From Dongia deserti (lineage in GTDB: Bacteria > Pseudomonadota > Alphaproteobacteria > Dongiales > Dongiaceae): a DNA stretch of 64,000 nucleotides. Location: positions 310,001 to 374,000 of the forward strand of contig NZ_QORW01000003.1 in assembly GCF_003574735.1 (NCBI RefSeq). Reading direction: 5' to 3'. Both the position numbers and the translations under genes were made by a program. Within the stretch, counting starts at the first letter, position 1; every line of letters begins with the position of its first letter. The notes beneath the pieces are model-generated. The model did no database searches and had not been told where the DNA came from. It was given only the letters and a program-made list of their open reading frames with translations. This document shows, piece by piece, positions 1-64,000 of this stretch.

Positions 1-668
1 AGCTCGAGTATCCGTTCCAGGGCGGCATCCGCCACCTCTACCTCCGATACGGCGCGATTGAGGCTTTCTGCGATGCGGTAGAGCTCGGCCAGCAGGTGGT
101 TCGAGCGCGCAAGCTCCTGCTCCCGCTGCTTGAGATCTTGATTGATCTGCACCGCCTGTTCATAGGTCGAAATCAGCAGATCCAGAATCTGCTGGCGTTC
201 CGCTGTGATGAACTGGCGGCGACCGCCAATGTTGATCTCCACACCGAGGCGCATCTTCTGGCTCTTACGCAGCTCCCGGTTCATCAATATGTAGTCGATG
301 CGGGACAGCAAGTACTGCTGGTCGACGGGCTTGCGGAGGAAATTGTCGGCACCCGACTCGAGACCGCGGATCACGTCCTGGGGATCCGTGAGCGTGGTAA
401 CCAGGATGACCGGTATCTCCTTCAGACCATCGTCGCTCTTGATCGCTGCGCAGAGGCCATACCCGTCCAGCTTTGGCATGACGACATCGCTGACGATAAG
501 TGCCGGCTTGCTCCGGCGTGCAAGAGTGAGGGCCTGCTCCCCATCGCCCGCCACCACCACGCTGTAGCCACGTCCCTCGAGTGTGCTTTGCAGCTGCATG
601 GCCTGCGTGGCGCTGTCCTCTGCGATGAGGATCTCGACGTGGCCATTGCTTGCTTCTCGCCCGATCAT
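1..668 (-). CDS. Receiver-domain sensor protein, CheS3-like (partial, runs off left edge)
   Basis: Last gene of the chemosensory operon; its 3' end lies outside the window. The visible 222 codons begin with a receiver domain (about residues 10-125): acidic cluster EILIAEDS, phospho-acceptor Asp in LIVSDVVMPKLDG, and Lys in FLRKPVD. A coiled linker with a QREQELARSNHLL stretch follows, then the start of what looks like a GAF-type domain (LLAELYRIAESLNRAVS). The start ATG overlaps the cheB stop as ATGA. In Wsp systems this slot holds the diguanylate cyclase WspR; here the receiver is followed by sensor-type sequence instead, as in CheS3-type hybrid kinases of alphaproteobacterial Che3 clusters. 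The kinase part is inferred, not seen. It probably receives phosphate from the CheA hybrid encoded upstream. Confidence 0.8.
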   Translation of the reverse strand, partial: MIGREASNGHVEILIAEDSATQAMQLQSTLEGRGYSVVVAGDGEQALTLARRSKPALIVSDVVMPKLDGYGLCAAIKSDDGLKEIPVILVTTLTDPQDVIRGLESGADNFLRKPVDQQYLLSRIDYILMNRELRKSQKMRLGVEINIGGRRQFITAERQQILDLLISTYEQAVQINQDLKQREQELARSNHLLAELYRIAESLNRAVSEVEVADAALERILE

Positions 669-1771
669 GTGGTGCGCTCCGCTCTGATTGCTCCGCCGCT
701 GGTCATGGTGAGCAGCATGGCCGCGATCTTTTCCGGCGGGAGGACGAACATCGCGGCGTCAAGCTTGATTGCCTCACCCGGCATGCCGTGAACGGCGGAA
801 CTATCCTTGTCTTGCACAAAGGTCACGGCGCCCGCTTCCTTGAGCAGCCGCAACTCCTCGGCGCCATCCCTGCCCATTCCCGTCAGCAGCCCCGCAATGG
901 CATCTCCCCCATACGTTTCTGCCACCGACCGGAAGAGCGCAGAGACCGCCGGTCTTATTCCGTTCATGGGCGGCTTGGTGGTCAGGACAATCGTGCCGTC
1001 CTTGGCGACCGTCATGTGGCGCTCGTCGGGCGCAACATAGACGCGGCCTGGAGCCAAGACTTCACCGTGTATGCCGACGCGAATGTCAAGGCGGCAGGCT
1101 CCACGGAGCCAGTCTACGAATCCGCCGATGAAGCCGCTGGCCATGTGCTGCACGATGACGATGGGAAGCGGGAACGTCTTCGGTAGACTCGACAAGATCG
1201 TGTGCAGGGCCGGCGGACCGCCGGTCGAGGCGCCGATCGCGACCAGCCTCGGAACGCCCTCCTTGCCGGCGCTGGCTGATGCCCGGCCGCCTGCCGCGCG
1301 GGGGCGGCTTACAGACCAACGCCGGACGACCTTCACTTCCGACATCAGCTTCACCGTTTGAATCAATTCGCGCGCCATGGCCGCGTGATCCGGATGGCCC
1401 AGACCAGTCGGACGCGGCAGGACGGTCAGTGCCCCTGCCTCCATCGCGTCGAAGGTGACGGCGACCGACTCCGGCTCACTGCTCCCAGTGATGATCACGA
1501 TCGGGACCGGCGCCGTCTCCATGATCTGACGGGTCGCAGTGAGCCCATTCATCCTGGGCATGTGAATGTCCATGGTTACGACATCAGGCCGGTGCTGGAG
1601 GACGGCGGCCAGCGCCTCGTCGCCATCGCTGACGACTCCGACAACGCGCAGGCTAGGATCCGAACTGAAAAGCTCGACGAGAAGCGCGCGAACTGTGGGC
1701 GAGTCCTCCACCACCAGTACCTTGACGGCACCAGCGCGTGTGCGCCTCTCTTTATCCTCCGTCTCGCCCAT
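665..1771 (-). CDS. cheB: Chemotaxis response regulator protein-glutamate methylesterase CheB
   Basis: CheB removes methyl groups from, or deamidates, glutamates of the chemoreceptor signalling domain and so resets receptor sensitivity. The 368-residue protein has an N-terminal receiver (VEDSPTVRALL, phospho-acceptor Asp68 in VTMDIHMPRMNG), a linker, and a C-terminal methylesterase with the catalytic triad visible: Ser182 in AIGASTGGPP, His209 in VIVQHMASG and Asp302 in GMGRDGAEEL. Length is normal for CheB. The gene starts 26 bp after the cheA stop and its own stop overlaps the next gene by ATGA, so it is translated within one operon. It corresponds to WspF/CheB3; CheA is its likely phosphodonor. 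Confidence 0.96.
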   Translation of the reverse strand: MGETEDKERRTRAGAVKVLVVEDSPTVRALLVELFSSDPSLRVVGVVSDGDEALAAVLQHRPDVVTMDIHMPRMNGLTATRQIMETAPVPIVIITGSSEPESVAVTFDAMEAGALTVLPRPTGLGHPDHAAMARELIQTVKLMSEVKVVRRWSVSRPRAAGGRASASAGKEGVPRLVAIGASTGGPPALHTILSSLPKTFPLPIVIVQHMASGFIGGFVDWLRGACRLDIRVGIHGEVLAPGRVYVAPDERHMTVAKDGTIVLTTKPPMNGIRPAVSALFRSVAETYGGDAIAGLLTGMGRDGAEELRLLKEAGAVTFVQDKDSSAVHGMPGEAIKLDAAMFVLPPEKIAAMLLTMTSGGAIRAERTT

Positions 1772-1797
1772 GATGCCTTTCCGTTCTGATGAGACGA

Positions 1798-4113
1798 TCA
1801 GATCAAGCGACGGATCGCCTCCACGAGGTTGCTCTGATCGAAGCTGCTCTTCACAATGTATGCGTTGGCGCCGCTATCGACGCCGCGTTCCCGGTCTTCG
1901 CGCGATTCGAGCGCTGTCACGAGCACGACCGGTGTCTCGAGCAGGCGCTTGTCGGCACGGATCTTGGCCGTGAGGTCGAAACCATTCATACGCGGCATGT
2001 CGACATCCGAAACGACCAAGTCAAAGCGTCCGGTCCTTAGGATCATGAAGGCGTCGACGCCATCGACAGCAGTGGTCACCTGATATCCCGCGGCTTCCAG
2101 GATGTTCTTCAGCAAGGTCCGCGCGGTGATGGAATCCTCGACAACAAGGATGGACTGCTTGGCGGTCGTTGCGTCGCTCTCGACGCTCGCCGTCGGCATG
2201 CGTGTCACGCCGTGGAGCACTGCCGATTTCAGGAGATCGGGCACATTGAGCACGGGCACGACCTGCCCGGTGCCTAGCACGGTGGCGCCGCCCACGTTCC
2301 GTACGCCAGCCAGCTGCGGCCCCAGGCCCTTCACGAGGATCTCCTGTTCTGACAGCACCTCATCGACGCGATAGGCGATGCGATTGAGACCCAGGCTGAG
2401 GACCACCACCTGCACCCGGACAGCGCTGCGGCCCGCAACCGGGCCACGCGGCAGGTCGAGGACGTCCGCCAGCCAGACGAGGGATACAGCCTTGTCATCC
2501 AGCAGGATCGTCTCCCGGTTCTCCACGGTCCGGATGCCATCGGCCGGGACGCGCAACACCCGCTCGATGCCAAGCGCGGGGACCGCAAACTGGCGGTCGC
2601 CCACGCGAACCAGCACCCCCCGCATGGTCGCCAAAGTCATCGGTAGGACGATCCGGAACGACGTGCCTTCGCCGGGCCGGGACTCGATTGCGATCATGCC
2701 ACCCAGTTGCTCGATCTTCTCGCGTACGATGGCAAGGCCAAGCCCACGTCCGGACACATCGGTCACAAAAGGACTCGTGGAGATACCTGACCGGAACACC
2801 AGCTCAAGCACATCCCGATCGCTCATTGCCTCCGCCTCAGCGCTCGAGATGGATCCCTGGCGCAGCGCTGAAGCCCTCACGCGCGCCAGATCGACGCCGG
2901 CCCCATCGTCGGACACTAGGACCTCTACCTTGCCGCTCTCGCGTTGCGACAGGATCAATTGAATGGTGCCGGCCCGTGGCCTTTCGTGGCCGAGGCGGAC
3001 GTCCGGTCTGGCGATACCGTGGTCAATGCAGTTGCGAAGCAGATGGATCAGCGGATCCTTCACCTCTTCCAGGATGCGTCGATCGATCTCGATCTCTGCC
3101 CCCTGAATGACCAGCTCCGCTTCCTTGCCCTGATCGCGCGCCAGGTCGCGCACGAACCGGGGGAATCCCTGCAGCAGGGTGGTGAAGGGAAGCAGCTGCA
3201 GATCTTTCACATCACGCAGCAAAGCTTCAGACATGCCGCTCAGCGTGCGCTCATCGCCGGCAATGGACCGCGCGAGCCGCGCCAGCTCGCCTTCAAGTGC
3301 CTTGACCAGGATCTGTTCGCTGTCGAGGACGTCGAGCAGTTGCCTCAGGTCGTCGCCGGTGAAGTCTGGACCGTCTGGCTTGACGCCTGCAGAGACCGAT
3401 CGCTCGAGAGAGCGGCAGAACGGTTGGATCTTGCTCCTGAGTTTTCGAAGCTCTCCGAATGGCCGTATCGCGTGTTCCACATCCCTCACACGTTGCTTCA
3501 ACGCCGCGGCGGGCAGGAGCAGTTCCTCCGCTTGTCGCATGACGCTTGCGACCTTGGCAGCAGAAACGCGGACGGTCTCGGAAGACAGCGCGGCGCCGGG
3601 CGCCAAGGAGGCGGATGCGGCCTGTTGGTCTTCGCCTGAATGCGCCACAGTGGAGTTTGACCGGGGCGGCTGGCGCTCGGGCGCGCTGCGCGCGTTCGCG
3701 TCGGTTGCGGACGCGAGAGAGTCGAGCTGTCGGATCAACCGCAGTGAATCAGAACTCTCAGCGCCAGACGGACCGTGCTCTTTCACAATGAGCCGAGCAA
3801 GCAGATCGAGACTCCGATGCAGCAGGTCGAACAGCGCGGCCGAGACCGTGATCTGGCGGCTCTTCAGCTTGGCGAAGACCCCCTCGATGGCCTGGCAGAC
3901 CGCCTCCACCTGGGTCAAATTGACGGCGCGCGCAGCGCCTTTCAGGCTGTGCACCTCCCGGAATACGCGCTCTATGATGTCCGCCTGTGGCGCCCCGGGC
4001 TTCGACCGCTCGAGCACGATAAGGCTGGAAGACATCACCCCAAGATGCTCCTCCGCTTCGACGCGGAACGTCGCGAGCAGCTTGTTCAGCAGGTCGTCCT
4101 TTCCGGGCGGCAT
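1798..4113 (-). CDS. cheA: Hybrid chemotaxis histidine kinase CheA with C-terminal receiver
   Basis: A 771-residue CheA-REC fusion, the kinase core of the pathway. Domains in order: Hpt (about 1-115, phosphorylated His55 in EVHSLKGAAR); a Ser/Ala-rich linker; dimerisation region; HATPase_c with N-box HLLRNCIDHG and glycine boxes DDGAGVDL and GRGLGLAIV; CheW-like SH3 domain for receptor docking (from about 490); receiver from residue 654 with Asp703 in VVSDVDMPRMNG. A fused receiver is typical of WspE, CheA3 and FrzE and is unusual in flagellar CheA. The receiver may act as a phosphate sink or an output. The gene lies 20 bp after the MCP gene and 26 bp before cheB in the same operon. Confidence 0.95.
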   Translation of the reverse strand: MPPGKDDLLNKLLATFRVEAEEHLGVMSSSLIVLERSKPGAPQADIIERVFREVHSLKGAARAVNLTQVEAVCQAIEGVFAKLKSRQITVSAALFDLLHRSLDLLARLIVKEHGPSGAESSDSLRLIRQLDSLASATDANARSAPERQPPRSNSTVAHSGEDQQAASASLAPGAALSSETVRVSAAKVASVMRQAEELLLPAAALKQRVRDVEHAIRPFGELRKLRSKIQPFCRSLERSVSAGVKPDGPDFTGDDLRQLLDVLDSEQILVKALEGELARLARSIAGDERTLSGMSEALLRDVKDLQLLPFTTLLQGFPRFVRDLARDQGKEAELVIQGAEIEIDRRILEEVKDPLIHLLRNCIDHGIARPDVRLGHERPRAGTIQLILSQRESGKVEVLVSDDGAGVDLARVRASALRQGSISSAEAEAMSDRDVLELVFRSGISTSPFVTDVSGRGLGLAIVREKIEQLGGMIAIESRPGEGTSFRIVLPMTLATMRGVLVRVGDRQFAVPALGIERVLRVPADGIRTVENRETILLDDKAVSLVWLADVLDLPRGPVAGRSAVRVQVVVLSLGLNRIAYRVDEVLSEQEILVKGLGPQLAGVRNVGGATVLGTGQVVPVLNVPDLLKSAVLHGVTRMPTASVESDATTAKQSILVVEDSITARTLLKNILEAAGYQVTTAVDGVDAFMILRTGRFDLVVSDVDMPRMNGFDLTAKIRADKRLLETPVVLVTALESREDRERGVDSGANAYIVKSSFDQSNLVEAIRRLI

Positions 4114-4133
4114 CGTATGATCCGCGCCCCGGG

Positions 4134-5591
4134 CTAACGCCGTGCTTCTACGAGTGCATTGAGTTTCTGTCCGAGCCGCTGCAGGTCCTGCGCGGCTGTC
4201 TCGGCCTGTTTGGTGCCGGAGACGTTCTGCACGCTCGCCTGCTTGATGTTCTCCATCGCCAAAGCGACCTGGTCCATCCCAACCATCTGCTGCTGGCTGG
4301 AGGCCGCGATCTGGGTCGCCGCCTGTGCTGCCTCGGCGATGCTCTCCGCCAGCAGCCGGATTGTCTCGCCCGCCTCCATCGACTGCTTTACGCCGGCCTC
4401 TACCGCCTTGTTGCCCTGCTCGGTTGCCAGTACCGCCGCGCTCGTCGCCTTCTGGATGTCACCCAGGATCGTGCGCACCTGGGCTGTTGCGTGCTTCGAT
4501 TGCTCGGCCAGATTCTTGACCTCCTGTGCCACGACGCCAAAGCCTTTGCCCGCCTCGCCCGCCCTTGTCGCCTCAATCGCCGCATTCACCGCCAGCAGGT
4601 TCGATTGCTCCGCGAGATCGTTGACGCTTGCGATGATCTCGCCGATCGCCTGGCTCTGCTCGCTGAGGCGAACGATGCTTTCAGCAATCGATTCCATTTG
4701 TTCCTGGATCCGATGCATCGCCTGAATCGCGTCATCCACCGACTTCCGGCCGGTCTGCGAAACCTGCGCAACCTTCTGCGCGCTGTCGGACACATAGCGC
4801 GCCTTCTGGCTCGAGAGCTGCGCCGTCTGCTTCACCTCCTCGACGGTCGCCGTCGTCTGGCTTACCGCTGTCGCGGTCTCCGCGGCGCCGGAGGCCACCT
4901 GGCTCGTCGTTGCCAGAATCTCGGTGGCGGACGTCGCCAGCTGACCAACACTTTCCTTCAGCCTGCGCGTGATGTCGCGGCTCAGGTAACTGCCCAGCAA
5001 CAGCGCGATGATCAGAGCCAGGGCTGAGGCGAGGCTCATGACCAGTACGTAGGCGTTCGCCTGCTCGGCCGCATCCTCGCGGCCCGCGGCGATCACGCGC
5101 GCCTCGCGATCGCGGAACGCCTGCGTCTTGTCTGCCAAGGCCTCGTTGATCGGTCGCGACTCGCGCTCGGAGATCTCGGCCGCTCCAGCGCGATCACCCC
5201 GGTTAACCATCTCCAGGGCCCTTCTCTCCGTCTGCACGTAACTGTCGTTCAGGCTCGAAATCTCATCCAGGAGCCTGGCACCCTCAGGAGAGAGGCCGGC
5301 TCTACGCATGCGCTCGAGCAGCGCGCGCACCTCGTTGTTCTCGATCTGCAATTTCTCAGTGAAGTCGCGCGCGAGATCGGGATATAGAAGCAGCCCGCGG
5401 TAATGAGCCGTGCGGTCTCGCATCGAGAACTGCAGTTCGTCCGCGCGAATCATGGATTGGACGTTGACGTCGAAAAATTCGTCATAAGTCGCTTTGACCT
5501 GGTTAAGGGAATAAAAAGCGACGGCCGCCACGAAAGCAAGCATGGCCAGCACAACGGCATAGCCTCCCACGATCTTCTTGCCTATGGTCAT
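4134..5591 (-). CDS. Methyl-accepting chemotaxis protein
   Basis: Membrane chemoreceptor of 485 residues feeding the CheA hybrid. Transmembrane helix 1 spans about residues 8-28 and helix 2 about 181-203. Between them lies a periplasmic region of about 150 residues resembling a four-helix-bundle sensor. The cytoplasmic part has a short HAMP-like linker and a signalling hairpin with [20 protein letters not shown] and [16 protein letters not shown], the highly conserved CheA/CheW contact tip. No C-terminal CheR-docking pentapeptide is present (it ends LVEARR), which fits a CheR that brings its own TPR domain. It corresponds by position to WspA/Mcp3. The ligand cannot be read from sequence. Confidence 0.94.
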
Positions 5592-5660
5592 GTCACGATC
5601 TCCTTCCCCGCTAAAGGCCCATTCTGTTCGGCGCCCTTCGGTCTATGATGCAGCGCCCGA

Positions 5661-5795
5661 TTAAACCGGCTGAGGGCTCTGGGCGGCCGCCTCTGCCTGC
5701 ATCGTGTCCGAGACGTTCCGTAATCCCGCCTGCTTGATGCTCAATCGCTCCAGCATCACGCCATTCCTCCGTTTCCTCGTCCGCGCGTCTGCCAG
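5661..5795 (-). pseudogene. Decayed 3' end of a methyl-accepting chemotaxis protein gene
   Basis: The 327 bp between the intact MCP gene and the CheW gene hold a degenerate copy of an MCP C-terminus. On the minus strand the residues LERLSIKQAGLRNVSDT and MQAEAAAQ align with [16 protein letters not shown] and KQAETAAQ at the end of the neighbouring MCP. The nucleotides also match in blocks, for example around 5728-5746 versus 4225-4243. No upstream signalling domain or usable start is seen. It is best read as the tail of a duplicated or deleted receptor gene; the nearby intact MCP may be a replacement. Confidence 0.6.
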
Positions 5796-5917
5796 CATGC
5801 CTCCAGACTCGATCACTCTCCGGACATGCCGCGGATGCCCGCGCCTCCTCACGTTCTGCCTCATGGTGGTTGGCCCCTGTTGCCCCCGCTTCCAACGACC
5901 GCGACCGGTCGCGCTCC

Positions 5918-6544
5918 TCAAGCACCTGTCCTCTGCTGCACCACCAGTGCGGGATCGTGCAGGAGACGCGCCCCATCCAGGATCGCGACGCGATCGCGGT
6001 CCACGCCCCTGAGGTACGCCTCCCGAATACCAGTCAGCGTGGGCAGCGACGGCTGGAGCTGCTGGACTGGAACGCGGCGCGCGCCCGTCACCGCGTCCGC
6101 CAGAATGCCGAACACCATCCTGTCGTCCTGAAGCACGATGACTTTGTTGAGATCGGTGAGGCCTCGCTCAGGCAAGTCGAAGAATTTCCGAATATCGATT
6201 ACGGATATAATCTCACCGCGAACATTGGCGATGCTCACCACATAGTCCGGCACACAGGGGATCGGTGCAAGGCTCTCCAGCGGATACACTTCCCTGACAA
6301 AGCGCGATTCGACCCCATAGCGCTCCCGCGCGAGCAGAAATTCGACAACCTCGATCTGCGGGCCGGTCTCTTCGTCGGATTGCGCCGGCGTGGCGAGACG
6401 CTGCGCCCGCTCCCGCAAGATCCGATCCACGTGCTCAGCGCTTGGTGACAGCACCTGTTCGGCGGCAAGACGCGCAGAATGCAGTCGCTCTTGCACCACG
6501 CCCCAGTCGATCGGCGCTCGCCGCCCTCCGTGATGGCCCCTCAA
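5918..6544 (-). CDS. CheW-domain scaffold protein, WspD-like
   Basis: CheW proteins couple chemoreceptors to CheA. This 208-residue protein has an N-terminal extension of about 70 residues (PIDWGVVQERLHSAR, a helical region) before a CheW domain: VVEFLLARERYGVES, VSIANVRGEIISVIDIRKFF and VFGILADAV. The extended N-terminus and the place directly after a CheR-TPR gene match WspD. The start is a TTG overlapping the cheR stop (TTGA), which suggests translational coupling; it is the best-placed start but not certain. The long gap to the MCP gene downstream holds an MCP remnant. Confidence 0.85.
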   Translation of the reverse strand: MRGHHGGRRAPIDWGVVQERLHSARLAAEQVLSPSAEHVDRILRERAQRLATPAQSDEETGPQIEVVEFLLARERYGVESRFVREVYPLESLAPIPCVPDYVVSIANVRGEIISVIDIRKFFDLPERGLTDLNKVIVLQDDRMVFGILADAVTGARRVPVQQLQPSLPTLTGIREAYLRGVDRDRVAILDGARLLHDPALVVQQRTGA

Positions 6545-8004
6545 ACCTTATCGCCCCCTATTCCCCGCCCAATCAACCGAGACCGTATGCTTGCGATGAT
6601 CTCATCGAGACCCCTCGCCGATAACCCGCCGGAGTCAGGGAGAATGGTCTCCGGCGGCAACTGACGCAGCAGCGTGCGCGCACCATCGAGTAGGCGCGCC
6701 GCGTCCTGGTGTCTTCCTTGCGTCAGGCGCAGCTTGCCCACCGCGACATGCGCAAGGACATGGTCCGGATCCAGGTAGAGCACGCTGTTCAGGCTCTGAA
6801 TCGCGCCGTCGAGATCCCCCATCTCCTGTCGAATCGTTGCCAACAGATAATAGTGTGCCGGGTTGTTGCGCTCGAGCTGGATTGCCTTGCGGCACCATTC
6901 GGCGCCTTCCGCCAGCTGCCCGAGGTCGGCGCACGCGCGCGCAGCGCGGTGAGAGTCCCCCGCGACTTGTGCCGGTGGCTCGGGCCCTGTCAGATCGGGC
7001 TCTGCCGGCGCCATCGACATCGGCATGCGGTCAATTGGCGACGCTGCAGGCTGCACCAGTGTATCCTCCAGCAGGGCAGAGCCATGCCCCATGAAGCTGG
7101 CGGCCATTGGCTGTGATGCCTTGCGTCTTCGACGGTCCTCGACCTCCTGCCACAAAACATCTGTCTTGCGGCCCAGGATCGCGCCGGAAAACTGCACCGG
7201 TTCGAATGGTGCGAAGAGACTCACCGTGGCTTCGGCGGGGCTGACGACCAGCCAGCCGTCCAGGACCGCCGCCTGATGGAGCCTGTTCACCACGGCCCTT
7301 GCCGCGTCCGGTCTGAAATACATCAGCACATTCCGGCAAACAATCAGATCCATCGCCTCGGTGTGCGTCGTAGAGGACGGGTAGAGATCGCTTGCCAGGT
7401 TGAGGGTGGCGAACGTCACACGCTTCTTGAGCCGGGGGTGAATCTCCCATCGCCCCGGAGCAATTCGCTTGAAGTAACGCTCCCGAAGCCAATTGGGCGT
7501 GTCGCGGAAGGACCACTCGCCATAGATGCCGCGCGCAGCCCTGCGGAGGAACTGCACGTTGACGTCAGTCGCGTGGATGGTGATGCTCCAAGACTCAAGA
7601 TCAGGGATCAACCGGTCCAGGAGTATCGCGATCGAGTATGGTTCTTCCCCCGTGCAGCATCCCGCGCTCCAGAATCTCAGCACACGGTTGGTCTGTGCGC
7701 GCTTCTCAATGAGTCGCGGCAGCACCTCCTGCTCGAGAACCTCGAAGCTGCGCCAATCGCGGAAGAAGTACGTCTCGCCGACGGTCAGATGCGCCGCCAG
7801 CACATCGATATGGGCGCTGGTCAGTGGCCGAGAGAGCAGCCCCAGCGCGCAGGATTCGGCATCCCGGAGCCCGAGCGCAGATGCGATAACCTCGGTCTTC
7901 CGCTCCAGCTCCGGCCAGCGTTCCACGGGAAAGTGCAAGCCCAGCTGACGGGCGAGAAGCTCGCTCCAGGGATCCAGGTAGGAGGCGATCGCTGTCTCAG
8001 GCAT
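6541..8004 (-). CDS. cheR: CheR-type methyltransferase with TPR domain, WspC-like
   Basis: SAM-dependent protein-glutamate O-methyltransferase acting on chemoreceptors. The N-terminal half has the CheR all-alpha domain with LTVGETYFFRD, then the SAM-binding domain with RFWSAGCCTGEEPYS near residues 110-124 and the DLIVCRNVLMYF motif. The C-terminal part (about 370-485) holds tandem TPR units (AIQLERNNPAHYYLLATI, LYLDPDHVLAHVAVGKL). CheR-TPR fusions are typical of Wsp and other alternative-function systems. ATG at 8004 is chosen; a TTG two codons upstream is also in frame. It overlaps the upstream CheW gene by 8 bp and the downstream one by 4 bp. Confidence 0.93.
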   Translation of the reverse strand: MPETAIASYLDPWSELLARQLGLHFPVERWPELERKTEVIASALGLRDAESCALGLLSRPLTSAHIDVLAAHLTVGETYFFRDWRSFEVLEQEVLPRLIEKRAQTNRVLRFWSAGCCTGEEPYSIAILLDRLIPDLESWSITIHATDVNVQFLRRAARGIYGEWSFRDTPNWLRERYFKRIAPGRWEIHPRLKKRVTFATLNLASDLYPSSTTHTEAMDLIVCRNVLMYFRPDAARAVVNRLHQAAVLDGWLVVSPAEATVSLFAPFEPVQFSGAILGRKTDVLWQEVEDRRRRKASQPMAASFMGHGSALLEDTLVQPAASPIDRMPMSMAPAEPDLTGPEPPAQVAGDSHRAARACADLGQLAEGAEWCRKAIQLERNNPAHYYLLATIRQEMGDLDGAIQSLNSVLYLDPDHVLAHVAVGKLRLTQGRHQDAARLLDGARTLLRQLPPETILPDSGGLSARGLDEIIASIRSRLIGRGIGGDKV

Positions 8005-8458
8005 CGGCAATCGCCCGGCTCAAGGCCTCTTCTTCGTCGAGCGAAAGAAACGTCTCGAGATCGTGAATGAGGATGAGACCATCCCTCAGCCTGACAACGC
8101 CCTCGATATAACCGCTGTCCGGTACCACCGCGCCCGTTGCGATGATGTCCTTATCGGGACAGTCCAGTACGCCTGAAACCGTATCGGCCGCGACAGCCAC
8201 CGGTCTGTGGCGCGTGCGGGCAATGACCAACCTGTCGGACAGAGCAAGCCGGGGTTTCGGTGGCAGAGCGAACCGTCGGCGCACGTCGACGACCGGGACG
8301 ATCTCGCCGTGGATATTCACGATGCCGGTGATGATCTCGGGTGCCTTGGGCAGCGGTGTCACGTGGACGGCTGGCACGACCTTGTCGACCGTCTCAAGGT
8401 GCAGCGCGTAACGATGCCCCTCCAGACCGAACACAAAGAGCTGAGTCCCCAGTCCCAC
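7997..8458 (-). CDS. cheW: CheW scaffold protein
   Basis: First gene of the chemosensory operon. The 153-residue protein is essentially one CheW domain: FVFGLEGHRYALHLETVDKV, the conserved GIVNIHGEIVPVVDVRRRF, and a C-terminal GLILIHDLETFL. It bridges the MCP and CheA. The inferred start is GTG at 8458 preceded by an AGGTGAG-like ribosome site. An AT-rich stretch upstream (8486-8530) is the only obvious place for the operon promoter. Two CheW proteins in one operon is typical of Wsp/Che3 clusters. Confidence 0.93.
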   Translation of the reverse strand: MGLGTQLFVFGLEGHRYALHLETVDKVVPAVHVTPLPKAPEIITGIVNIHGEIVPVVDVRRRFALPPKPRLALSDRLVIARTRHRPVAVAADTVSGVLDCPDKDIIATGAVVPDSGYIEGVVRLRDGLILIHDLETFLSLDEEEALSRAIADA

Positions 8459-8777
8459 AGCCGTCTCACCTGGTGCATCTTTGCGATGAGAAACTTAGAT
8501 AAACCGAGTATATACCGTATTAAGATTAGGACAAAGGCCTCAACTCACGGGTACTGGCCGCTGCTAGCTCGAGACACAGCCGCGCTGGGCCCATCGAAAG
8601 CTGAGAAGCCTGACGGGAATGGATTGCCCTAGCCCGGATCAGGACGTATGGCGCTGATCCTGCGGTCTGATCTGCCCTGATTGCATCCTTTGGTCCTTCG
8701 ATCCTCTGCCGGCCAAGGCTCGGTTCATCCAAATGGCTTAAGCCGAATGCTTCTCCGGCCTTTACCGCGACTAACGG

Positions 8778-8865
8778 ACTCTTATCCGCTGAGACCTGCC
8801 CCGCTCGAGCATCTTTCGCATGATCTTGCGACCATGAGCTCATCATCGATCAATAGGACGCGCAT
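8778..8865 (-). pseudogene. Decayed response regulator (5' end only)
   Basis: ATG at 8865 follows a GGGAG ribosome site and opens with MRVLLIDDELMVARS, the standard beta1-alpha1 start of a receiver domain with its acidic pair. The frame then degenerates; one base shifted, it continues MRKMLERG, the expected alpha1 helix, before stopping. No phospho-acceptor region follows. This reads as a receiver gene broken by a frameshift and then deleted. It lies in the same orientation as the intact receiver gene just upstream, possibly a duplicate of it. Confidence 0.45.
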
Positions 8866-8950
8866 TGTTGGTCTCCCGTCTTCGCCTGCCAGCCTTGTTG
8901 CGCTGAGCAGATCGGGCGGTGGCCGTACCGGCAATGTTGACTTTCTGAAT

Positions 8951-8979
8951 GTGGCCGAGCGGCGCGGCGGCTCGGCCAC
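8951..8979 (-). terminator. GC-rich hairpin, possible terminator
   Basis: Perfect 10-bp inverted repeat (GTGGCCGAGC / GCTCGGCCAC) with a 9-base loop, between the response-regulator gene ending at 9114 and the decayed regulator starting at 8865. No T-run follows on either strand, so it may be a rho-independent-like stall site or an mRNA 3' stabiliser rather than a classic terminator. Confidence 0.45.
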
Positions 8980-9113
8980 GCTGCAAAAGCCGTTTACGTC
9001 CGGCCGCGCTTGACGAGGCGATCAATCAGAGTTGCGCCGATCGGAAGGTCGCGTAGCACAGAGGAGTCGCAGACGCTCCAGTCCAGAGTTGACCTCTGCT
9101 ACCAACAGCAAGC

Positions 9114-9494
9114 TCACGTCATCAAACTTTCCAGCAGCGTCGTTAGCTCCTGCCTCCTGAAAGGTTTTGATAGCGTGCCTGCAATCTGAAGTCCGCGGGT
9201 CTTGCCGATAACGGCGCTCATCTGAATATAGGATGGATGGGAACCGCTCATGACCACGATCTTGCCTGGATACGACCGCGCGGCCAAGGCGGCGATCAGT
9301 TCAACCCCATCTCGATCCGGCATCGTAATGTCCAGGCAAATAATTGTCGGATCAAGCTGCGACAAAGCCGTTTCGAACTCTTCCGAGGCGTGGATGGCGG
9401 CGACCTCAAAGCCGAGCTCTCGCGCGACCGTTTCGATCACACGGGCGACGCTCGGCTCATCATCGACAATCAGCAGACGATTGCGTACCGCCAT
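9114..9494 (-). CDS. Single-domain response regulator
   Basis: A 126-residue stand-alone receiver (CheY/DivK-like) with no output domain. Visible motifs: LLIVDDEPSVARVI (acidic pocket), phospho-acceptor Asp in IICLDITMPDRDG, VVMSGS (conserved Ser/Thr position), and the Lys in GTLSKPF. The ATG at 9494 with an AGGACA ribosome site 5 bases upstream is chosen. The reading frame is open for 78 further codons upstream, but that part has no receiver similarity. No cognate kinase is adjacent; the two sensor proteins in this window are candidates, as are kinases elsewhere. Such proteins act by protein-protein contact or as phosphorelay intermediates. Confidence 0.88.
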   Translation of the reverse strand: MAVRNRLLIVDDEPSVARVIETVARELGFEVAAIHASEEFETALSQLDPTIICLDITMPDRDGVELIAALAARSYPGKIVVMSGSHPSYIQMSAVIGKTRGLQIAGTLSKPFRRQELTTLLESLMT

Positions 9495-10177
9495 GTCTTG
9501 TCCTGATTGGTACCACAAGCAACCAAAGATAGACGGTCCGATTCCAGTTGAAAAGATGGCCAAAACCTCACTGTGCCTCGTGATTGGAACGGAACAGACC
9601 ATCACCAGCGCATACCACGGGTCTTCCGAGAGAGTGCGAACACGCGGTCCTTCGCCAGGAAAGCGGAAAGCATAAAGGGGATCAGAGTCCTTCGCCGCAC
9701 AACGAGGTCGCCGGCGCTCTCGATGCACGGTTCACCTCAGCAAGTAATACCGTCAGGATACAGAACTACCTTCGCCAGCATCCCAACACTCCGAAGCCTC
9801 GATCGCCCAAGATGCCGGACTGAAAATACCGTCAATTCCCTCGCTTTCGCCGATGTACGCGCCACTGTCCCATTGATCACCGGCGGGCCCGTTACCTTCG
9901 CCTGATGGTCGTCGCTTCAATGATGTGATTTACATCATGTTGACGCAGCCCGCGAAGTTCCACAACCGCACGGCTCGCTCGGTATCAAGCCCCGCTCGCG
10001 CGCGGGCAATGGAAAACCAGCGCCCTCTTTGTCCGCTACGCATCAACTCGGACGCCCGTCTTCGCCGATAAATAAGGCAGCTCAGTGCCAGTCTGGTCTG
10101 ATACATGAGGCTGAAGCCAGTGTCCGCCCCGCGACAGCTGTTGGGCACCGGTTATCGCCGAGCATTTAGGTTTTCGC
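9495..10177. other. Intergenic stretch, no gene recognised
   Basis: About 680 bp with only short frames that lack recognisable domains or credible ribosome sites. The one clear structure is the inverted repeat at 9920-9938, listed separately. Confidence 0.5.
9920..9938. promoter_or_regulatory. 7-bp inverted repeat, possible operator
   Basis: ATGATGT-GATTT-ACATCAT is a perfect 7-bp dyad with a 5-base spacer, the size and symmetry of a site for a dimeric HTH regulator (Crp/Fnr or GntR class). It is about 430 bp upstream of the response-regulator gene and 240 bp beyond the methyltransferase stop, so it is not next to any called start; its target is unknown. Confidence 0.35.
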
Positions 10178-10984
10178 TTATTTCAGCGCGGTCGCCGTCG
10201 TCATGCCCACTTGCAGGCGCATGGCGCCGTCCACCACGAACTCCTGCCACTGCGCACAGACGTCGCGCTCCAGTGCGTCGCGCTTGGCCTTGCTGGCCTG
10301 CGCCGCCATTTCGGCGATCGGCGTGCTGTCGATGTATTGCCACAGGAAATCGCTTGGCGCCGGGAGGCGAAGGGACTTGGATTTCGCCTGGACATCGACT
10401 CGCCGGAAGCCGGCGCTTCGCATGAGTTCGCTGAGTTCGTCGACATCGTGCATCGAGAACACGAGATCGCCGAACGATGCTGCTTCAGGGCCCAGGTGCC
10501 GGGCTAATGCGTCCGTCATGATCGCGAACAGGGGCGGCTTCGGCCCCGGCACGGTGACAAGGGCCCGTCCGCCATCTAAAACCCGCCGCATCTCGCGCAG
10601 CGCGGCCAGCTTGTTGGGGATGAACTGCAGTGCCATCTGGCAGAGCACGACATCGAAGGCCTCGTCAGGAAGCGGCATCGACTCCGCAGTCGCCTCGTAC
10701 CAATCGATCGAGATATCGGGCGGCGTCTGTGAGCGGGCCACCGCCAGCATGCCTGGGTTCACGTCGAGGCCGGCAACCGTGCCCGCGACGCCGACGCGCT
10801 CCGCCGCGAGCCGCGTCACGACGCCGGTGCCGCACCCCACGTCGAGCACACGCTCGCCCGGCTTAAGGCGCGCCACCTCCATCAGGTCCTCGGCCACCGA
10901 TGCGCCGATGGCAGGGACAAAGAAGCGCTGGTAGTTCTCGGCAGGATTCCCTCCAAAGGTCTTGCCATAAACTTGCTGGGTCAT
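10178..10984 (-). CDS. Class I SAM-dependent methyltransferase
   Basis: A 268-residue UbiE/Methyltransf_11-type enzyme. SAM-binding motif I is ERVLDVGCGTGVVTRLAAE, followed by AGLDVNPGML (motif II acidic residue binding the ribose), FDVVLCQMALQFI (motif IV) and LREMRRVLDGGRALV (motif V/VI). The substrate is not predictable. Two ATGs lie next to an AGGAGG: the first touches it, the second at 10984 has 6-base spacing and is chosen. It lies 122 bp downstream of a LuxR-type regulator in the same direction, which may control it. Confidence 0.88.
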   Translation of the reverse strand: MTQQVYGKTFGGNPAENYQRFFVPAIGASVAEDLMEVARLKPGERVLDVGCGTGVVTRLAAERVGVAGTVAGLDVNPGMLAVARSQTPPDISIDWYEATAESMPLPDEAFDVVLCQMALQFIPNKLAALREMRRVLDGGRALVTVPGPKPPLFAIMTDALARHLGPEAASFGDLVFSMHDVDELSELMRSAGFRRVDVQAKSKSLRLPAPSDFLWQYIDSTPIAEMAAQASKAKRDALERDVCAQWQEFVVDGAMRLQVGMTTATALK

Positions 10985-11106
10985 CGTCATCCTCCTTTTC
11001 GTCGGGAGCTCGGGCACCCTAGGAAAGGAGGGGACGCTGCGCATCGCCCGAATTCGCCACATGCTTCCGTTGGCCAATGTGGTCAAAATTGACCACATGG
11101 CGATGC

Positions 11107-12759
11107 TCAGACGAGCTTGTGCTTATGGGCGAATGCACTGGCGGCGGTTCGGGACGTGACACCAAGCTTGTCGAAGATATTGCTCAGGTGGCGGGCAACG
11201 GTGTGCTCGCTGATGCCGAGTGCGGTGGCGATTTCCCGGTTGGTTTCACCCGAGGCTACGAGGGAAAGCACCTCCCGCTCGCGGTCCGTTAATGTGCTGG
11301 ACGGACGAGCGTCCTGAATAGCCATCAGACGTTCGAGTTCGACCAGATCGGGCGCAGCCCCCAGCTGCTTGAAAACCGCATATGCGGCGTCGAAGTGCAT
11401 GCGCGCCGTCTCGTGGTCGCCGAGCCCGTGGCAGGTTCGCCCAATGAGCACCCGCACGCGCGCGGATTCGTAAGGCATATTCAGTTCTTGCCAAGTCGCC
11501 CACGCCTCGCGCAGGTGGGCGAGGGCCGCTTTCGTCTTGCCCTCCGCCATCAGGACGGCGCCGGTGCCCTGGGTGGACGCTGCCTGAAGGAATGGGGCAT
11601 CGAATGTCATAGCGATGCGCGTCAGTTCGTCGGCGGCAGCATGTGCGGTATCCATGTCGCCGGTGGCAATCAGAATTTCGACGTAGGGGGCGAGCAGCTT
11701 GGGGCGCGACGATCCGGCGCGCGGCCCCTGCAGGCTGCCGGCAGAATCCACGATGCCGCGGATCGCGGCAACGGCGGCATCGCGTTTGCCCTCGGCCAAC
11801 AGAAGCAGCGACAGGCCGGGCTGCGGTTCGCACCCGTTCCGGCCCGCCTCGCGGTACATTTGATCCGCCTGCGCAAACTCCCCACGCAGGCGGTGGAGTT
11901 CGCCCTGCTGGTAGCACGCGCGCCCCACGACAGCTTCCGACCGGTCGGCCAGATGCTCGCGGGCTTTCACCACCTCGGCGAGCGCTTCGGGCCAGTCGCC
12001 CTTCAACTGCAGAACTTCGGAGCGGTGCACCAGGCATTGGCCCCGATAGGGCACAAGATCGGGCTGGGAAGCACACCAGGCATCGAGCTGCATGGTCCAT
12101 TCACGCGAACGGCGGAGATCGAAGATGCGCTGGCAGGTCAGGATGACGGCGCAATAGATGATCCCCGTCAGCACCGGCGACACTTCCCCTGCCGTAGCCG
12201 CCACCATCGCCTCATCGAGCCGGGCGACGCCGTCCGCGATGTTGTTTGATTGGATCAGGCTCTGACCCTTGCTGAGCAGGCCCAGCGCCAGCAGGTCTGG
12301 ATCCCTGAACTGCTCGGCGAGCGCGAGTGCCTGATTGAAACTGGCATCGGCCTCTCCGGCGTTCCCCTTGCCCATCGCCAGCAGGCCGGTCACGATCAGC
12401 CCATATCCCTGCTCAGCGCACACCTTCTCGCGATCCTTGAGCAACCGCTGAGAACGGGCGAGCCATCCCGTGCTGCGCGCCATCTCGCCTGCGAGCAGCA
12501 GGCTCAAGCTGAGCCAGAACCCCAATCGGGCGGCGCGCTCCACATCTCCCTGGTCGACGAGTTGGTGGTGCGCACGCATCCACATGGTGGTTGCCTGCGC
12601 CTCCTTACCAACGAGCCACGCCGCCGTCGCGAACCGTTCGAGATCGGCGGGTTCGAGGGGCAGCTCGCGATCCGCTGCGGCGAATTGCGCGTACGCCTCC
12701 CTCCATTTCCGGCGGGCGAACGCCTCGCGCCCCTGAATAATCGCGGAGGGCCTTGCCAT
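11107..12759 (-). CDS. LuxR-family transcriptional regulator with TPR-rich sensor region
   Basis: A 550-residue DNA-binding regulator. The C-terminal 60 residues form a LuxR/GerE helix-turn-helix: [40 protein letters not shown], then [15 protein letters not shown]. The preceding 480 residues are alpha-helical and rich in TPR-like repeats ([20 protein letters not shown] and [17 protein letters not shown]), without a receiver or Walker A motif, so it is neither a response regulator nor a typical LAL/MalT ATPase. The start [14 protein letters not shown] at 12759 is chosen because helical TPR sequence begins there; the frame is open for 57 more codons upstream. It precedes the methyltransferase gene in the same direction. 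Confidence 0.85.
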
Positions 12760-13045
12760 GGCTCTATTTAACACAATCTGCCGTCCATGGTACGTCGAGA
12801 TCAGGCAGTCTTTGCTCGACCGGGTGGCAAGCGGAATCAGCGGCCGCTTCTGGCGCTTCCCCGGACAAGTCCAACATTCCCGCTGAACGGCCATGATGCC
12901 TCCGTCCCGCCCATCGTCGTGCGCCCCCACGACCGCCTCAGGTCAGAGTGAGACCAGCAATCACAGTTACGTTAGATCGGCTTTACTTTCGAATGCGACC
13001 TCTCCCGGCGCCACCATTCCGGCTATCTCCTAGGATCCCTCTTAA
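12760..13045. other. Upstream region of the LuxR-type regulator
   Basis: Nearly 290 bp between the regulator start and a divergent small reading frame. It presumably holds the promoter of the regulator gene; no clear -35/-10 pair or repeat was recognised. Confidence 0.35.
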
Positions 13046-13591
13046 ATGAAACTTTCGCTCGACAAGGCGGAGAGCACCCTTGTCCGCCAGCTCATCCTGG
13101 GCGGCACGCCCCATGAGGAGGTCGTCCGGCAGAGCGGAGTCTCGAGCGGCACGGTCAGCAAGATCCGTCAGCAGCTCAAGGCGAACGTGATGCTCTTGCG
13201 CAACACAGAGGGCCAGATGTGCGTGCCCACTGCGTGCCCATACCAGAACATCGCGCCAACAAAAGCGCAGGTGAGCGAAGAACGCGATTCTTGTTGCAAA
13301 GATTGGTGGGCGCGGCAGGACTCGAACCTGCGACAACACCGTTATGAGCCTTTCTCTTTGGCGCCCTTATCCGCCGAGGAACAGCCGGCCCACCTCGGCA
13401 TCTGCGGCAAGCTCACCCCCTCTGCCGGCGCGAGCGAGCTGGCCGGAGACAAGGACGTAGCCGATGTCGGCGAATTCCAGCCCCTTCTTCGCATTCTGCT
13501 CCACCATGAGGATGGTCTTGCCATCGCGTCGCTGCAGCTCGTTCATGATCTCGAACACCATGTCGATGAAGCGTGGCTCCAGTCCAAGTGA
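13046..13591 (+). CDS. Small helix-turn-helix reading frame, 3' part doubtful
   Basis: Residues 1-45 look like a compact helix-turn-helix: TLVRQLILGGTPHEEVVRQS and GVSSGTVSKIRQQL. The remainder is suspect, because the frame reads antisense through the tRNA-Met fragment (giving the familiar spurious peptide WWARQDSNLRQ) and then 225 bp antisense into livF. A true gene may therefore be only the first 60-80 codons, with its original 3' end lost at the junction with the tRNA scar. A weak AGGA lies about a dozen bases upstream of the ATG. It could be a phage- or element-derived regulator, or no gene at all. Confidence 0.35.
   Translation: MKLSLDKAESTLVRQLILGGTPHEEVVRQSGVSSGTVSKIRQQLKANVMLLRNTEGQMCVPTACPYQNIAPTKAQVSEERDSCCKDWWARQDSNLRQHRYEPFSLAPLSAEEQPAHLGICGKLTPSAGASELAGDKDVADVGEFQPLLRILLHHEDGLAIASLQLVHDLEHHVDEAWLQSK
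13304..13350 (-). pseudogene. 3' half of a tRNA-Met gene (likely attachment-site remnant)
   Basis: Reading the minus strand from 13350, GGCTCATAACGG carries a CAT anticodon loop, followed by a variable region, a T-arm (GCAGG-TTCGAGT-CCTGC), a 7-base acceptor 3' strand, discriminator A and an encoded CCA ending at 13304. This matches my recollection of the 3' half of alphaproteobacterial elongator tRNA-Met. The 5' half is missing: only 16 bases separate the fragment from the livF stop, and no D-arm exists. tRNA 3' halves of this extent are typical of the distal end of an integrated element, where the crossover lies between anticodon loop and 3' end. Confidence 0.72.
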
Positions 13592-14263
13592 GGGTTCATC
13601 GATCAGGAGCACTTGCGGGTCCATAACGAGGGCACGCGAGATCTCCAAAAGACGCCGTTCACCGCCTGAGAGGACACGGGCCGGTAGATGTCGCCGCTCC
13701 GCCAGTCGCGGATACTTCTCGAGGATCCGCTCGGCCGCCGCTTTGGCCTGTTTCGGCGAGTCCATGAGATAGCCGCCCATCCAGAGATTCTCCTCCACGG
13801 TCATGTCGGCGAAAACGGAGTTGTCTTGCAGTACATAGGCGATGCCGCCGTGCTTGAGCTTGTCGTTGGGCTTGAGTCGGGTCACATCACGCCCCCCGAT
13901 CTGCACCGTACCAGAATAGATATTGGTAAAGCCGAAGATGGTATGGAGCACGGTCGACTTACCGGCTCCGTTCGGCCCGATTAGACAAAGCGACTGGGCC
14001 CTCCCCACCCTGAGCGAGAAGTCATGCAGGATCTCCATCGGTCCGTAGCCGGCACGCAGGCCGTCGAGGGCGAGGACAACATCGCCACCGGCCAGCTGGT
14101 CGAGGACATCGATCGACGGAGCGTCAGCAACGAGCCGCTCGGCTTCACGCGCAACGTCAGTTACGGAGAGCACTATATCTACCGGCTCGGAAGCACGTCC
14201 CGAACAACCTTGGCGCGCCCGCTCGGTTGGCAGGTTTTTCGGTTGCCGCTTCCGTTCCGCCAT
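13367..14263 (-). CDS. livF: Branched-chain-type ABC transporter ATP-binding protein LivF
   Basis: One of two ATPases driving the first Liv-type importer. Walker A GPNGAGKST, Q-loop VLQDNSVF, signature VLSGGERR, Walker B VLLIDEPSLGL and H-loop-region MVEQN are all visible. At 298 residues it is about 55 longer than typical LivF; the extra N-terminus (MAERKRQPKNLPTERARQ and onward to about residue 62) has no recognised domain, and translation could begin further in. Its ATG directly follows the livG TGA. It is the last gene of the operon, and the tRNA-Met fragment begins 16 bases after its stop. Confidence 0.92.
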   Translation of the reverse strand: MAERKRQPKNLPTERARQGCSGRASEPVDIVLSVTDVAREAERLVADAPSIDVLDQLAGGDVVLALDGLRAGYGPMEILHDFSLRVGRAQSLCLIGPNGAGKSTVLHTIFGFTNIYSGTVQIGGRDVTRLKPNDKLKHGGIAYVLQDNSVFADMTVEENLWMGGYLMDSPKQAKAAAERILEKYPRLAERRHLPARVLSGGERRLLEISRALVMDPQVLLIDEPSLGLEPRFIDMVFEIMNELQRRDGKTILMVEQNAKKGLEFADIGYVLVSGQLARAGRGGELAADAEVGRLFLGG

Positions 14264-15007
14264 TCAGTGCGATCCCAGGTAGGCGTCGACCACGCGCTGG
14301 TCGTTGCGGACCTCGTCCGGTCGACCCTGGGCCAGGAGCTCGCCATGCGCCAGGCAATAGATGTACTCGGCCAGGTTCATGATCACGCGCATATTGTGCT
14401 CGATCACGAATAGCGTGATACCGAACTCCTCGTTGGCCCGCTTCAGACGGTCGATCACTCCGTTGATGAGCGTTGGGTTGATGCCGGCCGTCGGCTCGTC
14501 GAGCATCAGCATTTTCGGCTCGTTCATGAGCGCCATGGCGAATTCCAGCAGCTTTTGCTGGCCGAAGGAGAGCGAGCCGGCCTGCAGATGGCGCTTGGGG
14601 TGGAGCCCGACGAACTCGAGCAATTCCTCGGCACGCTTCTCGCGCAGAGGATTCCGCGCCCGGAACAGATCGAACAGGCTGCTCCCTCTTTGAGAGGAGG
14701 AGATCAACATGTTTTCGACACAGGTCATGCGGCCGTAGATCCGCGTCTGCTGGAAGGTGCGGATGAGGCCGAGGCGCGCAACGTCGGCGGCCCGAAGATG
14801 GGATATCTCGCGTCCCTCGAAACGGATGACTCCTTCGTCGATCGGATGAGTGCCGACGATTGAGGAGAACAGGGTTGTCTTTCCCGATCCGTTGGGGCCA
14901 ATCAGCCCGACAATCCGGCCTTCCTCCACCGAGAGACTGATGGAGCGGTTGGCCCGGACACCTCCGTAGGACTTCGACACGCGCTCGACTTCCAGCATGG
15001 CGTTCAT
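14264..15007 (-). CDS. livG: Branched-chain-type ABC transporter ATP-binding protein LivG
   Basis: Second ATPase of the importer, 247 residues, normal length. Walker A GPNGSGKTT, signature SLSFGQQKLLEFA (a conservative variant of LSGGQ common in LivG), Walker B MLMLDEPTAGI and switch His in FVIEHNMRV. LivG proteins carry the extra insert after the Q-loop seen here (ENMLISSSQRGSSLFDLF). The ATG overlaps the livM stop as ATGA; the stop abuts the livF start. Confidence 0.94.
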   Translation of the reverse strand: MNAMLEVERVSKSYGGVRANRSISLSVEEGRIVGLIGPNGSGKTTLFSSIVGTHPIDEGVIRFEGREISHLRAADVARLGLIRTFQQTRIYGRMTCVENMLISSSQRGSSLFDLFRARNPLREKRAEELLEFVGLHPKRHLQAGSLSFGQQKLLEFAMALMNEPKMLMLDEPTAGINPTLINGVIDRLKRANEEFGITLFVIEHNMRVIMNLAEYIYCLAHGELLAQGRPDEVRNDQRVVDAYLGSH

Positions 15008-16071
15008 CGAGCCTTCGTCTCCTCAACCGCGTCCATGTCCTTCACACCCTCCACGCGGTGACCGAACCAGGCCGGAAAGCGCTCGCGCAGGAAGCCCATG
15101 ATGCCCTGCGGGAAAAATACCACGATCAATACGATCAGGAGGCCGAGTGCCACGCGCTGCCACCCAAGGAGATAGGTCCAGCTTGCCTCCTTGAATACCT
15201 GGAACAGTATGGCGCCGATGACCGGCCCCCACAGCGTGCCCTTGCCGCCAAGCACGGCCATCAGGACCATCCACACGCCGAAAGTGGCGCCGGCGAAGGC
15301 CGTGTCGATCGGATCGATGAAGCGTTTGAGATTGCCGAGAATTCCCCCGGCGATGCCAAGGAAGAATGCCGCGATGACCCACGCCGTCGTCTTGATCTGC
15401 GTGGTCCGCAGTCCCATCGCTTCGGCCTTGTCCTCGTTATCGCGTATGGCGTTGATGGCAAATCGGAAACGCGTCGTATAGAGCCAACGCAGGCCGAGAA
15501 ACGTGACGATGGCGAGCGCAAATGCGAGGTAGTAGTAGAAGCGCGACAGGTCGCCTATGGCGCCTGGCGGGTTGGGCGGTACCATGCCGGATCCCGCGCC
15601 GATCCATTCCCAACCGTTGGCGAGCTCGCCTGCGGCAACGCCAAGGCCCAGCGTGCAGATCGCAAAGTAGTGTCCGCGCATTCCGAGGACGAGGGAGCCG
15701 AGAAAGGCGGCCGTGAGTGCGGCAAGGACGGCGCCGACCGGCAGGCCGATTGCCAGTCCTTCGAAGTACTGCCTGGGGTCGAACGTGAAGATCGTCGCCC
15801 CGCCGCCACGCGCGTCATTGTAGGCAGAGACTTGGTAAAACAGGCCGACCTGCGTGACCACGCAGGCATACATGCCGACACCGAGGAACACGACATTGCC
15901 GAAGGAGTTGTAGCCCATCTGGCCGCCGACCAGGTCCCAGGTCAGTGCGAAGACGATGAACAGCCAGAGCTCAGCCATCTGCGACTGCCAGGCGGGAAAG
16001 ACAAGCGGCGCAGCAATGCCAATCGCCAGGATCGCGAGATGACCGAGAAGAGGTCGGCGCGACTTGCTCAC
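15004..16071 (-). CDS. livM: Branched-chain-type ABC transporter permease LivM
   Basis: Inner-membrane permease, 355 residues, with about ten hydrophobic segments; LivM hallmarks include NSFGNVVFLGVGMY and a C-terminal VLIVVFFPQGIMGFLRERF. GTG at 16071, which overlaps the livH stop (GTGA) and has an AGAGAGGA ribosome site, is preferred to an upstream ATG that would extend 88 residues antisense-like sequence deep into livH. It forms the membrane channel with LivH. Confidence 0.92.
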   Translation of the reverse strand: MSKSRRPLLGHLAILAIGIAAPLVFPAWQSQMAELWLFIVFALTWDLVGGQMGYNSFGNVVFLGVGMYACVVTQVGLFYQVSAYNDARGGGATIFTFDPRQYFEGLAIGLPVGAVLAALTAAFLGSLVLGMRGHYFAICTLGLGVAAGELANGWEWIGAGSGMVPPNPPGAIGDLSRFYYYLAFALAIVTFLGLRWLYTTRFRFAINAIRDNEDKAEAMGLRTTQIKTTAWVIAAFFLGIAGGILGNLKRFIDPIDTAFAGATFGVWMVLMAVLGGKGTLWGPVIGAILFQVFKEASWTYLLGWQRVALGLLIVLIVVFFPQGIMGFLRERFPAWFGHRVEGVKDMDAVEETKAR

Positions 16072-16970
16072 TTCAAGTATCCTCTCTTGCGCGCGAGCCG
16101 CCTGTTGCGCCACACGAGCACGACAACAAGGAGCAGGAAGACGAAGGCGAGCTGGTACTGCGTGCCGAACACGAAGCCTGCGACGTTTTCCGCCGCCCCA
16201 AGGCCCAGCCCGGCCGCTATGACGCCGGCCAGATTGCCGAGCCCGGCGACGACGACGATCATGAAGGATCGAATCGTGTAGGGCAGGCCGATATAGGGAT
16301 GGACCGTATAGGCCATCGCCACCAGGGCGCCGCAAGCACCGCAGATCGCTGCGTTGAGCCCGTAGGTCGCGGCATAAACGCGATCGGTGTCGATTCCGAG
16401 CACCCGTGCAGCGCGCGGATGCTGCGCAGTCGCCCGGATCGCCTGGCCGAGCCTAGAGCGCTTCAAGAACACGACCAGCGTCGAGCCGAGCACGGCAGCG
16501 AGTGCGAAGGCCAGAAGCTTGACCTGGGCAAGCGACACCATGCCGTTCATCAGGAAAACCGTGCCGAGCCCGGCGTCGGCGATCCGCACATTGCCGCCGA
16601 ATATCGTGTTCATCAGCTGCTGCAGCACGATCGATATGCCGAAGGTCGCGAGTATCGAGGTGAACAGATCCCGGTCGACGATCCGGAAAATCACCGTGCG
16701 GTATAGAGCCCAGCCGATTGCGTAGAGCAACAATGCGGCTACCGGCACCGCGATGAGCGGGTGTATCCCGTATGCCGCCATGACGACGGCGACATAGCCA
16801 CCCAGGATCACGAACTCGCCTTGGGCAATGTTGATGATGTTCATAACGCCCCAGACGAGCGCCATACCATAGGCTGCCAGCGCGAAGATGGCGCCGAGCA
16901 GGAGCCCGTTGAGCACGAGATCCAGCGTGATGACCGGTGCTTGGACGAGGATTTCGATGTTGTCCAGCAC
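16068..16970 (-). CDS. livH: Branched-chain-type ABC transporter permease LivH
   Basis: Inner-membrane permease of 300 residues with about eight transmembrane segments. The LivH signature MNIINIAQGEFVILGGYVAV is near residue 40 and VVVAGLGNLAGVIAAGLGLG near residue 230. It is separated from the binding-protein gene by 89 bp containing a strong hairpin, an arrangement that commonly lets the binding protein be made in excess over the membrane parts. Confidence 0.93.
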   Translation of the reverse strand: MLDNIEILVQAPVITLDLVLNGLLLGAIFALAAYGMALVWGVMNIINIAQGEFVILGGYVAVVMAAYGIHPLIAVPVAALLLYAIGWALYRTVIFRIVDRDLFTSILATFGISIVLQQLMNTIFGGNVRIADAGLGTVFLMNGMVSLAQVKLLAFALAAVLGSTLVVFLKRSRLGQAIRATAQHPRAARVLGIDTDRVYAATYGLNAAICGACGALVAMAYTVHPYIGLPYTIRSFMIVVVAGLGNLAGVIAAGLGLGAAENVAGFVFGTQYQLAFVFLLLVVVLVWRNRRLARKRGYLK

Positions 16971-17018
16971 GATCCGGGACTGCTTTTCAGATCGTCATCG
17001 CGATGATGGAGCGGATGC

Positions 17019-17043
17019 GGGCGGGTCGGTCACCGACCCGCCC
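17019..17043 (-). terminator. 11-bp perfect hairpin between binding-protein gene and livH
   Basis: GGGCGGGTCGG and its exact complement flank a 3-base loop. It lies 17 bp after the binding-protein stop in the transcription direction. There is no T-run, so partial termination or 3'-end protection of the upstream mRNA is more likely than full termination; either would raise binding-protein output relative to LivHMGF. Confidence 0.6.
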
Positions 17044-17059
17044 AAATCTGCACGACCCA

Positions 17060-18283
17060 TCAGGTTGACGGGCGCGGCACCACCGCTTCCGTATCGGCGA
17101 CACCGGATGGCCAGACGACCTTGTACTCGCCGTCGAGCACCTGATAGAGTGCCATCGGCTTGGCGATGTTCTTGCCGGCCTGGTCGAACTTGATCGGTCC
17201 GTAGAACGTCATCATGTCGGTCGCCGCCAACGCGTCGCGTACCTTTTTCGAGTCCAGTTCGCCGGCTCGTTCGAAGGCATCGGCGTAGACTTGCACCGCT
17301 GCCGCGGACTCCGCGGCCTGATAGGGTGGAGCATATCCATAGGTCTCTTCGAACAGCTTGGCAAAGTCCTGCGCCGAGCCGAACAGCTCGTCGGAGTAGC
17401 TCATCGTCGGCGCCCATTGAGTGGCACACAGCGTGTGCTCCGCCCCATCGCCGAACTTACCGATGATGTCGGCGGAGTCGCAGTGGGTCATGGCGAGGAC
17501 CGGGAAGTTGACCTTCAGCTCGTTGATCTGGCGGATCGCCGTCGCGGCACCTTTGGAGTGGCCGGAGACAATCAGCAAGTCTGGTTTGAGCGCCTTCACC
17601 TTCGTGAGCGTGGCAGTCATGTCGTTGAGCTCGCGCGGAAGCTGGTCGTCGATGACCGCCTCCATGCCGTACTCCTTCATGTCGTCAAGAACACCTTCGC
17701 GAACGTCCTGGCTGAATGGATCGTTCTCGAACGCCATGGCCACCTTGATTTCCTCCGGCTCCTTGCCAAGATCGTCCGCATTTTTCGCGACGAGCGTTAT
17801 AGCGCCGGTTAGGTACTGTTCCGACGTCGAAAGCGTGGCGAAGAGGTATTTCCAGTTATTGGTGAACAGCGACCGCGATGCGCCATTGGCCTCCACCATC
17901 GGCACCCCGTGCTCCTCGGTCACCGGCGCGATGGCCTTGGTCATGCCCGAGGAATAGGGGCCCAGCATGAATTTGATGCCGTCCTGCTGGATGAGGCGCT
18001 CAGCGAGCTCTGCACCCCGGGCCGGCGTTGACTCGTCGTCGTAGTACTTGATCTCGATCTTGTAGGTCTCGTCACCGACCGTCACGCCGCCGGCCTCGTT
18101 GATCTTCTTCACGGCAAGATCATAGCCGCGCTTTGTATGTTCACCGTTGGTCGTGTACTTGCCGGTCAGAGATACCGCGGCGCCCAGAGTGATGATGCTG
18201 CCATCGGACTGGGCATTCGCTGCCGCGAACGGCAAACTCGCCGCTGCAACAGCGGCGATCATAAACGTGCGATAATGCAGCAT
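17060..18283 (-). CDS. Periplasmic substrate-binding protein of a Liv-type ABC importer
   Basis: First gene of the importer operon. A 407-residue Leu/Ile/Val-binding-type (Peripla_BP_6) protein with a Sec signal peptide (hydrophobic core FMIAAVAAASLPFAAANA, cleavage near residue 24). The mature part begins IITLGAAVSLTGKYTTNGEH, the usual LivJ-like start, and contains MLGPYSSGMTKAIAPVTEEH and VPMVEANGASRSLF. The substrate is not readable: family members bind amino acids, amides, urea or aromatic acids. The start ATG lies 8 bases from a GGAGG-like site. Confidence 0.92.
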   Translation of the reverse strand: MLHYRTFMIAAVAAASLPFAAANAQSDGSIITLGAAVSLTGKYTTNGEHTKRGYDLAVKKINEAGGVTVGDETYKIEIKYYDDESTPARGAELAERLIQQDGIKFMLGPYSSGMTKAIAPVTEEHGVPMVEANGASRSLFTNNWKYLFATLSTSEQYLTGAITLVAKNADDLGKEPEEIKVAMAFENDPFSQDVREGVLDDMKEYGMEAVIDDQLPRELNDMTATLTKVKALKPDLLIVSGHSKGAATAIRQINELKVNFPVLAMTHCDSADIIGKFGDGAEHTLCATQWAPTMSYSDELFGSAQDFAKLFEETYGYAPPYQAAESAAAVQVYADAFERAGELDSKKVRDALAATDMMTFYGPIKFDQAGKNIAKPMALYQVLDGEYKVVWPSGVADTEAVVPRPST

Positions 18284-18987
18284 AGCTGGTTCCTCCCTTG
18301 TTTTTCTTGCGTTCCAGCCGAAAGGAACGTTTGGTTCGAAGGTCCTGATTGGGCCGATGCCGTCGAGAACGCTCGCGATTTTGTTGGCGCACCGCTTGCT
18401 GGGTATTCGGCCGGTGCATCAGCTTGCCGTGACGGCGCGCGCCCCTTCGGGTCACGCACCCAGGCTGACGTTCTCTGACAAGCGGCAGTCGCACCGGACG
18501 GTCTGCTGGCGGACATGGCACCCCTCCGCCCCGCCTTCGCAGGCCCCAGCTTGCTCTGGCGCTGCCACAAGGCCCACTGGTGCCCCTTCGCTGCAACACA
18601 TGCGCGAATTCCCAGCGATTCGCGGTAGACTCTACTGTTTCATGGAAGGGACCACCTTCGCCTTAACATAGGTTAGGCCGTCGCGGGGCGCTTGGGATCA
18701 GTCTGCACTTGATATTTCTTCCACTCAAAGAAAGCGCTTTAGGCCTCGTCTGCCGACTCCGCTATGTTGGCTGGAGGCTGGAAGCGACAATGCCGTCTGC
18801 CGGAATCCAATTGGCTCGCGCCTGGTCTCAATCGCTCCCAGCACAAGCAATAGAATCATCTGTTCGTCAGGCGGCCTGCTCCGCCATGGCCACAAGCCAT
18901 CGTCATCGTCCAGGCCTAGCTGGGCCGAACGATCTGAGGCCCTGCCGAAGATAGCGCCGGGTGGGATGTTTCCGCATCCTTGCCGGA
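18284..18987. other. Intergenic stretch with repeat copy A
   Basis: About 700 bp upstream of the liv operon, no credible gene. It contains the first copy of a 43-bp repeat (18637-18679). The part next to the operon presumably holds the binding-protein promoter; no specific -35/-10 was recognised. Confidence 0.5.
18637..18679 (+). repeat. 43-bp repeat, copy A
   Basis: From 18641 it matches copy B (19567-19605) at 36 of 39 bases; four further upstream bases of each extend the similarity to 43 bp. The copies are in the same orientation, 926 bp apart, and bracket the small secreted-protein gene. A short shared frame reads MEGT-FALT. Confidence 0.7.
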
Positions 18988-19284
18988 TCAATCTGATTCG
19001 GCCATCTGCGCCACATTGCCCAACAGCTTCTGCACTTCATCGTAGCGCGATTGGATGCAGAGGTCGCGGGCCATTGCGATCAGACTCCTGGCTTTGGCGC
19101 TTAGCTCGTCCTCTTGTCTTTCCCTCCGGTTTTCAACCTCAGCGACGCTACGCATGCAGTCACGGGCTGAGACATAAGGCGGCTCGTCTGCAAAGGCCGG
19201 ACTAGGCGCGGCGTGCCCGCCCAGTAACATCAGCGTCAGGGCCAAGACAAGGATCGGAATGTGTGAAGATTCAGGTCCTCTCAT
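18988..19284 (-). CDS. Small secreted protein of unknown function
   Basis: A 98-residue protein with a clear Sec signal peptide (core IPILVLALTLMLLGGHAA, cleavage after AFA near residue 32). The mature part is charged and helical (SVAEVENRRERQEDELSAKA) with two Cys residues (SARDC and DLCIQS) that could form a disulphide in the periplasm. The start ATG at 19284 has a strong GGAGAGGAGG ribosome site 4 bases away; the open frame upstream is not needed. I do not recognise the family. It is a lone gene flanked by two copies of a 43-bp repeat. Confidence 0.7.
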   Translation of the reverse strand: MRGPESSHIPILVLALTLMLLGGHAAPSPAFADEPPYVSARDCMRSVAEVENRRERQEDELSAKARSLIAMARDLCIQSRYDEVQKLLGNVAQMAESD

Positions 19285-19934
19285 CGAGCCTCCTCTCCGA
19301 ATTACGAACCGGGGCTCTAGCGGGATTGGCTGCAAATCGGCCTCGAGGGTCCAGACCCTTGCCGAAGCTTCACCCTCCTGATCCATGATTTTGTGCAGGC
19401 AGTGCCCGCTTCGCCGCGAGGCGCTCTTAGGCGGGAGACTGCCTTTCACGAGCCATCCCGTGGTACACAGCCCATGTGTCGGACGTAGCCGTGTGACAAG
19501 GACGTACGCCTGGCAGTCACCGGCTCGAATAGCCATTAGGGCCGTCCGTCAATCATGCCCATGTTCCATGGAAGGGACGGCCTTCGCCTTAACATGGGTT
19601 AGGCCATCCTCCGGCGTGCCCCGGCAGGTTCCCACGACAGCGGCGATGCCGCATGGCTTTTCCTGGCAATGATGGGAGCTGCGAGTGGGCTATCTATTTG
19701 ATTGGGCAGAGGAGTTCTGTCCAATGGGCGAGACAGGCCACCTGGCGTCCGTGTACCGGTGACATTGCCAAGGGCAGACGAAATTCGGTCATTGCCGTTG
19801 TTCGTCCCCGTCCAGGAAAGGCGGCGCTCGGCCAGTCTCTTGCTGCAAAGCACGTCTTTGGTCATTCATGGTCGGTTCGTTCGCAACGGCGCCGAAACAG
19901 ACGACTTCGGTCGGCACAATCGGGGGACCTCTTG
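19285..19934. other. Intergenic stretch with repeat copy B
   Basis: About 650 bp separating the secreted-protein gene from the divergently placed Crp-type regulator. It contains repeat copy B (19563-19605). An open frame upstream of the regulator start has no domain content. Confidence 0.45.
19563..19605 (+). repeat. 43-bp repeat, copy B
   Basis: Second copy of the repeat seen at 18637-18679, same orientation. Its 3' part contains TTAACATGGGTTAG; the core AAC-ATGG-GTT is a near-palindrome that recurs at 22118-22131. No transposase or terminal inverted repeats are evident. Confidence 0.7.
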
Positions 19935-20651
19935 GTGGACACACCGCTTCACCGGAAACTGAGCTCAGCGGTTTCTTTGACCGACGAAGACGTCATTGTG
20001 GTCGACAGACTGCTGTCAACCACCCAAGTCGCGCCCGCAGGTGCCACGCTCATCCCAGAGGGCCATGTTGGCGGGGAGGCTTATGTCCTGCTGGCGGGGT
20101 GGGCCTACCGCTTCCGGATGTTCGAGGATGGCCGGCGCCAGATATCTCGCCTGCTTCTCCCCGGTGATTTCATCGGATTGAATGCCAGCTATTTGGGAAT
20201 GCCGGAGCAGTCCATCGTGGCGCTCACGGATGTGCAGCTTGCGAAGATCGACGCGAAGCTGCTGATGGAGCATTTTCGGCAATCTCCGCGGCTATCTTTG
20301 GCATTCTTATGGTCCGACACCAGGGATCGCTTCATCACCGAAGAACGGGTCGCGAGCATTGGTCGGAGATCAGCATATGAGCGGCTCGCCCACGTATTTC
20401 TGGAGCTGTACCTACGCCTCGAGCTGATCGGCGAAGCGGCGGAGGATGTGTACTCATTGCCCCTGACGCAGGAGCATCTGGCAGACCTCCTTGGGCTGAC
20501 AAGCATTCATGTCAACCGCGTGCTCCATCGCCTGAAAAACGACGGCTTGATAGCGATGGAGGCACGAACGATTCGCCTCCTGTCGCGTGAGAAATTGATG
20601 CGTGTTTCAGACTTTGATCCGAGATATCTCATGCACCGGAGCCCCAAGTAG
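19935..20651 (+). CDS. Crp/Fnr-family transcriptional regulator
   Basis: A 238-residue protein with an N-terminal cyclic-nucleotide-binding fold (GATLIPEGHVGGEAYVLLAG, GRRQISRLLLPGDFIGL) and a C-terminal winged HTH: LPLTQEHLADLLGLTSIHVN followed by RVLHRLKNDGLI. No FNR-type cysteine cluster is present. The first ATG of the open frame would add 94 residues with no similarity, so GTG at 19935 (GGGGGA site upstream, normal family length) is preferred; the adjacent TTG at 19932 is possible. Rhizobial relatives are often linked to oxygen or stress responses, but the target genes here are unknown. Confidence 0.87.
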   Translation: MDTPLHRKLSSAVSLTDEDVIVVDRLLSTTQVAPAGATLIPEGHVGGEAYVLLAGWAYRFRMFEDGRRQISRLLLPGDFIGLNASYLGMPEQSIVALTDVQLAKIDAKLLMEHFRQSPRLSLAFLWSDTRDRFITEERVASIGRRSAYERLAHVFLELYLRLELIGEAAEDVYSLPLTQEHLADLLGLTSIHVNRVLHRLKNDGLIAMEARTIRLLSREKLMRVSDFDPRYLMHRSPK

Positions 20652-20688
20652 CAGACGCCTGCTTGCAGTGGCCTGACCCCGTTGGCCT

Positions 20689-21866
20689 TCAAGGACTGTA
20701 TAGGCCTGGGGATCTTAGTTGATCGCGAAGTACGGGCCCGAGCACCAGACCTGCGAGCCACGGGATGGACAGCACCTTGGAAGCTCGATTCCGAAGGAAA
20801 ATACCGAACCTGGTGCGCGGCACAAACGCGCCGGCCAGCGTCTCGCCCGCTCTCTGCTTCCTCTCGACGAGGGGACGCATCCAGTCTTCGTAACGCGAGA
20901 ACGCTGCTTCGTATTCTCTGCCGAAAACGTCCAGCTCACGTGCCAACACGTATGCCCCTGTCATGGCAAGAGCCGCACCCTGCCCCGCCAGGAGGGACGG
21001 AGCGTAGGCCGCATCGCCGACAAGCGCGATCCGGCCACTGGACCAGCGTTCCATGCGTATCTGGCTCACCCGATCGAAATAGAGATCCTCGCTCTGATCT
21101 AACAGATTGAGCATCGTAGAGCATTCCCAGCCCTCGCGATCGAACTGGTGATGCAGGAGTTCCCTTTGGATTGTTGGATCGCTCAGGTCTGCCGTGCCCA
21201 AGCCGTTCGCCGCGAAAACGGCGAAAATGACAGTCGCGTCATCCTCGACCGCAAATCGCGCGATCTGCTTGCCCGGCGCGGAATAAGCGACATAAGCACC
21301 TTCGTCGCGCGGCCGATATCCGTACACGGCAAACGCCGCCGCCATGTATCCGAGATGCCTTTCAAAACGCCCTTGTCCTCCAAAGGCCAGTCTGCGAACC
21401 GTGGAATGAAGGCTATCCGCGCCAATCACGAGGTCGAAGGAAAATCAACGTCAACCGCCGATGAGGTTTTCGTCATCTTGGTGATCGTATCATCGAAGAT
21501 GACTTCGCATTCCGATTCAATCGATCGATAGAGGAGACTGGCAAGGGCTCCGCGTCTCAGGCTCGCGAATCGACCACCCGAGAGCCGCTGAAACACAGTA
21601 GCGTCAAATCCACCTGTCCTCTGGCCCAGACGGTCGACAAATTTGAGCTCCCTGACGCGGTAATCCTCTCGGGCAATGTCGCGAGTCAGTCCCATATGCT
21701 CAGCGACATCATATCCGGTACCCCAGAAGTCGATTACGTATCCACCGGTTCGCGGAGAGGCGTCGCGCTCGACAACCGTCGGACTGAAGCCCGCCTTTGC
21801 CAGCCAATATGCCAGACAAGGTCCTGCTATCCCGAGGCCGGAGATGAGGACGGATCCTCTCGTCAC
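20689..21866 (-). pseudogene. FAD-dependent aromatic-type monooxygenase, split by a frameshift
   Basis: Two adjacent frames together make one p-hydroxybenzoate-hydroxylase-like flavoprotein. The 5' part has the dinucleotide motif VLISGLGIAGPCLAYWLAKAG and the acidic residue of TVVERDASPR. It stops near 21426 after AVDVDF. One base shifted, the sequence resumes FDLVIGADSLHSTVRR, the conserved DG-type motif, and continues to GRIALVGDAAYAPSLLAGQG, the FAD ribityl-binding GD motif. The break is in a T-run (about 21438), so a real one-base deletion or a sequencing error are both possible. The start at 21866 is GTG and tentative. Confidence 0.8.
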
Positions 21867-22180
21867 AGGACATGTCCTACTCTGCTTCTGCGGCTTGGCG
21901 AACTCTCGGCGCGAGCTGCGCCAAAATCTGCACTCTGCTGTCGTGGTCCATTCGCAAGCGGACGCTTCCGAAAAAGGACCGGCATGCCATTCCGCACGCC
22001 GGCTGAGTTGGACAATAACGTCACTGGAGCTCGAGACCAAGGCGTCCGAGTGCCGACCTCTTGATCTCCAATACCCCAGGGTTGACAGGCTTATATGAGC
22101 GCCGCCCTGTGTAGCACTAACATGGGTTAGGAAGCGCGATCATTTGAAGCAGCGTTAGAGTTCTCTTACGCTAGCCTCGC
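21867..22180. other. Intergenic stretch with a short repeat-like palindrome
   Basis: About 310 bp between the flavoprotein remnant and the BASS-type transporter gene. CTAAC-ATGG-GTTAG (22117-22130) is a palindrome also present within repeat copy B. No gene seen. Confidence 0.4.
22118..22131 (+). repeat. Partial third copy of the repeat core
   Basis: TAACATGGGTTAGG, 14 of 14 bases shared with repeat copy B, centred on a CTAAC/GTTAG dyad. Too short to prove common origin. Confidence 0.4.
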
Positions 22181-23110
22181 TCAGGCACTCTTTCGATAGA
22201 ACGCGCCCAGCAGGATCGGCGTGAGGTACATGGGTATCTGATAGCATCCGATGAAAAGCAGAAGCGGATCGGTCACGGCCGCCGGAAGCGCGGCAAGGAA
22301 AAGCGCAATGTTGCGATTTCCTGCAACGATCCCCAACGGGGCCGCTATATGACGGGTCCCGGAGCGCCGGAGCCACAAGGTCACCAGGATTTGAAGGCCG
22401 AAATTGCCGGCAAAGGCAGCGCCGAGCGCGAGGGCAAATGCCTGAGGGTTGGAGCCCATCGCCGGGCCAACGGCGGACATGAGGCCCACGACCACCACGG
22501 CCATCCCAATAGCTGAGAGTCCGTCGATCGCCACTAACGTCTCCTTGGCCGGATTGGCGAACCAGAAACGGACGGCGAAAGCGCCTCCTGCTGCCAGAGA
22601 GATTATGAGGAGCAGCCGAGCGGCGGCCGTGAACACTTGCGCTCCGTCGCCTAGCGCGGGCGCCAGCCAGAACACGGGAATGACGGTGAGGGGCAGGAGA
22701 GCTGTTCCGACGACGAGCTGGCGCAACGCCGGCGCTGGATCGTGTCCGGTGAGGATCGTCAGGTTCGGGCTTCCCGAAATCGGAGACGCTGCCATCATCA
22801 ACACCAGCGCCGTTGAGAGAGCACCCGACCATCCGGCAATCCGGAACAGCAGCATCGCCGCCACAGGAAACGCGATCTGAAAAATCAACGTGAATACTAT
22901 CGAGTTTCGGAGGTCCGCCAAGGCGCCGACGGCCTGCCGCGGTCCGACCCGCAACGCTGCGATGAACAGCAGGACCGCGACCAGCTCGCCGATCCAGGGC
23001 CTGAGCGCGAGCGCCAGATCGGGGAAGAGAATGCCGGCGAGAAGCCCCAGCACGAGCACGGAGCGGCCATGGCGCGCGACCCACCCGAGGCCGGTGACGA
23101 TCGCAGTCAT
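22181..23110 (-). CDS. Bile acid:sodium symporter (BASS)-type transporter
   Basis: Polytopic inner-membrane protein of 309 residues with about nine or ten hydrophobic segments. Helix-breaking stretches MMAASPISGSPNLTILTGHD and PLGIVAGNRNIALFLAALPA resemble the two broken-helix sites of BASS/SBF transporters such as ASBT and ArsB-like Acr3. Substrate unknown. ATG at 23110 with an AGAGG site is preferred to ATG 23128, which lacks one. The gene starts 46 bp after the TRAP large-permease stop in the same direction, so it may be co-transcribed with the TRAP genes. Confidence 0.75.
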   Translation of the reverse strand: MTAIVTGLGWVARHGRSVLVLGLLAGILFPDLALALRPWIGELVAVLLFIAALRVGPRQAVGALADLRNSIVFTLIFQIAFPVAAMLLFRIAGWSGALSTALVLMMAASPISGSPNLTILTGHDPAPALRQLVVGTALLPLTVIPVFWLAPALGDGAQVFTAAARLLLIISLAAGGAFAVRFWFANPAKETLVAIDGLSAIGMAVVVVGLMSAVGPAMGSNPQAFALALGAAFAGNFGLQILVTLWLRRSGTRHIAAPLGIVAGNRNIALFLAALPAAVTDPLLLFIGCYQIPMYLTPILLGAFYRKSA

Positions 23111-23156
23111 TCCAGCCTCTGACAGCATGGGGAAGGCGGGGCAGTATCCAACGGGA

Positions 23157-24470
23157 TCAGCCGCCTGGCCGATAGTACATGTTGGCCGGCAGCCAGGTCG
23201 CCAGATCCGGGAAGGCGATCAGGAGGAAGACCATAAGCATCATGATCAAGAACATCGGGAAGGCCACCCGCGCGATATAGTTCATCTCGTGCCCTGTCAT
23301 GCCTTGCAGCACGAAGAGGTTGAAGCCGACGGGCGGCGTCACCTGAGCCATTTCGACGACCACCACGACGAAGATGCCGAACCAGATGATGTCGATTCCC
23401 GCCTCCCGAATCATCGGCTCTACGACCGCGATCGTCAGCACGACCGCGGAGATGCCGTCGAGAAAACAGCCAATGATGATGTAGAAGACGAGAAGCACCA
23501 TCAAAAGCTCCAAGCGCGAGAGCTCGAGAGAGCCGATCCACTGAGCCAAGCCACGCGGCAGGCCGGTAAAGCCCATCGACAACGAAAGGAAGGCCGCGCC
23601 GGCGAGGATGAAAGCGATCATTGCAGAGGTCCGCGTCGCGCCCATCAGGCTTTCGGCAAAGGTGATGCGAGTCAGCGAGCCCTGCGCGGCAGCAAGCGCG
23701 AGGGCACCGACGACCCCGATAGCGGCTGCTTCTGTCGCCGTGGCAAACCCGAGGTACATGGACCCGATCACCGCGATGATCAGAAGCAGGACGGGGATCA
23801 GGAAGCGCGAGTTCTTGAAGCGCTGCGAGAACGGTACTGCCGGTTCCGGGTCCGGACGGTAGCTCCGTGAGAACTTCGAGGCGACAGCTACATAGCCCAT
23901 GAAAAGGAAACAGAGGACAAGGCCGGGGATGATGCCGGCAATGAACAGCCTCGTGATCGACTCATTGATCGTCACCCCATAGACGATCAGGGTGAGTGAA
24001 GGCGGAATCATCAGACCGAGCGTCGCGGCCCCCGCGAGCGTTCCGATCACCATGCTTTCGGGGTAGTGGCGCTTCCTGAGCTCCGGGATCGACATCTTCC
24101 CGACCGTAGTCAGCGTGGCAGCCGAGGAGCCGGAGACGGCGGCGAAGACCGTGCAGCCGACCACATTGGTGTGGAGCAGACCACCCGGCAATCTCGCCAT
24201 CCAGGGCGAAAGACCCTTGAACATGTCTTCTGAAAGCCGGGTCCGAAAGAGGATCTCACCCATCCAGATGAAGAGCGGCAGCGCCGTCAACGTCCATGAC
24301 GAAGCCGAGCGCCAGATGGTGGTCATCATCGCGTCGCCCACCGGTCGCAACGTGAAAAGCTCCATTCCGACCCAGGCGACGCCGAGGAGCGCAAGGCCCA
24401 CCCAGACGCCGGTGCCGAGCAGCAGGAACAGGACGAACAGAAAGATGGCGATTGCGGCGAAGCCTTCCAT
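23157..24470 (-). CDS. dctM: TRAP transporter large permease (DctM family)
   Basis: The 437-residue large membrane subunit, with 12-13 hydrophobic segments. DctM hallmarks are visible: LPLFIWMGEILFRTRLSEDM near residue 65, LRKRHYPESMVIGTLAGAAT with GLMIPPSLTLIVYG, and GIFVVVVVEMAQVTPPVGFN near residue 370. Uptake is driven by an ion gradient, not ATP. It follows dctQ by 6 bp and works with DctQ and DctP. Confidence 0.95.
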   Translation of the reverse strand: MEGFAAIAIFLFVLFLLLGTGVWVGLALLGVAWVGMELFTLRPVGDAMMTTIWRSASSWTLTALPLFIWMGEILFRTRLSEDMFKGLSPWMARLPGGLLHTNVVGCTVFAAVSGSSAATLTTVGKMSIPELRKRHYPESMVIGTLAGAATLGLMIPPSLTLIVYGVTINESITRLFIAGIIPGLVLCFLFMGYVAVASKFSRSYRPDPEPAVPFSQRFKNSRFLIPVLLLIIAVIGSMYLGFATATEAAAIGVVGALALAAAQGSLTRITFAESLMGATRTSAMIAFILAGAAFLSLSMGFTGLPRGLAQWIGSLELSRLELLMVLLVFYIIIGCFLDGISAVVLTIAVVEPMIREAGIDIIWFGIFVVVVVEMAQVTPPVGFNLFVLQGMTGHEMNYIARVAFPMFLIMMLMVFLLIAFPDLATWLPANMYYRPGG

Positions 24471-24476
24471 GCCGGG

Positions 24477-24995
24477 CTATTCCGCCGCTCTCTCGACCAC
24501 ATCCGACCGGATGTTGTCCTGGCGGGTTGCAATCAGGCTGATGAGATTGTCCGCGAAGCAGATCGCCAGAAGAATAGCGCCGAACGCCATCGGCAGCTGT
24601 GGGATCCAGAGCGGTGTCACGTCTTGACCCTGGCTGACGTCGTGCAACTTCCACGACCAGTAGACCGTCTTCACCGCGTACCAGGCGAGGTAGGAAGACG
24701 TGGCAGTGCCGACAACAAGGCCCCAGAGCTCGCCCCAGAAGCGGCGCTCGCCGAGCACTGTCAGCAACAGGCTCACCCTGATGTGGGCGCCGCGGTTGAG
24801 CGTATGAGCAAAGGCGAGGAAGGAGGCCGCGGCCATCAGATACCCGGCATACTCCGCGGAACCGGGAAAGGGCGTGCCGATCCATCGCGCTACCATCTGC
24901 AGGACAATCACGCAAAGGATGAAGATGAGGCAGAGCGCCGCCATTACGCCCGCGCCATCATAGATCGCGTCAAGTGCGCGCCGGATAGCAGGCAT
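24477..24995 (-). CDS. dctQ: TRAP transporter small permease (DctQ family)
   Basis: Small membrane subunit of 172 residues with four hydrophobic segments; the DctQ signature FPGSAEYAGYLMAAASFLAF followed by AHTLNRGAHIRV is near residue 55. ATG at 24995 with an AGAGG ribosome site is chosen over an upstream in-frame TTG. It lies between dctP and dctM on the minus strand. Confidence 0.9.
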   Translation of the reverse strand: MPAIRRALDAIYDGAGVMAALCLIFILCVIVLQMVARWIGTPFPGSAEYAGYLMAAASFLAFAHTLNRGAHIRVSLLLTVLGERRFWGELWGLVVGTATSSYLAWYAVKTVYWSWKLHDVSQGQDVTPLWIPQLPMAFGAILLAICFADNLISLIATRQDNIRSDVVERAAE

Positions 24996-25067
24996 CACGG
25001 CCTCTCCCAAACAGTCGCTCGCCGATTGCGGCTCGACTCAGCACCCGGGCCGCCGCGTTTGCAAGGA

Positions 25068-26042
25068 TCACATCGCCTTGTAGGCGTCGATAATCGCCTT
25101 GCCCTCTGCGCCCGCACTGTCCACCCATTCCTGGGTCATGGTTTCGCCGAAGGCCTTGAGCTCCGACTTCAGCTGGTCGCTGGGCTCGGAGACTTTCATG
25201 CCGTTGTCGGCGAGCGTCTTGAGAGTCTGATCGGTAAGCGCCTTCGATTTCGCGGTTCCTTCCGCAGCCGCCTTCTCGCCGCAGTCGGCGATCGCTTTCT
25301 GCGTGCCATCGTCGAGCGCACTCCAGGCGTCCTTGTTGACGAAGACCACGTTGCGTGGCAGCCAAGCCTGGACATCGTAGAAGTGCGTCAGGCTCTCCCA
25401 GACCTTGGAATCGACACCCGTGGCGCCTGAAGAGATCAAGCTCTCTGCCACGCCGGTTGCCAGCGCCTGGCTGAGCTCGGCCGCCTCGATCTGGACGGGT
25501 GCCATGCCGGCCAGCGCGGCGATGCGTGCGGTCGCGGCGTTGTAGGCGCGGAACTTGATTCCCTTCATGTCCGCTACCGCGTTGACCTCCTTCTTGAAGT
25601 AGAGGCCCTGCGGCGGCCAAGGGACGGCATAGACATAGACCAGGTTCTGTTCATCGAGCGCCTGGGTCAGCTTTTCGCGCGCGGCCTTCCAGAGCTTGTC
25701 GGAAGCCTCGAAGGAGGTCGCGAGGAAGGGGATGGAGTCAATGCCGAACAGCGGGTTCTCGTTGGCGTGGGCCGAAATCAAGCGTTCGCCGATCGGCGCC
25801 TGACCTGTCTGCACGGCGCGCTTTATGTCGTTTCCGCTGAACAGGGCGCCGTTGGGGTGGGTGACAATCTCCAGATTGCCGCCGGTGCCCTCGGCCACGC
25901 ATTTGGCGAAGGCGACAGCGTTTTCGGAATGGAAGTTGGTCGCCGGGTAGGCCAGAGGCATGTCCCATTTCTCGGCCGCCAAGGCCGGTGCCGAGGCCAC
26001 GACGAGTGCCGCCGAGGCAAGAAGCGCCGATAAATGCTTCAT
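25068..26042 (-). CDS. dctP: TRAP transporter substrate-binding protein (DctP family)
   Basis: Periplasmic binding protein of 324 residues. Signal peptide core LSALLASAALVVASAPALA with cleavage before AEKWDM. The DctP family arginine region is visible in MKGIKFRAYNAATARIAALA, which contacts the ligand carboxylate, with LYFKKEVNAVADMKG just before it. The substrate is therefore probably an organic acid. ATG at 26042 (GGGAG site, 8-base spacing) gives a clean signal peptide; an in-frame ATG lies 8 codons earlier. Confidence 0.92.
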   Translation of the reverse strand: MKHLSALLASAALVVASAPALAAEKWDMPLAYPATNFHSENAVAFAKCVAEGTGGNLEIVTHPNGALFSGNDIKRAVQTGQAPIGERLISAHANENPLFGIDSIPFLATSFEASDKLWKAAREKLTQALDEQNLVYVYAVPWPPQGLYFKKEVNAVADMKGIKFRAYNAATARIAALAGMAPVQIEAAELSQALATGVAESLISSGATGVDSKVWESLTHFYDVQAWLPRNVVFVNKDAWSALDDGTQKAIADCGEKAAAEGTAKSKALTDQTLKTLADNGMKVSEPSDQLKSELKAFGETMTQEWVDSAGAEGKAIIDAYKAM

Positions 26043-26171
26043 TTTCTGGTCTCCCATTTTTGCCACGCCGTTCCACTCTCTTTCTCATCGCCCTATTGGA
26101 ACCGCGAAGGTGCGTAGAGCGCAAGGTTCAAATTGGGTGCGCGTCCGGACACAAGCCGAGCCAGAAGCCGG

Positions 26172-26191
26172 CCTGTTTTCGTCTAAACAGG
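26172..26191. promoter_or_regulatory. 7-bp inverted repeat in divergent promoter region
   Basis: CCTGTTT-TCGTCT-AAACAGG is a perfect dyad in the 288-bp region between the divergent dctP and ABC binding-protein genes. A second palindrome, GGTCC-T-GGACC, overlaps its right end (26190-26200). Placement suggests an operator controlling one or both uptake systems; no regulator gene is adjacent. Confidence 0.45.
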
Positions 26192-26330
26192 TCCTGGACC
26201 AACCGCAGGCCTGCCACGGCGTGATCGCCCCGTTCCTTAGGAGCGGTCGAACCGGAAAAGTGTTGCACCGGCCAAGCGGAACTGGGCTGAATAGGCTAAA
26301 CGGCGGGCAATCCACTGGGAGGAGAAGACA

Positions 26331-27470
26331 ATGAAGAAAACTCTTGTGGCAGGTCTGTTTGGGCTTGCGGTCAGCGTGTCGGGCGTTGCCTTTGCCGAGC
26401 CCGTCAAGGTCGGCATGATCACCACGCTTTCGGGCGGCGGGGCGGGCCTTGGCATCGACGTGCGCGACGGCTTCCTGCTTGCGATCAAGCAATCGGGCAA
26501 CAAGGACATCGAGGTCGTCGTCGAGGACGACGCGATGAAGCCGGAGCTAGCGGTGCAGATCGCCGACAAGATGATCCAGAGCGACAAGGTCGATATTCTG
26601 ACCGGAATCATCTGGTCCAATCTTGCGATGGCCGTGGTGCCGAACGCGGTCGCGCAGGGCAAGTTCTATCTTTCGCCCAATGCCGGCCCCTCAGCGCTCG
26701 CTGGCGCCAAATGCGACGAAAACTATTTCAATGTCGCCTGGCAGAACGACAATTTGCACGAGGGGATGGGCAACTACGCCAACACCGCAGGCTACAAGAA
26801 CTCCTTCATCCTGGCGCCCAACTACCCTGCCGGCACCGATGCGCTGACGGGCTACAAGCGTTTCTACAAGGGTGAGCTCGCCGGCGAGATCTATACCAAG
26901 CTCGCCCAGACCGACTATGCGGCGGAGATCGCCCAGATTCGCGCTTCGGGCGCGGATTCGGTTTACATCTTCCTCCCGGGCGGCATGGGGATCGCCTTCA
27001 TGAAGCAGTACGCCCAGTCGGGCGTCGGTATCCCGGTGCTGGGCCCCGGTTTCTCGTTCGACCAGGATGTGTTGGGCGCGATCGGCGATGCGGCCATCGG
27101 CGTAAAAAACACCTCGCAGTGGTCGAAGGACCTCGACAATCCGACCAACAAGACGTTCGTCGAGACCTTCCAGGCCGAGTACGGCCGGCTGCCGTCGCTT
27201 TATGCAAGCCAGGGCTACGACACGGCGAGCCTGATCCTCTCGGCCGCCGCCAAGGCCAGCGTAAAGGACGCAGATGCCTTCCGCGCCGCGCTCAAAGCGG
27301 CGGATTTCAAGTCGGTGCGCGGCGACTTCAAATTCGGCAACAACCACCACCCGATCCAGGACATCTACGTGCGGGAAGTCGTGAAGGAAGGCGACGTGCT
27401 GACCAACAAGATCATCGGCGTGAGCCTGGAAGACCATCAGGACGCTTACGCCAGCGAGTGCAAGATGTGA
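26331..27470 (+). CDS. Periplasmic substrate-binding protein of the second Liv-type ABC importer
   Basis: A 379-residue Peripla_BP_6 protein. Signal peptide core TLVAGLFGLAVSVSGVAFA, mature start EPVKVGMITTLSGGGAGLG. Conserved body elements include DILTGIIWSNLAMAVVPNAV and KNSFILAPNYPAGTDALTGY, a variant often seen in binding proteins for aromatic or short organic acids rather than leucine; that assignment is only suggestive. A GGAGGAG ribosome site precedes the ATG. It heads the operon with livHMGF. Confidence 0.9.
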   Translation: MKKTLVAGLFGLAVSVSGVAFAEPVKVGMITTLSGGGAGLGIDVRDGFLLAIKQSGNKDIEVVVEDDAMKPELAVQIADKMIQSDKVDILTGIIWSNLAMAVVPNAVAQGKFYLSPNAGPSALAGAKCDENYFNVAWQNDNLHEGMGNYANTAGYKNSFILAPNYPAGTDALTGYKRFYKGELAGEIYTKLAQTDYAAEIAQIRASGADSVYIFLPGGMGIAFMKQYAQSGVGIPVLGPGFSFDQDVLGAIGDAAIGVKNTSQWSKDLDNPTNKTFVETFQAEYGRLPSLYASQGYDTASLILSAAAKASVKDADAFRAALKAADFKSVRGDFKFGNNHHPIQDIYVREVVKEGDVLTNKIIGVSLEDHQDAYASECKM

Positions 27471-27479
27471 CGGCTTCGT

Positions 27480-27597
27480 CTCCCCCTTTTCTGCCCGCTT
27501 TGCGGGAGAGAAGGGGGATGGCGTCAAGCTTGAAGGCCCATCATCAATGAGTTGCGCACCTCACCCCTGCCTATGTCGCCGACAGGGTGAGGGCGAG
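27480..27597. repeat. Two intergenic palindromes between binding-protein gene and livH
   Basis: First, an imperfect long hairpin at about 27483-27518 (CCCCCTTTTCTGCCCGC / GCGGGAGAGAAGGGGG). Second, CCTCACCCCTG pairing with CAGGGTGAGG at about 27558-27593. Both have the look of rhizobial intergenic palindromic elements (REP/RIME-like). As in the first importer, they separate the abundant binding protein from the membrane genes and may attenuate or stabilise mRNA. Confidence 0.5.
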
Positions 27598-27632
27598 CCG
27601 CAGCGATGCCAATCCTGAGATCCCGTTAGCCT

Positions 27633-28553
27633 ATGCAGACGACCCTCCTGATTGAGCAGATCCTGAATGGCGTGCAGTTCGGCGTCATGCTGTTCCTGAT
27701 GGCGGCCGGGCTGACGCTGATCTTTGGCGTCATGGGCGTGATCAATCTGGCACATGGCTCGCTCTATATGCTCGGCGCCTTCGCCTGTGCAGCCGTCGCG
27801 ACGGCGACAGGCTCGTTCTGGCTCGGGCTCATGGCCAGCCTTGCAGCGGCAGCGGCCGCCGGCGCCATTGTCGAGCTTCTCGTCATCCGCCGGCTCTATG
27901 ATCGTGATCACCTTGACCAAGTGCTTGCCACGTTTGCGCTGATCCTGATTTTCTCGGAAGGGACGCGCTGGCTGTTCGGTTCCTTTCCGCTCTATCTCAA
28001 CATACCGCCCGTGCTGTCCGGTGCGGTCGACCTGCCGGCAGGAGCGCGCTACCAGCTCTACCGCCTGGCGATCATTCTCGTGGGGATTGCAGTGGCGATC
28101 GGGCTCTACCTGCTCATCTCGAAGACCAGGCTCGGCATGCGCATCCGCGCAGGCCAGTCGGATCGCGAAATGATCGCCGCACTCGGTGTGGACATTCGCA
28201 CGCTTTATACCGTCGTCTTTGCACTCGGGGCGGCGCTTGCCGGCCTCGCCGGCGCAATGGTCGGGGCGCTACAGTCGGTACAGGTCGGCATGGGCGAGCC
28301 GGTGCTGATCCTCGCCTTCGTTGTCATTGTTATCGGCGGCATCGGCTCCATCAAGGGCGCGCTGGTCGGTGCTGCGCTCGTCGGTCTCGTCGATACGCTC
28401 GGTCGTTTCCTGCTGCCGCAGTTCTTCGCCCTTTTTCTCGGCCCCTCCCAGGGGACGACCGTCGGGGCGGCACTCGCCTCCATGCTGATCTATATCGTAA
28501 TGGCGTTGATCCTGGCTGTCCGGCCGCGGGGCTTGTTTGCGGCAAGCACATGA
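27633..28553 (+). CDS. livH: Branched-chain-type ABC transporter permease LivH (second system)
   Basis: A 306-residue permease with about eight membrane segments. LivH signatures: GVMGVINLAHGSLYMLGAFA near residue 40 and FVVIVIGGIGSIKGALVGAA near residue 235. Its TGA overlaps the livM ATG. It is only distantly similar to the LivH encoded at 16068-16970, so the two importers are not a recent duplication. Confidence 0.94.
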   Translation: MQTTLLIEQILNGVQFGVMLFLMAAGLTLIFGVMGVINLAHGSLYMLGAFACAAVATATGSFWLGLMASLAAAAAAGAIVELLVIRRLYDRDHLDQVLATFALILIFSEGTRWLFGSFPLYLNIPPVLSGAVDLPAGARYQLYRLAIILVGIAVAIGLYLLISKTRLGMRIRAGQSDREMIAALGVDIRTLYTVVFALGAALAGLAGAMVGALQSVQVGMGEPVLILAFVVIVIGGIGSIKGALVGAALVGLVDTLGRFLLPQFFALFLGPSQGTTVGAALASMLIYIVMALILAVRPRGLFAAST

Positions 28554-29539
28554 AGAGGATGCGCGCCGAAACGCCGATCAATTTCCTTCTGGCGGGACTG
28601 CTGCTCCTCGTGCCGCTTGCTGCTTTGGCGTTGGAAGAGCCTTTCTACATCACGCTGGCCACACGGATGGCGATCCTGGCGCTCGCAGCGGTCGGCCTGA
28701 ACCTTGCGCTCGGCTTGGGCGGGCTGGTGTCCTTCGGCCATGCGGCTTTCTTCGGCATCGGGGGCTATACAGCGGGCATCCTTTCCACCCACGCCTCCAA
28801 TGCTCAGCCTTTGATGACCTGGCCGATCGAGATCGGCGGGTCCGACAACATGCTCGTCATCTGGCCGGTGGCAGTGGTCCTGTCCGGCCTTGTCGCATTG
28901 GTAACAGGCGCGATCAGCCTGCGCACCTCGGGCGTCTATTTCATCATGATCACGCTGGCGTTCGCGCAGATGATCTATTATTTCGCAACCTCTTGGCCGG
29001 CCTACGGCGGCGAGGACGGCCTCTCGCTGGGGCTCCGCAACGCCTTTCCAGGGATCAACACAGCGCTTCCGCTCAATTTCTTTCTCATCTGCTATGCCCT
29101 GCTGATTGCAGCGCTGTACCTTTTCGCGCGCATCCGCGACTCACGATTCGGCACCGCCCTGCAGGCGGCGCGGCAGAACCAAGTGCGGCTCGCAGCCGTC
29201 GGCATTTCGCCGTTCCCGATCCGTCTGGCCGCCTTCGTGCTCTCCGCCATGATGACCGGTCTCGCCGGTTCGCTCTTCGCCGACCTCAATCGCTTCGTCA
29301 GCCCGTCGATGCTCTCCTGGCAGATGTCTGGCGAGCTCATCGTGCTCGTCATTCTGGGCGGTACGGGCCGGCTTTTCGGGCCTGTTGCCGGCGCCATGCT
29401 CTTCGTGCTGTTCGAGTTCATCCTCGGCGGCTTCACCGAGCGTTGGCAGCTCTTCCTCGGCCTCATCCTGCTTGGCGTGGTCTTGTTTGCACGCGGGGGG
29501 CTGCTCGGCCTGCTGGCGGGGAAGGTGCGCCATGGCTGA
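28550..29539 (+). CDS. livM: Branched-chain-type ABC transporter permease LivM (second system)
   Basis: A 329-residue permease with about ten membrane segments; GLGGLVSFGHAAFFGIGGYT is the LivM motif, with IVLVILGGTGRLFGPVAGAM near residue 270. The ATG overlaps the livH stop by 4 bp and the 3' end overlaps livG by 8 bp. Confidence 0.94.
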   Translation: MKRMRAETPINFLLAGLLLLVPLAALALEEPFYITLATRMAILALAAVGLNLALGLGGLVSFGHAAFFGIGGYTAGILSTHASNAQPLMTWPIEIGGSDNMLVIWPVAVVLSGLVALVTGAISLRTSGVYFIMITLAFAQMIYYFATSWPAYGGEDGLSLGLRNAFPGINTALPLNFFLICYALLIAALYLFARIRDSRFGTALQAARQNQVRLAAVGISPFPIRLAAFVLSAMMTGLAGSLFADLNRFVSPSMLSWQMSGELIVLVILGGTGRLFGPVAGAMLFVLFEFILGGFTERWQLFLGLILLGVVLFARGGLLGLLAGKVRHG

Positions 29540-30281
29540 GGCCATCCTGTCCGTCCGGAATCTGCGAAAGAGCTACGGAGCGCTGACGGTAACGGACGGT
29601 GTCAGCCTCGATCTTTGCGCGGGCGAGATCCACGCGCTGATCGGACCGAATGGCGCAGGCAAGACGACGCTCATCCATCAGATCGCGGGCACCGTCAAGC
29701 AGGATGGCGGCACGATCGCGTTTCTCGGACGCGACATCGGTGGTCTTGGCGTTGCCGAAAGAGCGCGGCTCGGCCTCGGCCGCTCCTTCCAGATTTCGTC
29801 GCTTGCCCCCGAATTCTCCGCACTCCGCAACGTAATGCTGGCTGTCCAGTCGCAACAGGGGTCGAGCTTTCACGCCTTCCGCCCTGTCATGCGCGATCCT
29901 TCCCTGACCGAACCTGCATTGAACATGCTGGAGCGGGTTGGCCTCGCTGGTCGCGCGCATGTGACCGCGGCGGAACTTTCGCATGGAGAACGCCGCCGGC
30001 TCGAAATCGCGATTGCGCTGGCGCTTTGCCCCAGGGCGTTCTTGTTCGACGAGCCGATGGCTGGAATGGGACCGGAAGGTTCGAAGAGCCTTACTGGATT
30101 CTTGAATGACCTCAGGCAGGAAGCGCCCATTCTGCTCGTCGAGCACGACATGGATGCAGTTTTTGCGCTCGCCGATCGCGTTTCCGTCCTGGTCTACGGC
30201 CGGGTCATCGCAAGTGGTAGCGTGAGCGAGATCCGCAACAATGCGGAGGTTCGCCGCGCATATTTCGGGGAGCACATCTGA
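29532..30281 (+). CDS. livG: Branched-chain-type ABC transporter ATP-binding protein LivG (second system)
   Basis: A 249-residue ATPase starting MAEAILSVRNLRKSYGALTV. Walker A GPNGAGKTT, variant signature ELSHGERRRLEIA (His replaces the usual Gly), Walker B AFLFDEPMAGM, H-loop His in LLVEHDMDAV. The start at 29532 matches family length; the frame is open further upstream inside livM. The stop and the livF start share one base (TGATG). Confidence 0.93.
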   Translation: MAEAILSVRNLRKSYGALTVTDGVSLDLCAGEIHALIGPNGAGKTTLIHQIAGTVKQDGGTIAFLGRDIGGLGVAERARLGLGRSFQISSLAPEFSALRNVMLAVQSQQGSSFHAFRPVMRDPSLTEPALNMLERVGLAGRAHVTAAELSHGERRRLEIAIALALCPRAFLFDEPMAGMGPEGSKSLTGFLNDLRQEAPILLVEHDMDAVFALADRVSVLVYGRVIASGSVSEIRNNAEVRRAYFGEHI

Positions 30282-30964
30282 TGCTCCTGGAAGTGTCGCG
30301 TCTCGAAGCGTTCTATGGTGCCTTGCAGGCGCTTTTCGGAGTGGACCTCGCCGTCGATGATGGCGAGGTCGTCGCTCTCTTAGGGCGCAACGGTATGGGA
30401 AAGACGACGACGATCTGTTCGATCCTCGGTCTCTTGCGATCGCGAAGCGGAAGTGTGCGCTTTGACGGTACCGAGACGTCACGGTTGCCTGCCCACCGTA
30501 TAGCCCGCCTGGGCATGGGCCTCGCTCCCGAAGGCCGCCGCTGTTTTCCCAATCTGACGGTGCGTGAGAATCTGGTGGCGGCGGCGCGGCCGGGCACCTG
30601 GACGCCTGCCCGCGTCGCAGCCCTCTTTCCCCAACTCGAAGAGCGGAGGGACCAATATGCCAATACACTCTCCGGCGGCGAACAGCAGATGCTCGCCATT
30701 GGCCGCGCTTTGATGACCAATCCGAAGCTCCTGATCCTGGACGAAGCGACCGAAGGGTTGGCGCCATTGATCCGGCAGGACATCTGGGCTGCCATCCGTA
30801 GGCTGAAGGCTGGCGGTCAATCCATTCTCGTTGTCGACAAGGCGCTCGCCGAGCTTCTGCCGATCGCCGACCGCGCCTTTGTTCTGGAAAAGGGCGTGAC
30901 CGTCTGGAGGGGGCGGCCTGACGAACTCACGGCCCAGCTTCAGGACCGCTATCTGGGTGTCTGA
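30281..30964 (+). CDS. livF: Branched-chain-type ABC transporter ATP-binding protein LivF (second system)
   Basis: A 227-residue ATPase, normal-to-short for LivF. Walker A GRNGMGKTT, signature TLSGGEQQMLAIGRAL, Walker B LLILDEATEGLAPL. The H-loop position reads LVVDKALAELL: the usual VEQN/VEHD-type His or Gln is replaced by Lys, as is often reported for this subgroup of LivF. Last gene of the operon. Confidence 0.93.
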   Translation: MLLEVSRLEAFYGALQALFGVDLAVDDGEVVALLGRNGMGKTTTICSILGLLRSRSGSVRFDGTETSRLPAHRIARLGMGLAPEGRRCFPNLTVRENLVAAARPGTWTPARVAALFPQLEERRDQYANTLSGGEQQMLAIGRALMTNPKLLILDEATEGLAPLIRQDIWAAIRRLKAGGQSILVVDKALAELLPIADRAFVLEKGVTVWRGRPDELTAQLQDRYLGV

Positions 30965-31024
30965 TCCGTTGCGCGCCGGCTTTACGGCGCTAGAGGCGCT
31001 TCACGCCCTCTGGGATGTGCGGAC

Positions 31025-31046
31025 ACCGCATCCATTTCGATGCGGT
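31025..31046. terminator. Hairpin between convergent livF and protease genes
   Basis: ACCGCATC-CATTTC-GATGCGGT is a perfect 8-bp stem with a 6-base loop, in the 178-bp gap between genes that end toward each other. A smaller hairpin (GCGCCG/CGGCGC, 30973-30990) precedes it. No T-run, so a terminator role is plausible from position only. Confidence 0.4.
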
Positions 31047-31142
31047 GGCATTCGCTACCGATGCAATGACGCGCGCGTTCACGATCGCGCCGCAATCCAC
31101 GACGAGTCACGCGCGTCCGCGAGGAAGCGAAGAAGTCAATGA

Positions 31143-32117
31143 CTATGGGTTCTCATTCCGCGCCTGGTTGACGAGCCGGGATAGATCCGAGCCACCCGAG
31201 CACCAGTTCTCGAGTCCGGAGGCGAACACTTGGCCGATGGCGGACACGACGGCGACCGCGTAGGCGCCTGGATCATTCTCCCAGAAACCGAACATTGGCG
31301 ATCCCGACTGGATCCTGCAGATATCCGCGTTGGTAGTCATCGCCCTTCCGGAACCGTAGTCGAATTCGTCTTCGTCCATGCTCTTGCCCATCTGAAAGAG
31401 CGGGAACGACGTGCCGGGATTGACGGCATATCCCATGTTGAACCAGACGCTGAGATCGTCCCAGGACGAGCTGTAGACCTTGGTACCGAGCCACCCGAAG
31501 CGGTCGCCCAGTCTTTCGTTGATGACGAGTACCGCATAATCCTCATCGACCGTGCTCGCGCCCGGATCGCCCTGGATCTGGGTATAGGCATAAGCGAGGG
31601 TATCGAAGACGGTCGCCTGAGCCGCGTTCCCAGCAAAGTGGACCTCGATTTTCTCGGCTACATCGGTGTTCCAAGCCACGACATGACTTGCCGTCAAGAT
31701 GTGACGCGGGCCGATGAGCGCACCGGAGCCCATGCGACCGTTCGCGTTGGTGATCCGGCACACGCATCCCCACGGATAGCTCGTGTCGTTGTAGATCCTC
31801 CGATCATCGGAGCCATAGAAATGACAGTCGATGGCGGGCGTCAGCCGATGGCCGCGATGCGTCACGACAGGTGGCTCAGGCAGCCGCAGGCGCTGCGGAG
31901 CGAACGCCCCTGCAATCCAGGCCGGGCGATAGGAGTCGGTCTGCGCAACCGCTTCGGATGGGGCCGCGCGCTCGACGAAGCGCACGGACTTGCTCGGCGG
32001 CACGGACGAGATCAAGCCCTGCAGTTCTCTGGGGACCTCTTCCCGGGCCGCTTCGCGCGGCCGGCGGCGGAGCTCTTCCGGATTCATCGGGAACACATTC
32101 TCGACGTGCGACGTCAT
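31143..32117 (-). CDS. Trypsin/V8-like serine protease
   Basis: A 324-residue S1-type serine endopeptidase resembling glutamyl endopeptidase/V8 proteins. Triad candidates: His145 in ILTASHVVAW, Asp193 in VDEDYAVLVI and Ser273 in IQSGSPMFGF (the usual GDSGGP is reduced to SGSPMF). The first 85 residues are Arg/Glu/Pro-rich with no signal peptide, so the protein could be cytoplasmic, secreted by another route, or a zymogen with a propeptide. ATG at 32117 with an AGGAGGG site is used. It stands alone, convergent with the liv operon. Confidence 0.82.
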   Translation of the reverse strand: MTSHVENVFPMNPEELRRRPREAAREEVPRELQGLISSVPPSKSVRFVERAAPSEAVAQTDSYRPAWIAGAFAPQRLRLPEPPVVTHRGHRLTPAIDCHFYGSDDRRIYNDTSYPWGCVCRITNANGRMGSGALIGPRHILTASHVVAWNTDVAEKIEVHFAGNAAQATVFDTLAYAYTQIQGDPGASTVDEDYAVLVINERLGDRFGWLGTKVYSSSWDDLSVWFNMGYAVNPGTSFPLFQMGKSMDEDEFDYGSGRAMTTNADICRIQSGSPMFGFWENDPGAYAVAVVSAIGQVFASGLENWCSGGSDLSRLVNQARNENP

Positions 32118-32691
32118 TGTCCCTCCTTGGCGGGTGCCTGGGACCGCAACCCGACTATCCTGAGAACGCTTCGTGAGAAAATAGCAGGCCCGGCGGCGGA
32201 ACATGACCGCCCCGCACGCATGATCATCGTATCAATGCCGATATTGGGGCCACTGCCTGCCGACCCGATCTCTATAGTAGGCTTGAAGCGGCACGGTGTC
32301 CACGACTTTCACTTGTGCGCCTTGTGTAAAGCCGATAACAGAGCGACCTCGCGTCTTGCGCGCTCTACGCCAACCCGAAACGATATCGCCGATGTGGGCG
32401 CGCACCGGTCACGCTGTCTGCTGACACGCACGGAATATGCCTATGAGCAGGCCAAACCAGAGTTCACAGCGCAGATGGTGATCAAACCGCACACCGCATG
32501 CTCAATGATGCAGGTTGCGATCTCACCTCAAGGTAACGCCGCCGCCTCCGGGTCAAACAGAGCCTATCCAGTCAATTGAACTAAGTCGGATTTACCTCCG
32601 ACAGCAGACGTCCCAATTGCTGCCGCTCGGCGAGTGCCAGAAGCAGTATTATTCGCAAAGTCAGCTTATATGGCACACCGCAGGCTTGGGA
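32118..32691. other. Intergenic stretch, no gene recognised
   Basis: About 570 bp upstream of the protease gene and downstream of the MarR gene. Several open frames exist on the plus strand but none shows a domain, start context or codon pattern that supports a gene. Confidence 0.45.
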
Positions 32692-33183
32692 CTACGATAG
32701 CTGCTCCGAGCGCGCTTTCACGTCATCGCTAAGCCGCTGTATGATCTCGATGGTCTTGCGGATATCCACTTCGCCGAGAGCGACACCCATCGTCGAGGCG
32801 ATCGCCAAGAGGCGGTCGTTGAGCTCCTGGTAGCGCGCCTCACCTTTAGGCGTAAGCCGCACCAGCTTCGAGCGCCGGTGCTTCGGATTGTCGATGAACT
32901 TCACGAGCCCTTCGGCGGCAAGCTCATCCGCCAGCCGCTGCATGCGTTGGCGGCTGGTGGGCCGCATCTCCGCGATTTGGGGCACGGTCAGCGGACCAAG
33001 CAGCGCAAGGCTTCGCATAAACCCGAACGCACCGCCGCCCCAGCTCGTGATGAGCCCTGTCTTCTGGCCGAGGGCCCTTATCCTAAAGAAACACTGGGCG
33101 ACTTCGAGCATCAGCTGAGCGACTGCCTCGCCCTTGCTGTCGACGATTGGGCTCGCACCTGTTCTCTGTCGTGTCGACACCAT
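32692..33183 (-). CDS. MarR-family transcriptional regulator
   Basis: A 163-residue winged-HTH regulator: LGPLTVPQIAEMRPTSRQRM is the recognition-helix region and KHRRSKLVRLTPKGEARYQE is the wing with the conserved DxRxxxLxLT-like pattern. ATG at 33183 after AACGGAGG is chosen. Two 17-bp near-identical dyads lie just upstream (33235-33278), between this gene and a divergent membrane methyltransferase gene. The natural reading is an autoregulated repressor controlling both; the ligand is unknown. Confidence 0.88.
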   Translation of the reverse strand: MVSTRQRTGASPIVDSKGEAVAQLMLEVAQCFFRIRALGQKTGLITSWGGGAFGFMRSLALLGPLTVPQIAEMRPTSRQRMQRLADELAAEGLVKFIDNPKHRRSKLVRLTPKGEARYQELNDRLLAIASTMGVALGEVDIRKTIEIIQRLSDDVKARSEQLS

Positions 33184-33234
33184 CGCCTCCGTTCCCTTTG
33201 GCTGTACCAGGTCTCCAGTATACCAATTCTCAAT

Positions 33235-33278
33235 TGACACCTTAGTTGTCAAATCGTAGACTGACACCTTAGTTGTCA
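33235..33278. promoter_or_regulatory. Tandem MarR-type operators and divergent promoter
   Basis: TGACACCTTAGTTGTCA occurs twice, at 33235-33251 and 33262-33278, with 27 bp between starts. Each is a dyad (TGACA-N7-TGTCA) of the size bound by MarR dimers. On the plus strand TTGACA at 33234-33239 and TAGACT at 33257-33262 with a 17-bp spacer form a plausible sigma70-type promoter overlapping site 1, so repressor binding would block it. Confidence 0.7.
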
Positions 33279-33325
33279 TTTTCAGAATCTCTGCTGCGTG
33301 TCCTCCAGCATCTGCGGGAGCAACC

Positions 33326-33826
33326 ATGGATATGGACACAGATGGACAACAGATGGACGACACAGAAACGGCGGGCGTCATCGCGCGACCACCCTTCCTC
33401 TTTCTCGCCGCTCTTCTGCTCGGCCTTGTCTGGGATCGCCTCCTGCCTTTGCCGTTCCCGGTTCCAGGGACCAACTTGGTCCACTGGATCATTGGCGGCG
33501 CGCTGATCCTCATCGGGTTGGCGCTTGCAGGCTCGGGTATTCGCAACTTCTCACTGGCCGGGACGCCGGTGCCCGGGAACAAACCCACCCGCGTGCTGGT
33601 GACGACCGGCATTCACGGCTGGACCCGCAATCCCATCTATCTCGGCATGTTCCTCATCTACGGGGGCATCGGCGTGGCCGCACAGAGCTCGTGGGTGCTG
33701 ATGATCACGCTGCCTCTGGCAATCACGATCCGCTTCGGCGTCGTCGCGCGCGAGGAGATGTATCTGGAACGGCGATTCGGCGACGCCTATCGGGACTACA
33801 AGAGCCGTGTGCGCCGCTGGCTGTAG
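33326..33826 (+). CDS. Isoprenylcysteine carboxyl methyltransferase (ICMT)-family membrane protein
   Basis: A 166-residue integral membrane methyltransferase-like protein with four hydrophobic segments. The family core is present: TTGIHGWTRNPIYLGMFLIY (RNPxY motif) and REEMYLERRFGDAYRDYKSR with the terminal VRRW, which together form the SAM/acceptor pocket in ICMT and PEMT-like enzymes. Bacterial members methylate unknown small molecules or lipids. It is divergent from the MarR gene and shares its operators, so it is probably repressed by it and induced by a compound it or its neighbour handles. Confidence 0.85.
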   Translation: MDMDTDGQQMDDTETAGVIARPPFLFLAALLLGLVWDRLLPLPFPVPGTNLVHWIIGGALILIGLALAGSGIRNFSLAGTPVPGNKPTRVLVTTGIHGWTRNPIYLGMFLIYGGIGVAAQSSWVLMITLPLAITIRFGVVAREEMYLERRFGDAYRDYKSRVRRWL

Positions 33827-33883
33827 CCGTCGGACACAGCGCTGGCCCTCTAGCGCCGACGCGCTGCGCATTCGGAGGCCCAG

Positions 33884-34507
33884 GTGAGATCAGGCCTGAT
33901 TGTGATCGGCGTCTTGGCGGTCGTGCTCTCCTCCTGCGCGACGATCCCGACACCCCAGGAGGCCAACGTTGCCGTACTGACGCTCAGAAAGTATGGTAGT
34001 TGGGCGTGGGCCGTAGGCATTGCTCTCATCTGGGTCGATCTGGTATTGCCGATCCCACAGACTGCCGTGATCACCGCACTCGGCATCATCTATGGGACAT
34101 TGCTCGGCGGATTGCTGGGTAGCTTCGGCCTGATCACCGGTGGTCTTCTCGGCTACGGCCTGATGCTCACCTCCGCACGGCGTCTTGTGCGGCGGTTCGT
34201 TGGACTCAAGTCCCTGCACAAGATGGAGGGTTTGTTCGACCGGGGCGGGGCTTGGGCGATCGTTCTCACCCGCAGTCTTCCGTACAGCATCCCCGAGGCC
34301 ATGGTCTTTCTCGCCGGCCTCGCGGGCATGACCATGCCGAAATTTATCATGGCGCTGACCATCGGCAGCGTACCCGCGGCATTCGTCTTCGCAGCGATCG
34401 GCGCTGGCTGGGCGGACCAGCCGATCTTGGCCCTCGTGGTTAGCTACGTCCTTCCCATCCTCCTTCTACCCATCGTCGTTTATCTCATGCAGCGGCGAGC
34501 AATGTGA
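33884..34507 (+). CDS. VTT-domain (TVP38/DedA-like) membrane protein with lipobox-like N-terminus
   Basis: A 207-residue polytopic membrane protein. The VTT core is recognisable: GIIYGTLLGGLLGSFGLITG, then FDRGGAWAIVLTRSLPYSIP-EA (the conserved FxRxxPxxP-like region) and GMTMPKFIMALTIGSVPAAF. The N-terminus IVIGVLAVVLSSCATIP looks like a lipoprotein signal with Cys at residue 18, odd for this family. GTG at 33884 follows a GGAGG site. It lies 57 bp after the ICMT-like gene and is probably in its operon. Confidence 0.8.
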   Translation: MRSGLIVIGVLAVVLSSCATIPTPQEANVAVLTLRKYGSWAWAVGIALIWVDLVLPIPQTAVITALGIIYGTLLGGLLGSFGLITGGLLGYGLMLTSARRLVRRFVGLKSLHKMEGLFDRGGAWAIVLTRSLPYSIPEAMVFLAGLAGMTMPKFIMALTIGSVPAAFVFAAIGAGWADQPILALVVSYVLPILLLPIVVYLMQRRAM

Positions 34508-34586
34508 GAAATGTCACTATAGCAAGTCAGGTAGCGAAGCCGAGATGCGTGGTGGCGAACCATGATCAGCCTCAACTCGCTCACAG

Positions 34587-35612
34587 CTATCGTCCATATA
34601 TCCAGTCCAACGTGTCTGCCACTATAAACAAGTCTTCGGCGTCTGGATCGAAGCGCTGGCCAGCAGCCAGTCGGACTGCCCAATCGGCCGCGGCGCGACC
34701 GCCCCAGGCATCCGGCGGGGTTGCGATTCTCTGGCACTGGGTACCGCGGTAGTGCTCAGCGATGAAGTCATAAAAAGATCCATTCACGTTGCGTAGTGCC
34801 GCACCACCCGTGGTGCCGTAGAAGGCGGCAGAGATGAGCGCATCGCGGCCCGCTTGGAGTCGCCATGAGCAGACCAGTCGTGCAACCGCACCGGTCTCCA
34901 GTTCCAGCGCAATACTGGCGTAATCTTCCACGCGCCCGTTCACCATGTTGAGCCGCTCGCCGCCGGCAAACAGCGTTGAAGAGACGCGCGAGACCTTGGG
35001 AAAATCCAAAGTCCAGAGGGCCAAGTCGACGAGATGAACGCCGAGATCCATGACACAGCCACCACCGGAGAGAGCAGCGTCATAGAACCAGGGCTTGTCA
35101 GGCCCATAGGCGTTGTGGAACACCAAATCGATGGCATAGATGCGCCCCAGTTCGCCGCGAGAGATCAGGTCGCGGATAAGGCGCATGCCCACTGTGAAGC
35201 GATAGGAGAAATCGACGGCCAGCAGCCGGTCGGCACGGCGCGCCGCATCGAGTACCGCGCGCACTTCCGTCGCGGTTCGGCCTAGCGGCTTCTGGCAAAA
35301 CACCGCCAAGCCGCGCTCGAGCGCGCGGATCGCTTGGGCGGCATGCAGAGCGGTTGGCGTCGCGATCACGACGCCGTCAAGTCCCGCCTCGAGCAACTCA
35401 TCGAACGTCCCGCCGCAGACGGCATCCGGCGCCAGCTCCGCCGCGCGGCGGATCATTTCCGGCGAAGGATCCACAATAGCGGCTATCTCTGCGGCGCCCG
35501 TCTCCAGGATCGCTTTCATCCGGTGGTGACCGATCCACCCCACGCCGAGAAACCCCAGCCGCGGCCGGTGCAGTGCTGTCTCGCTCACGCGATCGGGCGC
35601 GGTCTGCATCAT
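34587..35612 (-). CDS. Gfo/Idh/MocA-family NAD(P)-dependent oxidoreductase
   Basis: A 341-residue sugar- or inositol-type dehydrogenase. Rossmann motif LGFLGVGWIGHHRMKAI at residues 20-35, the family EKP variant FCQKPLGRTATEV near residue 125 (usually a catalytic Lys in this position), and GGCVMDLGVHLVDLALW with the His near residue 180. Substrates in the family include myo-inositol, hexoses and UDP-sugars. The ATG overlaps the stop of the zinc-type dehydrogenase gene, so the two act as a pair, reading away from the sugar cluster that contains inositol-phosphate synthase. Confidence 0.9.
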   Translation of the reverse strand: MMQTAPDRVSETALHRPRLGFLGVGWIGHHRMKAILETGAAEIAAIVDPSPEMIRRAAELAPDAVCGGTFDELLEAGLDGVVIATPTALHAAQAIRALERGLAVFCQKPLGRTATEVRAVLDAARRADRLLAVDFSYRFTVGMRLIRDLISRGELGRIYAIDLVFHNAYGPDKPWFYDAALSGGGCVMDLGVHLVDLALWTLDFPKVSRVSSTLFAGGERLNMVNGRVEDYASIALELETGAVARLVCSWRLQAGRDALISAAFYGTTGGAALRNVNGSFYDFIAEHYRGTQCQRIATPPDAWGGRAAADWAVRLAAGQRFDPDAEDLFIVADTLDWIYGR

Positions 35613-36595
35613 GGATAGGTCACCAGCGCCTTGACGAATCCGTCCGGACGTTCGCGCGTCGCATCGAGCGCCTCGTCCAGCCGCTCTAGCGGGTAGGTAT
35701 GTGTGTAAAGCACGCGAGGATCGAGCCGGCCGGCCGCGACCGCATCCACGGCTGACCGGATACCCTGGATATAGATGGCCGGATCGCGCTCATGCGCGCA
35801 GATGACATCGAGACCACGCCAGTTCCAAAGCCACATGTTCACTTGCCGTGGACCGTCCTGATGGTAGCCGGCAACGATCATGAGGCCGCGCTCACGCGTG
35901 AGCTCAGCTGCGAGATCGAGCGGCCCCTGCTTACCGACTGCTTCGATTGTACGGTCGCAGAACGTCCCGGCCGTCAGGTCCTTGACCTGCGCGATGATGC
36001 GACGATGGTCATCCATCTTTATGGTCTCAGCCGCGCCCATGGCGCGCGCGAGATCGAGCGAACTAGGCCGCCGCGAGATAGCGATCACCCGCGCTCCGGC
36101 ATTGCTTGCCAGTCTGGTGAGGAGCGCGCCCAGGAACCCGATACCGATGATCGCGACCGTATGGCCGGCCGCAACATCGCTGCGCTTGAAGATGTTGAAG
36201 GCGCAGCCGAGCGGCTCGCCCGGAAAGGGTTGGCCCGCGAGAGGACCGGGGAGTTTAACCACGCAATCCGCGTCCGCCACGTCATATTCGGCATAGCTGT
36301 GGTAAGAGAGCGCCGCGACGCGGTCCCCGACCGTGATCGCTGTGACATTGTCACCCACCGCATCGACGACACCCCAGCCCTCGTGACCGAGAGACCCCGG
36401 CGCCGTCGGGTATTGCATCCAGTCCGGGCCCGCCCAGGGAACGAGATTCGACGCACAGACGCCGCACCCCTCCAGCCGAACACGCACCTGGCGGGGACCC
36501 GGCTGCGGCTTCTGTGTCTGCTCGATGCGAATCCGGCCCGGCCCGACCAGCACGGCGGCACACATGGTCTCTGTGTCAATTGATGAGCCCCTCAT
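35609..36595 (-). CDS. Zinc-type alcohol/polyol dehydrogenase (MDR family)
   Basis: A 328-residue medium-chain dehydrogenase. Zinc-site residues Cys in LEGCGVCASN and His-Glu in GSLGHEGWGVV are present; the structural zinc lobe with four Cys appears absent. The cofactor motif reads VAIIGIGFLGALLTRLA, and the C-terminus ends VLYTHTYPLERLDEALDA as in sorbitol/threonine-type members. ATG at 36595 (GAGAG upstream) is one of three in-frame choices (36607, 36595, 36565). Paired with the downstream Gfo/Idh/MocA gene by a 4-bp overlap; both may act on sugars or inositols of the adjacent cluster. Confidence 0.87.
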   Translation of the reverse strand: MRGSSIDTETMCAAVLVGPGRIRIEQTQKPQPGPRQVRVRLEGCGVCASNLVPWAGPDWMQYPTAPGSLGHEGWGVVDAVGDNVTAITVGDRVAALSYHSYAEYDVADADCVVKLPGPLAGQPFPGEPLGCAFNIFKRSDVAAGHTVAIIGIGFLGALLTRLASNAGARVIAISRRPSSLDLARAMGAAETIKMDDHRRIIAQVKDLTAGTFCDRTIEAVGKQGPLDLAAELTRERGLMIVAGYHQDGPRQVNMWLWNWRGLDVICAHERDPAIYIQGIRSAVDAVAAGRLDPRVLYTHTYPLERLDEALDATRERPDGFVKALVTYP

Positions 36596-36813
36596 CGTCT
36601 CTCGCATGACGGTCGAATGCCCTGTCCGCTAACCCTTGTTCCTGCAGCACGTTCCAACGTGAACGGCCAGATGCAGTTCCGCCGGCGCGCAGGCACGCGG
36701 GATTTTCCTCGTGCCGCGTGAACGTTCGGCCTGCATTCCTGTTCACAACGCATATTCCAGGTTGACGCTCCCACGCGACGTGCTGGCGCCAGAGGCATTT
36801 TGGAGAGATGACG

Positions 36814-37248
36814 ATGAAGATCAGCGATTGCATGAGTTCGGACGTGCGGATCGCCTCACCTGCCTGGTCGATCCGCGACGCCGCCCGTGCGATGAGGGAA
36901 ATCGATTCCGGATTCCTTCCGGTCGGAGAGAACGACCGCCTTGTCGGTGCGGTCACCGATCGGGATATCGTGATCCGCGCCGTCGCCGAGGACAAGGGGC
37001 TGGAGACCAAAGTGCGCGACGTGATGTCAGATGAGATCATCTACTGCTACGATGACGAGGATCTCGACGCAGTCGCCACCAGAATGTCGGATCGCAAGAT
37101 CCGGCGCCTGCCGGTCCTCAATCACGACAAGCGGCTGGTCGGCGTGGTCTCGCTTGGCGACCTCTCGCAAAGCCCGGAGGATGATGGAAGGCGCAGTGCC
37201 GCCGCACTCGGAAGTATATCAACGCCCGGCGGCGAGCACGTTCAGTAG
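36814..37248 (+). CDS. Tandem CBS-domain protein
   Basis: A 144-residue protein with two CBS motifs: SIRDAARAMREIDSGFLPVG with VGAVTDRDIVIRAV, and DAVATRMSDRKIRRLPVLNH with VGVVSLGDLSQ. Pairs of CBS motifs (a Bateman module) bind adenine nucleotides and act as energy sensors. No catalytic domain is attached. The ATG at 36814 has better spacing to GGAG than the ATG two codons earlier. It reads toward the inositol-phosphate synthase gene with a small DUF3008 gene between, possibly a stress operon. Confidence 0.9.
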   Translation: MKISDCMSSDVRIASPAWSIRDAARAMREIDSGFLPVGENDRLVGAVTDRDIVIRAVAEDKGLETKVRDVMSDEIIYCYDDEDLDAVATRMSDRKIRRLPVLNHDKRLVGVVSLGDLSQSPEDDGRRSAAALGSISTPGGEHVQ

Positions 37249-37256
37249 AAACTCCG

Positions 37257-37445
37257 ATGCCGGCGAAATCCAAAAAGCAGCAAATGGCAGCGGGCGCCGC
37301 GCTCGCCGCCAAGCGTGGGAAGCGAAATAAAAGTTCCCTGAAGGGTGCCTCCCGCTCCATGGTCGAATCCATGAGCGAGAAGGAGTTGCGCGACATTGCT
37401 TCCACCAAGCGCAAAGGAAAGCCGAAGCGCGCTTCACGCTCGTAA
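37257..37445 (+). CDS. DUF3008-family small basic protein
   Basis: A 62-residue, Lys/Arg-rich, probably disordered protein: MPAKSKKQQMAAGAALAAKR then LKGASRSMVESMSEKELRDI and a basic tail. The pattern is that of the DUF3008 family, small conserved proteins of unknown function found in alphaproteobacteria, often near stress genes. It starts 8 bp after the CBS gene, so it is likely co-transcribed with it. Confidence 0.85.
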   Translation: MPAKSKKQQMAAGAALAAKRGKRNKSSLKGASRSMVESMSEKELRDIASTKRKGKPKRASRS

Positions 37446-37540
37446 CGTGCAGCGCGACTTCTCGGCCACCCGGGGAGGTTGCGCAATGGGACAATTAGAG
37501 GGGCGGATCAGTTGCCTGCTCGATTAAGCAAGGACCCAAC

Positions 37541-38617
37541 ATGACTAGGCGCAAGCTCCGGGTAGCGATCGTCGGCGTCGGAAATTGCGCCTCATCCTTG
37601 ATACAGGGCATTACCTATTATCGCGACGCACGCACCGGCGATGCCGTGCCGGGCTTGATGCATGTCGATCTGGGCGGATACCGGGTCGGCGATATCGAGA
37701 TCGTCGCAGCCTTTGACATCAATGCCGAGAAGGTGGGGAAGGATCTGGCGACGGCCATCTTCGAGCGGCCGAACAATACATTCCAGTTTACCCAGGTGTC
37801 GCCGCTGGGCGTCACGGTCCAGCGCGGCCCCACGCTGGACGGACTTGGTCGTTATCTTAACGACGTGGTGCCGGAATCGGACAAGCCAGCAGTCGACGTC
37901 GCGAAGGTCCTGCGACGCTCGGAGGCGGAGATCGTGGTCTGCTACCTGCCCGTTGGATCGCAGCGTGCTGCCGAATGGTATGCCGAGCAGGCACTGGCGG
38001 CGAACTGCGCTCTGGTCAACTGCATTCCGGTCTTCATCGCTTCGGACGAGGGCTGGAGCCGGCGCTTTGAGGAGCGTCGCTTGCCTGTCATCGGTGATGA
38101 CATCAAGAGTCAGGTCGGCGCGACGATTACACACCGGGTGCTGACAAACCTCTTCCGCGAGCGCGGCGTGCGCCTCGACCGCACCTATCAGCTGAATTTC
38201 GGCGGCAATACCGACTTCCAGAACATGCTGGAGCGTGACCGGCTCGAGTCCAAGAAGATCTCCAAGACGCGCTCGGTGGAGAGCCAACTCGACGTGCCGC
38301 TGTCGCCGGACTGCATCCACGTCGGGCCCAGCGACTATGTGCCGTGGCTGACCGATCGCAAGTGGTGCTATATCCGGATGGAGGGCACCACGTTTGGCAA
38401 TGTGCCGCTGAATTGCGAGCTCAAGCTGGAGGTGTGGGATTCGCCCAACTCGGCGGGCATCGTGATCGATGCCGTTCGCTGCGCGAAGTTGGCGCTCGAT
38501 CGCGGCATCGGCGGCGCACTGATCGGCCCATCCAGCTATTTCATGAAATCGCCGCCGCAGCAATTCACCGATTCAGAGGCAAGGCGGCTGACGATTCAGT
38601 TCATCGATCAGGGCTGA
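37541..38617 (+). CDS. ino1: Inositol-3-phosphate synthase (actinobacterial/archaeal type)
   Basis: Converts glucose 6-phosphate to 1L-myo-inositol 1-phosphate using NAD+. The 358-residue length matches the short prokaryotic Ino1 rather than the roughly 530-residue eukaryotic form. Visible: Rossmann motif [16 protein letters not shown] at residues 8-23, [22 protein letters not shown], the active-site segment [18 protein letters not shown] and [12 protein letters not shown], then [19 protein letters not shown]. Ino1 is widespread in actinobacteria and archaea and sporadic in proteobacteria, which suggests transfer of the cluster. A glycosyltransferase gene follows 21 bp later. Confidence 0.93.
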
Positions 38618-38638
38618 GCGGCGCCAACGGACATTGAC

Positions 38639-39742
38639 ATGCTGATCGTCGTCTTCGGTCTTACCATCAGTTCTTCCTGGGGCAATGGTCACGCGACCTT
38701 GTGGCGCGGCCTGTGCGGTGCGCTGGCGCGGCGTGGACACCACGTCGTCTTCTTCGAGCGAGACGTCCCCTACTACGCCCTTAATCGCGATCTCTGGGAG
38801 ATTCCCGATGGAGAGCTGGTGCTCTATCGCGATTGGGCCGAAGTGACTCCCACCGCCGAAGAGCGTCTCGCCGCCGCCGATGTCGCGATCGTCACCTCCT
38901 ACTGCCCTGATGGCGTGGAAGCGGCGGAACTGGTGCTCTCCTCCCCGGCAGAGATGCGCGTCTTCTACGATCTCGATACGCCCGTCACGCTCGCCAACCT
39001 GAGTGCGGGCAAGGAAGTCCCCTATATCGGGCCGCACGGGCTGTCGGGGTTCGACCTGGTACTGAGCTATACCGGCGGTTCCGCGTTGGATGCGCTCAGG
39101 ACGCAACTCGGCGCGAGGCGGGTCGCACCGCTCTACGGAAGCGTCGACCCGGCCGCGCATCGGCGTGTTGCCCCTCAGCCGCAATACGCTGCCGACCTTT
39201 CCTATCTCGGCACCTATGCGGCCGATCGGCAGGCGGCGCTCCGCGAACTGCTGATCGAGCCGGCGCAGCACAGGCCGGGGCAACGCTTCCTGATCGGCGG
39301 GGCGCAGTATCCGCCGGAGTTCCCGTGGCTCGGCAACATCTTCTTCGTCCGCCACCTGCCGCCTTCCGAACATCCGGCCTTCTACAGCTCCTCGCGCCTC
39401 ACCCTCAACATCACACGGGCGGCCATGGCTCGGATGGGCTGGTGCCCGTCGGGCCGGTTGTTCGAGGCGGCAGCATGCGGCGTTCCCATTCTGTCCGATT
39501 CCTGGCCGGGGCTGGAGGAGTTCTTCACGCCCGGCTCGGAAATCCTGGCGGCCGAGACGCGGGAGGATGCCATTGCCGCCCTGGACCTCTCCGTCGCGGA
39601 GCTGGCGCGGATGGGGCGCGCGGCACGGGAGCGAACGGAAGCGCAGCATACGTCCGATCAGCGCGTGCGCGAGCTCGAGCGCCTGCTGGCCGATCGTGCG
39701 CCGCCGGCGCCAGGAATCGACATCCATTCGGCAGGAGCTTGA
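38639..39742 (+). CDS. CgeB-like glycosyltransferase (paralogue 1)
   Basis: A 367-residue cytoplasmic GT-B-type protein of the CgeB/spore-maturation class (DUF3880-like N-terminus and a GT1-type C-terminal domain). Features: FGLTISSSWGNGHATLWRGL at the start, VVFFERDVPYYA, LDTPVTLANLSAG, LSYTGGSALDAL, and the C-terminal SGRLFEAAACGVPILSDSWP with GLEEFF, the nucleotide-sugar-binding region. It is the closest relative in the window of the protein at 49172-50278 (shared ITSSWGNGHAT, IDTPVTL and GTYSADRQ-type blocks). Substrates unknown. The next gene begins 1 bp after its stop. Confidence 0.88.
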   Translation: MLIVVFGLTISSSWGNGHATLWRGLCGALARRGHHVVFFERDVPYYALNRDLWEIPDGELVLYRDWAEVTPTAEERLAAADVAIVTSYCPDGVEAAELVLSSPAEMRVFYDLDTPVTLANLSAGKEVPYIGPHGLSGFDLVLSYTGGSALDALRTQLGARRVAPLYGSVDPAAHRRVAPQPQYAADLSYLGTYAADRQAALRELLIEPAQHRPGQRFLIGGAQYPPEFPWLGNIFFVRHLPPSEHPAFYSSSRLTLNITRAAMARMGWCPSGRLFEAAACGVPILSDSWPGLEEFFTPGSEILAAETREDAIAALDLSVAELARMGRAARERTEAQHTSDQRVRELERLLADRAPPAPGIDIHSAGA

Positions 39743-39743
39743 A

Positions 39744-40493
39744 ATGTGGGGAATAGTGCCGGCCGCGGGCAGCGGCACACGCATTCAGCCTCTCGCCTTT
39801 TCCAAGGAGCTGCTGCCGGTCGGCAGCAGATTCGACGGGACCACGGAGCGGCCCCGCGCAGTCAGCGAATATCTGATCGAGCGCATGATCGCAGGAGGCG
39901 CGGACAAGATATGTTTCGTCATCGGGCCGGGGAAATCCGACATCTTGCACCATTTCGGCGACCGATATGGCGATGCCGCCATCGCTTATGTCGTGCAGCC
40001 GCAGCCCCGCGGGCTGTGCGATGCGATCTTTCGCACGACGCCGCTCATCCATCCCGACGAATCGATGACGGTCGGGCTGCCTGACACGATCTGGTTTCCG
40101 GCGGACGGGCTACGCGCATTGCCGGACGACCGCCTCTCCTTTCTCCTCTTCCCTGTGGAGCGCCCGGAAGCGTTCGATGCGGTCGTGCTTGATGAGCAGG
40201 ATCGCATCCGCGAGATCCAGGTGAAGCGGCCCGACGCGCAGTCGAATTGGATTTGGGGTGCGTTCAAGATGCCGGGCGCCGTGCTGCATGCACTCAATCG
40301 CCTGTGGCTCGAGCGGGTGCCGCGGGACGAATATGTCGGAACGTTGATCAACGCCTATCTGAGTCAAGGAGGAGACGCGGTCGGCGTGCGCGCCGGGCAA
40401 TCCTATGTCGATGTCGGGACCCTGCATGGATATCGCGAGGCGGTCGCGCTGCTGGCGCGTGGCGATAGTCAGACGCAACGCATGCGCGCCTGA
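39744..40493 (+). CDS. Sugar-phosphate nucleotidyltransferase
   Basis: A 249-residue enzyme of the NTP_transferase family (glucose-1-phosphate thymidylyl/uridylyltransferase type). Signature GIVPAAGSGTRIQPLAFSKE with the catalytic Arg and Lys, LPVGS, VVQPQPRGLCDAIF (base-binding Q-rich segment), VGLPDTIWFP (metal-binding Asp). It would activate a sugar phosphate to an NDP-sugar for the glycosyltransferases. Whether it uses UTP, TTP or CTP cannot be read. AGGAG precedes the ATG. Confidence 0.88.
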   Translation: MWGIVPAAGSGTRIQPLAFSKELLPVGSRFDGTTERPRAVSEYLIERMIAGGADKICFVIGPGKSDILHHFGDRYGDAAIAYVVQPQPRGLCDAIFRTTPLIHPDESMTVGLPDTIWFPADGLRALPDDRLSFLLFPVERPEAFDAVVLDEQDRIREIQVKRPDAQSNWIWGAFKMPGAVLHALNRLWLERVPRDEYVGTLINAYLSQGGDAVGVRAGQSYVDVGTLHGYREAVALLARGDSQTQRMRA

Positions 40494-40504
40494 GGACGAT
40501 CGAG

Positions 40505-41287
40505 ATGATGAGCAACCTGGACACCATCGAGCGGATGTCCCACGAGCAGGTCCGGCAGCGCGTCGCAGAACTCGGCCCGTGGTTCCATAATATCGACCTC
40601 AACGGCGTAAGAACGGCGCCCGAGCACTTCCTCGGCGACTACCCGGCGGTCAAGTGGCGGCGCTTCGCCGACCGCATTCCGGCCGATCTCGGAGGAAAGA
40701 GCGTCCTGGATATAGGCTGCAACGCCGGGTTCTATTCGATCGAAATGAAGCGCCGTGGGGCCGCCCGCGTCCTGGGCATCGATTTCGACGAGCGGTATTT
40801 AGCCCAGGCCCGTCTGGCCACAGACGTATGCGGAGTGGATGTCGAGTTCCGTAACCTCTCGGTCTACGACGTGGGCGCCCTCGGCGAACGGTTCGACATC
40901 GTGCTTTTCTTGGGCGTGCTCTATCACTTGCGCCATCCGCTGCTCGCCCTCGATCTCATCCATGAGCATGTCGCCGGCGACCTCCTTGTCCTGCAATCGA
41001 TGCAGCGCGGGAGCGAAGCCATCGATCCGCTGCAGGACGACTACGACTTCTGGGAAGCCGACATGTTTGAAAGCTCGGGCTTTCCAAGGATGCATTTCGT
41101 CGAGCACAAGTACGCGGACGACTGGACCAACTGGTGGATTCCCAATCACGCCTGCATAGAGGCGATGGTACGCAGCGCCGGCTTCGACATCCTGGAGCAT
41201 CCTGAACAGGAGGTATTCATCTGTCGGCGCGGCGCGCCCCCCTACGGGGCTGGCAGCGTCTATCCTGCGCGTGGAGACAGCCGATGA
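40505..41287 (+). CDS. SAM-dependent methyltransferase associated with glycosyltransferase clusters
   Basis: A 260-residue class I methyltransferase with SAM motif SVLDIGCNAGFYSIEMKRRG, then VLGIDFDERYL, and FDIVLFLGVLYHLRHPLLAL. The start region GPWFHNIDLNGVRTAP and the tail with WWIPNHACIEAMVRSAGFD resemble the TIGR04290 (Rta_06860-type) group, as best I recall, which also shares CmoB/tRNA-mo5U-like features. A sugar or lipid acceptor is likely from context but not shown. Its TGA overlaps the start of the glycosidase gene. Confidence 0.87.
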   Translation: MMSNLDTIERMSHEQVRQRVAELGPWFHNIDLNGVRTAPEHFLGDYPAVKWRRFADRIPADLGGKSVLDIGCNAGFYSIEMKRRGAARVLGIDFDERYLAQARLATDVCGVDVEFRNLSVYDVGALGERFDIVLFLGVLYHLRHPLLALDLIHEHVAGDLLVLQSMQRGSEAIDPLQDDYDFWEADMFESSGFPRMHFVEHKYADDWTNWWIPNHACIEAMVRSAGFDILEHPEQEVFICRRGAPPYGAGSVYPARGDSR

Positions 41288-42216
41288 TCGAAGCGGTCAT
41301 GATCTGGAACGAACCTAACAACAAGTCGCATTGGGACCCCGAAATCGATCCGGACTGGAGGCTCTACGGCGAAATGGCTGTGACGGCTGCCGACGCGATC
41401 GCGGCTGAGGCACCGAGTTTGCCCAAGGTGCTTGGCGGCATTTCGCCGATCGATCCGAACTTCATCCGCAACATGGCGGGAAAAGGTGTTCTGGATCATG
41501 TCGATGTCGTGGCGCTCCACGGTTTCCCGCTCGACTGGAACCTCTGGCCCATCCACGAATGGCCGGACCGGATCAGGGATGTTGAAGCCGTCACCAGGCT
41601 GCCTATCTGGATTACCGAAGTTGGCGTTTCGACCTTCGGGGCGGAGCAGGTGCAGGATTGGGGATTGCAACGCACCGCCGAGCTACTCATCAGGCGCGTG
41701 CCGCGGATCCACTGGTACAGCCTGTATGACTTGCCGCGCGCTTGGACGGCGACGACGCGCCACAAGGAAGCCGAGGGTTCGTCCTATTACAGGCACTTCT
41801 ACATGGGTCTGTTGCGCGAGGATGGCTCGCCCAAGATCGCGGCCGAGCAATTCGCGGCTTACGGTGCGGAGATGGGAATCTGCCAGTGGTTCAATTTCGA
41901 CGATCACCGGCTCTATGACGCGGTGCAGTGGCTGCGCCGGCTCGGCGTGCGGCACGTGCGTACCGGCCTCAGCTGGGCCGACAGCTTCAGGCCTAACGCA
42001 CTGGCCTGGTTCGACCGGCAGATGGCAGCATTGGACGAGTTCGACGTGACGCTCACTTTCTGCTTCACGCCGGAACATCGCGGCATTGCCCCGCACCACA
42101 CCAGTGCTCCGCTGATCAAGGAGGAGTTTGCGGATTTCTGCGCGGCTATGACGCGCCGCTATGTGGGCAATGGACGCGCTGATCGTCTCCGGGCCATTGA
42201 AGCCGCCGCGGGATAA
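41284..42216 (+). CDS. Clan GH-A glycoside hydrolase-like protein with swapped halves (beta-xylosidase-like)
   Basis: A 310-residue TIM-barrel hydrolase-like protein. The acid/base candidate Glu10 is in AVMIWNEPNN and the nucleophile candidate Glu112 in IWITEVGVSTFG, about 100 residues apart as in clan GH-A. From residue 197 comes MGICQWFNFDDHRLYDAVQW, then LGVRHVRTGLSWADSFRP and FDVTLTFCFTPEHRGIAPHH, which look like the first strands of such a barrel (normally N-terminal to the NEP motif). The order is thus a circular permutation, perhaps a family trait. No signal peptide, so it would act in the cytoplasm, possibly as a transglycosidase or trimming enzyme. ATGA overlap with the methyltransferase gene. 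Confidence 0.78.
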   Translation: MIEAVMIWNEPNNKSHWDPEIDPDWRLYGEMAVTAADAIAAEAPSLPKVLGGISPIDPNFIRNMAGKGVLDHVDVVALHGFPLDWNLWPIHEWPDRIRDVEAVTRLPIWITEVGVSTFGAEQVQDWGLQRTAELLIRRVPRIHWYSLYDLPRAWTATTRHKEAEGSSYYRHFYMGLLREDGSPKIAAEQFAAYGAEMGICQWFNFDDHRLYDAVQWLRRLGVRHVRTGLSWADSFRPNALAWFDRQMAALDEFDVTLTFCFTPEHRGIAPHHTSAPLIKEEFADFCAAMTRRYVGNGRADRLRAIEAAAG

Positions 42217-42243
42217 GAACCGGCGGCCTCTCCTGCGCCGCGC

Positions 42244-43245
42244 TCAGGCGGGCACGGCCGCCTGCCCGTTAGCGCGCTTGGCCGCGGAGACGCGACGCTC
42301 GCGTCGTCCATCGGAGAGCCGCCGTTCGAAATAAGCTATGGTGTACCCAAGTCCCTCCGTCAGCGGAACGGCCGGACACCATTTGAGCAGTTGCTGCGCC
42401 TTCTCAATGGCCGGCCGGCGTTGCCGTGGATCGTCTGTCGGCAGCTTCTTGTGCACGATCCTCGACTTGGAACCGGTTATGTCGATCACCAACCTAGCCA
42501 GCGCGAGAACGGTGCATTCCGTGGGATTGCCGAGATTGATTGGCCCCGTTGCACGTCGGTTATCCATCAGCCGACGCAATCCCTCGATCAAATCGGTCAC
42601 ATAGCAAAACGAGCGCGTCTGCAGGCCGCTGCCATAGATCGTGATCGGCTTGCCCTGCAAAGCCTGGACGATGAAGTTAGATACCACTCTTCCGTCCTTC
42701 GGGTGCATGCGCGGGCCGTAGGTGTTGAAAATCCGCGCGACGGCAATGTTCAATCCATGGTGGCGCTTGTAGTCGAACATAATGGTCTCGGCGCAGCGCT
42801 TGCCTTCATCGTAACAGGATCGCACCCCGATGGGGTTGACATGGCCCCAATATTCCTCCGGCTGTGGGTGGACCTCCGGATCGCCGTAGATTTCGCTCGT
42901 CGAGGCCTGCAGGAGCCTCGCTTTAGCCGCCGTCGCGAGCTTGGCCATGTTCAGGGCGCCGAGGACGCTCGTCTTCACGGTTCCGAGGGGGTCAGCCTGA
43001 TAGTGCGCCGGTGAAGCGGGGCACGCGAGATTATAGATCTGATCGACCTTCAGTTGAAACGGCAAAGCGACATCGTGGCGCACAACCGTGAACCGGCGAT
43101 TGTCGAGAAGCGACTCTAGGTTCACAGGACTGCCGGTGGAGAAGTCATCCAGGCAGATAACGTCGCCCCCATCGGCCAACAACGCCTCGCACAGATGCGA
43201 TCCTAAGAAACCGGCACCCCCCGTCACCAAAATCCGTGTAGCCAT
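42244..43245 (-). CDS. UDP-glucuronate decarboxylase-like SDR (UDP-xylose synthase type)
   Basis: A 333-residue extended SDR. NAD-binding [18 protein letters not shown], catalytic triad elements [12 protein letters not shown] (Thr/Ser) and [11 protein letters not shown] (YxxxK), and the UXS-type [20 protein letters not shown] and [19 protein letters not shown] with the Arg that holds glucuronate. These features strongly resemble UDP-xylose synthase, giving UDP-xylose from UDP-glucuronate. ATG at 43245 with a GAGG site is used. It is the only minus-strand gene inside the cluster, divergent from the epimerase operon. Confidence 0.9.
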
Positions 43246-43486
43246 GCAATACCTCGACTGACTCAGGCTGATTTTCAACTCCGCGACTGGCTGCCCGATT
43301 ACAAGTGAATACGCGGACGGCAGCGACGGTTCCACGTGCTACTTACGCCTACATCGCCATGCATGGAATGTGCAGAACTGTTGCAACGCGGTGCGTCCTT
43401 TGAGGTTTACCGTCAGTTACGCGCTGACGTCTCATCACCGCGATGTCAAACGATAACGCGATGCCGAATGGGCAAGTGTTGGTCCG

Positions 43487-43530
43487 TGCAGTGCTTTGGG
43501 ATGATTGGTGCAGTGCTTTGGGATGATTGG
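43487..43530 (+). repeat. Perfect 22-bp tandem duplication upstream of the epimerase gene
   Basis: TGCAGTGCTTTGGGATGATT plus GG occurs twice head to tail (43487-43508 and 43509-43530), 13 bp before the epimerase start, in the leader between divergent genes. The second copy also supplies GATTGGAG, the likely ribosome site. A recent slippage duplication in a 5' leader, or a pair of binding sites. Confidence 0.8.
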
Positions 43531-43542
43531 AGCGACAGTGGC

Positions 43543-44658
43543 ATGCGCGAGCGAGTGCTGATAACGGGCGGCGCAGGATTTATCGGGTCGCATCTCTGCG
43601 ATGCATTGCTGGCCGCCGGATACGACGTCCGCCTGTACGACAACTTGAATCCGCAAGTGCACGGGAACGGCGCATGGCCATCCTATCTGACAAAGCATGC
43701 AGAGCTGCAATGCGGCGACATGCGCGATGCAGCGCGGCTGGGGCGTGCCCTGGAGGGAATCGACGATGTCGTCCACCTCGCCGCGTCTGTCGGCGTGGGC
43801 CAGAGCATGTATGAAATCGCCGACTACGTCGGTGTAAACGATTGTGGCACTGCAAACCTCCTGCAGCTTCTGAGCAAGAAGCCGGCACGCAAGCTCGTCG
43901 TTGCGTCCTCCATGAGCGTCTATGGAGAGGGTCGATATCGGACGGCGCCCGGCGCGATCGTGGACAATGCCGTGCGCTCGGATGGCGCCATTCGCGCCGG
44001 CGCATGGGATCCTGTCGACGAGCGGGGCGAAGCGTTGGTGCCGATCCCCACACCGGAGGAAAAGGTGCCGGATCTTGCCTCGGTTTACGCCCTCACCAAG
44101 TTCAGCCAGGAGCGGATGTGCCTGCTGGTCGGCAAGGCCTATGGGATGAGCACCGTCGCACTGCGTTTCTTCAACGTCTATGGAACGCGGCAGGCGCTGT
44201 CCAATCCCTACACGGGCGTGCTGGCCATCTTCGCGAGTCGTCTGATGAACGGCAATCCGCCTATGATTTTTGAGGACGGTGGTCAGCTTCGCGACTTCGT
44301 TCATGTCCGTGACGTCGCCCAGGCTTGTCGTTCGGCCATTGAGGCGGCTCCGACAGCGGACGGCGTGTACAATGTCGGCACGGGCCGCGGCGTTTCGATC
44401 GCGGAGCTAGCCGACAGGATGCGGACATTGCTCGGTCGGCCGGACCTAAAACCGCAATTGACCGGCCGCTATCGCATCGGCGATGTGCGCCACTGCTTCG
44501 CCGAGATCAAGAAAGCGCGCCACGCTCTGGGATTCGACCCGAAGGTCGGGCTCAATGAAGGCATGGCGGAGCTCGTGGAATGGGTGCGCTGCGAAGCGCC
44601 GCGCGATCAGGTCGATTTCGCGACCAGGGAGCTGTCTCGCCGAGGATTGGTCGCATGA
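43543..44658 (+). CDS. NAD-dependent sugar epimerase/dehydratase (extended SDR)
   Basis: A 371-residue SDR. VLITGGAGFIGSHLCDALLA binds NAD; VVASSMSVYGEG and VYALTKFSQER (YxxxK) supply the catalytic residues; ALRFFNVYGTRQALSNPYTG and GQLRDFVHVRDVAQACRSAI are substrate-binding segments of UDP-sugar 4-epimerase-like enzymes. An insert between SVYGEG and the YxxxK carries GAWDPVDERGEALVPIPTPE, as in a group of nucleoside-diphosphate-sugar epimerases. The frame is open 69 codons upstream, but ATG 43543 is where SDR similarity begins. ATGA overlap with the next gene. Confidence 0.9.
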   Translation: MRERVLITGGAGFIGSHLCDALLAAGYDVRLYDNLNPQVHGNGAWPSYLTKHAELQCGDMRDAARLGRALEGIDDVVHLAASVGVGQSMYEIADYVGVNDCGTANLLQLLSKKPARKLVVASSMSVYGEGRYRTAPGAIVDNAVRSDGAIRAGAWDPVDERGEALVPIPTPEEKVPDLASVYALTKFSQERMCLLVGKAYGMSTVALRFFNVYGTRQALSNPYTGVLAIFASRLMNGNPPMIFEDGGQLRDFVHVRDVAQACRSAIEAAPTADGVYNVGTGRGVSIAELADRMRTLLGRPDLKPQLTGRYRIGDVRHCFAEIKKARHALGFDPKVGLNEGMAELVEWVRCEAPRDQVDFATRELSRRGLVA

Positions 44659-45788
44659 CGGTGGACGGCTTGCAGCCTTGGAGGCTGCGTCAAGTAGACG
44701 GGCTCGAACCGGTGCGGCACCGAGACAGCGCGGATGATGCGTTGACGCTAATCACAGGCGGGGCTGGCTTCATCGGCACCAATCTTGCAGACCGGATCGC
44801 GCGCGAAGGCGGCCGTGTTCTGATCTACGACAATCTCAGCCGAGCTGGAGTCGAGCGGAACCTCAAGTGGCTGAAGCAGCGCCATGGCGATCGCATTTCG
44901 GTGGACGTGGCGGACATCCGGGACAATGAGCGGATCGAAGCGGCCGTCGCACAGGCGGTTCGCGTCTTTCACATGGCCGCGCAAGTGGCGGTCACCACTA
45001 GCCTCGCTGATCCGCTGACCGATTTCCAGATCAACGCGGCTGGGACCTTGTCCCTGCTTGAAGCGCTACGCAAACGGCACAAGCCGCCGCCGCTCGTCTT
45101 CGCCTCCACCAACAAGCTGTACGGTGAATGCGTGGCCCGTGACCAGCTGTCCGAAGAGGCGACACGGTATCGGCCCCGCCGGCTCGGTCTGCGGCGTGGC
45201 ATCGATGAGCTTTGCCCAATCCAGCTCGTCAGCCCATACGGTTGCTCCAAGGGAGCGGCGGATCAGTACGTGCTGGACTATGCCCGTGCTTTCGGCATAC
45301 CGGCCGCTGTGATGCGCATGAGCTGCATCTACGGGCCGCGTCAGTTCGGCACGACCGACCAGGGTTGGGTCGCACATTTTGTCGGCGCCTGCCTGCAAGG
45401 CGAGACCATCACCGTTTATGGCGATGGCAAGCAGGTGCGAGACATACTGTTCGTCGAAGACGCAGTGAATGCCTATCTGCTCGTGCAATCCCATATGCCG
45501 CAGATTAGCGGCCAAGTATTCAATCTCGGCGGTGGTCCCCGCAATGCTGTTAGCCTGCTCGAACTGCTCGCGTTGCTCGAGGGGCTGACAAAGACGAAGC
45601 CGAAAGTACGATTCGACAACTGGCGTCACGGGGATCAGCTCTACTACGTGTCGGATACCACACATCTGCGGCGCGCAACCGGCTGGCAGCCGACCGTCAG
45701 CTATACGCGCGGCATTGCGCAGCTCCATCATTGGCTTTCGGGCTTCCTCGGCACCCACACACTGCACCGCGAGCGGGTTCCCGCATGA
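44655..45788 (+). CDS. NAD-dependent epimerase, CDP-paratose 2-epimerase-like
   Basis: A 377-residue extended SDR with a non-conserved N-terminal leader of about 28 residues, then LTLITGGAGFIGTNLADRIA, VFHMAAQVAVTTSLADPLTD, VFASTNKLYGE and SPYGCSKGAADQYVLDYARA (YxxxK). The NKLYG motif and the long stretch before the active-site Tyr (ELCPIQLVSPYGCS) are characteristic of CDP-paratose/tyvelose 2-epimerase relatives. It is overlapped by ATGA on both sides, so it is tightly coupled to the preceding epimerase and the following GT4 gene. Confidence 0.88.
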   Translation: MTVDGLQPWRLRQVDGLEPVRHRDSADDALTLITGGAGFIGTNLADRIAREGGRVLIYDNLSRAGVERNLKWLKQRHGDRISVDVADIRDNERIEAAVAQAVRVFHMAAQVAVTTSLADPLTDFQINAAGTLSLLEALRKRHKPPPLVFASTNKLYGECVARDQLSEEATRYRPRRLGLRRGIDELCPIQLVSPYGCSKGAADQYVLDYARAFGIPAAVMRMSCIYGPRQFGTTDQGWVAHFVGACLQGETITVYGDGKQVRDILFVEDAVNAYLLVQSHMPQISGQVFNLGGGPRNAVSLLELLALLEGLTKTKPKVRFDNWRHGDQLYYVSDTTHLRRATGWQPTVSYTRGIAQLHHWLSGFLGTHTLHRERVPA

Positions 45789-46945
45789 GCCCACTTTGCC
45801 GCGAACGCAAGCGCAAAAGTGAAGCGCCACGACGCATCCTGATGACGGCCGATGCCGTGGGTGGCGTATGGCAATATTGTCTGGAGCTGGCTGCCGGACT
45901 TTGCCGCGCCGGCTCGGAAGTCTGGATGGCGGTGATGGGACCGGCACCAAGCCAGGGACAGCTGCAGAGCACGCACATCGCTGGCCTCAGAATCCTTCAT
46001 GGCGATTTCCGGCTGGAGTGGATGGTGGACGCAGAGGCGGATTTGGGGCGCGCTGGCGACTGGCTCCTGACGCTGGCCGACGCGCTGAGGCCCGACATCG
46101 TCCACCTCAATGGCTATGCGCATGCGGCGCTGCCCTGGCGCCGGCCGGTCGTCGTGGTCGCGCATTCCTGCGTGATCACCTGGTGGCGGGCGGTGCACCG
46201 ATGCGAAGCTCCCCAAGAGTGGGACAGATATCGCAACTTCGTCGCACGCGGGCTTGAGGCTGCGGACCTTGTAATCGCGCCGACCCTAGCGTTCTTGCGG
46301 GCGTTGCGCGCGACCTACCGGTTCGACACACCGAGCTGCGCGATCTGGAACGGTCGCAGCCGTACCCCTGAGAGCACAGGGGCGAAGCAACGGGTGGTCA
46401 TGACCGCCGGCCGACTATGGGATGCCGCGAAGAACGTCGCCATATTGACAAGAGCGGCCGAGCACGTGCCATACCCGATCTGGGTCGCCGGCGCCGACAT
46501 GACGCAGGATTGCCCGGCTTCTGTCCTGCCGCTTGGTCGCCTCGATGAATGCGAGATGCGGCAACGATTGGCCGACGCGATGGTCTTTGCCATCCCCGCG
46601 CGCTACGAGCCGTTCGGCCTCACTGCCGTGGAAGCCGCCCAGGCGCGCTGCGCGCTGGTGCTGGGCGACATCGATACCCAGCGCGAGCTATGGGATGGGG
46701 CTGCCATCTTCGTTCCGCCGGATGATTCCGCGGCCCTGGCGCGCCATCTGAATCGCCTGTTGGAGCAGCCGCAACTGGCTGCAGCGCTGGGCGCCTTGGC
46801 CCATCGCCGAGCAAGCCGCTTCACGGCGGAGCGTATGGTGCACCGCTATCTGCACGCTTATGGCATGGTCAACAAGTCGGCCCAGCGCCGCACTTCAGGC
46901 GCTGAAACGAGCGATCTGCCACGCGCCCACCTTCACACCCTCTAG
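45785..46945 (+). CDS. Glycosyltransferase family 4-like protein
   Basis: A 386-residue GT-B retaining glycosyltransferase. ILMTADAVGGVWQYCLELAA is the N-terminal acceptor-domain start, HLNGYAHAALPW and VVVAHSCVITWW follow; the C-terminal domain has VVMTAGRLWDAAKN and the EX7E region PARYEPFGLTAVEAAQAR. No signal or membrane helix, so it acts in the cytoplasm or at the inner membrane face. The start overlaps the upstream epimerase stop. Confidence 0.9.
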   Translation: MSPLCRERKRKSEAPRRILMTADAVGGVWQYCLELAAGLCRAGSEVWMAVMGPAPSQGQLQSTHIAGLRILHGDFRLEWMVDAEADLGRAGDWLLTLADALRPDIVHLNGYAHAALPWRRPVVVVAHSCVITWWRAVHRCEAPQEWDRYRNFVARGLEAADLVIAPTLAFLRALRATYRFDTPSCAIWNGRSRTPESTGAKQRVVMTAGRLWDAAKNVAILTRAAEHVPYPIWVAGADMTQDCPASVLPLGRLDECEMRQRLADAMVFAIPARYEPFGLTAVEAAQARCALVLGDIDTQRELWDGAAIFVPPDDSAALARHLNRLLEQPQLAAALGALAHRRASRFTAERMVHRYLHAYGMVNKSAQRRTSGAETSDLPRAHLHTL

Positions 46946-46955
46946 GGAGCCGAGT

Positions 46956-48080
46956 GTGCGCTTTGTCCTCTTCTATCACTCTCTGATCTCCGACTGGAAT
47001 CATGGCAACGCCCACTTCCTGCGCGGCGTTGTTCGCGAATTGCTGGCTGCTGGACACGATGTAGCGGTCTATGAGCCGGACGGCGGATGGAGCCTGCAGA
47101 ACCTACTGCGCGAACACGGGCCCCACGCCGCGGAAGCCTTCCGTCGCGCCTTTCCCCAGCTCCGTTCGACCGTCTACGATCTGGAGACGCTCGACCTGGA
47201 TCGCGCGTTGGAAGGCGCGGATGTCGTCATCGCCCATGAGTGGAACCCGCCGGAGCTGATCGCACGCCTCAACCGAAAGCGCGCGAGCGGCGCAAAGTTC
47301 CGCCTGCTGTTCCATGACACGCATCATCGTGCCGTCACCAAGTCGCGGGAGATGGCGGCCTATGATCTCTCGGCCTTTGACGGCGTCCTCGCCTTCGGTG
47401 AAGCCGTTCGCCAGCTCTATGTCCGAAACGGGTGGTCGGGACAAGCCTGGACGTGGCACGAGGCGGCCGATACCGCCTTATTCAAACCCATTCGCGCGAC
47501 GCGCCCAGTCGATGACTTGGTCTGGATCGGCAATTGGGGTGATCGCGAGCGTAGCGCCGAACTGCTTGAGTTCCTGGTCGAGCCGTCGCGCGCGCTCGGT
47601 TTGCGTACGTCGATTTATGGCGTGCGCTATCCGCAGACGGCCAAACGTCTTCTGGCGAGTGCGGGCATCGCTTACCACGGCTGGTTGCCGAACTATCGCG
47701 TGCCGGCGGTGTTCTCGCGGTTTCAAGTCACCGTCCACGTGCCTCGCCGACCCTACGTCAAGCGGCTGCCCGGGATCCCGACGATCCGAATGTTCGAGGC
47801 CTTGGCATGCGCCATTCCACTCATCTGCGCGCCGTGGGACGATGCAGAGAGCCTGTTCGGGTCGATGGACTTCTTGCGTGCCCGGAACGGCGACGAGATG
47901 AGGACACAGCTTCAGCGCGTGCTCGCAGACCGCGATTTGAGGCGGGAACTCGCGCGCAACGGCTTGCGTACTATCGAGACGGGACACACCTGTGCCCATC
48001 GCGTTCGTGAACTCCTCTCGATCTGCGAGTCGATCGGTGCTGTGCCGGAGGCGCGCCGGCCCTCCGTGGTTGCTGCCTAG
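46956..48080 (+). CDS. CgeB-like glycosyltransferase (paralogue 2)
   Basis: A 374-residue member of the CgeB group starting with GTG (VRFVLFYHSLISDWNHGNAH) behind GGGAG. Features: DVVIAHEWNPPELIARLN, FHDTHHRAVTK, LVWIGNWGDRERSAELLEF and the C-terminal TIRMFEALACAIPLICAPWD. It is the most divergent of the four cluster paralogues (WNHGNAH replaces WGNGHAT). It lies 10 bp after the GT4 gene and 9 bp before the next paralogue. Confidence 0.87.
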   Translation: MRFVLFYHSLISDWNHGNAHFLRGVVRELLAAGHDVAVYEPDGGWSLQNLLREHGPHAAEAFRRAFPQLRSTVYDLETLDLDRALEGADVVIAHEWNPPELIARLNRKRASGAKFRLLFHDTHHRAVTKSREMAAYDLSAFDGVLAFGEAVRQLYVRNGWSGQAWTWHEAADTALFKPIRATRPVDDLVWIGNWGDRERSAELLEFLVEPSRALGLRTSIYGVRYPQTAKRLLASAGIAYHGWLPNYRVPAVFSRFQVTVHVPRRPYVKRLPGIPTIRMFEALACAIPLICAPWDDAESLFGSMDFLRARNGDEMRTQLQRVLADRDLRRELARNGLRTIETGHTCAHRVRELLSICESIGAVPEARRPSVVAA

Positions 48081-48089
48081 GAGTTCGTG

Positions 48090-49175
48090 ATGCACATCGC
48101 CTTCTTTGGATCCAGCCTTGTCTCATCCTACTGGAACGGGGCGGCGACGTATTATCGCGGCCTGTTGCGAGCCCTGGCGGATCGGGGCCACCGGATCACG
48201 TTCTTCGAGCCAGATGCCTTCGATCGCCAGGCGCATCGAGACATGCCGGATCCATCCTGGTGCAAGGTCGAGGTGTATCAGCCGAACACGCTGGCGTGCG
48301 AGCGGATGCTTCGCCAGGCGCGTGTGGCCGACCTTGTGGTGAAGGCGAGCGGCGTCGGCGTGCTCGACGAATTCCTGGAGCAAGCCGTGCTGGAGCTGCA
48401 GCGTCCGAACCGACTGGTGGCATTCTGCGACGTCGATGCACCCGCAACCCTGGAGCGCGTGACCAACGATCCGGCAGATCCATTCCGATCGCTAATTCCA
48501 AGATACGATGCCATCTTCACCTATGGCGGCGGCGATCCGGTGGTCCGCGCCTATCGCGCGATGGGAGCGCGGCTGTGCCGTCCGATCTACAACGCACTCG
48601 ATCCGGCAACCCACTTCCCTGTTGCTCCCGATCCGAAGTTCGCCGCCGATCTCAGCTTCCTCGGCAATCGCCTGCCAGACCGCGAGCAGCGCGTGCGCGA
48701 CTTTTTCCTGCAGCCTGCCGCGCATCTTCCAAACCTGACTTTCCTGCTCGGCGGTGCCGGATGGCCCGGCAGCCACCTGCCGGCCAACGTCCGCACCATC
48801 GGTCATGTCGGCACTGGTGATCACAACGCGTTCAATTGCTCGGCAAAGGCGGTGCTGAATATCGCGCGCGACAGTATGGCGCGCTCCGGCTTCTCGCCGG
48901 CGACGCGCGTGTTCGAGGCGGCCGGCGCCGGCGCCTGCACGATCACCGACGCCTGGGAAGGAATCGAGGAGTTCTTTATTCCGGACGAGGAGATTCTCGT
49001 TGCGCCGGATGGCGATGCTGTTTGCTCGATCCTTGAGGGTCTCGACGCCGAGCGTGCCGCCCGGATTGGCGCAGCGGCCCGCCGCGCAGCACTTCACCGC
49101 CACACTTATGCCATCCGGGCAGTGGCGGTGGAGGAGACCCTCGAGGGCCAGAAGATTGGATCGGTGGCGGGATGA
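48090..49175 (+). CDS. CgeB-like glycosyltransferase (paralogue 3)
   Basis: A 361-residue CgeB-type protein: MHIAFFGSSLVSSYWNGAAT at the start (WNGAAT in place of WGNGHAT), AFCDVDAPATLERV, FTYGGGDPVVRAY, LSFLGNRLPDREQRV and the C-terminal ATRVFEAAGAGACTITDAWE with GIEEFF. ATG at 48090 is used because AGGAG lies 6 bases upstream; an in-frame GTG abuts it. Its TGA overlaps the next gene. Confidence 0.88.
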   Translation: MHIAFFGSSLVSSYWNGAATYYRGLLRALADRGHRITFFEPDAFDRQAHRDMPDPSWCKVEVYQPNTLACERMLRQARVADLVVKASGVGVLDEFLEQAVLELQRPNRLVAFCDVDAPATLERVTNDPADPFRSLIPRYDAIFTYGGGDPVVRAYRAMGARLCRPIYNALDPATHFPVAPDPKFAADLSFLGNRLPDREQRVRDFFLQPAAHLPNLTFLLGGAGWPGSHLPANVRTIGHVGTGDHNAFNCSAKAVLNIARDSMARSGFSPATRVFEAAGAGACTITDAWEGIEEFFIPDEEILVAPDGDAVCSILEGLDAERAARIGAAARRAALHRHTYAIRAVAVEETLEGQKIGSVAG

Positions 49176-50278
49176 AGATTGTCATTCTGGGACTTTCCAT
49201 CACCTCCTCCTGGGGCAACGGGCATGCCACGACCTATCGTGCGCTGGTCCGTGCGCTGCATCATCGAGGACACGAGGTCCAGTTCCTCGAACGAAACCTC
49301 TCCTGGTACGCTGACAATCGTGACATGCCGCGGCCGGATTTCTGCACCGTCAAGCTCTACGCAAGCGTGCGCGATTTGATTCGCCGATTCTCCGGTGCGG
49401 TTGCAGGCGCGGATCTGGTGATGGTGGGATCTTTCGTGCCGGACGGAATTGCCGTTGGCGAATGGGCTACCGAGACCGCCACCGGGACGACCGCGTTCTA
49501 CGACATCGATACGCCCGTCACGCTCACGAAGCTTCAAGCGGGAAGCTGCGACTATCTGTCACCCGATCTGGTGCAGCGCTTCGATCTCTATCTATCCTTC
49601 ACCGGTGGCCCGGTGCTCGATCGTCTCGAGCGCGCTTTCTTCGCGCGACGAGCGCGTGCGCTCTATTGTTCGGTCGATCCGGCCCTCTATAGGCCCGCGC
49701 GATCCACGCCGCGCTGGGAGCTGGGCTACATGGGCACCTATTCGGCGGACCGGCAGCCCAAGCTGGAGTCCCTGCTGTTCGACACTGCACAGCGTCTGCG
49801 TGACCGCCGTTTCGTGGTAGCGGGCGCGCAATATCCATGCGAGATCGCATGGCCGACGAACGTCAAGCATATCGAGCACCTGGCGCCTGATCGCCATGCC
49901 GCATTCTACAACGCACAGCGCTTCACCCTGAACATTACGCGAGCCGACATGACGGAGCTAGGCTGGTCGCCTAGCGTGCGCCTGTTCGAAGCGGCGGCCT
50001 GCGGCACGCCGATCATTTCTGATCTCTGGGGCGGCATCGAAAGCTTCTTCCGTCCGGATTCGGAGATCTTCCTGGCACGATCCGCGGATGACGTGGAGCG
50101 CATCCTGCGATGCACCGGCGATGCAGAGCGCCGGAAGACGGCCGCCGCGGCACGAAAGCGGGTGCTGAATGCTCATACCGCGCTGCATCGCGCTATCCTG
50201 CTGGAGCGATATGTCCACGAAGTGACGACCAGCAGTCGGGCCAGATCCCGGCCGCGGCAGGCTGCCAGCGTGGCCTGA
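49172..50278 (+). CDS. CgeB-like glycosyltransferase (paralogue 4)
   Basis: A 368-residue CgeB-type protein and the last gene of the glycosyl cluster. MKIVILGLSITSSWGNGHAT, FYDIDTPVTLTKLQAGSCDY, LSFTGGPVLDRLE, GYMGTYSADRQPKLESLL and SVRLFEAAACGTPIISDLWG parallel the first paralogue (38639-39742) segment by segment, so those two are a duplicated pair separated by about 9 kb. It overlaps the upstream gene by 4 bp. Confidence 0.89.
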   Translation: MKIVILGLSITSSWGNGHATTYRALVRALHHRGHEVQFLERNLSWYADNRDMPRPDFCTVKLYASVRDLIRRFSGAVAGADLVMVGSFVPDGIAVGEWATETATGTTAFYDIDTPVTLTKLQAGSCDYLSPDLVQRFDLYLSFTGGPVLDRLERAFFARRARALYCSVDPALYRPARSTPRWELGYMGTYSADRQPKLESLLFDTAQRLRDRRFVVAGAQYPCEIAWPTNVKHIEHLAPDRHAAFYNAQRFTLNITRADMTELGWSPSVRLFEAAACGTPIISDLWGGIESFFRPDSEIFLARSADDVERILRCTGDAERRKTAAAARKRVLNAHTALHRAILLERYVHEVTTSSRARSRPRQAASVA

Positions 50279-50301
50279 GCACCCGGGGAGAGGGCTCGGG
50301 C

Positions 50302-50889
50302 GTGGTTTCGCAAGTGAACGCGGAACCGCCCTTGCGGCGGATGGTTGACAACACGATGTGGCTAGCACTGGAGGAAAACTTGGCCAGCGCGGACGAAAGA
50401 TTCATGGAATGGCTGCGTGACGCCCATGCCATGGAAGAGCAATCGGAGCAGATGCTGGAAAGGACGTGCGACCGGCTCGAGAATTATCCGGAAGTGCGGG
50501 AGAGATTCAATGCTCACCGCGCGGTTTCGCGACGGCATGCCGATACCGTGAGGCAATGCATAGGCCGGCGAGGCGGAAGCCCTTCGGCGATCAAAGATAC
50601 GGCGGGCAAGCTGATGGCGTTCGCGCAGGGCGCAAGCGGCCTGTTTGTCGGCGATGAAGTCGTGAAGGCGATCCTCGCGACCTCGACGTTCGAGCAGATG
50701 AAGATCAGCTCGTACGAGATCCTGAAGGCGACCGCAAGGACTGTGGGTGACAGCGAGACGGAGCGCGCCTGCGAAGAAAACCTGCGGGAAGAGCAACAGA
50801 TGGCGGACTGGCTGGAGGACAACATCGCGCCGATCACCCAGACCTATCTGCAGCGCGAAGAAGCCTCGGGCGTCACCGCCAAGCATTGA
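50302..50889 (+). CDS. DUF892 (YciE/YciF-like) ferritin-like protein
   Basis: A 195-residue four-helix-bundle protein. Helical segments with ferritin-like acidic positions: FMEWLRDAHAMEEQSEQMLE, RFNAHRAVSRRHADTVRQCI, MKISSYEILKATARTVGDSE, ERACEENLREEQQMADWLED. This matches the DUF892/YciE family, stress-induced proteins of uncertain biochemical role. GTG at 50302 (GGGGAGAGGG upstream) is chosen; ATG at 50341 is the alternative. It begins 23 bp after the glycosyl cluster and may be read from it. Confidence 0.83.
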   Translation: MVSQVNAEPPLRRMVDNTMWLALEENLASADERFMEWLRDAHAMEEQSEQMLERTCDRLENYPEVRERFNAHRAVSRRHADTVRQCIGRRGGSPSAIKDTAGKLMAFAQGASGLFVGDEVVKAILATSTFEQMKISSYEILKATARTVGDSETERACEENLREEQQMADWLEDNIAPITQTYLQREEASGVTAKH

Positions 50890-51083
50890 GGAAGCACGCT
50901 TGGCCGACAAGCCGAGCACGCAGATTGCAGCAGGACAAGCCCGAAGGGCCGCGGAAGGCTGTCGAGCACAAGCTCGAGCGCCAGCAGAAGGAAGTGTCGT
51001 CGCGGGAAGCGGTGCGCCCTTCCGAGGACGACGCAGGGCGCGCGGCCGGCCGCGAGAACAGCGGCACAGGGAATCAGTCCTGA
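50886..51083 (+). CDS. Short hydrophilic reading frame, doubtful
   Basis: A 65-codon frame that begins with a TTG overlapping the DUF892 stop. The product is very polar (KAVEHKLERQQKEVSSREAV, then RPSEDDAGRAAGREN) and disordered, like many small stress-island proteins. A second frame starting LADKPSTQIAAGQARRAAEG overlaps its 5' part, hinting that a frameshift may have split a single gene. No family recognised. Confidence 0.28.
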   Translation: MRKHAWPTSRARRLQQDKPEGPRKAVEHKLERQQKEVSSREAVRPSEDDAGRAAGRENSGTGNQS

Positions 51084-51087
51084 GCGC

Positions 51088-51515
51088 CTAGCCTGCGAAG
51101 TGCGGCATACTGAGGACAAATCCGCTCCTCGGGAGCGCGGGTGCGCCCGAGAGGTCGACGGTCATATCCTGCTGCGGCACCGCGTAAGCCAAGCGGACCA
51201 GGCGGAGGATGGCCGTCTTGAACAGCGCTTCCGTGGCCCACTCACCCGCACAGCGATGGGTCGTCCGAACACCGCCGGCGCCTAGACTAGCGGAACGAGA
51301 TCGAAGGGTCCGGGTTGCCGTTTCAGGAACCGCTCCGGGCGGAACGCGTCCGGCTCCGACCAAGTCCTGGAATCGTGGTTGGTACCATAGAAGTCGAGCA
51401 GCAGCCAATCTCCGGCCGCGAAATGGTGCCCCAGGAAATCGAACGGCGTCGTCACTCCTGCCGCCGATCGTAGGGAAGAACGGCGCATCATGGCGCACCT
51501 CGAAGCGTGCAGCAA
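51088..51515 (-). pseudogene. Decayed cytochrome P450 of the CYP152 (fatty-acid peroxygenase) type
   Basis: Only the C-terminal third survives, spread over two frames. In order: RHDAPFFPTIGG (like the PFFP segment after the ExxR helix), then in another frame FDFLGHHFAAGDWLLLDFYG with TNHDSRTWSEPDAFRPERF, then back in the first frame GAGGVRTTHRCAGEWATEAL (heme-ligand Cys in HRCAGEW) to the tail SGAPALPRSGFVLSMPHF. These blocks match CYP152 enzymes, which hydroxylate fatty acids with hydrogen peroxide. Two frame changes and the lost N-terminal two thirds make it a pseudogene. Confidence 0.78.
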
Positions 51516-51713
51516 GCGATCGTCACCAGTACGGACGACGAGGCTGCGGGGACGCCGCGAAGGCCGGCACGATCGCGCAGCTCCGCCGCAGTGAACGCGC
51601 CAGAGGAGATCCGGATCCGCAAGGAAGCGACCGGCGTGCAGGCGCGAGCGTGGGCATTCCTGCCGGCCTGCGTGGCCATGACCGCGTTTCTCCTCTGGGC
51701 GGTCCTGCGCTAG
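51507..51713 (+). CDS. Possible small membrane protein
   Basis: A 68-codon frame starting at GTG, with a polar N-terminus and one C-terminal hydrophobic helix (ARAWAFLPACVAMTAFLLWA). It begins inside the edge of the P450 remnant and its stop overlaps that of the SIR2-domain gene on the other strand. No family or clear ribosome site; it could be chance. Confidence 0.25.
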   Translation: MQQAIVTSTDDEAAGTPRRPARSRSSAAVNAPEEIRIRKEATGVQARAWAFLPACVAMTAFLLWAVLR

Positions 51714-52555
51714 ATCGACGACCCCTTTCGTGCGGCGCTGACTCGGGCCCGAAGCCGCTCGAGCAATCGGGTCACCGCTTCCTGCGGATCATCTACTTCC
51801 CCGCGCAGGGCCACTACGCCCCATTGCTTGAGCACCTCGGCCTGCATGTCATTGTCATGTGCCATGAAGATGAACGAGGCAGGTCGGTGCCGTGCATAAC
51901 CTGATTTCTCCCAGGTCCGCCAAAGCCAGTGGAGGAGCATGCGGATGTTCATGTCGCTCATGCTGTAGCCCAGGAACAGCACGGTCTTGCCCAGGGCGTC
52001 GGCGCGGAACTTGATGTCGAGCGGGGAATCGAAGCGCAGCCGGTCGAAGTAGTCCGTCTCGGTGATAACCAGGGATTGCTCGTCGTCGAAGTCGCCGTGG
52101 AACTTGACGATCTGGGTCGCGCCCTCGCGCACCTTCGCAAGATCCAGCGCATTGGCGATCTTCACATAGGGCTTGTCATGGGTTTCGAAGGCCGCCTCGA
52201 TATTGCGGTCGTAATTGGTCGTGTAGACGATCGGGAAGTCGAGCTCAACGATCAACTCATGGATGCGGGAGTGCGGGACGCGTTCGCGGGAAAGGCTGCG
52301 ATTCTGGTCCATCCAGCGCCGCAGGGAACGAACATCGCCGTGCTTGATGCGGTAATATTCGGCCAGTGTTCGGTAGGCGTCCGGGCCGGAGATACGCTCC
52401 GCCTCGACCCCAAGCTCTGCGCACATGTTCTCGATCAGCTCCCGCCAGGACGGCAGGCCGAGCGCCAGCGACAGGCCCGCTCCAACAAACAGGATCGCTC
52501 GGCGCTCGGCGATGCTCCTGGAAAGCGGGTCGAGCGCCTCAGGGTCGACATCCAC
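51710..52555 (-). CDS. SIR2-domain protein, possible NADase
   Basis: A 281-residue stand-alone SIR2-like protein. The NAD-binding start AILFVGAGLSLALGLPSW is at residues 20-37, the Asn/Asp motif IVYTTNYDRNIE at 109-120 (Asn114, Asp116), the catalytic His153 in KFHGDFDD and the C-terminal LFLGYSMSDMNIRMLL. This is the SIR2_2 type found in phage-defence effectors (ThsA, DSR, SIR2-HerA, AVAST) that deplete NAD+. No zinc-binding cysteines of deacetylase sirtuins are present. It lacks a visible partner except a small conserved gene 29 bp upstream. Defence is inferred. Confidence 0.82.
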   Translation of the reverse strand: MDVDPEALDPLSRSIAERRAILFVGAGLSLALGLPSWRELIENMCAELGVEAERISGPDAYRTLAEYYRIKHGDVRSLRRWMDQNRSLSRERVPHSRIHELIVELDFPIVYTTNYDRNIEAAFETHDKPYVKIANALDLAKVREGATQIVKFHGDFDDEQSLVITETDYFDRLRFDSPLDIKFRADALGKTVLFLGYSMSDMNIRMLLHWLWRTWEKSGYARHRPASFIFMAHDNDMQAEVLKQWGVVALRGEVDDPQEAVTRLLERLRARVSAARKGSSI

Positions 52556-52584
52556 GCCCGGGCACTCCTCGTCGCGCTCGTTCG

Positions 52585-52917
52585 CTAGCCCTCGTCGCCA
52601 CGGCTTATGAACTTGTTGAAGTAGCTTTGCTTCCCTTCGTTGGTTTCCTCTTCGTGCAGGAAGGCAAGCTCGCGGTCGTCGAAGATCTGGAAGAACTCGT
52701 CCCAGCCGATCGGCATCAAGCTCTCCTCAGGCTCACCGAAGTCGACGCGCAGGATGCCGCTGCCCCGGCGGCCGTCAGTGTCGGCCACCTTTGCCGGCTT
52801 GCCGCTCCGCGTCTCGACCCACTTGCGGATCTCGTCGTGATCGGTCGTCGTGCGTGCGCCGGCCTCGGCCTTCCTGCTCTTGCCGGTCGTCTGCGGCGCT
52901 GCCTGCGTCCTCGCCAT
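52585..52917 (-). CDS. Small conserved protein of unknown function
   Basis: A 110-residue soluble protein with a basic, low-complexity N-terminus and a conserved-looking core: HDEIRKWVETRSGKPAKVAD, GILRVDFGEPEESLMPIGWD, EFFQIFDDRELAFLHEEETN, SYFNKFISR. I have the impression of a widespread short family that includes the WDEFF-F pattern, but no function is assigned. ATG at 52917 with GAGGAGG five bases upstream. It precedes the SIR2-domain gene by 29 bp in the same direction, so the two form a likely operon. Confidence 0.72.
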   Translation of the reverse strand: MARTQAAPQTTGKSRKAEAGARTTTDHDEIRKWVETRSGKPAKVADTDGRRGSGILRVDFGEPEESLMPIGWDEFFQIFDDRELAFLHEEETNEGKQSYFNKFISRGDEG

Positions 52918-53096
52918 GGTCACCTCCTCAATGAATTCGGATGCCCATTAACAACAGCCGGCAATCTGCGGCGTTCCGAATGAACCTTTTTGCGGCTTTC
53001 CCGTTCACAGAGGAGCGGTTCGGCGCATACCGGGAACCCTGGCCGTCCCGCAACAACGCGGGGGATTCAGCAGAGGGCTCAAGTGGGGAGATCTCG

Positions 53097-54923
53097 ATGA
53101 CAGAGATCGAGTCCAACGGCCCGTCCGACCGTCGCTCCAGATTTCGCCGTCTGCATCAGGTGGCGCAGTTCGCCTTTCCCCAACGCGATGCAATCGCCAT
53201 TATCCTGGGCTTCACTTTGGCCGTGGCGGCGATCAGTGCCATCGAGCCCTTGATCCTCAAGGCAGTGTTCGACGAACTGGCCGGCGCGCAGAACGGCCGC
53301 GCGCTCATGGTCGCCGTGGCGGCGCTGCTGGGACTTGCGATTGCGCGCGAGCTGCTGGACGGGGCCGCCAATTGGCTGACCTGGCGGACGCGCATCGGCC
53401 TGCAATATGCGCTACTCGAAGCGACCGTCGGCAAGCTTCACAAGATGCCGCTCCGGATCCAGCGCAGCGAAGGGGTCGGCGCCATCATGACGCGCCTCGA
53501 TCGCAGCATTCAGGGCTTCACGTCCGCCGTCACGCTGCTCCTGTTCAATGTCCTGCCCTCCGTGATCTTCCTGTCGATTGCCATCTGGATCATGTTGCAC
53601 CTGGACTGGCGCTTGGCACTGGTCGTTTTGTCCTTTGCACCGATGCCGGCGCTGCTGGCGATGCGCGCGGCGCCCGAGCAGGTGCGGCGGGAGCGCTCCT
53701 TGTTGGATCAATGGGCGCACATCTACTCCCGCTTCAACGAAGTGCTGTCCGGCATCGTCACGGTGCGCAGCTTTTCCATGGAAGAGGCGGAGAAGGGCCG
53801 GTTCCTGAAGGACGTGGCGGCGGCCAACCGATTGGTCGTGCGCGGGGTTGCAACTGACGCCAGCTATGGCGCGGTGAGCAATATCATCGTTGCCGTCGCG
53901 CGCATCTGGGCAGTGGGATTTGGCGCATATCTCGCGGTCAAGGGGGAGGTCACCATCGGCACGATCGTCGCCTTCCTTGGCTATGTCGGCGGGCTGTTTG
54001 GACCGGTTCAGGGCTTGAGCGGCGTCTATTCGGCCCTGCGCCGCGCGTCGGTGTCACTGGATGAGATCTTTCGCATCCTGAACGTCCAGGAGCATCTCGG
54101 CGATTCACCCGACGCGGAGGAGCTGACCAGCGTACTGGGCGATGTGCGCTTCGAGAATGTCCACTTCCGATACGAGCAGGCTGGCCGGCCACTACTGGAC
54201 GGCGTATCGCTGCATGTCGAGCCTGGCCAGACCATCGCGATCGTCGGGCCCAGCGGCTCTGGCAAGACGACTCTCATAGCGCTGCTCATGCGATTCTATG
54301 ACCCGCGGGATGGGCGCATCTTGCTCGATGGTCGCGACCTCCGCACGATCAAGCAGAGTTCCCTGCGCCGGAACATCGGGGTCGTTCTGCAGGATCCACT
54401 GCTGTTCAACGACACCGTCCTGGCCAATATCGCCTATGGCAAAATCGGTGCGGGCGAGGAGGAGATTATCGCTGCCGCGAAGGCGGCGCAGGCCGACGAA
54501 TTCATCCGGCGCCTTCCGGACGGCTACAACACGATGGTCGGCGAGCGGGGCAGCTTGCTGTCCGTCGGTGAGCGGCAACGCATCACCATTGCGCGCGCCC
54601 TCTTGAAGGACCCCGCCATCCTTGTTCTGGATGAGGCAACGTCTTCGCTGGACGCGGAGTCCGAAGAAGCAGTGCAGACGGCGATCGAGTCCCTTGTGAA
54701 GAGCCGCACCACCTTCGTCATCGCCCATCGCCTGGCGACCGTGGTCAATGCCGACCGAATCGTCGTTCTCAAGGAGGGTCGGCTCGCCGAAAGCGGCACG
54801 CACGTCGAGCTTCTGCAGCGGCGTGGATATTATTCGACCCTGGTCAAACGCCAGAGCCGGGGCCTGATCGTGAATGAAGGCGAGGAGCCGATGCCCGGCC
54901 CGGGCGATGGACCGGGCGCGTGA
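53097..54923 (+). CDS. ABC exporter half-transporter (fused permease and ATPase)
   Basis: A 608-residue type IV ABC half-transporter (MsbA/lipid-A or multidrug exporter class), acting as a homodimer in the inner membrane. Six membrane helices in the first 330 residues (AIAIILGFTLAVAAISAIEP, LLLFNVLPSVIFLSIAIWIM). The ATPase has Walker A IVGPSGSGKTTL, Q-loop VLQDPLLF, signature LLSVGERQRITIARAL (Val for the first Gly of LSGGQ), Walker B ILVLDEATSSLD and H-loop VIAHRLATV. ATG at 53097 follows GGGGAGA. Divergent from the SIR2 operon. Substrate unknown. Confidence 0.92.
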   Translation: MTEIESNGPSDRRSRFRRLHQVAQFAFPQRDAIAIILGFTLAVAAISAIEPLILKAVFDELAGAQNGRALMVAVAALLGLAIARELLDGAANWLTWRTRIGLQYALLEATVGKLHKMPLRIQRSEGVGAIMTRLDRSIQGFTSAVTLLLFNVLPSVIFLSIAIWIMLHLDWRLALVVLSFAPMPALLAMRAAPEQVRRERSLLDQWAHIYSRFNEVLSGIVTVRSFSMEEAEKGRFLKDVAAANRLVVRGVATDASYGAVSNIIVAVARIWAVGFGAYLAVKGEVTIGTIVAFLGYVGGLFGPVQGLSGVYSALRRASVSLDEIFRILNVQEHLGDSPDAEELTSVLGDVRFENVHFRYEQAGRPLLDGVSLHVEPGQTIAIVGPSGSGKTTLIALLMRFYDPRDGRILLDGRDLRTIKQSSLRRNIGVVLQDPLLFNDTVLANIAYGKIGAGEEEIIAAAKAAQADEFIRRLPDGYNTMVGERGSLLSVGERQRITIARALLKDPAILVLDEATSSLDAESEEAVQTAIESLVKSRTTFVIAHRLATVVNADRIVVLKEGRLAESGTHVELLQRRGYYSTLVKRQSRGLIVNEGEEPMPGPGDGPGA

Positions 54924-55590
54924 AAGTTGGGCGCTGCGAGTCCCCGCGCGTACCTAGGCTCGAGCTAAAAGCCATGGATGCGGCTTGCGTGCACGCGGCT
55001 TGGAAATAGACAATCTCGCTCACCCAATCCATTATGCATGTGAAACTTCACCGACCGAAATCGCGACCAGATCGCAAGCCTGCAATTTGCTGTCTATCGC
55101 GAGATTGAACAGCGCGAGGTCCCGTTCTGCGCGGTGTCGAAAAATCGTGTTCGATCGCCGGCGGTAGAGGAAGGACGGTGAGCAGACGCATGCGCGTGGA
55201 CGGCCGAAATTCAGCTCGCTGTAAAGGTACTAATGGAAACCTAGAAGAGGGCTTACCCAGCCCAGGCATCCTGTGCAGCGGTCGTTCCGTTCGTTTGGCG
55301 GGAACTTTCGCTAATCCTATTCGTTGCTGGCCTTAGTGCCGCCATCTGATTCAGGTGGTGCCATGGGATGCCTCCTCGCGTCCCCTTCTGACATCGCTTG
55401 CTGGGATCTCTCCTAAGCGGTTGCGAATACGCAGGTTTGTTACGACGAGGTGACCGGGTCTGGATTTGGGCAGCCCTAACCGTAGTTCTGTCTGCCAAGG
55501 CATCGAACGGATTCGGGTCTCGAGACTGTTGATCCGAACCACGCGCTCGCGGCAGCGTGGGAACACGAGAACTAAGCCGAATGGCGATCT
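54924..55590. other. Intergenic stretch with a possible 15-residue ORF
   Basis: About 670 bp between the exporter and the phospholipase D gene. No domain-bearing frame was seen on either strand. The one item with good translation signals is the very short minus-strand ORF at 55317-55364. Confidence 0.45.
55317..55364 (-). CDS. Possible 15-residue small protein
   Basis: MAPPESDGGTKASNE followed by TAG. The ATG has an ideal GAGGAGG ribosome site with 7-base spacing, which is rare by chance in this intergenic DNA. It could be a small stress protein or a leader. Support is translation signal only. Confidence 0.3.
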   Translation of the reverse strand: MAPPESDGGTKASNE

Positions 55591-57048
55591 ATGACAGGAG
55601 CATCGCTTCTAAGGCCCGGCCAGACCTGCTGGCGAATCGAGAGAGCAAATCGGATCGCGTTCCTGATCGACGCAGAGGCGTACTTTGCCGCAGTCAAGGC
55701 TCTCTTGCGAAATGCTCGCCATTCGATCCTCTTGCTCGGCTGGGAGTTCGATCCCCGCACGCGTCTCGAGCCTGGAGCTGAGACTAAGTCCGAACCGGAC
55801 GCAATCGGTCCTCTCCTCTTGGACCTGAAGAAGCAGCGTCCGGAACTCGACATCCATGTTCTGATCTGGGATATGGCAATTCTGTTCGCTCTGACGCACT
55901 ACCTCTATCCTCAGCGCGCCGAGAAATGGTTCGAATATCGGCTCGCATTCCGGCTGGACAGTTCCGTCCCGTTCGGCGCATGCCACCATCAAAAGGTGCT
56001 TGTGATCGATGACGCGGTGGCATTCTGCGGCGGAGGGGATTTCGCGCCGAACCGCTGGGATACGCCGAGCCATCCCGACGATCACCCCGCTCGGCGACTG
56101 CCGTCGGGACGGGCGTACGAGCCGCGGCATGACGTTACAATGATGGTGGACGGCGCTGCCGCCGGGGCGCTGGGTGACCTTGCTCGAGCGCGGTGGCAGC
56201 GAGCAACCGGCGAAGTGATCAAGCCACCTGAGCGATGCCTTGATGACCCCTGGCCCGCTACAACCATTCCGGCCCTCACGGACGTGCATGTCGCAATCGC
56301 CCGTACTGAACCTGCCTGGCGCGGTCGCCCGTCCATCCGCGAGAACGAGGCGTTGTACCTCGGGGCGATCGCGGCGGCGCGCTGCCTCATAGTGCTCGAG
56401 AACCAGTATTTCGCCTCGCCTCTAATTTGCGCTGCGCTCAAGGCGCGTCTGAGCGAGCCCGATGGTCCTGAGGTCGTCGTGATCTGCTCGGGGCACAGTC
56501 CGAGCCTCTATGATTTCTTCAGTATGGACAGAACGCGCGACGCGTTGATCCCTAAGCTGGCGAGAGCTGACGCTTACGACCGGTTCAGAGCCTACGCGCC
56601 CCTCACATCCGGCGGGCGGGTGATCGTCGTTCACTCCAAGGTAGCACTCATCGATGACCGGTTTCTCCGCATCGGATCCGCAAACCTCAATAATCGTTCA
56701 TTCGGCTATGACACCGAATGCGACCTCGCGATAGAGGCTGATGATCGGAACGAGGGGAAGCAGAGTCGGCAGGCGATCGAGCAGTTTCGGAATTACCTAA
56801 TCGCCCACTATCTCGGCTCCACCACAGAGCACGTGTCAAAAGCGGTAGAGTCGCACGGTAGCTTGATCGAGGCGATCGAAGCGTTGGACAAACGTAGAGA
56901 GCGCAGACTGCGCCCATTTGAGCGGACGGCGCCTAGTCTGTTCGGGCGAGTGGTTGCGGAGTGGAGTCTCGGCGATCCGATCAGTGTCGCGGATGCGTGG
57001 CGCCCCTGGCGCCGGCCGACCGCCCAACACGTAGTCGATGGGATGTAG
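55591..57048 (+). CDS. Phospholipase D-family protein
   Basis: A 485-residue two-HKD phosphodiesterase. HKD1: His133, Lys135, Asp140 in CHHQKVLVIDDAVAFCGGGD; HKD2: His348, Lys350, Asp355 in VHSKVALIDDRFLRIGSANL followed by NNRS. The spacing and the CWRIERANRIAFLIDAEAYF start resemble the cardiolipin-synthase/PLD proteins that in other bacteria are fused to a VTT domain; here no VTT domain follows, but a separate VTT protein is encoded at 33884. No signal peptide or membrane helix is obvious. Likely acts on phospholipids at the inner membrane. ATG context is weak. Confidence 0.9.
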   Translation: MTGASLLRPGQTCWRIERANRIAFLIDAEAYFAAVKALLRNARHSILLLGWEFDPRTRLEPGAETKSEPDAIGPLLLDLKKQRPELDIHVLIWDMAILFALTHYLYPQRAEKWFEYRLAFRLDSSVPFGACHHQKVLVIDDAVAFCGGGDFAPNRWDTPSHPDDHPARRLPSGRAYEPRHDVTMMVDGAAAGALGDLARARWQRATGEVIKPPERCLDDPWPATTIPALTDVHVAIARTEPAWRGRPSIRENEALYLGAIAAARCLIVLENQYFASPLICAALKARLSEPDGPEVVVICSGHSPSLYDFFSMDRTRDALIPKLARADAYDRFRAYAPLTSGGRVIVVHSKVALIDDRFLRIGSANLNNRSFGYDTECDLAIEADDRNEGKQSRQAIEQFRNYLIAHYLGSTTEHVSKAVESHGSLIEAIEALDKRRERRLRPFERTAPSLFGRVVAEWSLGDPISVADAWRPWRRPTAQHVVDGM

Positions 57049-57647
57049 TGATGCCCGACGGGCGGCGCCGGGCAGCTGCCGGACCAAATTGCAGCAACCT
57101 GTCGCTTAAGCCGACACCAACACTCATCCGGCAAGGGCGAACGCGCTCCGGAAGGCCTAGCGCCTTCAGCTGCGTGCACTGAGGTAGACCTTGCGATGTC
57201 AGGTCCTCGCCCAACAGCGGACCTCTCCCGCCAGGGACGATCGGCAGAAACGTGCTAAGAGCCGCCTCTGGGATCGGCCTTGTGCCGCACACATCGTGAT
57301 GTCAGCCTGTGGCATGCGGCAATTTGCCGGTCCTAACGGCCGCGCGGCGCCGCCGATGAGATCAACACATAGGCCAAACCGGCCAGAAGTCCGATTTGAG
57401 TCGCTAGGCGTACTAGGAAGCCCTGAATAGGTCAGCTTCAACTCCGATAGCCGAGCTCGCCTGTTGGGATCTCTTTAGCCGGGTGCCATTTTCAGACATC
57501 GCTGTCATCGAACCATAGTAGACTACCGTGAGCGCTTTGACCTTCCGACCCGGCTCAAACGCGAACAGCTCTGAGCCAGCTGAGCTGATCTCACGCCAGC
57601 CCTCGGCCACGCACATCATCGAGAACGGTCTGTAACAGCGGGATCGC
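57049..57647. other. Intergenic stretch, no gene recognised
   Basis: About 600 bp between convergent genes. A minus-strand frame ending at 57413 includes SSAGSELFAFEPGRKVKALT but has no family match I can name and no clear start; it also runs antisense-shifted through the DUF2934 gene. Treated as unsupported. Confidence 0.4.
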
Positions 57648-57947
57648 TCAGCTACCTGAGCTATCCTTTGTGGATCCGGTTGACGGACCGGCGGTACCTC
57701 CCCTGCCTGCCCTCGTGCCCGGAGGCCCGGCCGGGTTGGTTCCTTCAGGCTGCAGGCCCGATGCAAGCCCAGAGCTTCCGCTGGATTGGCTTGAACTGGC
57801 GCTCTCGCTGTCGGCTTTATGTTCGTTCTGCCCTTCGATCTCGCGCTCAGCGCGTTCCCAGTGCTCGCGCTCGCGTCCATCCGGCCGGCCTTCGTCTTCC
57901 CAAATCTGGCGCGCCCGCTCTCGAATCCTCTGCTCCCGGTCATCCAT
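57648..57947 (-). CDS. DUF2934-family small protein
   Basis: A 99-residue protein. The N-terminal 40 residues carry the DUF2934 pattern: REQRIRERARQIWEDEGRPD followed by GREREHWERAEREIEG. The rest is a Ser/Gly/Pro-rich disordered tail. DUF2934 proteins are common, uncharacterised small proteins of alphaproteobacteria. ATG at 57947 has GAGGAGG with 6-base spacing; the alternative seven codons upstream has none. Confidence 0.85.
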   Translation of the reverse strand: MDDREQRIRERARQIWEDEGRPDGREREHWERAEREIEGQNEHKADSESASSSQSSGSSGLASGLQPEGTNPAGPPGTRAGRGGTAGPSTGSTKDSSGS

Positions 57948-58660
57948 GACGTGCCTCCTCGACCGCACGCAATGTAAATGCAGCGGCTTGAGGCGTGTTC
58001 CAACCGCAAGAGGCGGTGCTGGTATGTTGACCTGTTCAGTTGGCTTGCCACCACATCTTCATTCCTAGACCACGGCAAGGATACGTCGAGTGCGAGCGCA
58101 TGCGGATACAGCAGACCTACCTCCTTTGTGGCGGTACCTGCCACATCGCGCCGCCACACACAGGAGCGCCCTTCGGGCCAGCCCCAGGCGTCGTTCTACA
58201 TCGACGGTCGTTCTCTCGAAGAATTTGCCGTTCGATGATCCGCTTCGGGAACGGCCTATGCGACAATGCGGTTCTTCTATTCGGCTTCAATCGCCTCGGC
58301 TGCGAGCTCCGGAAACCGGGTTCGCAGTGGGCCGAATACAGTTGGAGAACTTGCAGAAGGCATATCCTGCGTTTCGAGCGCTGAGATCGCGGCAGCAAGG
58401 AAATGGCAGCCGCATCATAACCGTAGTGCTGGATCGCGATTATAGCGATCCGCGTGACCTGGAGGGGCGAAAGCTCTGGGTTGATGGCGAGCTCTGCCAT
58501 TGTGAGCGAATCTGCGAAGCAGCGACCGTACCTCGCAAGAAGGGTGAACGAATCATGTTGCAGGTCGGGAACTGCCCCGAAGACGACATGGCCCCTTTTC
58601 CGCTCTCGCCAGGCCGCAATTCGCAATGAAGCAGCCGCTCTCCTCTACGGGTGCACGGAC
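57948..58660. other. Intergenic stretch with possible gene remnant
   Basis: About 710 bp without an intact gene. On the minus strand around 58270-58500, [20 protein letters not shown] in one frame continues, one base shifted, as FLAAAISALETQDMP and further to FPELAAEAIEAE before a stop near 58286; this looks like a small helical protein broken by a frameshift. No family named. Confidence 0.35.
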
Positions 58661-59560
58661 TTGCTAGACTGCGTCATCGTCGGCGGTGGTCCGGCCGGAT
58701 TGGCCGCGGCCATATACCTCGCGAGATTTCGTAGGGCCGTCCAGCTTGTCGACGCCGGATCGAGCCGGGCAAAGCTGATTCCTCGCACGCACAATTTGCC
58801 CGGGTTTCCCGATGGCGTTTCCGGACGCGATCTCCTCGACCGCCTCCATCAGCAGGCAGCCCGGTTTGGTGTTTCGCCGCTCATCGGCCAAGTTGAGACC
58901 GTTGACGCCGTGGATGGTGGTTTTTCAGTTGGCGGGACCAGTGTTGCTTTGAACGCGCGCACTGTTCTGTTGGCAACGGGAGTGGTCGATCGGAAGCCGG
59001 ACATAGCGGACCTGGACGAACTGGTCGCTCGAGGCATAGTGCGTTTTTGCCCAATCTGCGACGCTTATGAGATCGTAGGGCGCAAGGTCGCGGTCATAGG
59101 ACCAATCGACCATGCGATGAAGGAGGCGCAGTTCCTCCGGACCTATACCCCCGATGTTACGGTACTGGCTTCTGATCTCCTCCGATCCGACAGGACGAGC
59201 AAACCAGAACGCGGAGAGCCAGGCATCAGAATCCTGCGTGAGCAGCGACTCCGGTTCGATGCCATCGCCGGGCAGGTGACTGCGGCCCTTCCGGATGGGA
59301 CTCATCTGCATTTCGACGTGCTCTACGCGGCTTTGGGGACGACCGTGCGCTCCGAACTAGCCAGACGGCTTGGCGCCGGCTGTACCGACACAACATGCAT
59401 CCTTGTCGATGGCCATCAACGGACATCGGTCCGCGGCCTCTACGCGGCTGGAGACGTGGTGCAGGAGCTGGACCAGATCGCAGTCGCCTTCGGACACGCC
59501 GCCATTGCTGCCACTGCAGTCCACAATGACCTGCCTCGAAGCTCCGGAGGTGAAACCTGA
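58661..59560 (+). CDS. Thioredoxin-reductase-like FAD/NAD(P) oxidoreductase
   Basis: A 299-residue flavoprotein of the TrxR/AhpF-like class. FAD motif [20 protein letters not shown] at the start, active-site pair [10 protein letters not shown] (CPIC, like CATC in TrxB), NADP-domain [20 protein letters not shown] (GxGxxA-like but reading GPIDHA, degenerate) and terminal FAD motif [20 protein letters not shown]. No ATG fits; TTG at 58661, just before the FAD motif, gives family length. The frame is open upstream. It precedes treZ by 10 bp. Confidence 0.82.
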
Positions 59561-59570
59561 GGCATTCGGC

Positions 59571-61478
59571 ATGAGCGACTCCCAACGCGAAACGCCCCAT
59601 GTAGAACCGCCCCTCCGGCGACTTCCGATCGGTGCGGAATTCATGAACAGTGACGTGCACTTTCGCGTATGGGCGCCAGACCAAAAGCGCGTCGAGGTCG
59701 TGCTAGAGAGGGCACGAGGCAAGTACACCTCTTTCGAGCTGAAAGCGGAAGCAAATGGCTATCATTCCGCCGTAATGAACGGGATTGGTCCAGGCACCCT
59801 GTATCGGTTCAGGCTTGACGATGGTGACCAGCTGTACCCGGACCCGGCGTCAAGATTCCAGCCAGCTGGTCCTCATGGGCCGTCCATGATCGTGGATCCG
59901 CTTGCCTATCGCTGGAGGGCTACGGAGTGGAAAGGCCTTAGCAAGCAGGGTCAGGTGATCTACGAAATGCACGTGGCGACTTTCACGTCCGAAGGCACCT
60001 GGGACGCCGCGATCGGCCGGCTAGAGTATCTTGCGGACATCGGTATTACCGCATTAGAGATCATGCCTGTCGCTGATTTTGCTGGCAGCTTCGGATGGGG
60101 CTATGACGGCGTCAATCTATTCGCACCGACCCGTCTTTATGGAACTCCTGATGAGATGCGCACCTTCGTCGACCAGGCGCATCGTCTGGGAATGGGCGTC
60201 ATCCTCGATGTCGTCTATAACCATCTCGGCCCCGACGGAGACTGCCTGCGCCGCTTTGCAGACCATTATTTTTCCAAAATTCATAGAACCCAATGGGGTG
60301 ATGCGATCAATTTTGACGGACCTTACTCCGCACCGGTACGTGAGTTCGTCCTTTCCAACGTGCGCTACTGGACAGAGGAATTTCGCCTCGACGGATTGCG
60401 CATCGACGCAACACAGGACATGTCCGATTCGAGCCGACAGCACATATTGTCGGAGATATCGCAGACCGCGCGTGCGGCTGCGCGGGACCGAAGCGTGCTG
60501 ATCATCGCCGAGAATGAGCCCCAACAGCGGCAGCTTGTAGATCCCATTGAGCAAGGGGGCTACGGCTTTGACATGCTTTGGAACGACGATTTCCATCACA
60601 CTGCCATGGTCCGGTTGACTGGTCGGCGCGAAGCCTACTACACCGACTATTGCGGCACGCCGCAGGAACTCGTGTCGGCAGCCAAACGTGGCTATCTCTA
60701 TCAAGGGCAGTTCTATCGCTGGCAGAACAAAAAGCGCGGAAGTTGCACGCGCGGTCTGCCTCGATCGACCTTCGTGAATTTCCTGCAGAATCACGATCAG
60801 ATTGCCAATTCCGGCCGGGGCGTTCGTGTCCACGTCTTGGCGGGTCCCGCGCTCTACAGGACGATGACGGCACTTCTCTTGCTCCTTCCGGGAACGCCCA
60901 TGTTGTTCCAGGGCCAAGAGTTCGCTTCCAGCTCGCCATTCCTGTATTTCGCCGACCATAAGCCGGAGATCGCCGCCTTGGTAAGACACGGACGAGCCGA
61001 GTTTCTGGCACAATTTCCGAGCCTCGCGACACCCCAAATGCAGGCAGTGCTGACGGATCCGGGCGACCTTGAGACGTTTCGGCGTTCGAAGTTGGACTGG
61101 TCCGAGCAGCAAGAGCATGAGGACGTCCTCGCTCTGCATCGCGATCTCCTGGCGCTGCGGAGAACCGATGCCGCCCTTCGCGCGCTAGAAAGCATCGAGG
61201 TGGATGGTGCAGTGCTAAGCGGAAACGCACTTGTGTTGCGGTATTTCTCGCCTGATCGTGCTGATCGGCTCGTTTTGGCCAATCTCGGTGACGACCTTCA
61301 GCTCGAAAGACTGCCTGAACCTCTGTTGGCGCCGCCTGTCGATCTCTCTTGGGCAGTGCTCTGGTCAAGCGAAGACCCGCGATATGGCGGAAGTGGGACG
61401 CCGGAGATGGAGAGCGAGCGTGGCTGGCACGTGCCAGCAAATACTGTACTTCTGGTGGGCGCGGTTAAGTCTGGCTAG
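59571..61478 (+). CDS. treZ: Malto-oligosyltrehalose trehalohydrolase
   Basis: Releases trehalose from the end of maltooligosyl-trehalose, the second step of the TreY/TreZ route from glycogen-like glucans. The 635-residue GH13 protein has an N-terminal CBM48/E-set domain (FRVWAPDQKRVEVVLERARG), then the (beta/alpha)8 barrel: VIYEMHVATFTSEGTWDAAI, LDVVYNHLGPDG, nucleophile Asp in FRLDGLRIDATQDM, acid Glu in LIIAENEPQQ and transition-state Asp in FLQNHDQIAN. Length is slightly above the usual 580-610. treY and treX are not adjacent, so its partner must lie elsewhere. Confidence 0.94.
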   Translation: MSDSQRETPHVEPPLRRLPIGAEFMNSDVHFRVWAPDQKRVEVVLERARGKYTSFELKAEANGYHSAVMNGIGPGTLYRFRLDDGDQLYPDPASRFQPAGPHGPSMIVDPLAYRWRATEWKGLSKQGQVIYEMHVATFTSEGTWDAAIGRLEYLADIGITALEIMPVADFAGSFGWGYDGVNLFAPTRLYGTPDEMRTFVDQAHRLGMGVILDVVYNHLGPDGDCLRRFADHYFSKIHRTQWGDAINFDGPYSAPVREFVLSNVRYWTEEFRLDGLRIDATQDMSDSSRQHILSEISQTARAAARDRSVLIIAENEPQQRQLVDPIEQGGYGFDMLWNDDFHHTAMVRLTGRREAYYTDYCGTPQELVSAAKRGYLYQGQFYRWQNKKRGSCTRGLPRSTFVNFLQNHDQIANSGRGVRVHVLAGPALYRTMTALLLLLPGTPMLFQGQEFASSSPFLYFADHKPEIAALVRHGRAEFLAQFPSLATPQMQAVLTDPGDLETFRRSKLDWSEQQEHEDVLALHRDLLALRRTDAALRALESIEVDGAVLSGNALVLRYFSPDRADRLVLANLGDDLQLERLPEPLLAPPVDLSWAVLWSSEDPRYGGSGTPEMESERGWHVPANTVLLVGAVKSG

Positions 61479-61975
61479 TCAGGCGCAGGCAAGTAGTTGC
61501 GGCATTTGATGGTAAGCTCCGGATGTATTCAGCCCGATGCGCAACGGCAACTTGCTCGCCGGTTTCGCGGCTCTCGAGCGACAACTTGCCGACCGTACGA
61601 AGCCACTTGGTATGCCAAGCACCTGAAGCCGCAAGGCCAATACGTGCTGAGAACATCAACAATCGCTTTGCCTCCTGACCAGCGTCGGATGTGGCGCCCT
61701 CGACCACCAACGCCTGCGAGCTATCGGCTTCCTTGGCGTGCGAAACTCCGGCCATAGCGGGTATCCAATTGCGACATCCTTTGCCCGGGGTACAAAAGCA
61801 GCCTTGTGGCCGGGCGTCTTCGTCAACTCGGCTATGATCCTGCATACCGAAGGCCGCCTCCGCATTGGGATGCATGCGCATCGCTAGATACCGGGAACTT
61901 TCTACCAGGACGTTTGTTTGCGAATGTTGGTCGGGGCAGCCGATGATACGTAATGTCTTCGACAGTGGGGGCTTG
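61479..61975. other. Intergenic stretch, no gene recognised
   Basis: About 500 bp between treZ and the sensor kinase gene. Short frames on both strands lack domains. It presumably contains the kinase promoter. Confidence 0.4.
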
Positions 61976-64000
61976 ATGTCGAGCGTTGAACATCTTCCTA
62001 GAGCTTTGGGGATCACAGAATACGAAGCACTGGTCGCTGCACCGCCATCCTTGCTCGATGCTATACCGGGCGCAGTTTATCTATGCGATCGGGGCGGACA
62101 GCTCGTCCGCTACAATGCGGAAGCACAAGAGCTATGGGGGAGAGTGCCAGACGCCAACGAGCGCTTTTGTGGTTCGCACCGCCTATTCCACATAGATGGT
62201 CGGCCGCTTCGACACGAGGACTGCCCGATGGCCGAAGCCATCCGGACGGGAACGGCCACCCGCAACGCCGAGGTCATGATCGAAAAGCCGGACGGGTCCC
62301 GATTTGTTGCTCTTGTGAACATCCGTCCGCTCAGGGACCATCACGGCGACATTCAGGGCGCCATCAACTGCTTTCAGGACATATCCGCGCGCAAGGCAGT
62401 CGAGGATGAGTTGCGTCGCAAGAACGCAGAGCTCGACGACTTCTTTGAGAATGCTGCCGTCCCTCTCCACATTGTGAGCGGCGAGGGCATCATTCTGCGG
62501 GCGAACCAGTCGGAACTGGATCTCCTGGGGTATACCGCGGATGAATATATTGGTCGGCATATCGCGACCTTCCACGCCGAGGCTCCGGTGATTGGCGAGA
62601 TCCTGGAGCGCCTCTCCTGTGGAGAGAGGCTCATCCGGTTTCCGGCGCAACTGCGGGCCAAGGACGGCTCGATCAAGCATGTCCTAATCACATCCAGCGG
62701 CCGCTTCGAGGATGGCAGGTTCGCCAATACGCGTTGTTTCACCATTGATGTGACGGATCTGTACGAAGCGGAAGCCGCCCGCGCGGACATCGACGGACGC
62801 CTTGCGGCAACCTACGAAGCCGCAAACGTCGGCATCACTGAAGCTGACCATACCGGTCGTATCCTCCGACTGAATGATGCTCTCTGCAGAATCTTGGACA
62901 TGCCGCGCGAGCAGCTTCTCAGGATGAGCTTCCTTGATTACACGCATGAGGATGATCGCGAGCGGGATGCTGCTCTCTACGCGCGCCAGGTCCGAGGAGA
63001 GTTGGAGGGCTACTCCATTCGGAAAAAGGCACTGAGGCGCGACGGCACGATCCGATACCTCGATGTATCGAGCACGTCAGTCCGGGACCCGGAAGGTCGG
63101 TTCCGATACGGAGTTCGGGTCATCCAGGACGTGACAGAAGCCAAGACTCTGGAAGACCGTATCAGAGATGGTGAACGCCACATGCGGGAGCTGCTCGAAG
63201 CATTGCCCGCGGCGGTCTATACGACCGATCAACATGGCCGGGTCACATTCTACAACAAGGCGGCCGTTGAGATGACTGGCCGCATCCCGCAGCCGGACGA
63301 TGAATGGTGCGTCAGCTGGCGGCTCTATCGGCCTGACGGCACGCCGCTACCTCACGATGAGTGTCCGATGGCCGTCGCGTTGAAGGAGCAACGGGCAATC
63401 CGCGGAGCCGAAGCTGTCGCGGAACGGCCGGACGGCACGCGCGTGCCGTTCATGGCATATCCGACTCCACTGAGGGACGCTGAGGGAAATGTGGTCGGCG
63501 CGATCAATATGATGGTCGATATTACACAAAGAAAACAGGCCGAAGCCCATCAGAAGGCTTTGGTTGCCGAGCTCAACCACAGGGTCAAGAACACCCTCGC
63601 GACTGTTCAGTCTTTGGCGCTTCATTCGGCCAAGCACTCCAGCAGCATCACGGATTTCGCCGAAGCGTTTCAAGCCAGATTGCTGGCCCTTGCCAAAGCA
63701 CACGATCTGCTGACGAAAAGGCATTGGAAAGAAGCTCCACTAGACGTGCTGCTTGGGGAGATTGCGGCTCCCTTTGCGGGAAAGAATGGCGATAGCATTA
63801 AAATTGATGGGCCCGCTTTCCAGGTGGATCCCAAAACCACCCTAAGTCTCACCATGACCTTGAACGAACTCTGCACCAACGCCGCAAAGTATGGCGCACT
63901 ATCCTCGCAAGAGGGGGCGCTTTCGGTGTCCTGGAAAGTGCATCAAGACGGAGCGCGGAGCGTGCTGCACCTTGATTGGAATGAGCATGGAGGACCTCGG
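61976..64000 (+). CDS. Multi-PAS HWE-family sensor histidine kinase (partial, runs off right edge)
   Basis: 675 codons visible, no stop. Four PAS/PAC units: about 20-130, 145-260, 270-390 and 405-525. PAS1 and PAS4 resemble each other closely (PGAVYLCDRGGQLVRYN and PAAVYTTDQHGRVTFYN; RHEDCPMAEA and PHDECPMAVA; GAIN...DI...RK), an internal duplication. The kinase core begins ALVAELNHRVKNTLATVQSL (phospho-acceptor His), with NELCTNAAKYGAL (N-box) and the LDWNEHGG block giving the W-x-E of the HWE class. No membrane segment or signal peptide seen, so a soluble sensor. ATG 61976 is preceded by a GGGGG site. Confidence 0.92.
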   Translation, partial: MSSVEHLPRALGITEYEALVAAPPSLLDAIPGAVYLCDRGGQLVRYNAEAQELWGRVPDANERFCGSHRLFHIDGRPLRHEDCPMAEAIRTGTATRNAEVMIEKPDGSRFVALVNIRPLRDHHGDIQGAINCFQDISARKAVEDELRRKNAELDDFFENAAVPLHIVSGEGIILRANQSELDLLGYTADEYIGRHIATFHAEAPVIGEILERLSCGERLIRFPAQLRAKDGSIKHVLITSSGRFEDGRFANTRCFTIDVTDLYEAEAARADIDGRLAATYEAANVGITEADHTGRILRLNDALCRILDMPREQLLRMSFLDYTHEDDRERDAALYARQVRGELEGYSIRKKALRRDGTIRYLDVSSTSVRDPEGRFRYGVRVIQDVTEAKTLEDRIRDGERHMRELLEALPAAVYTTDQHGRVTFYNKAAVEMTGRIPQPDDEWCVSWRLYRPDGTPLPHDECPMAVALKEQRAIRGAEAVAERPDGTRVPFMAYPTPLRDAEGNVVGAINMMVDITQRKQAEAHQKALVAELNHRVKNTLATVQSLALHSAKHSSSITDFAEAFQARLLALAKAHDLLTKRHWKEAPLDVLLGEIAAPFAGKNGDSIKIDGPAFQVDPKTTLSLTMTLNELCTNAAKYGALSSQEGALSVSWKVHQDGARSVLHLDWNEHGGPR

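Follow-up and report, generated by a model that had tools for sequence, protein, structure and literature searches.

Within a 64,000-nucleotide stretch of the Dongia deserti genome (hereafter the window), a short sequence occurs twice, on either side of a small open reading frame (ORF), raising the question of whether such a repeat is a trace of mobility or a site of regulation. The initial annotation of this region left the choice among a miniature element, the boundaries of a recombining cassette, and regulator sites. Judged from the sequence, the repeats are in all likelihood docking sites of a Crp/Fnr switch that is encoded among them, rather than a mobile element (Table 1).

Table 1. Features of the repeat region and of its neighborhood, in coordinates of the window.
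Feature	Position	Strand	Remarks
liv-type ABC operon	13367-18283	-	Both ends and the permease gene (16068-16970) scanned; two middle genes assigned by eye
Periplasmic solute-binding protein, first gene of the liv-type ABC operon	17060..18283	-	Proposed target of operator 1
47-bp repeat, copy 1	18636..18682	+	Upstream of the minus-strand liv-type operon
GAAGG-N5-CCTTC palindrome, copy 1	18645..18659		Window search
Dyad TTAAC-ATAG-GTTAG, proposed operator 1	18663..18676		Solute-binding protein gene starts 386 bp downstream of the centre
Small ORF, 98 aa	18988..19284	-	Looks secreted when judged by eye; candidate target of operator 2
47-bp repeat, copy 2	19562..19608	+	Flanked by the minus-strand small ORF and the plus-strand Crp/Fnr gene
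GAAGG-N5-CCTTC palindrome, copy 2	19571..19585		Window search
Dyad TTAAC-ATGG-GTTAG, proposed operator 2	19589..19602		Small ORF and regulator start 311 and 340 bp downstream of the centre, respectively
Crp/Fnr-family regulator, 238 aa	19935..20651	+	Between copies 2 and 3; recognition helix LGLTSIHVNRVL
FAD-dependent monooxygenase-like gene	20689..21866	-	Proposed target of operator 3
TATAAG, -10-like hexamer	22090..22095	-	Starts 29 bp from the operator 3 centre; class II spacing
Dyad CTAAC-ATGG-GTTAG, proposed operator 3	22117..22130		FAD-monooxygenase gene, with an assumed start at 21866, begins 257 bp downstream of the centre

The repeat pair and the third element

The two same-orientation copies, 926 bp apart as described earlier, are real and extend over 47 bp, with 42 of 47 positions identical, no gaps, and a sharp end of the similarity at the 47-bp limit (blastn). 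Between 10 and 30 kb of the window, the best pair of 47-mers at spacings of 100-5000 has 42 identities, while the best comparable pairs in 10 first-order Markov sequences reach only 30-32. The annotation had proposed searching the genome for the repeat, and with copy 1 as the query the search returns just the two known copies in 6.13 Mb. Of the marks of a miniature transposable element, namely dispersed copies, terminal inverted repeats and target duplications, none was found. Plasmid records gave no match, and a 17-bp core has nine matching stretches in viral contigs, which by our estimate is about the chance level for so large a collection.

The third element (22117-22131) has 14 bp in common with the repeat, and the exact 14-mer TAACATGGGTTAGG is shared by copy 2 (at 19590) and this element (22118-22131). 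The core, AACATGGGTT, begins there at 22119 rather than at 22118, and the element is a dyad alone, the remainder of the 43-mer originally described being absent. Exact matches to TAACATRGGTTAGG occur at three places in the whole genome, every one of them in this region; allowing one mismatch adds one place on a different contig, and the reversed control of the same sequence has three places in the genome at up to one mismatch.

What all three elements share is the dyad YTAAC-N4-GTTAR, with a 5-4-5 geometry. In the 6.13-Mb genome, YTAACNNNNGTTAR is found at five places, compared to 17 for the reversed control pattern, and three of the five are grouped in the 3.5 kb that surround the gene of the regulator; by our own arithmetic, the chance of three of five random places lying inside 3.5 kb of one another is a few in a million. 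The other two perfect dyads of the genome map to intergenic DNA just ahead of a gene on the minus strand (L027) and to a kinase-like reading frame (L031), and no H-x-[NSG]-R helix is encoded within 1.5 kb of either. The dyad nature of the core and the Crp/Fnr gene between copies 2 and 3 both went without mention in the initial annotation.

Copies 1 and 2 also share a second palindrome, GAAGG-N5-CCTTC, which has two places in the window, both within the repeats. None of the five differences between the copies touches an arm of either palindrome; they fall in the spacers or beyond the palindromes (chance about 0.05 by our arithmetic), and this pattern fits two putative operators side by side that were kept or recently copied. 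At the RNA level, a search of 17000-23500 against Rfam at a relaxed threshold gave three matches with E-values of 0.67-0.98, all far under the gathering scores, and when either strand of the three sites was folded, z-scores ran from -1.98 to +0.81, with no outstanding hairpin common to the copies.

The regulator and its neighbors

The regulator gene begins at a GTG (19935) or a TTG (19932), a start picked by comparison with the homologous locus L026. Its product combines a cNMP-binding-like domain with a Crp-type helix-turn-helix, the composition of the Crp/Fnr family, as PF00027 (E 1.5e-11), PF13545 (E 4.5e-16) and PF00325 (E 2.2e-6) all score above their cut-offs. The NCBIfam cut-offs for FnrL (69.5 of 300 bits), FixK (62.1 of 300) and Fnr (40.7 of 228) are not reached. 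Oxygen sensing by FNR relies on cysteines for an iron-sulfur cluster; since there is no cysteine among the 238 amino acids of the regulator, it would not be expected to sense through an iron-sulfur cluster as FNR does. In alignment with FixK2, the recognition helix LGLTSIHVNRVL stands opposite LGLTLETVSRAL, and therefore the glutamate that contacts a base in FixK2 is an isoleucine in this regulator. A first look at the genome gave 12 candidate places for Crp/Fnr-like proteins, and at E <= 1e-25 the local regulator is the sole match.

Among the neighbors, the monooxygenase-like gene is perhaps broken, because it is read in two frames: an N-terminal part (21426-21866) that scores 20.9 bits, under the Pfam cut-off, and a C-terminal part (20689-21429) that scores above it. 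The small ORF has a signal-peptide-like start by eye, no match in Pfam or NCBIfam, and no homolog in the 384 other genomes of the class sample (one of 385, its own genome). Its third-position GC content is 0.64, a weak codon-position bias, compared to 0.79 for the solute-binding protein gene, and given this bias and the lack of a homolog its status as a gene is uncertain. Across 17 genomes of the family, relatives of the solute-binding protein at E <= 1e-60 are 34-35% identical and occur in two other genomes (three places). At the DNA level, the segment has no match in three other congeners, one of which is a 68% complete assembly. In agreement with the annotation, no transposase was found among the 25 distinct window proteins scanned.

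Dyads beside homologous regulators

Homologs of the regulator were collected in the family (12 of 17 genomes, E <= 1e-25), in the class sample (16 of 385 genomes, E <= 1e-44) and in the order to which one class match belongs (8 of 17 genomes, E <= 1e-35). Across the 32 family and class loci, a wider dyad, YTRAY-N4-RTYAR, is recurrent where the regulator has an H-x-[NS]-R recognition helix. The 21 non-overlapping loci with this helix contain 17 such dyads, where 2.26 are expected from the genome-wide density in the same genomes and 1.87 from shuffles, the pattern for this test having been picked after inspection of those loci. Left out of the test were nine of the 32 loci that lack the helix in the stretch matched (seven H-x-G-R, one HTNK and one ETVCR), which hold two exact dyads in all (L019 and L024), as well as the overlapping loci L046 and L022, the dyad of L046 being seen in L035 too. 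Searching the 32 loci for TTAAC arms with two mismatches gave no enrichment (21 sites, with other arm permutations reaching up to 62).

Because the YTRAY pattern was made after looking, a hold-out test was fixed beforehand for another order. A search there at E <= 1e-38 had matches in 113 of 390 genomes, and the best-scoring 30 loci were used. The helix is present in all 30. These 30 best loci contain 52 YTRAY-N4-RTYAR dyads, against a mean of 3.1 and a largest value of 13 in 300 shuffles, and the runner-up among 60 permuted arms has 10; since all of these loci belong to a single order and are in part orthologs, the 52 dyads are not independent events. At least one dyad is found in 29 of the 30 loci, and the commonest arm is CTAAC (38 of 104). 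Four of the 52 are placed right where the open frame of the regulator begins, perhaps before the start codon, as the frame was counted from stop to stop.

Thirteen loci of a further order are indecisive when taken alone. Its five H-[VM]-NR loci have five dyads in total, with none at one of the loci and with three dyads that seem to represent a single orthologous site. The eight HTNR/HANR loci are without a dyad. The permuted arm YYRAT reaches six and two other arms reach five, and 300 shuffles have a mean of 0.55 and a largest value of 5, so that permuted arms match or exceed the count obtained, and the largest shuffle matches it. The closest relative of the window's regulator, at L026/L009, is 60% identical, and TTAATCTAGGTTAA lies 22 bp after its gene, preceding genes for trehalose-phosphate phosphatase and synthase (glycosyltransferase-20).

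As would be expected of Crp/Fnr operators, the dyads are inverted repeats of 5-N4-5 form that lie near the regulator gene and are enriched at the loci of its homologs. Of the three possibilities offered by the annotation, regulator sites are the one that gains from the dyad core, from its clustering around the Crp/Fnr gene and from the similar dyads at homolog loci.

Promoter spacing

The -10-like hexamer at the third element has a counterpart at L026/L009, where TATATT starts at offset 29 from the dyad centre, equal to the offset of TATAAG. At copies 1 and 2, the hexamers found at class II spacing (GAAACA and GGAACA) make poor -10 elements, and this is the main gap in the operator account. 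Over the first 22 sites, the mean match to TATAAT peaks at offset 30 (2.95), with seven sites matching in at least four of six positions at offset 30 and eight at offset 33. In the 52 hold-out sites, for which the measure was fixed beforehand, there is a modest peak at offset 30, with a mean of 2.73 and 12 sites at four or more of six, compared to a mean of 2.48 and nine sites at offset 33. Under the rule TA...T, which was chosen afterwards, 13 of the 52 hold-out sites conform at offset 30 and four at the next offset. A sigma-70 scan of 18200-22250 found no promoter (shuffles have a mean of 1.2), and the same interval has three terminators against a shuffle mean of 3.4.

A probable local regulatory circuit and its alternatives

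It is very probable that the three elements are operators of the local Crp/Fnr regulator (19935-20651), acting as a class II site at operator 3 and serving local control. A dimer of the regulator would bind the dyad YTAAC-N4-GTTAR, and at operator 3 a site centred near -41 would allow class II activation of the FAD-monooxygenase-like gene. Operator 1 would serve the liv-type transporter operon, and operator 2 the small ORF together with the regulator itself; as these sites lie upstream of the operon, the small ORF and the regulator gene, the regulator would control its own neighborhood. On the minus strand, transcription would start near 22082 and, should class II spacing apply to copies 1 and 2 as well, near 18628 and 19554. 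The long leaders implied, with 216-345 nt from the predicted start sites to the putative targets, speak against this reading. The 47-bp identity may then represent a promoter-sized module, composed of the Crp/Fnr dyad and the second palindrome, that was duplicated or kept alike at two promoters. The binding of the regulator, the direction of its control, its signal and the role of the second palindrome are points that we infer.

The dyads themselves would keep their meaning if the 47-bp identity were a recent small duplication without a function of its own, with just the 14-bp dyads mattering. This reading, which is compatible with the dyads as operators, is a tentative one: the abrupt end of the similarity at 47 bp and the lack of a good -10 at copies 1 and 2 speak for it, but the five differences all avoid the arms of both palindromes, albeit at a chance of about 0.05 only. 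A less likely proposal assigns the sites to another regulator: copies 1 and 2 might work through GAAGG-N5-CCTTC, or the 14-bp dyad might be bound by a Crp/Fnr paralog encoded at some other genomic location. The confinement of GAAGG-N5-CCTTC in the window to the two repeats, and the 12 Crp/Fnr-like candidates of the first look, would agree with this, whereas the stringent search of the genome that matches the local regulator only, and the clustering of the dyads around it, argue for the local protein.

Mobility is the least probable of these readings. In favor of a miniature mobile element, or of a recombining cassette that carries the small ORF and is bounded by the pair, are the 47-bp direct repeats on both sides of an ORF without known homologs and a segment without a DNA match in the three congeners. 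Yet the search with copy 1 yields no additional genomic copies, no target duplication or terminal inverted repeat is seen, the third site has just the dyad in common, and regulator homologs of other genomes have similar dyads beside them. As it stands, neither the miniature element nor the cassette boundary of the annotation finds support, and both are highly improbable.

Relation to known Crp/Fnr systems

Operators of the FNR type have arms of five nucleotides and a spacer of four, and the FNR/FixK-type operator is TTGAT-N4-ATCAA. The dyads described here resemble the class II sites of FNR/FixK in their 5-4-5 geometry and in the -10-like hexamer about 29-30 bp from the centre (at the third element and at homolog loci), but differ in the arm, which is YTAAC in the window instead of TTGAT. 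The regulator differs from FixK2 in having isoleucine in place of the recognition-helix glutamate, a base contact, and from FNR in having no cysteine. In the open-access literature, no paper was found for CTAAC-N4-GTTAG or for the hold-out dyad forms, the nearest being the motif of NssR.

NssR of Campylobacter jejuni, described as a nitrosative-stress regulator of a globin gene, is reported to have A180 and Q181 and to read TTAACnnnnGTTAA, and residues 180 and 181 co-vary with the operator bases that they contact (PMC1274295). This operator is nearly the same dyad as that of the window, and NssR is likewise without the glutamate (PMC1274295). The co-variation of residues and operator bases reported there agrees with the arms found in the window. 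NssR differs in its target, as the putative targets in the window are transport and oxidation genes, and the likeness is one of operators. The delta-proteobacterial HcpR2 motif, TTGACnnnnGTCAA, is an FNR-like dyad associated with a substituted residue 181 (PMC1274295); it resembles the motif of the window in being FNR-like, and differs in a G for A at the third arm position and in its targets.

Taken beyond the window, there is an even chance that the regulator belongs to a widespread, apparently unnamed branch of the Crp/Fnr family with an H-x-[NS]-R helix, the glutamate lost, and a code of its own, CTRAY-N4-RTYAG, in which most members would be local class II activators, and that in D. deserti the operator and the second palindrome form a portable 47-bp promoter module at two promoters. 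According to a 2025 survey, the base-contact residues of Crp/Fnr proteins are highly conserved (PMC12531629); the H-x-[NS]-R branch would depart from this conservation at one of the three. If this is true, targets would become predictable for a group of regulators whose operator was not found in print, and the branch would provide a test case of a lost base contact going with an altered operator arm.

Gene neighborhoods in the window and at homologous loci

The FAD-monooxygenase-like gene of the window occupies two overlapping reading frames, and thus may be broken or contain a sequencing error. Elsewhere in the window, TRAP transporter genes separate two distinct liv/urt-type ABC transporter gene sets, and the left part carries chemotaxis genes (CheB, CheA-like, MCP, and CheR with TPR).

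At L026, the locus encoding the closest relative of the regulator, this gene is flanked by a CLC chloride channel gene and by trehalose-phosphatase and glycosyltransferase-20 genes, with a dyad upstream of the latter two. At L042, another homolog locus, one dyad lies directly before the regulator gene and the other directly after it, preceding a solute-binding-protein-like gene (named by eye), an arrangement that closely resembles that of the window.

Coordinates of the features described
Feature	Sequence	Position
Chemotaxis genes	window	665-8010
liv/urt-type ABC sets	window	13367-18283; 26331-29539
FAD-monooxygenase-like gene	window	20689-22040
Frame junction	window	near 21426-21429
TRAP transporter genes	window	23157-26066
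Regulator relative and flanking genes	L026	3531-8310
Regulator homolog with two dyads	L042	1407-3684

Follow-up and report, generated by a model that had tools for sequence, protein, structure and literature searches.

Mycobacterial methylmannose and methylglucose polysaccharide clusters produce cytoplasmic methylated oligosaccharides by means of glycosyltransferases and methyltransferases, and they encode a glycosidase of their own. In the Sinorhizobium uxs1-uxe-aps cluster for an arabinose polysaccharide, a UDP-xylose synthase and a 4-epimerase supply the glycosyltransferases. The gene block at positions 34587-50278 of the window, i.e. of the whole stretch of 64,000 nucleotides from Dongia deserti analysed here, resembles the former clusters by its gene types and the latter by its sugar-nucleotide supply. 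It differs from the Sinorhizobium cluster by its Ino1, methyltransferase and CgeB genes and by the lack of any recognised gene for polysaccharide synthase or export.

The mycothiol pathway is a further point of reference. Ino1 of the block appears to be of the mycobacterial (mycothiol) type, and the association of Ino1, a phosphatase and glycosyltransferases in relatives of the cluster resembles the glycosylation of inositol 3-phosphate followed by dephosphorylation. However, the GT4 glycosyltransferase scored only 26 bits against the MshA model (cut-off 462), and the block contains additional glycosyltransferases and sugar-nucleotide enzymes. No NCBIfam match to MshB, MshC or MshD was found among the cluster proteins.

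At NCBI, the cluster is represented by placeholder families only, TIGR04290 (meth_Rta_06860) and TIGR04295 (B12_rSAM_oligo), both of which are hypothetical equivalogs with no function given. The 'oligo' in the latter name suggests that an oligosaccharide context had been noticed by the curators, too. Literature searches on the themes of TIGR04290, CgeB, inositol synthase, EcfG, Ramlibacter and Bradyrhizobium gave no description of the cluster or, as the initial annotation had supposed, of its product; the main text of the Ramlibacter genome paper mentions neither inositol nor the Rta_06 genes, and no paper naming the cluster was found in the searched literature on EcfG regulons.

Gene content and organization

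The inventory of the initial annotation proved correct, with approximately the coordinates given there and with family matches for its genes: Ino1, an NDP-sugar nucleotidyltransferase, a TIGR04290 methyltransferase, a UDP-glucuronate decarboxylase (UXS), two SDR epimerases, a GT4, four CgeB-like glycosyltransferases, a glycosidase (GH)-like protein and two dehydrogenases. The tight packing of the plus-strand genes was confirmed as well (genes 1 to 21 bp apart or overlapping in ATGA). These genes form two runs, from Ino1 to GH and from SDR1 to CgeB4, with UXS between them. Since the minus-strand UXS gene, divergent from SDR1, splits the plus-strand genes, the cluster comprises at least three or four transcription units, and a single operon for the whole cluster is ruled out by the antiparallel UXS. 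The suggestion of one pathway holds for a single functional unit, the synteny of which is kept across many genera, but not for one transcription unit.

At the left end, the minus strand carries a Gfo/Idh/MocA-type dehydrogenase gene (34587-35612; PF01408/PF22725; best solved relative 6jw6, E 4e-26), an optional partner present in 13/87 loci, in an operon with the gene of a Zn-type medium-chain dehydrogenase (35609-36607; PF00107/PF08240; 1e3j ketose reductase). The best NCBIfam match of the latter was scyllo-inosose 3-dehydrogenase IolM, at 97 bits under the cut-off of 450. Two plus-strand genes between this pair and ino1 had been overlooked. The first encodes a CBS-domain protein (36808-37248; PF00571 in two stretches) found elsewhere only in the closest relative, locus L032, and in L120; the second (37257-37445) encodes a 62-aa basic protein, DUF3008-like by eye from its translation, with an 84% identical copy in L032.

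The first plus-strand run begins with Ino1, an inositol-3-phosphate synthase probably of the mycobacterial type (37541-38617; PF01658; 1gr0, E 1.7e-140). Its best and only model was TIGR03450, at 529 bits under the equivalog cut-off of 638, and the gene is present in a single copy in the genome. In most relatives, ino1 has a histidine phosphatase gene as its neighbour, which the window lacks. Ino1 is followed by CgeB1 (38639-39742; PF13524, E 6e-39), a GT-B glycosyltransferase 45% identical to CgeB4, and by the nucleotidyltransferase (39744-40493; PF00483; RmlA-type solved relatives). The latter two occur together in 54 loci, the nucleotidyltransferase alone in four and CgeB1 alone in one. The SAM methyltransferase (40505-41287) is a full member of TIGR04290 (383 bits, cut-off 300), and the run ends with the GH-like protein.

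UXS (42244-43245, minus strand) matched 4gll/2b69 with E of about 1e-114; its longest ORF starts from 43335, but translation more likely begins with [10 protein letters not shown] at 43245. The second plus-strand run opens with SDR1, an NDP-sugar 4-epimerase-like protein (43543-44658; PF01370; best solved relatives 6wjb/6wj9 and UDP-glucose 4-epimerases) which scored 158 bits against the galE model, under its cut-off. SDR2 (44655-45788; 9rl0, E 2e-81; 1orr, E 2e-75) resembles NDP-sugar 2-epimerases of the CDP-tyvelose/paratose epimerase type; it is unfused here and shares 53% identity with the SDR part of the GH-SDR2 fusion protein of R. etli. The glycosyltransferases GT4 (45785-46945; PF13439/PF13692), CgeB2 (46950-48080; PF13524, E 7e-33; start codon uncertain), CgeB3 (48087-49175; PF13524, E 2e-35) and CgeB4 (49172-50278; PF13524, E 1e-37) follow. 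A solved relative was sought for CgeB4 and none was found at E 0.01.

Distribution and two architectures

Recognisable versions of the cluster were found in 80 named genome loci and on many plasmids, and all 80 named genome loci fetched have parts of this gene set near the methyltransferase gene. Many of the carriers are bacteria that live in soil or in association with plants. The genes are clustered far beyond chance. The co-occurrence of Ino1, TIGR04290 and CgeB genes, proposed for checking with the initial annotation, extends beyond this genome, so that a cluster private to it is ruled out. Among 87 loci, the methyltransferase was counted in 87, GH in 81, Ino1 in 77, the histidine phosphatase in 76, CgeB3 in 72, CgeB2 in 71 and CgeB4 in 69, and the order GT4-CgeB2-CgeB3-CgeB4-UXS is fixed in most loci having those genes. 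All the conserved cluster partners of TIGR04290 (GT4, CgeB2-4, UXS, SDR1, SDR2 and the GH domain) are present in the window. The TIGR04295 radical SAM partner is optional (29/87 loci) and gave no tblastn match in the window.

Two architectures were distinguished. In type A, which R. etli carries, an unpermuted GH domain is fused to SDR2 and Ino1 is missing; type B, represented by the present window, has the permuted GH as a separate protein and, with few exceptions, Ino1. Hence, inositol is an addition to a glycosylation core which is itself conserved. The existence of related clusters without Ino1 also explains why the class-wide co-occurrence of Ino1 and TIGR04290 was only moderate (4 genomes vs 1.1 expected, p 0.018). 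Ino1 lies outside the core, and at least five genomes carrying a related core have no Ino1 anywhere, so that the inositol glycoside proposed initially as the product is applicable to the Ino1-bearing type alone.

A circularly permuted GH-A barrel

The GH-like protein (41284-42216, plus strand) is a barrel of clan GH-A (GH39-like) in a naturally occurring, circularly permuted form, as shown by profile alignment. Against an unpermuted profile, residues 2-188 aligned to 117-301 and residues 193-297 to 11-117, whereas the profile of a doubled unpermuted relative gave one continuous match of 286 columns. The model (pLDDT 85, pTM 0.86) has eight strands, and the catalytic-type residues E10 and E112 are invariant in 36 sequences. 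As in GH39 PslG, its closest sequence relative in the PDB, and in clan GH-A generally, the acid/base-type Glu lies on strand 4 (NEP) and the nucleophile-type Glu on strand 7. In contrast to these enzymes, the strand order is 4-5-6-7-8-1-2-3, the protein is encoded within a biosynthetic cluster and it has no signal peptide, since its sequence opens directly on a barrel strand.

Foldseek found no good full-length match for the model, only stretches of 160-190 residues of GH2/GH10 barrels (about 3.5-5 A, probability 1.0), partial matches of the kind that a permuted barrel would be expected to give. A truncated or mis-started gene was ruled out, as the 'missing' strands sit at the C-terminus and are conserved, and as the first codon overlaps the stop codon of the methyltransferase gene both here and in the annotated copies L112-L114. 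The apparently full unpermuted versions in L046 and L047 are alignments extending into upstream sequence and not real unpermuted copies. The permuted glycosidase and its unpermuted counterpart in sister clusters offer a clean natural case of how enzymes survive circular permutation.

Stress-type promoters and the possible product

An EcfG-type motif was found upstream of ino1 in 26/78 loci and upstream of SDR1 in 12/45 (0.2 expected in each case), and on both runs in 9 loci. The internal genes MT (methyltransferase), GT4 and GH had none upstream. The scrambled 'swap' control pattern gave 0/78 and 0/45, and the reversed one 4/78 and 1/45, respectively. The form of the motif agrees with the published EcfG consensus (PMC6599016), and genes for TreZ, Ku and topoisomerase IB, which are EcfG-dependent in Sphingomonas (PMC6599016), are among the stress-type neighbours of several copies, together with those for DUF3606, DUF1003, LigD and a nutrient-deprivation-induced protein. 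The cluster resembles EcfG general stress regulons in the GGAAC-N16/17-YGTT sites that precede operon heads in part of its relatives, in these adjoining genes and in the presence of NepR (PF18557, above cut-off) in the genome. It differs in that the window cluster has one exact site only, GGAAC-N16-CGTT at 36656-36680 on the minus strand, a match 73 bp upstream of the Zn-dehydrogenase gene. The ino1 and SDR1 motifs of the window are degenerate; the putative stress control of both operons is therefore seen in relatives and not here. No exact motif was found near the Azospirillum and Roseomonas copies. Neither stress regulation nor circular permutation had figured in the initial annotation.

We consider the best explanation, with a probability of roughly 0.4, to be a stress-linked cytoplasmic pathway for a methylated, pentose-containing oligosaccharide, O-methylated and, in type B, built on an inositol head. 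Ino1 would convert glucose 6-phosphate to inositol 3-phosphate, and a phosphatase, encoded next to ino1 in most relatives and probably drawn from elsewhere here, would strip off the phosphate, whether ahead of the first glycosylation or following it. UXS would form UDP-xylose, SDR1 and SDR2 may epimerise NDP-sugars at C4 and C2, respectively, and the nucleotidyltransferase could provide the donor for CgeB1. Further sugars would be added in sequence by GT4 and CgeB2-4, and the TIGR04290 enzyme would carry out the methylation. The permuted barrel may act in product trimming, recycling or transglycosylation, and the two dehydrogenases may modify the cyclitol or a sugar. In many carriers the pathway would be tied to the general stress response of Alphaproteobacteria (EcfG/PhyR/NepR), and the product, which would be soluble, may serve as a desiccation or osmotic protectant. 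A point against this pathway is that many solute pathways use one or two glycosyltransferases; the five here suggest a longer, possibly lipid-linked glycan. The degenerate ino1 and SDR1 motifs of the window, the Azospirillum and Roseomonas copies without an exact motif and the moderate class-wide co-occurrence of Ino1 and TIGR04290 also weigh against it. Only tentatively can it be proposed that the cluster is a widespread undescribed branch of the general stress response that yields inositol-headed, methylated oligosaccharides of a new class as protectants, and that the permuted barrel is a biosynthetic (trimming or transglycosylating) enzyme which replaced the unpermuted GH-SDR fusion when inositol synthesis was gained.

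A glycolipid glycan, e.g. of phosphatidylinositol or hopanoid type, the head of which would be built at the inner membrane face and flipped by a transporter encoded elsewhere, is rather unlikely. Five glycosyltransferases and UXS would suit such a head, and for the radical SAM partner the models that follow TIGR04295 in rank include those of B12 radical SAM lipid enzymes (HpnR, ladderane-type). However, the glycosyltransferases match soluble GT-B families, and the cluster has no PI synthase, acyltransferase or lipid-carrier gene. An MsbA/ChvA-like ABC exporter is encoded downstream at 52941-54923, but beside 0/98 other loci, so that it was ruled out as the exporter of the cluster; no exporter was conserved with the cluster in these loci.

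It is improbable that the genes of and around Ino1 have a function of their own, namely to supply myo-inositol as a solute or a precursor, and merely adjoin a glycosylation core to which they are unrelated. The core without Ino1 in type A would fit, as would several loci whose Ino1 and core runs are divergent or reversed relative to each other, but in type B Ino1 shares its run with the methyltransferase and GH, which belong to the core in type A. Both Ino1 and GH were present in 78 loci, and the motifs found on both runs also argue against separate purposes.

A surface or capsular polysaccharide cluster with polymerase and export genes elsewhere is quite improbable. UXS and SDR genes are frequent in exopolysaccharide loci, and the R. 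etli pC exopolysaccharide genes lie about 11 kb off. Nevertheless, Wzx, Wzy and lipid-carrier genes are absent from the cluster, as first noted, and none of the genes recurring in the annotated loci encodes Wzx, Wzy or a phosphoglycosyltransferase; the stable core with variable flanks and the glycosidase-like protein without a signal peptide also speak against this possibility. Glycosylation of a protein or of a cyst- or spore-like coat, conceivable by analogy with Bacillus CgeB from the four PF13524 proteins and from names or strain origins of several carriers that hint at arid soils, is highly improbable, as the cluster has no conserved coat-protein or adhesin gene and, to our knowledge, Alphaproteobacteria have no Bacillus-type sporulation.

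The pathway is conserved in Bradyrhizobium, Mesorhizobium, Sinorhizobium, Rhizobium, Azospirillum, Microvirga and Roseomonas, and this conservation, with stress-type promoters in many carriers, points to an undescribed stress metabolite in bacteria that are used as inoculants or live as symbionts.

Gene content and conservation of the cluster

All the reading frames and families listed in the initial annotation were found in the window. The minus strand carries a Gfo/Idh/MocA dehydrogenase and a Zn-type dehydrogenase (34587-36607) as well as the UDP-glucuronate decarboxylase UXS (42244-43245). Two tight runs occupy the plus strand: Ino1, CgeB1, a nucleotidyltransferase, the TIGR04290 methyltransferase and the glycosidase-like protein GH (37541-42216), and SDR1, SDR2, GT4, CgeB2, CgeB3 and CgeB4 (43543-50278). 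Between the dehydrogenases and ino1 lie a CBS-domain gene and a 62-aa basic ORF. Ino1, the sole inositol-phosphate synthase of the 6.13-Mb genome, matches the mycobacterial enzyme 1gr0 (E 1.7e-140).

A methyltransferase scan of 84,980 species genomes gave 289 relatives, and 196 plasmid records also matched. The best 80 of the 289 genome loci and seven annotated plasmid loci formed a set of 87 that is skewed to close relatives of the window methyltransferase. The gene set recurs across these loci, which provides the conserved synteny that had been proposed as a check. The methyltransferase is in all 87 loci. As most loci end 10 kb from it, the other counts are minimum values: at least 81 loci with GH, 77 with Ino1, 76 with histidine phosphatase, 72, 71 and 69 with CgeB3, CgeB2 and CgeB4, 57 each with the nucleotidyltransferase and GT4, 55 with CgeB1 and 42 with UXS. 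The carriers include Mesorhizobium, Bradyrhizobium, Azospirillum, Microvirga, Roseomonas, Phenylobacterium, Labrys, Rhizobium and Sinorhizobium; the nearest named relatives among the best 80 of 289 are MAG FK1.bin31 and Rhodospirillaceae bacterium SYSU D60014. Further carriers are three metagenome bins of Verrucomicrobia type and one of Thermoleophilia, whose presence might reflect faulty binning. The distribution is patchy, with the methyltransferase above the cut-off in 11 of 240 genomes of an even class-wide sample. The pathway is a real, conserved oligosaccharide biosynthesis cluster, and no description of it was found in the literature searched. Two of its features are unusual and testable: many carriers have stress-type promoters, and the glycosidase-like protein is permuted.

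A DUF892 ferritin-like gene (50302-50889, plus) directly follows CgeB4 and also occurs in the fetched stretches of L032 (the closest relative), L051, L057 and L122. A trypsin-like serine protease gene (31143-32204, minus) has no relative near other cluster copies. A 582-584 aa protein (L116:2086-3834, L113:15784-17538) adjoins the cluster in Sinorhizobium, Mesorhizobium and Azospirillum; neither Pfam nor NCBIfam has a match for the copy in Sinorhizobium.

The glycosidase-like protein and two cluster architectures

An unpermuted GH domain precedes SDR2 in R. etli, Tistrella and five class-sample genomes (L120, L121, L122, L125, L126), and the annotated proteins of R. etli and Tistrella are fusions of the two. 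The R. etli p42b fusion protein (L118:6467-8506) is annotated as an epimerase only. BLASTP aligned residues 2-196 of the window GH with 118-310 of the R. etli domain (E 9e-23) and 197-293 with 16-114 (E 2e-8), in swapped order. Profile comparison repeated this order (99.8% and 97.7% probability), a tandem-doubled profile gave a single 286-column match (score 279 vs 199), and the swap was found automatically in 63 of 88 loci. In an alignment of 36 copies, E10 and E112 never vary, and nearly all sequences start at strand 4, with M-I-E-A-x-x-[IL]-WNEPNNKSHW. Eight strands are seen in the predicted structure, a confident model (pLDDT 85, pTM 0.86) that Foldseek aligned well with GH2/GH10 barrels over only 160-190 residues. 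The best PDB sequence relative, the solved GH39 enzyme PslG (E 0.015), has the usual strand order, in contrast to the window protein, and the free permuted form is therefore probably the derived one. To our knowledge, on the basis of a limited literature search, no natural permutant has been described in clan GH-A.

The fusion links the predicted activity of GH to SDR2 and to the SDR2 product. Most of the loci with an unpermuted GH domain also contain a TIGR04295 radical SAM protein; their fetched stretches have no Ino1 and no free permuted GH, and Ino1 was not found anywhere in the five class-sample genomes. The window type combines an unfused SDR2 with a free, permuted GH and, in nearly all cases, Ino1: 78 loci have both Ino1 and free GH, seven have free GH but no Ino1 within the stretch fetched, and none has free GH alongside the fusion. 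An exception to the Ino1 link is L124, with permuted GH, methyltransferase, CgeB1 and nucleotidyltransferase, whose genome (G162) lacks any Ino1. Ino1 is thus an accessory of one cluster type, and the earlier idea of an inositol glycoside could apply to that type only.

EcfG-type promoter motifs

The motif GGAAC-N16/17-YGTT was sought up to 300 bp upstream of genes, and expectations were obtained by first-order Markov resampling of each region. It occurs upstream of ino1 in 26/78 loci and of SDR1 in 12/45 (0.2 expected in each case), these counts not being independent since the loci are related. The motif is present in at least 10 genera and was never found upstream of the internal methyltransferase, GT4 and GH genes. 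Scrambled and reversed control patterns gave 0-4 matches, and the reverse complement gave 5-7 because the two operons of Microvirga, among others, face each other with a common upstream region between them. This picture agrees with the EcfG consensus and regulon members in the literature (PMC6599016).

NepR is present in the window genome. The only exact site in its cluster (36656-36680, minus) precedes the dehydrogenase operon, and the ino1 and SDR1 sites, kept in the sister genome L032, are degenerate. CGTT-type sites in the 6.1-Mb genome (99) do not exceed the reversed control (138), so that a lone site is weak evidence by itself. The motif therefore supports putative stress control of the cluster family and only weakly suggests it for the window copy. 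Two more motifs downstream, at 55301-55325 (plus; about 290 bp before a phospholipase D-like gene at 55591) and 61894-61918 (plus), suggest a wider stress-gene region. A TreZ-like malto-oligosyltrehalose trehalohydrolase gene (59370-61478, plus) encodes a protein 37% identical to the TreZ adjoining a Bradyrhizobium cluster copy (L112).

Predicted pathway and product

Judging from family assignments, the enzymes would make inositol-3-phosphate, UDP-xylose and NDP-sugars, one C4-epimerised, one C2-epimerised and one further; SDR2 is closest to CDP-tyvelose 2-epimerase. CgeB1 and the nucleotidyltransferase occur together in 54 loci and apart in five. Five glycosyltransferases and one methyltransferase may build a methylated oligosaccharide with at most about five sugars. 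The main rival to a cytoplasmic product is a glycolipid. As the initial annotation had stated, the cluster contains no lipid carrier, flippase or polymerase, nor was a conserved exporter found, which favours a cytoplasmic product, presumably made under stress. An MsbA/ChvA-like ABC exporter gene (52941-54923, plus) lies near the cluster and is not conserved with it. A phosphopentomutase gene inside Bradyrhizobium copies (L112:15715-16920; 10 loci in all) hints at a pentose-1-phosphate branch.
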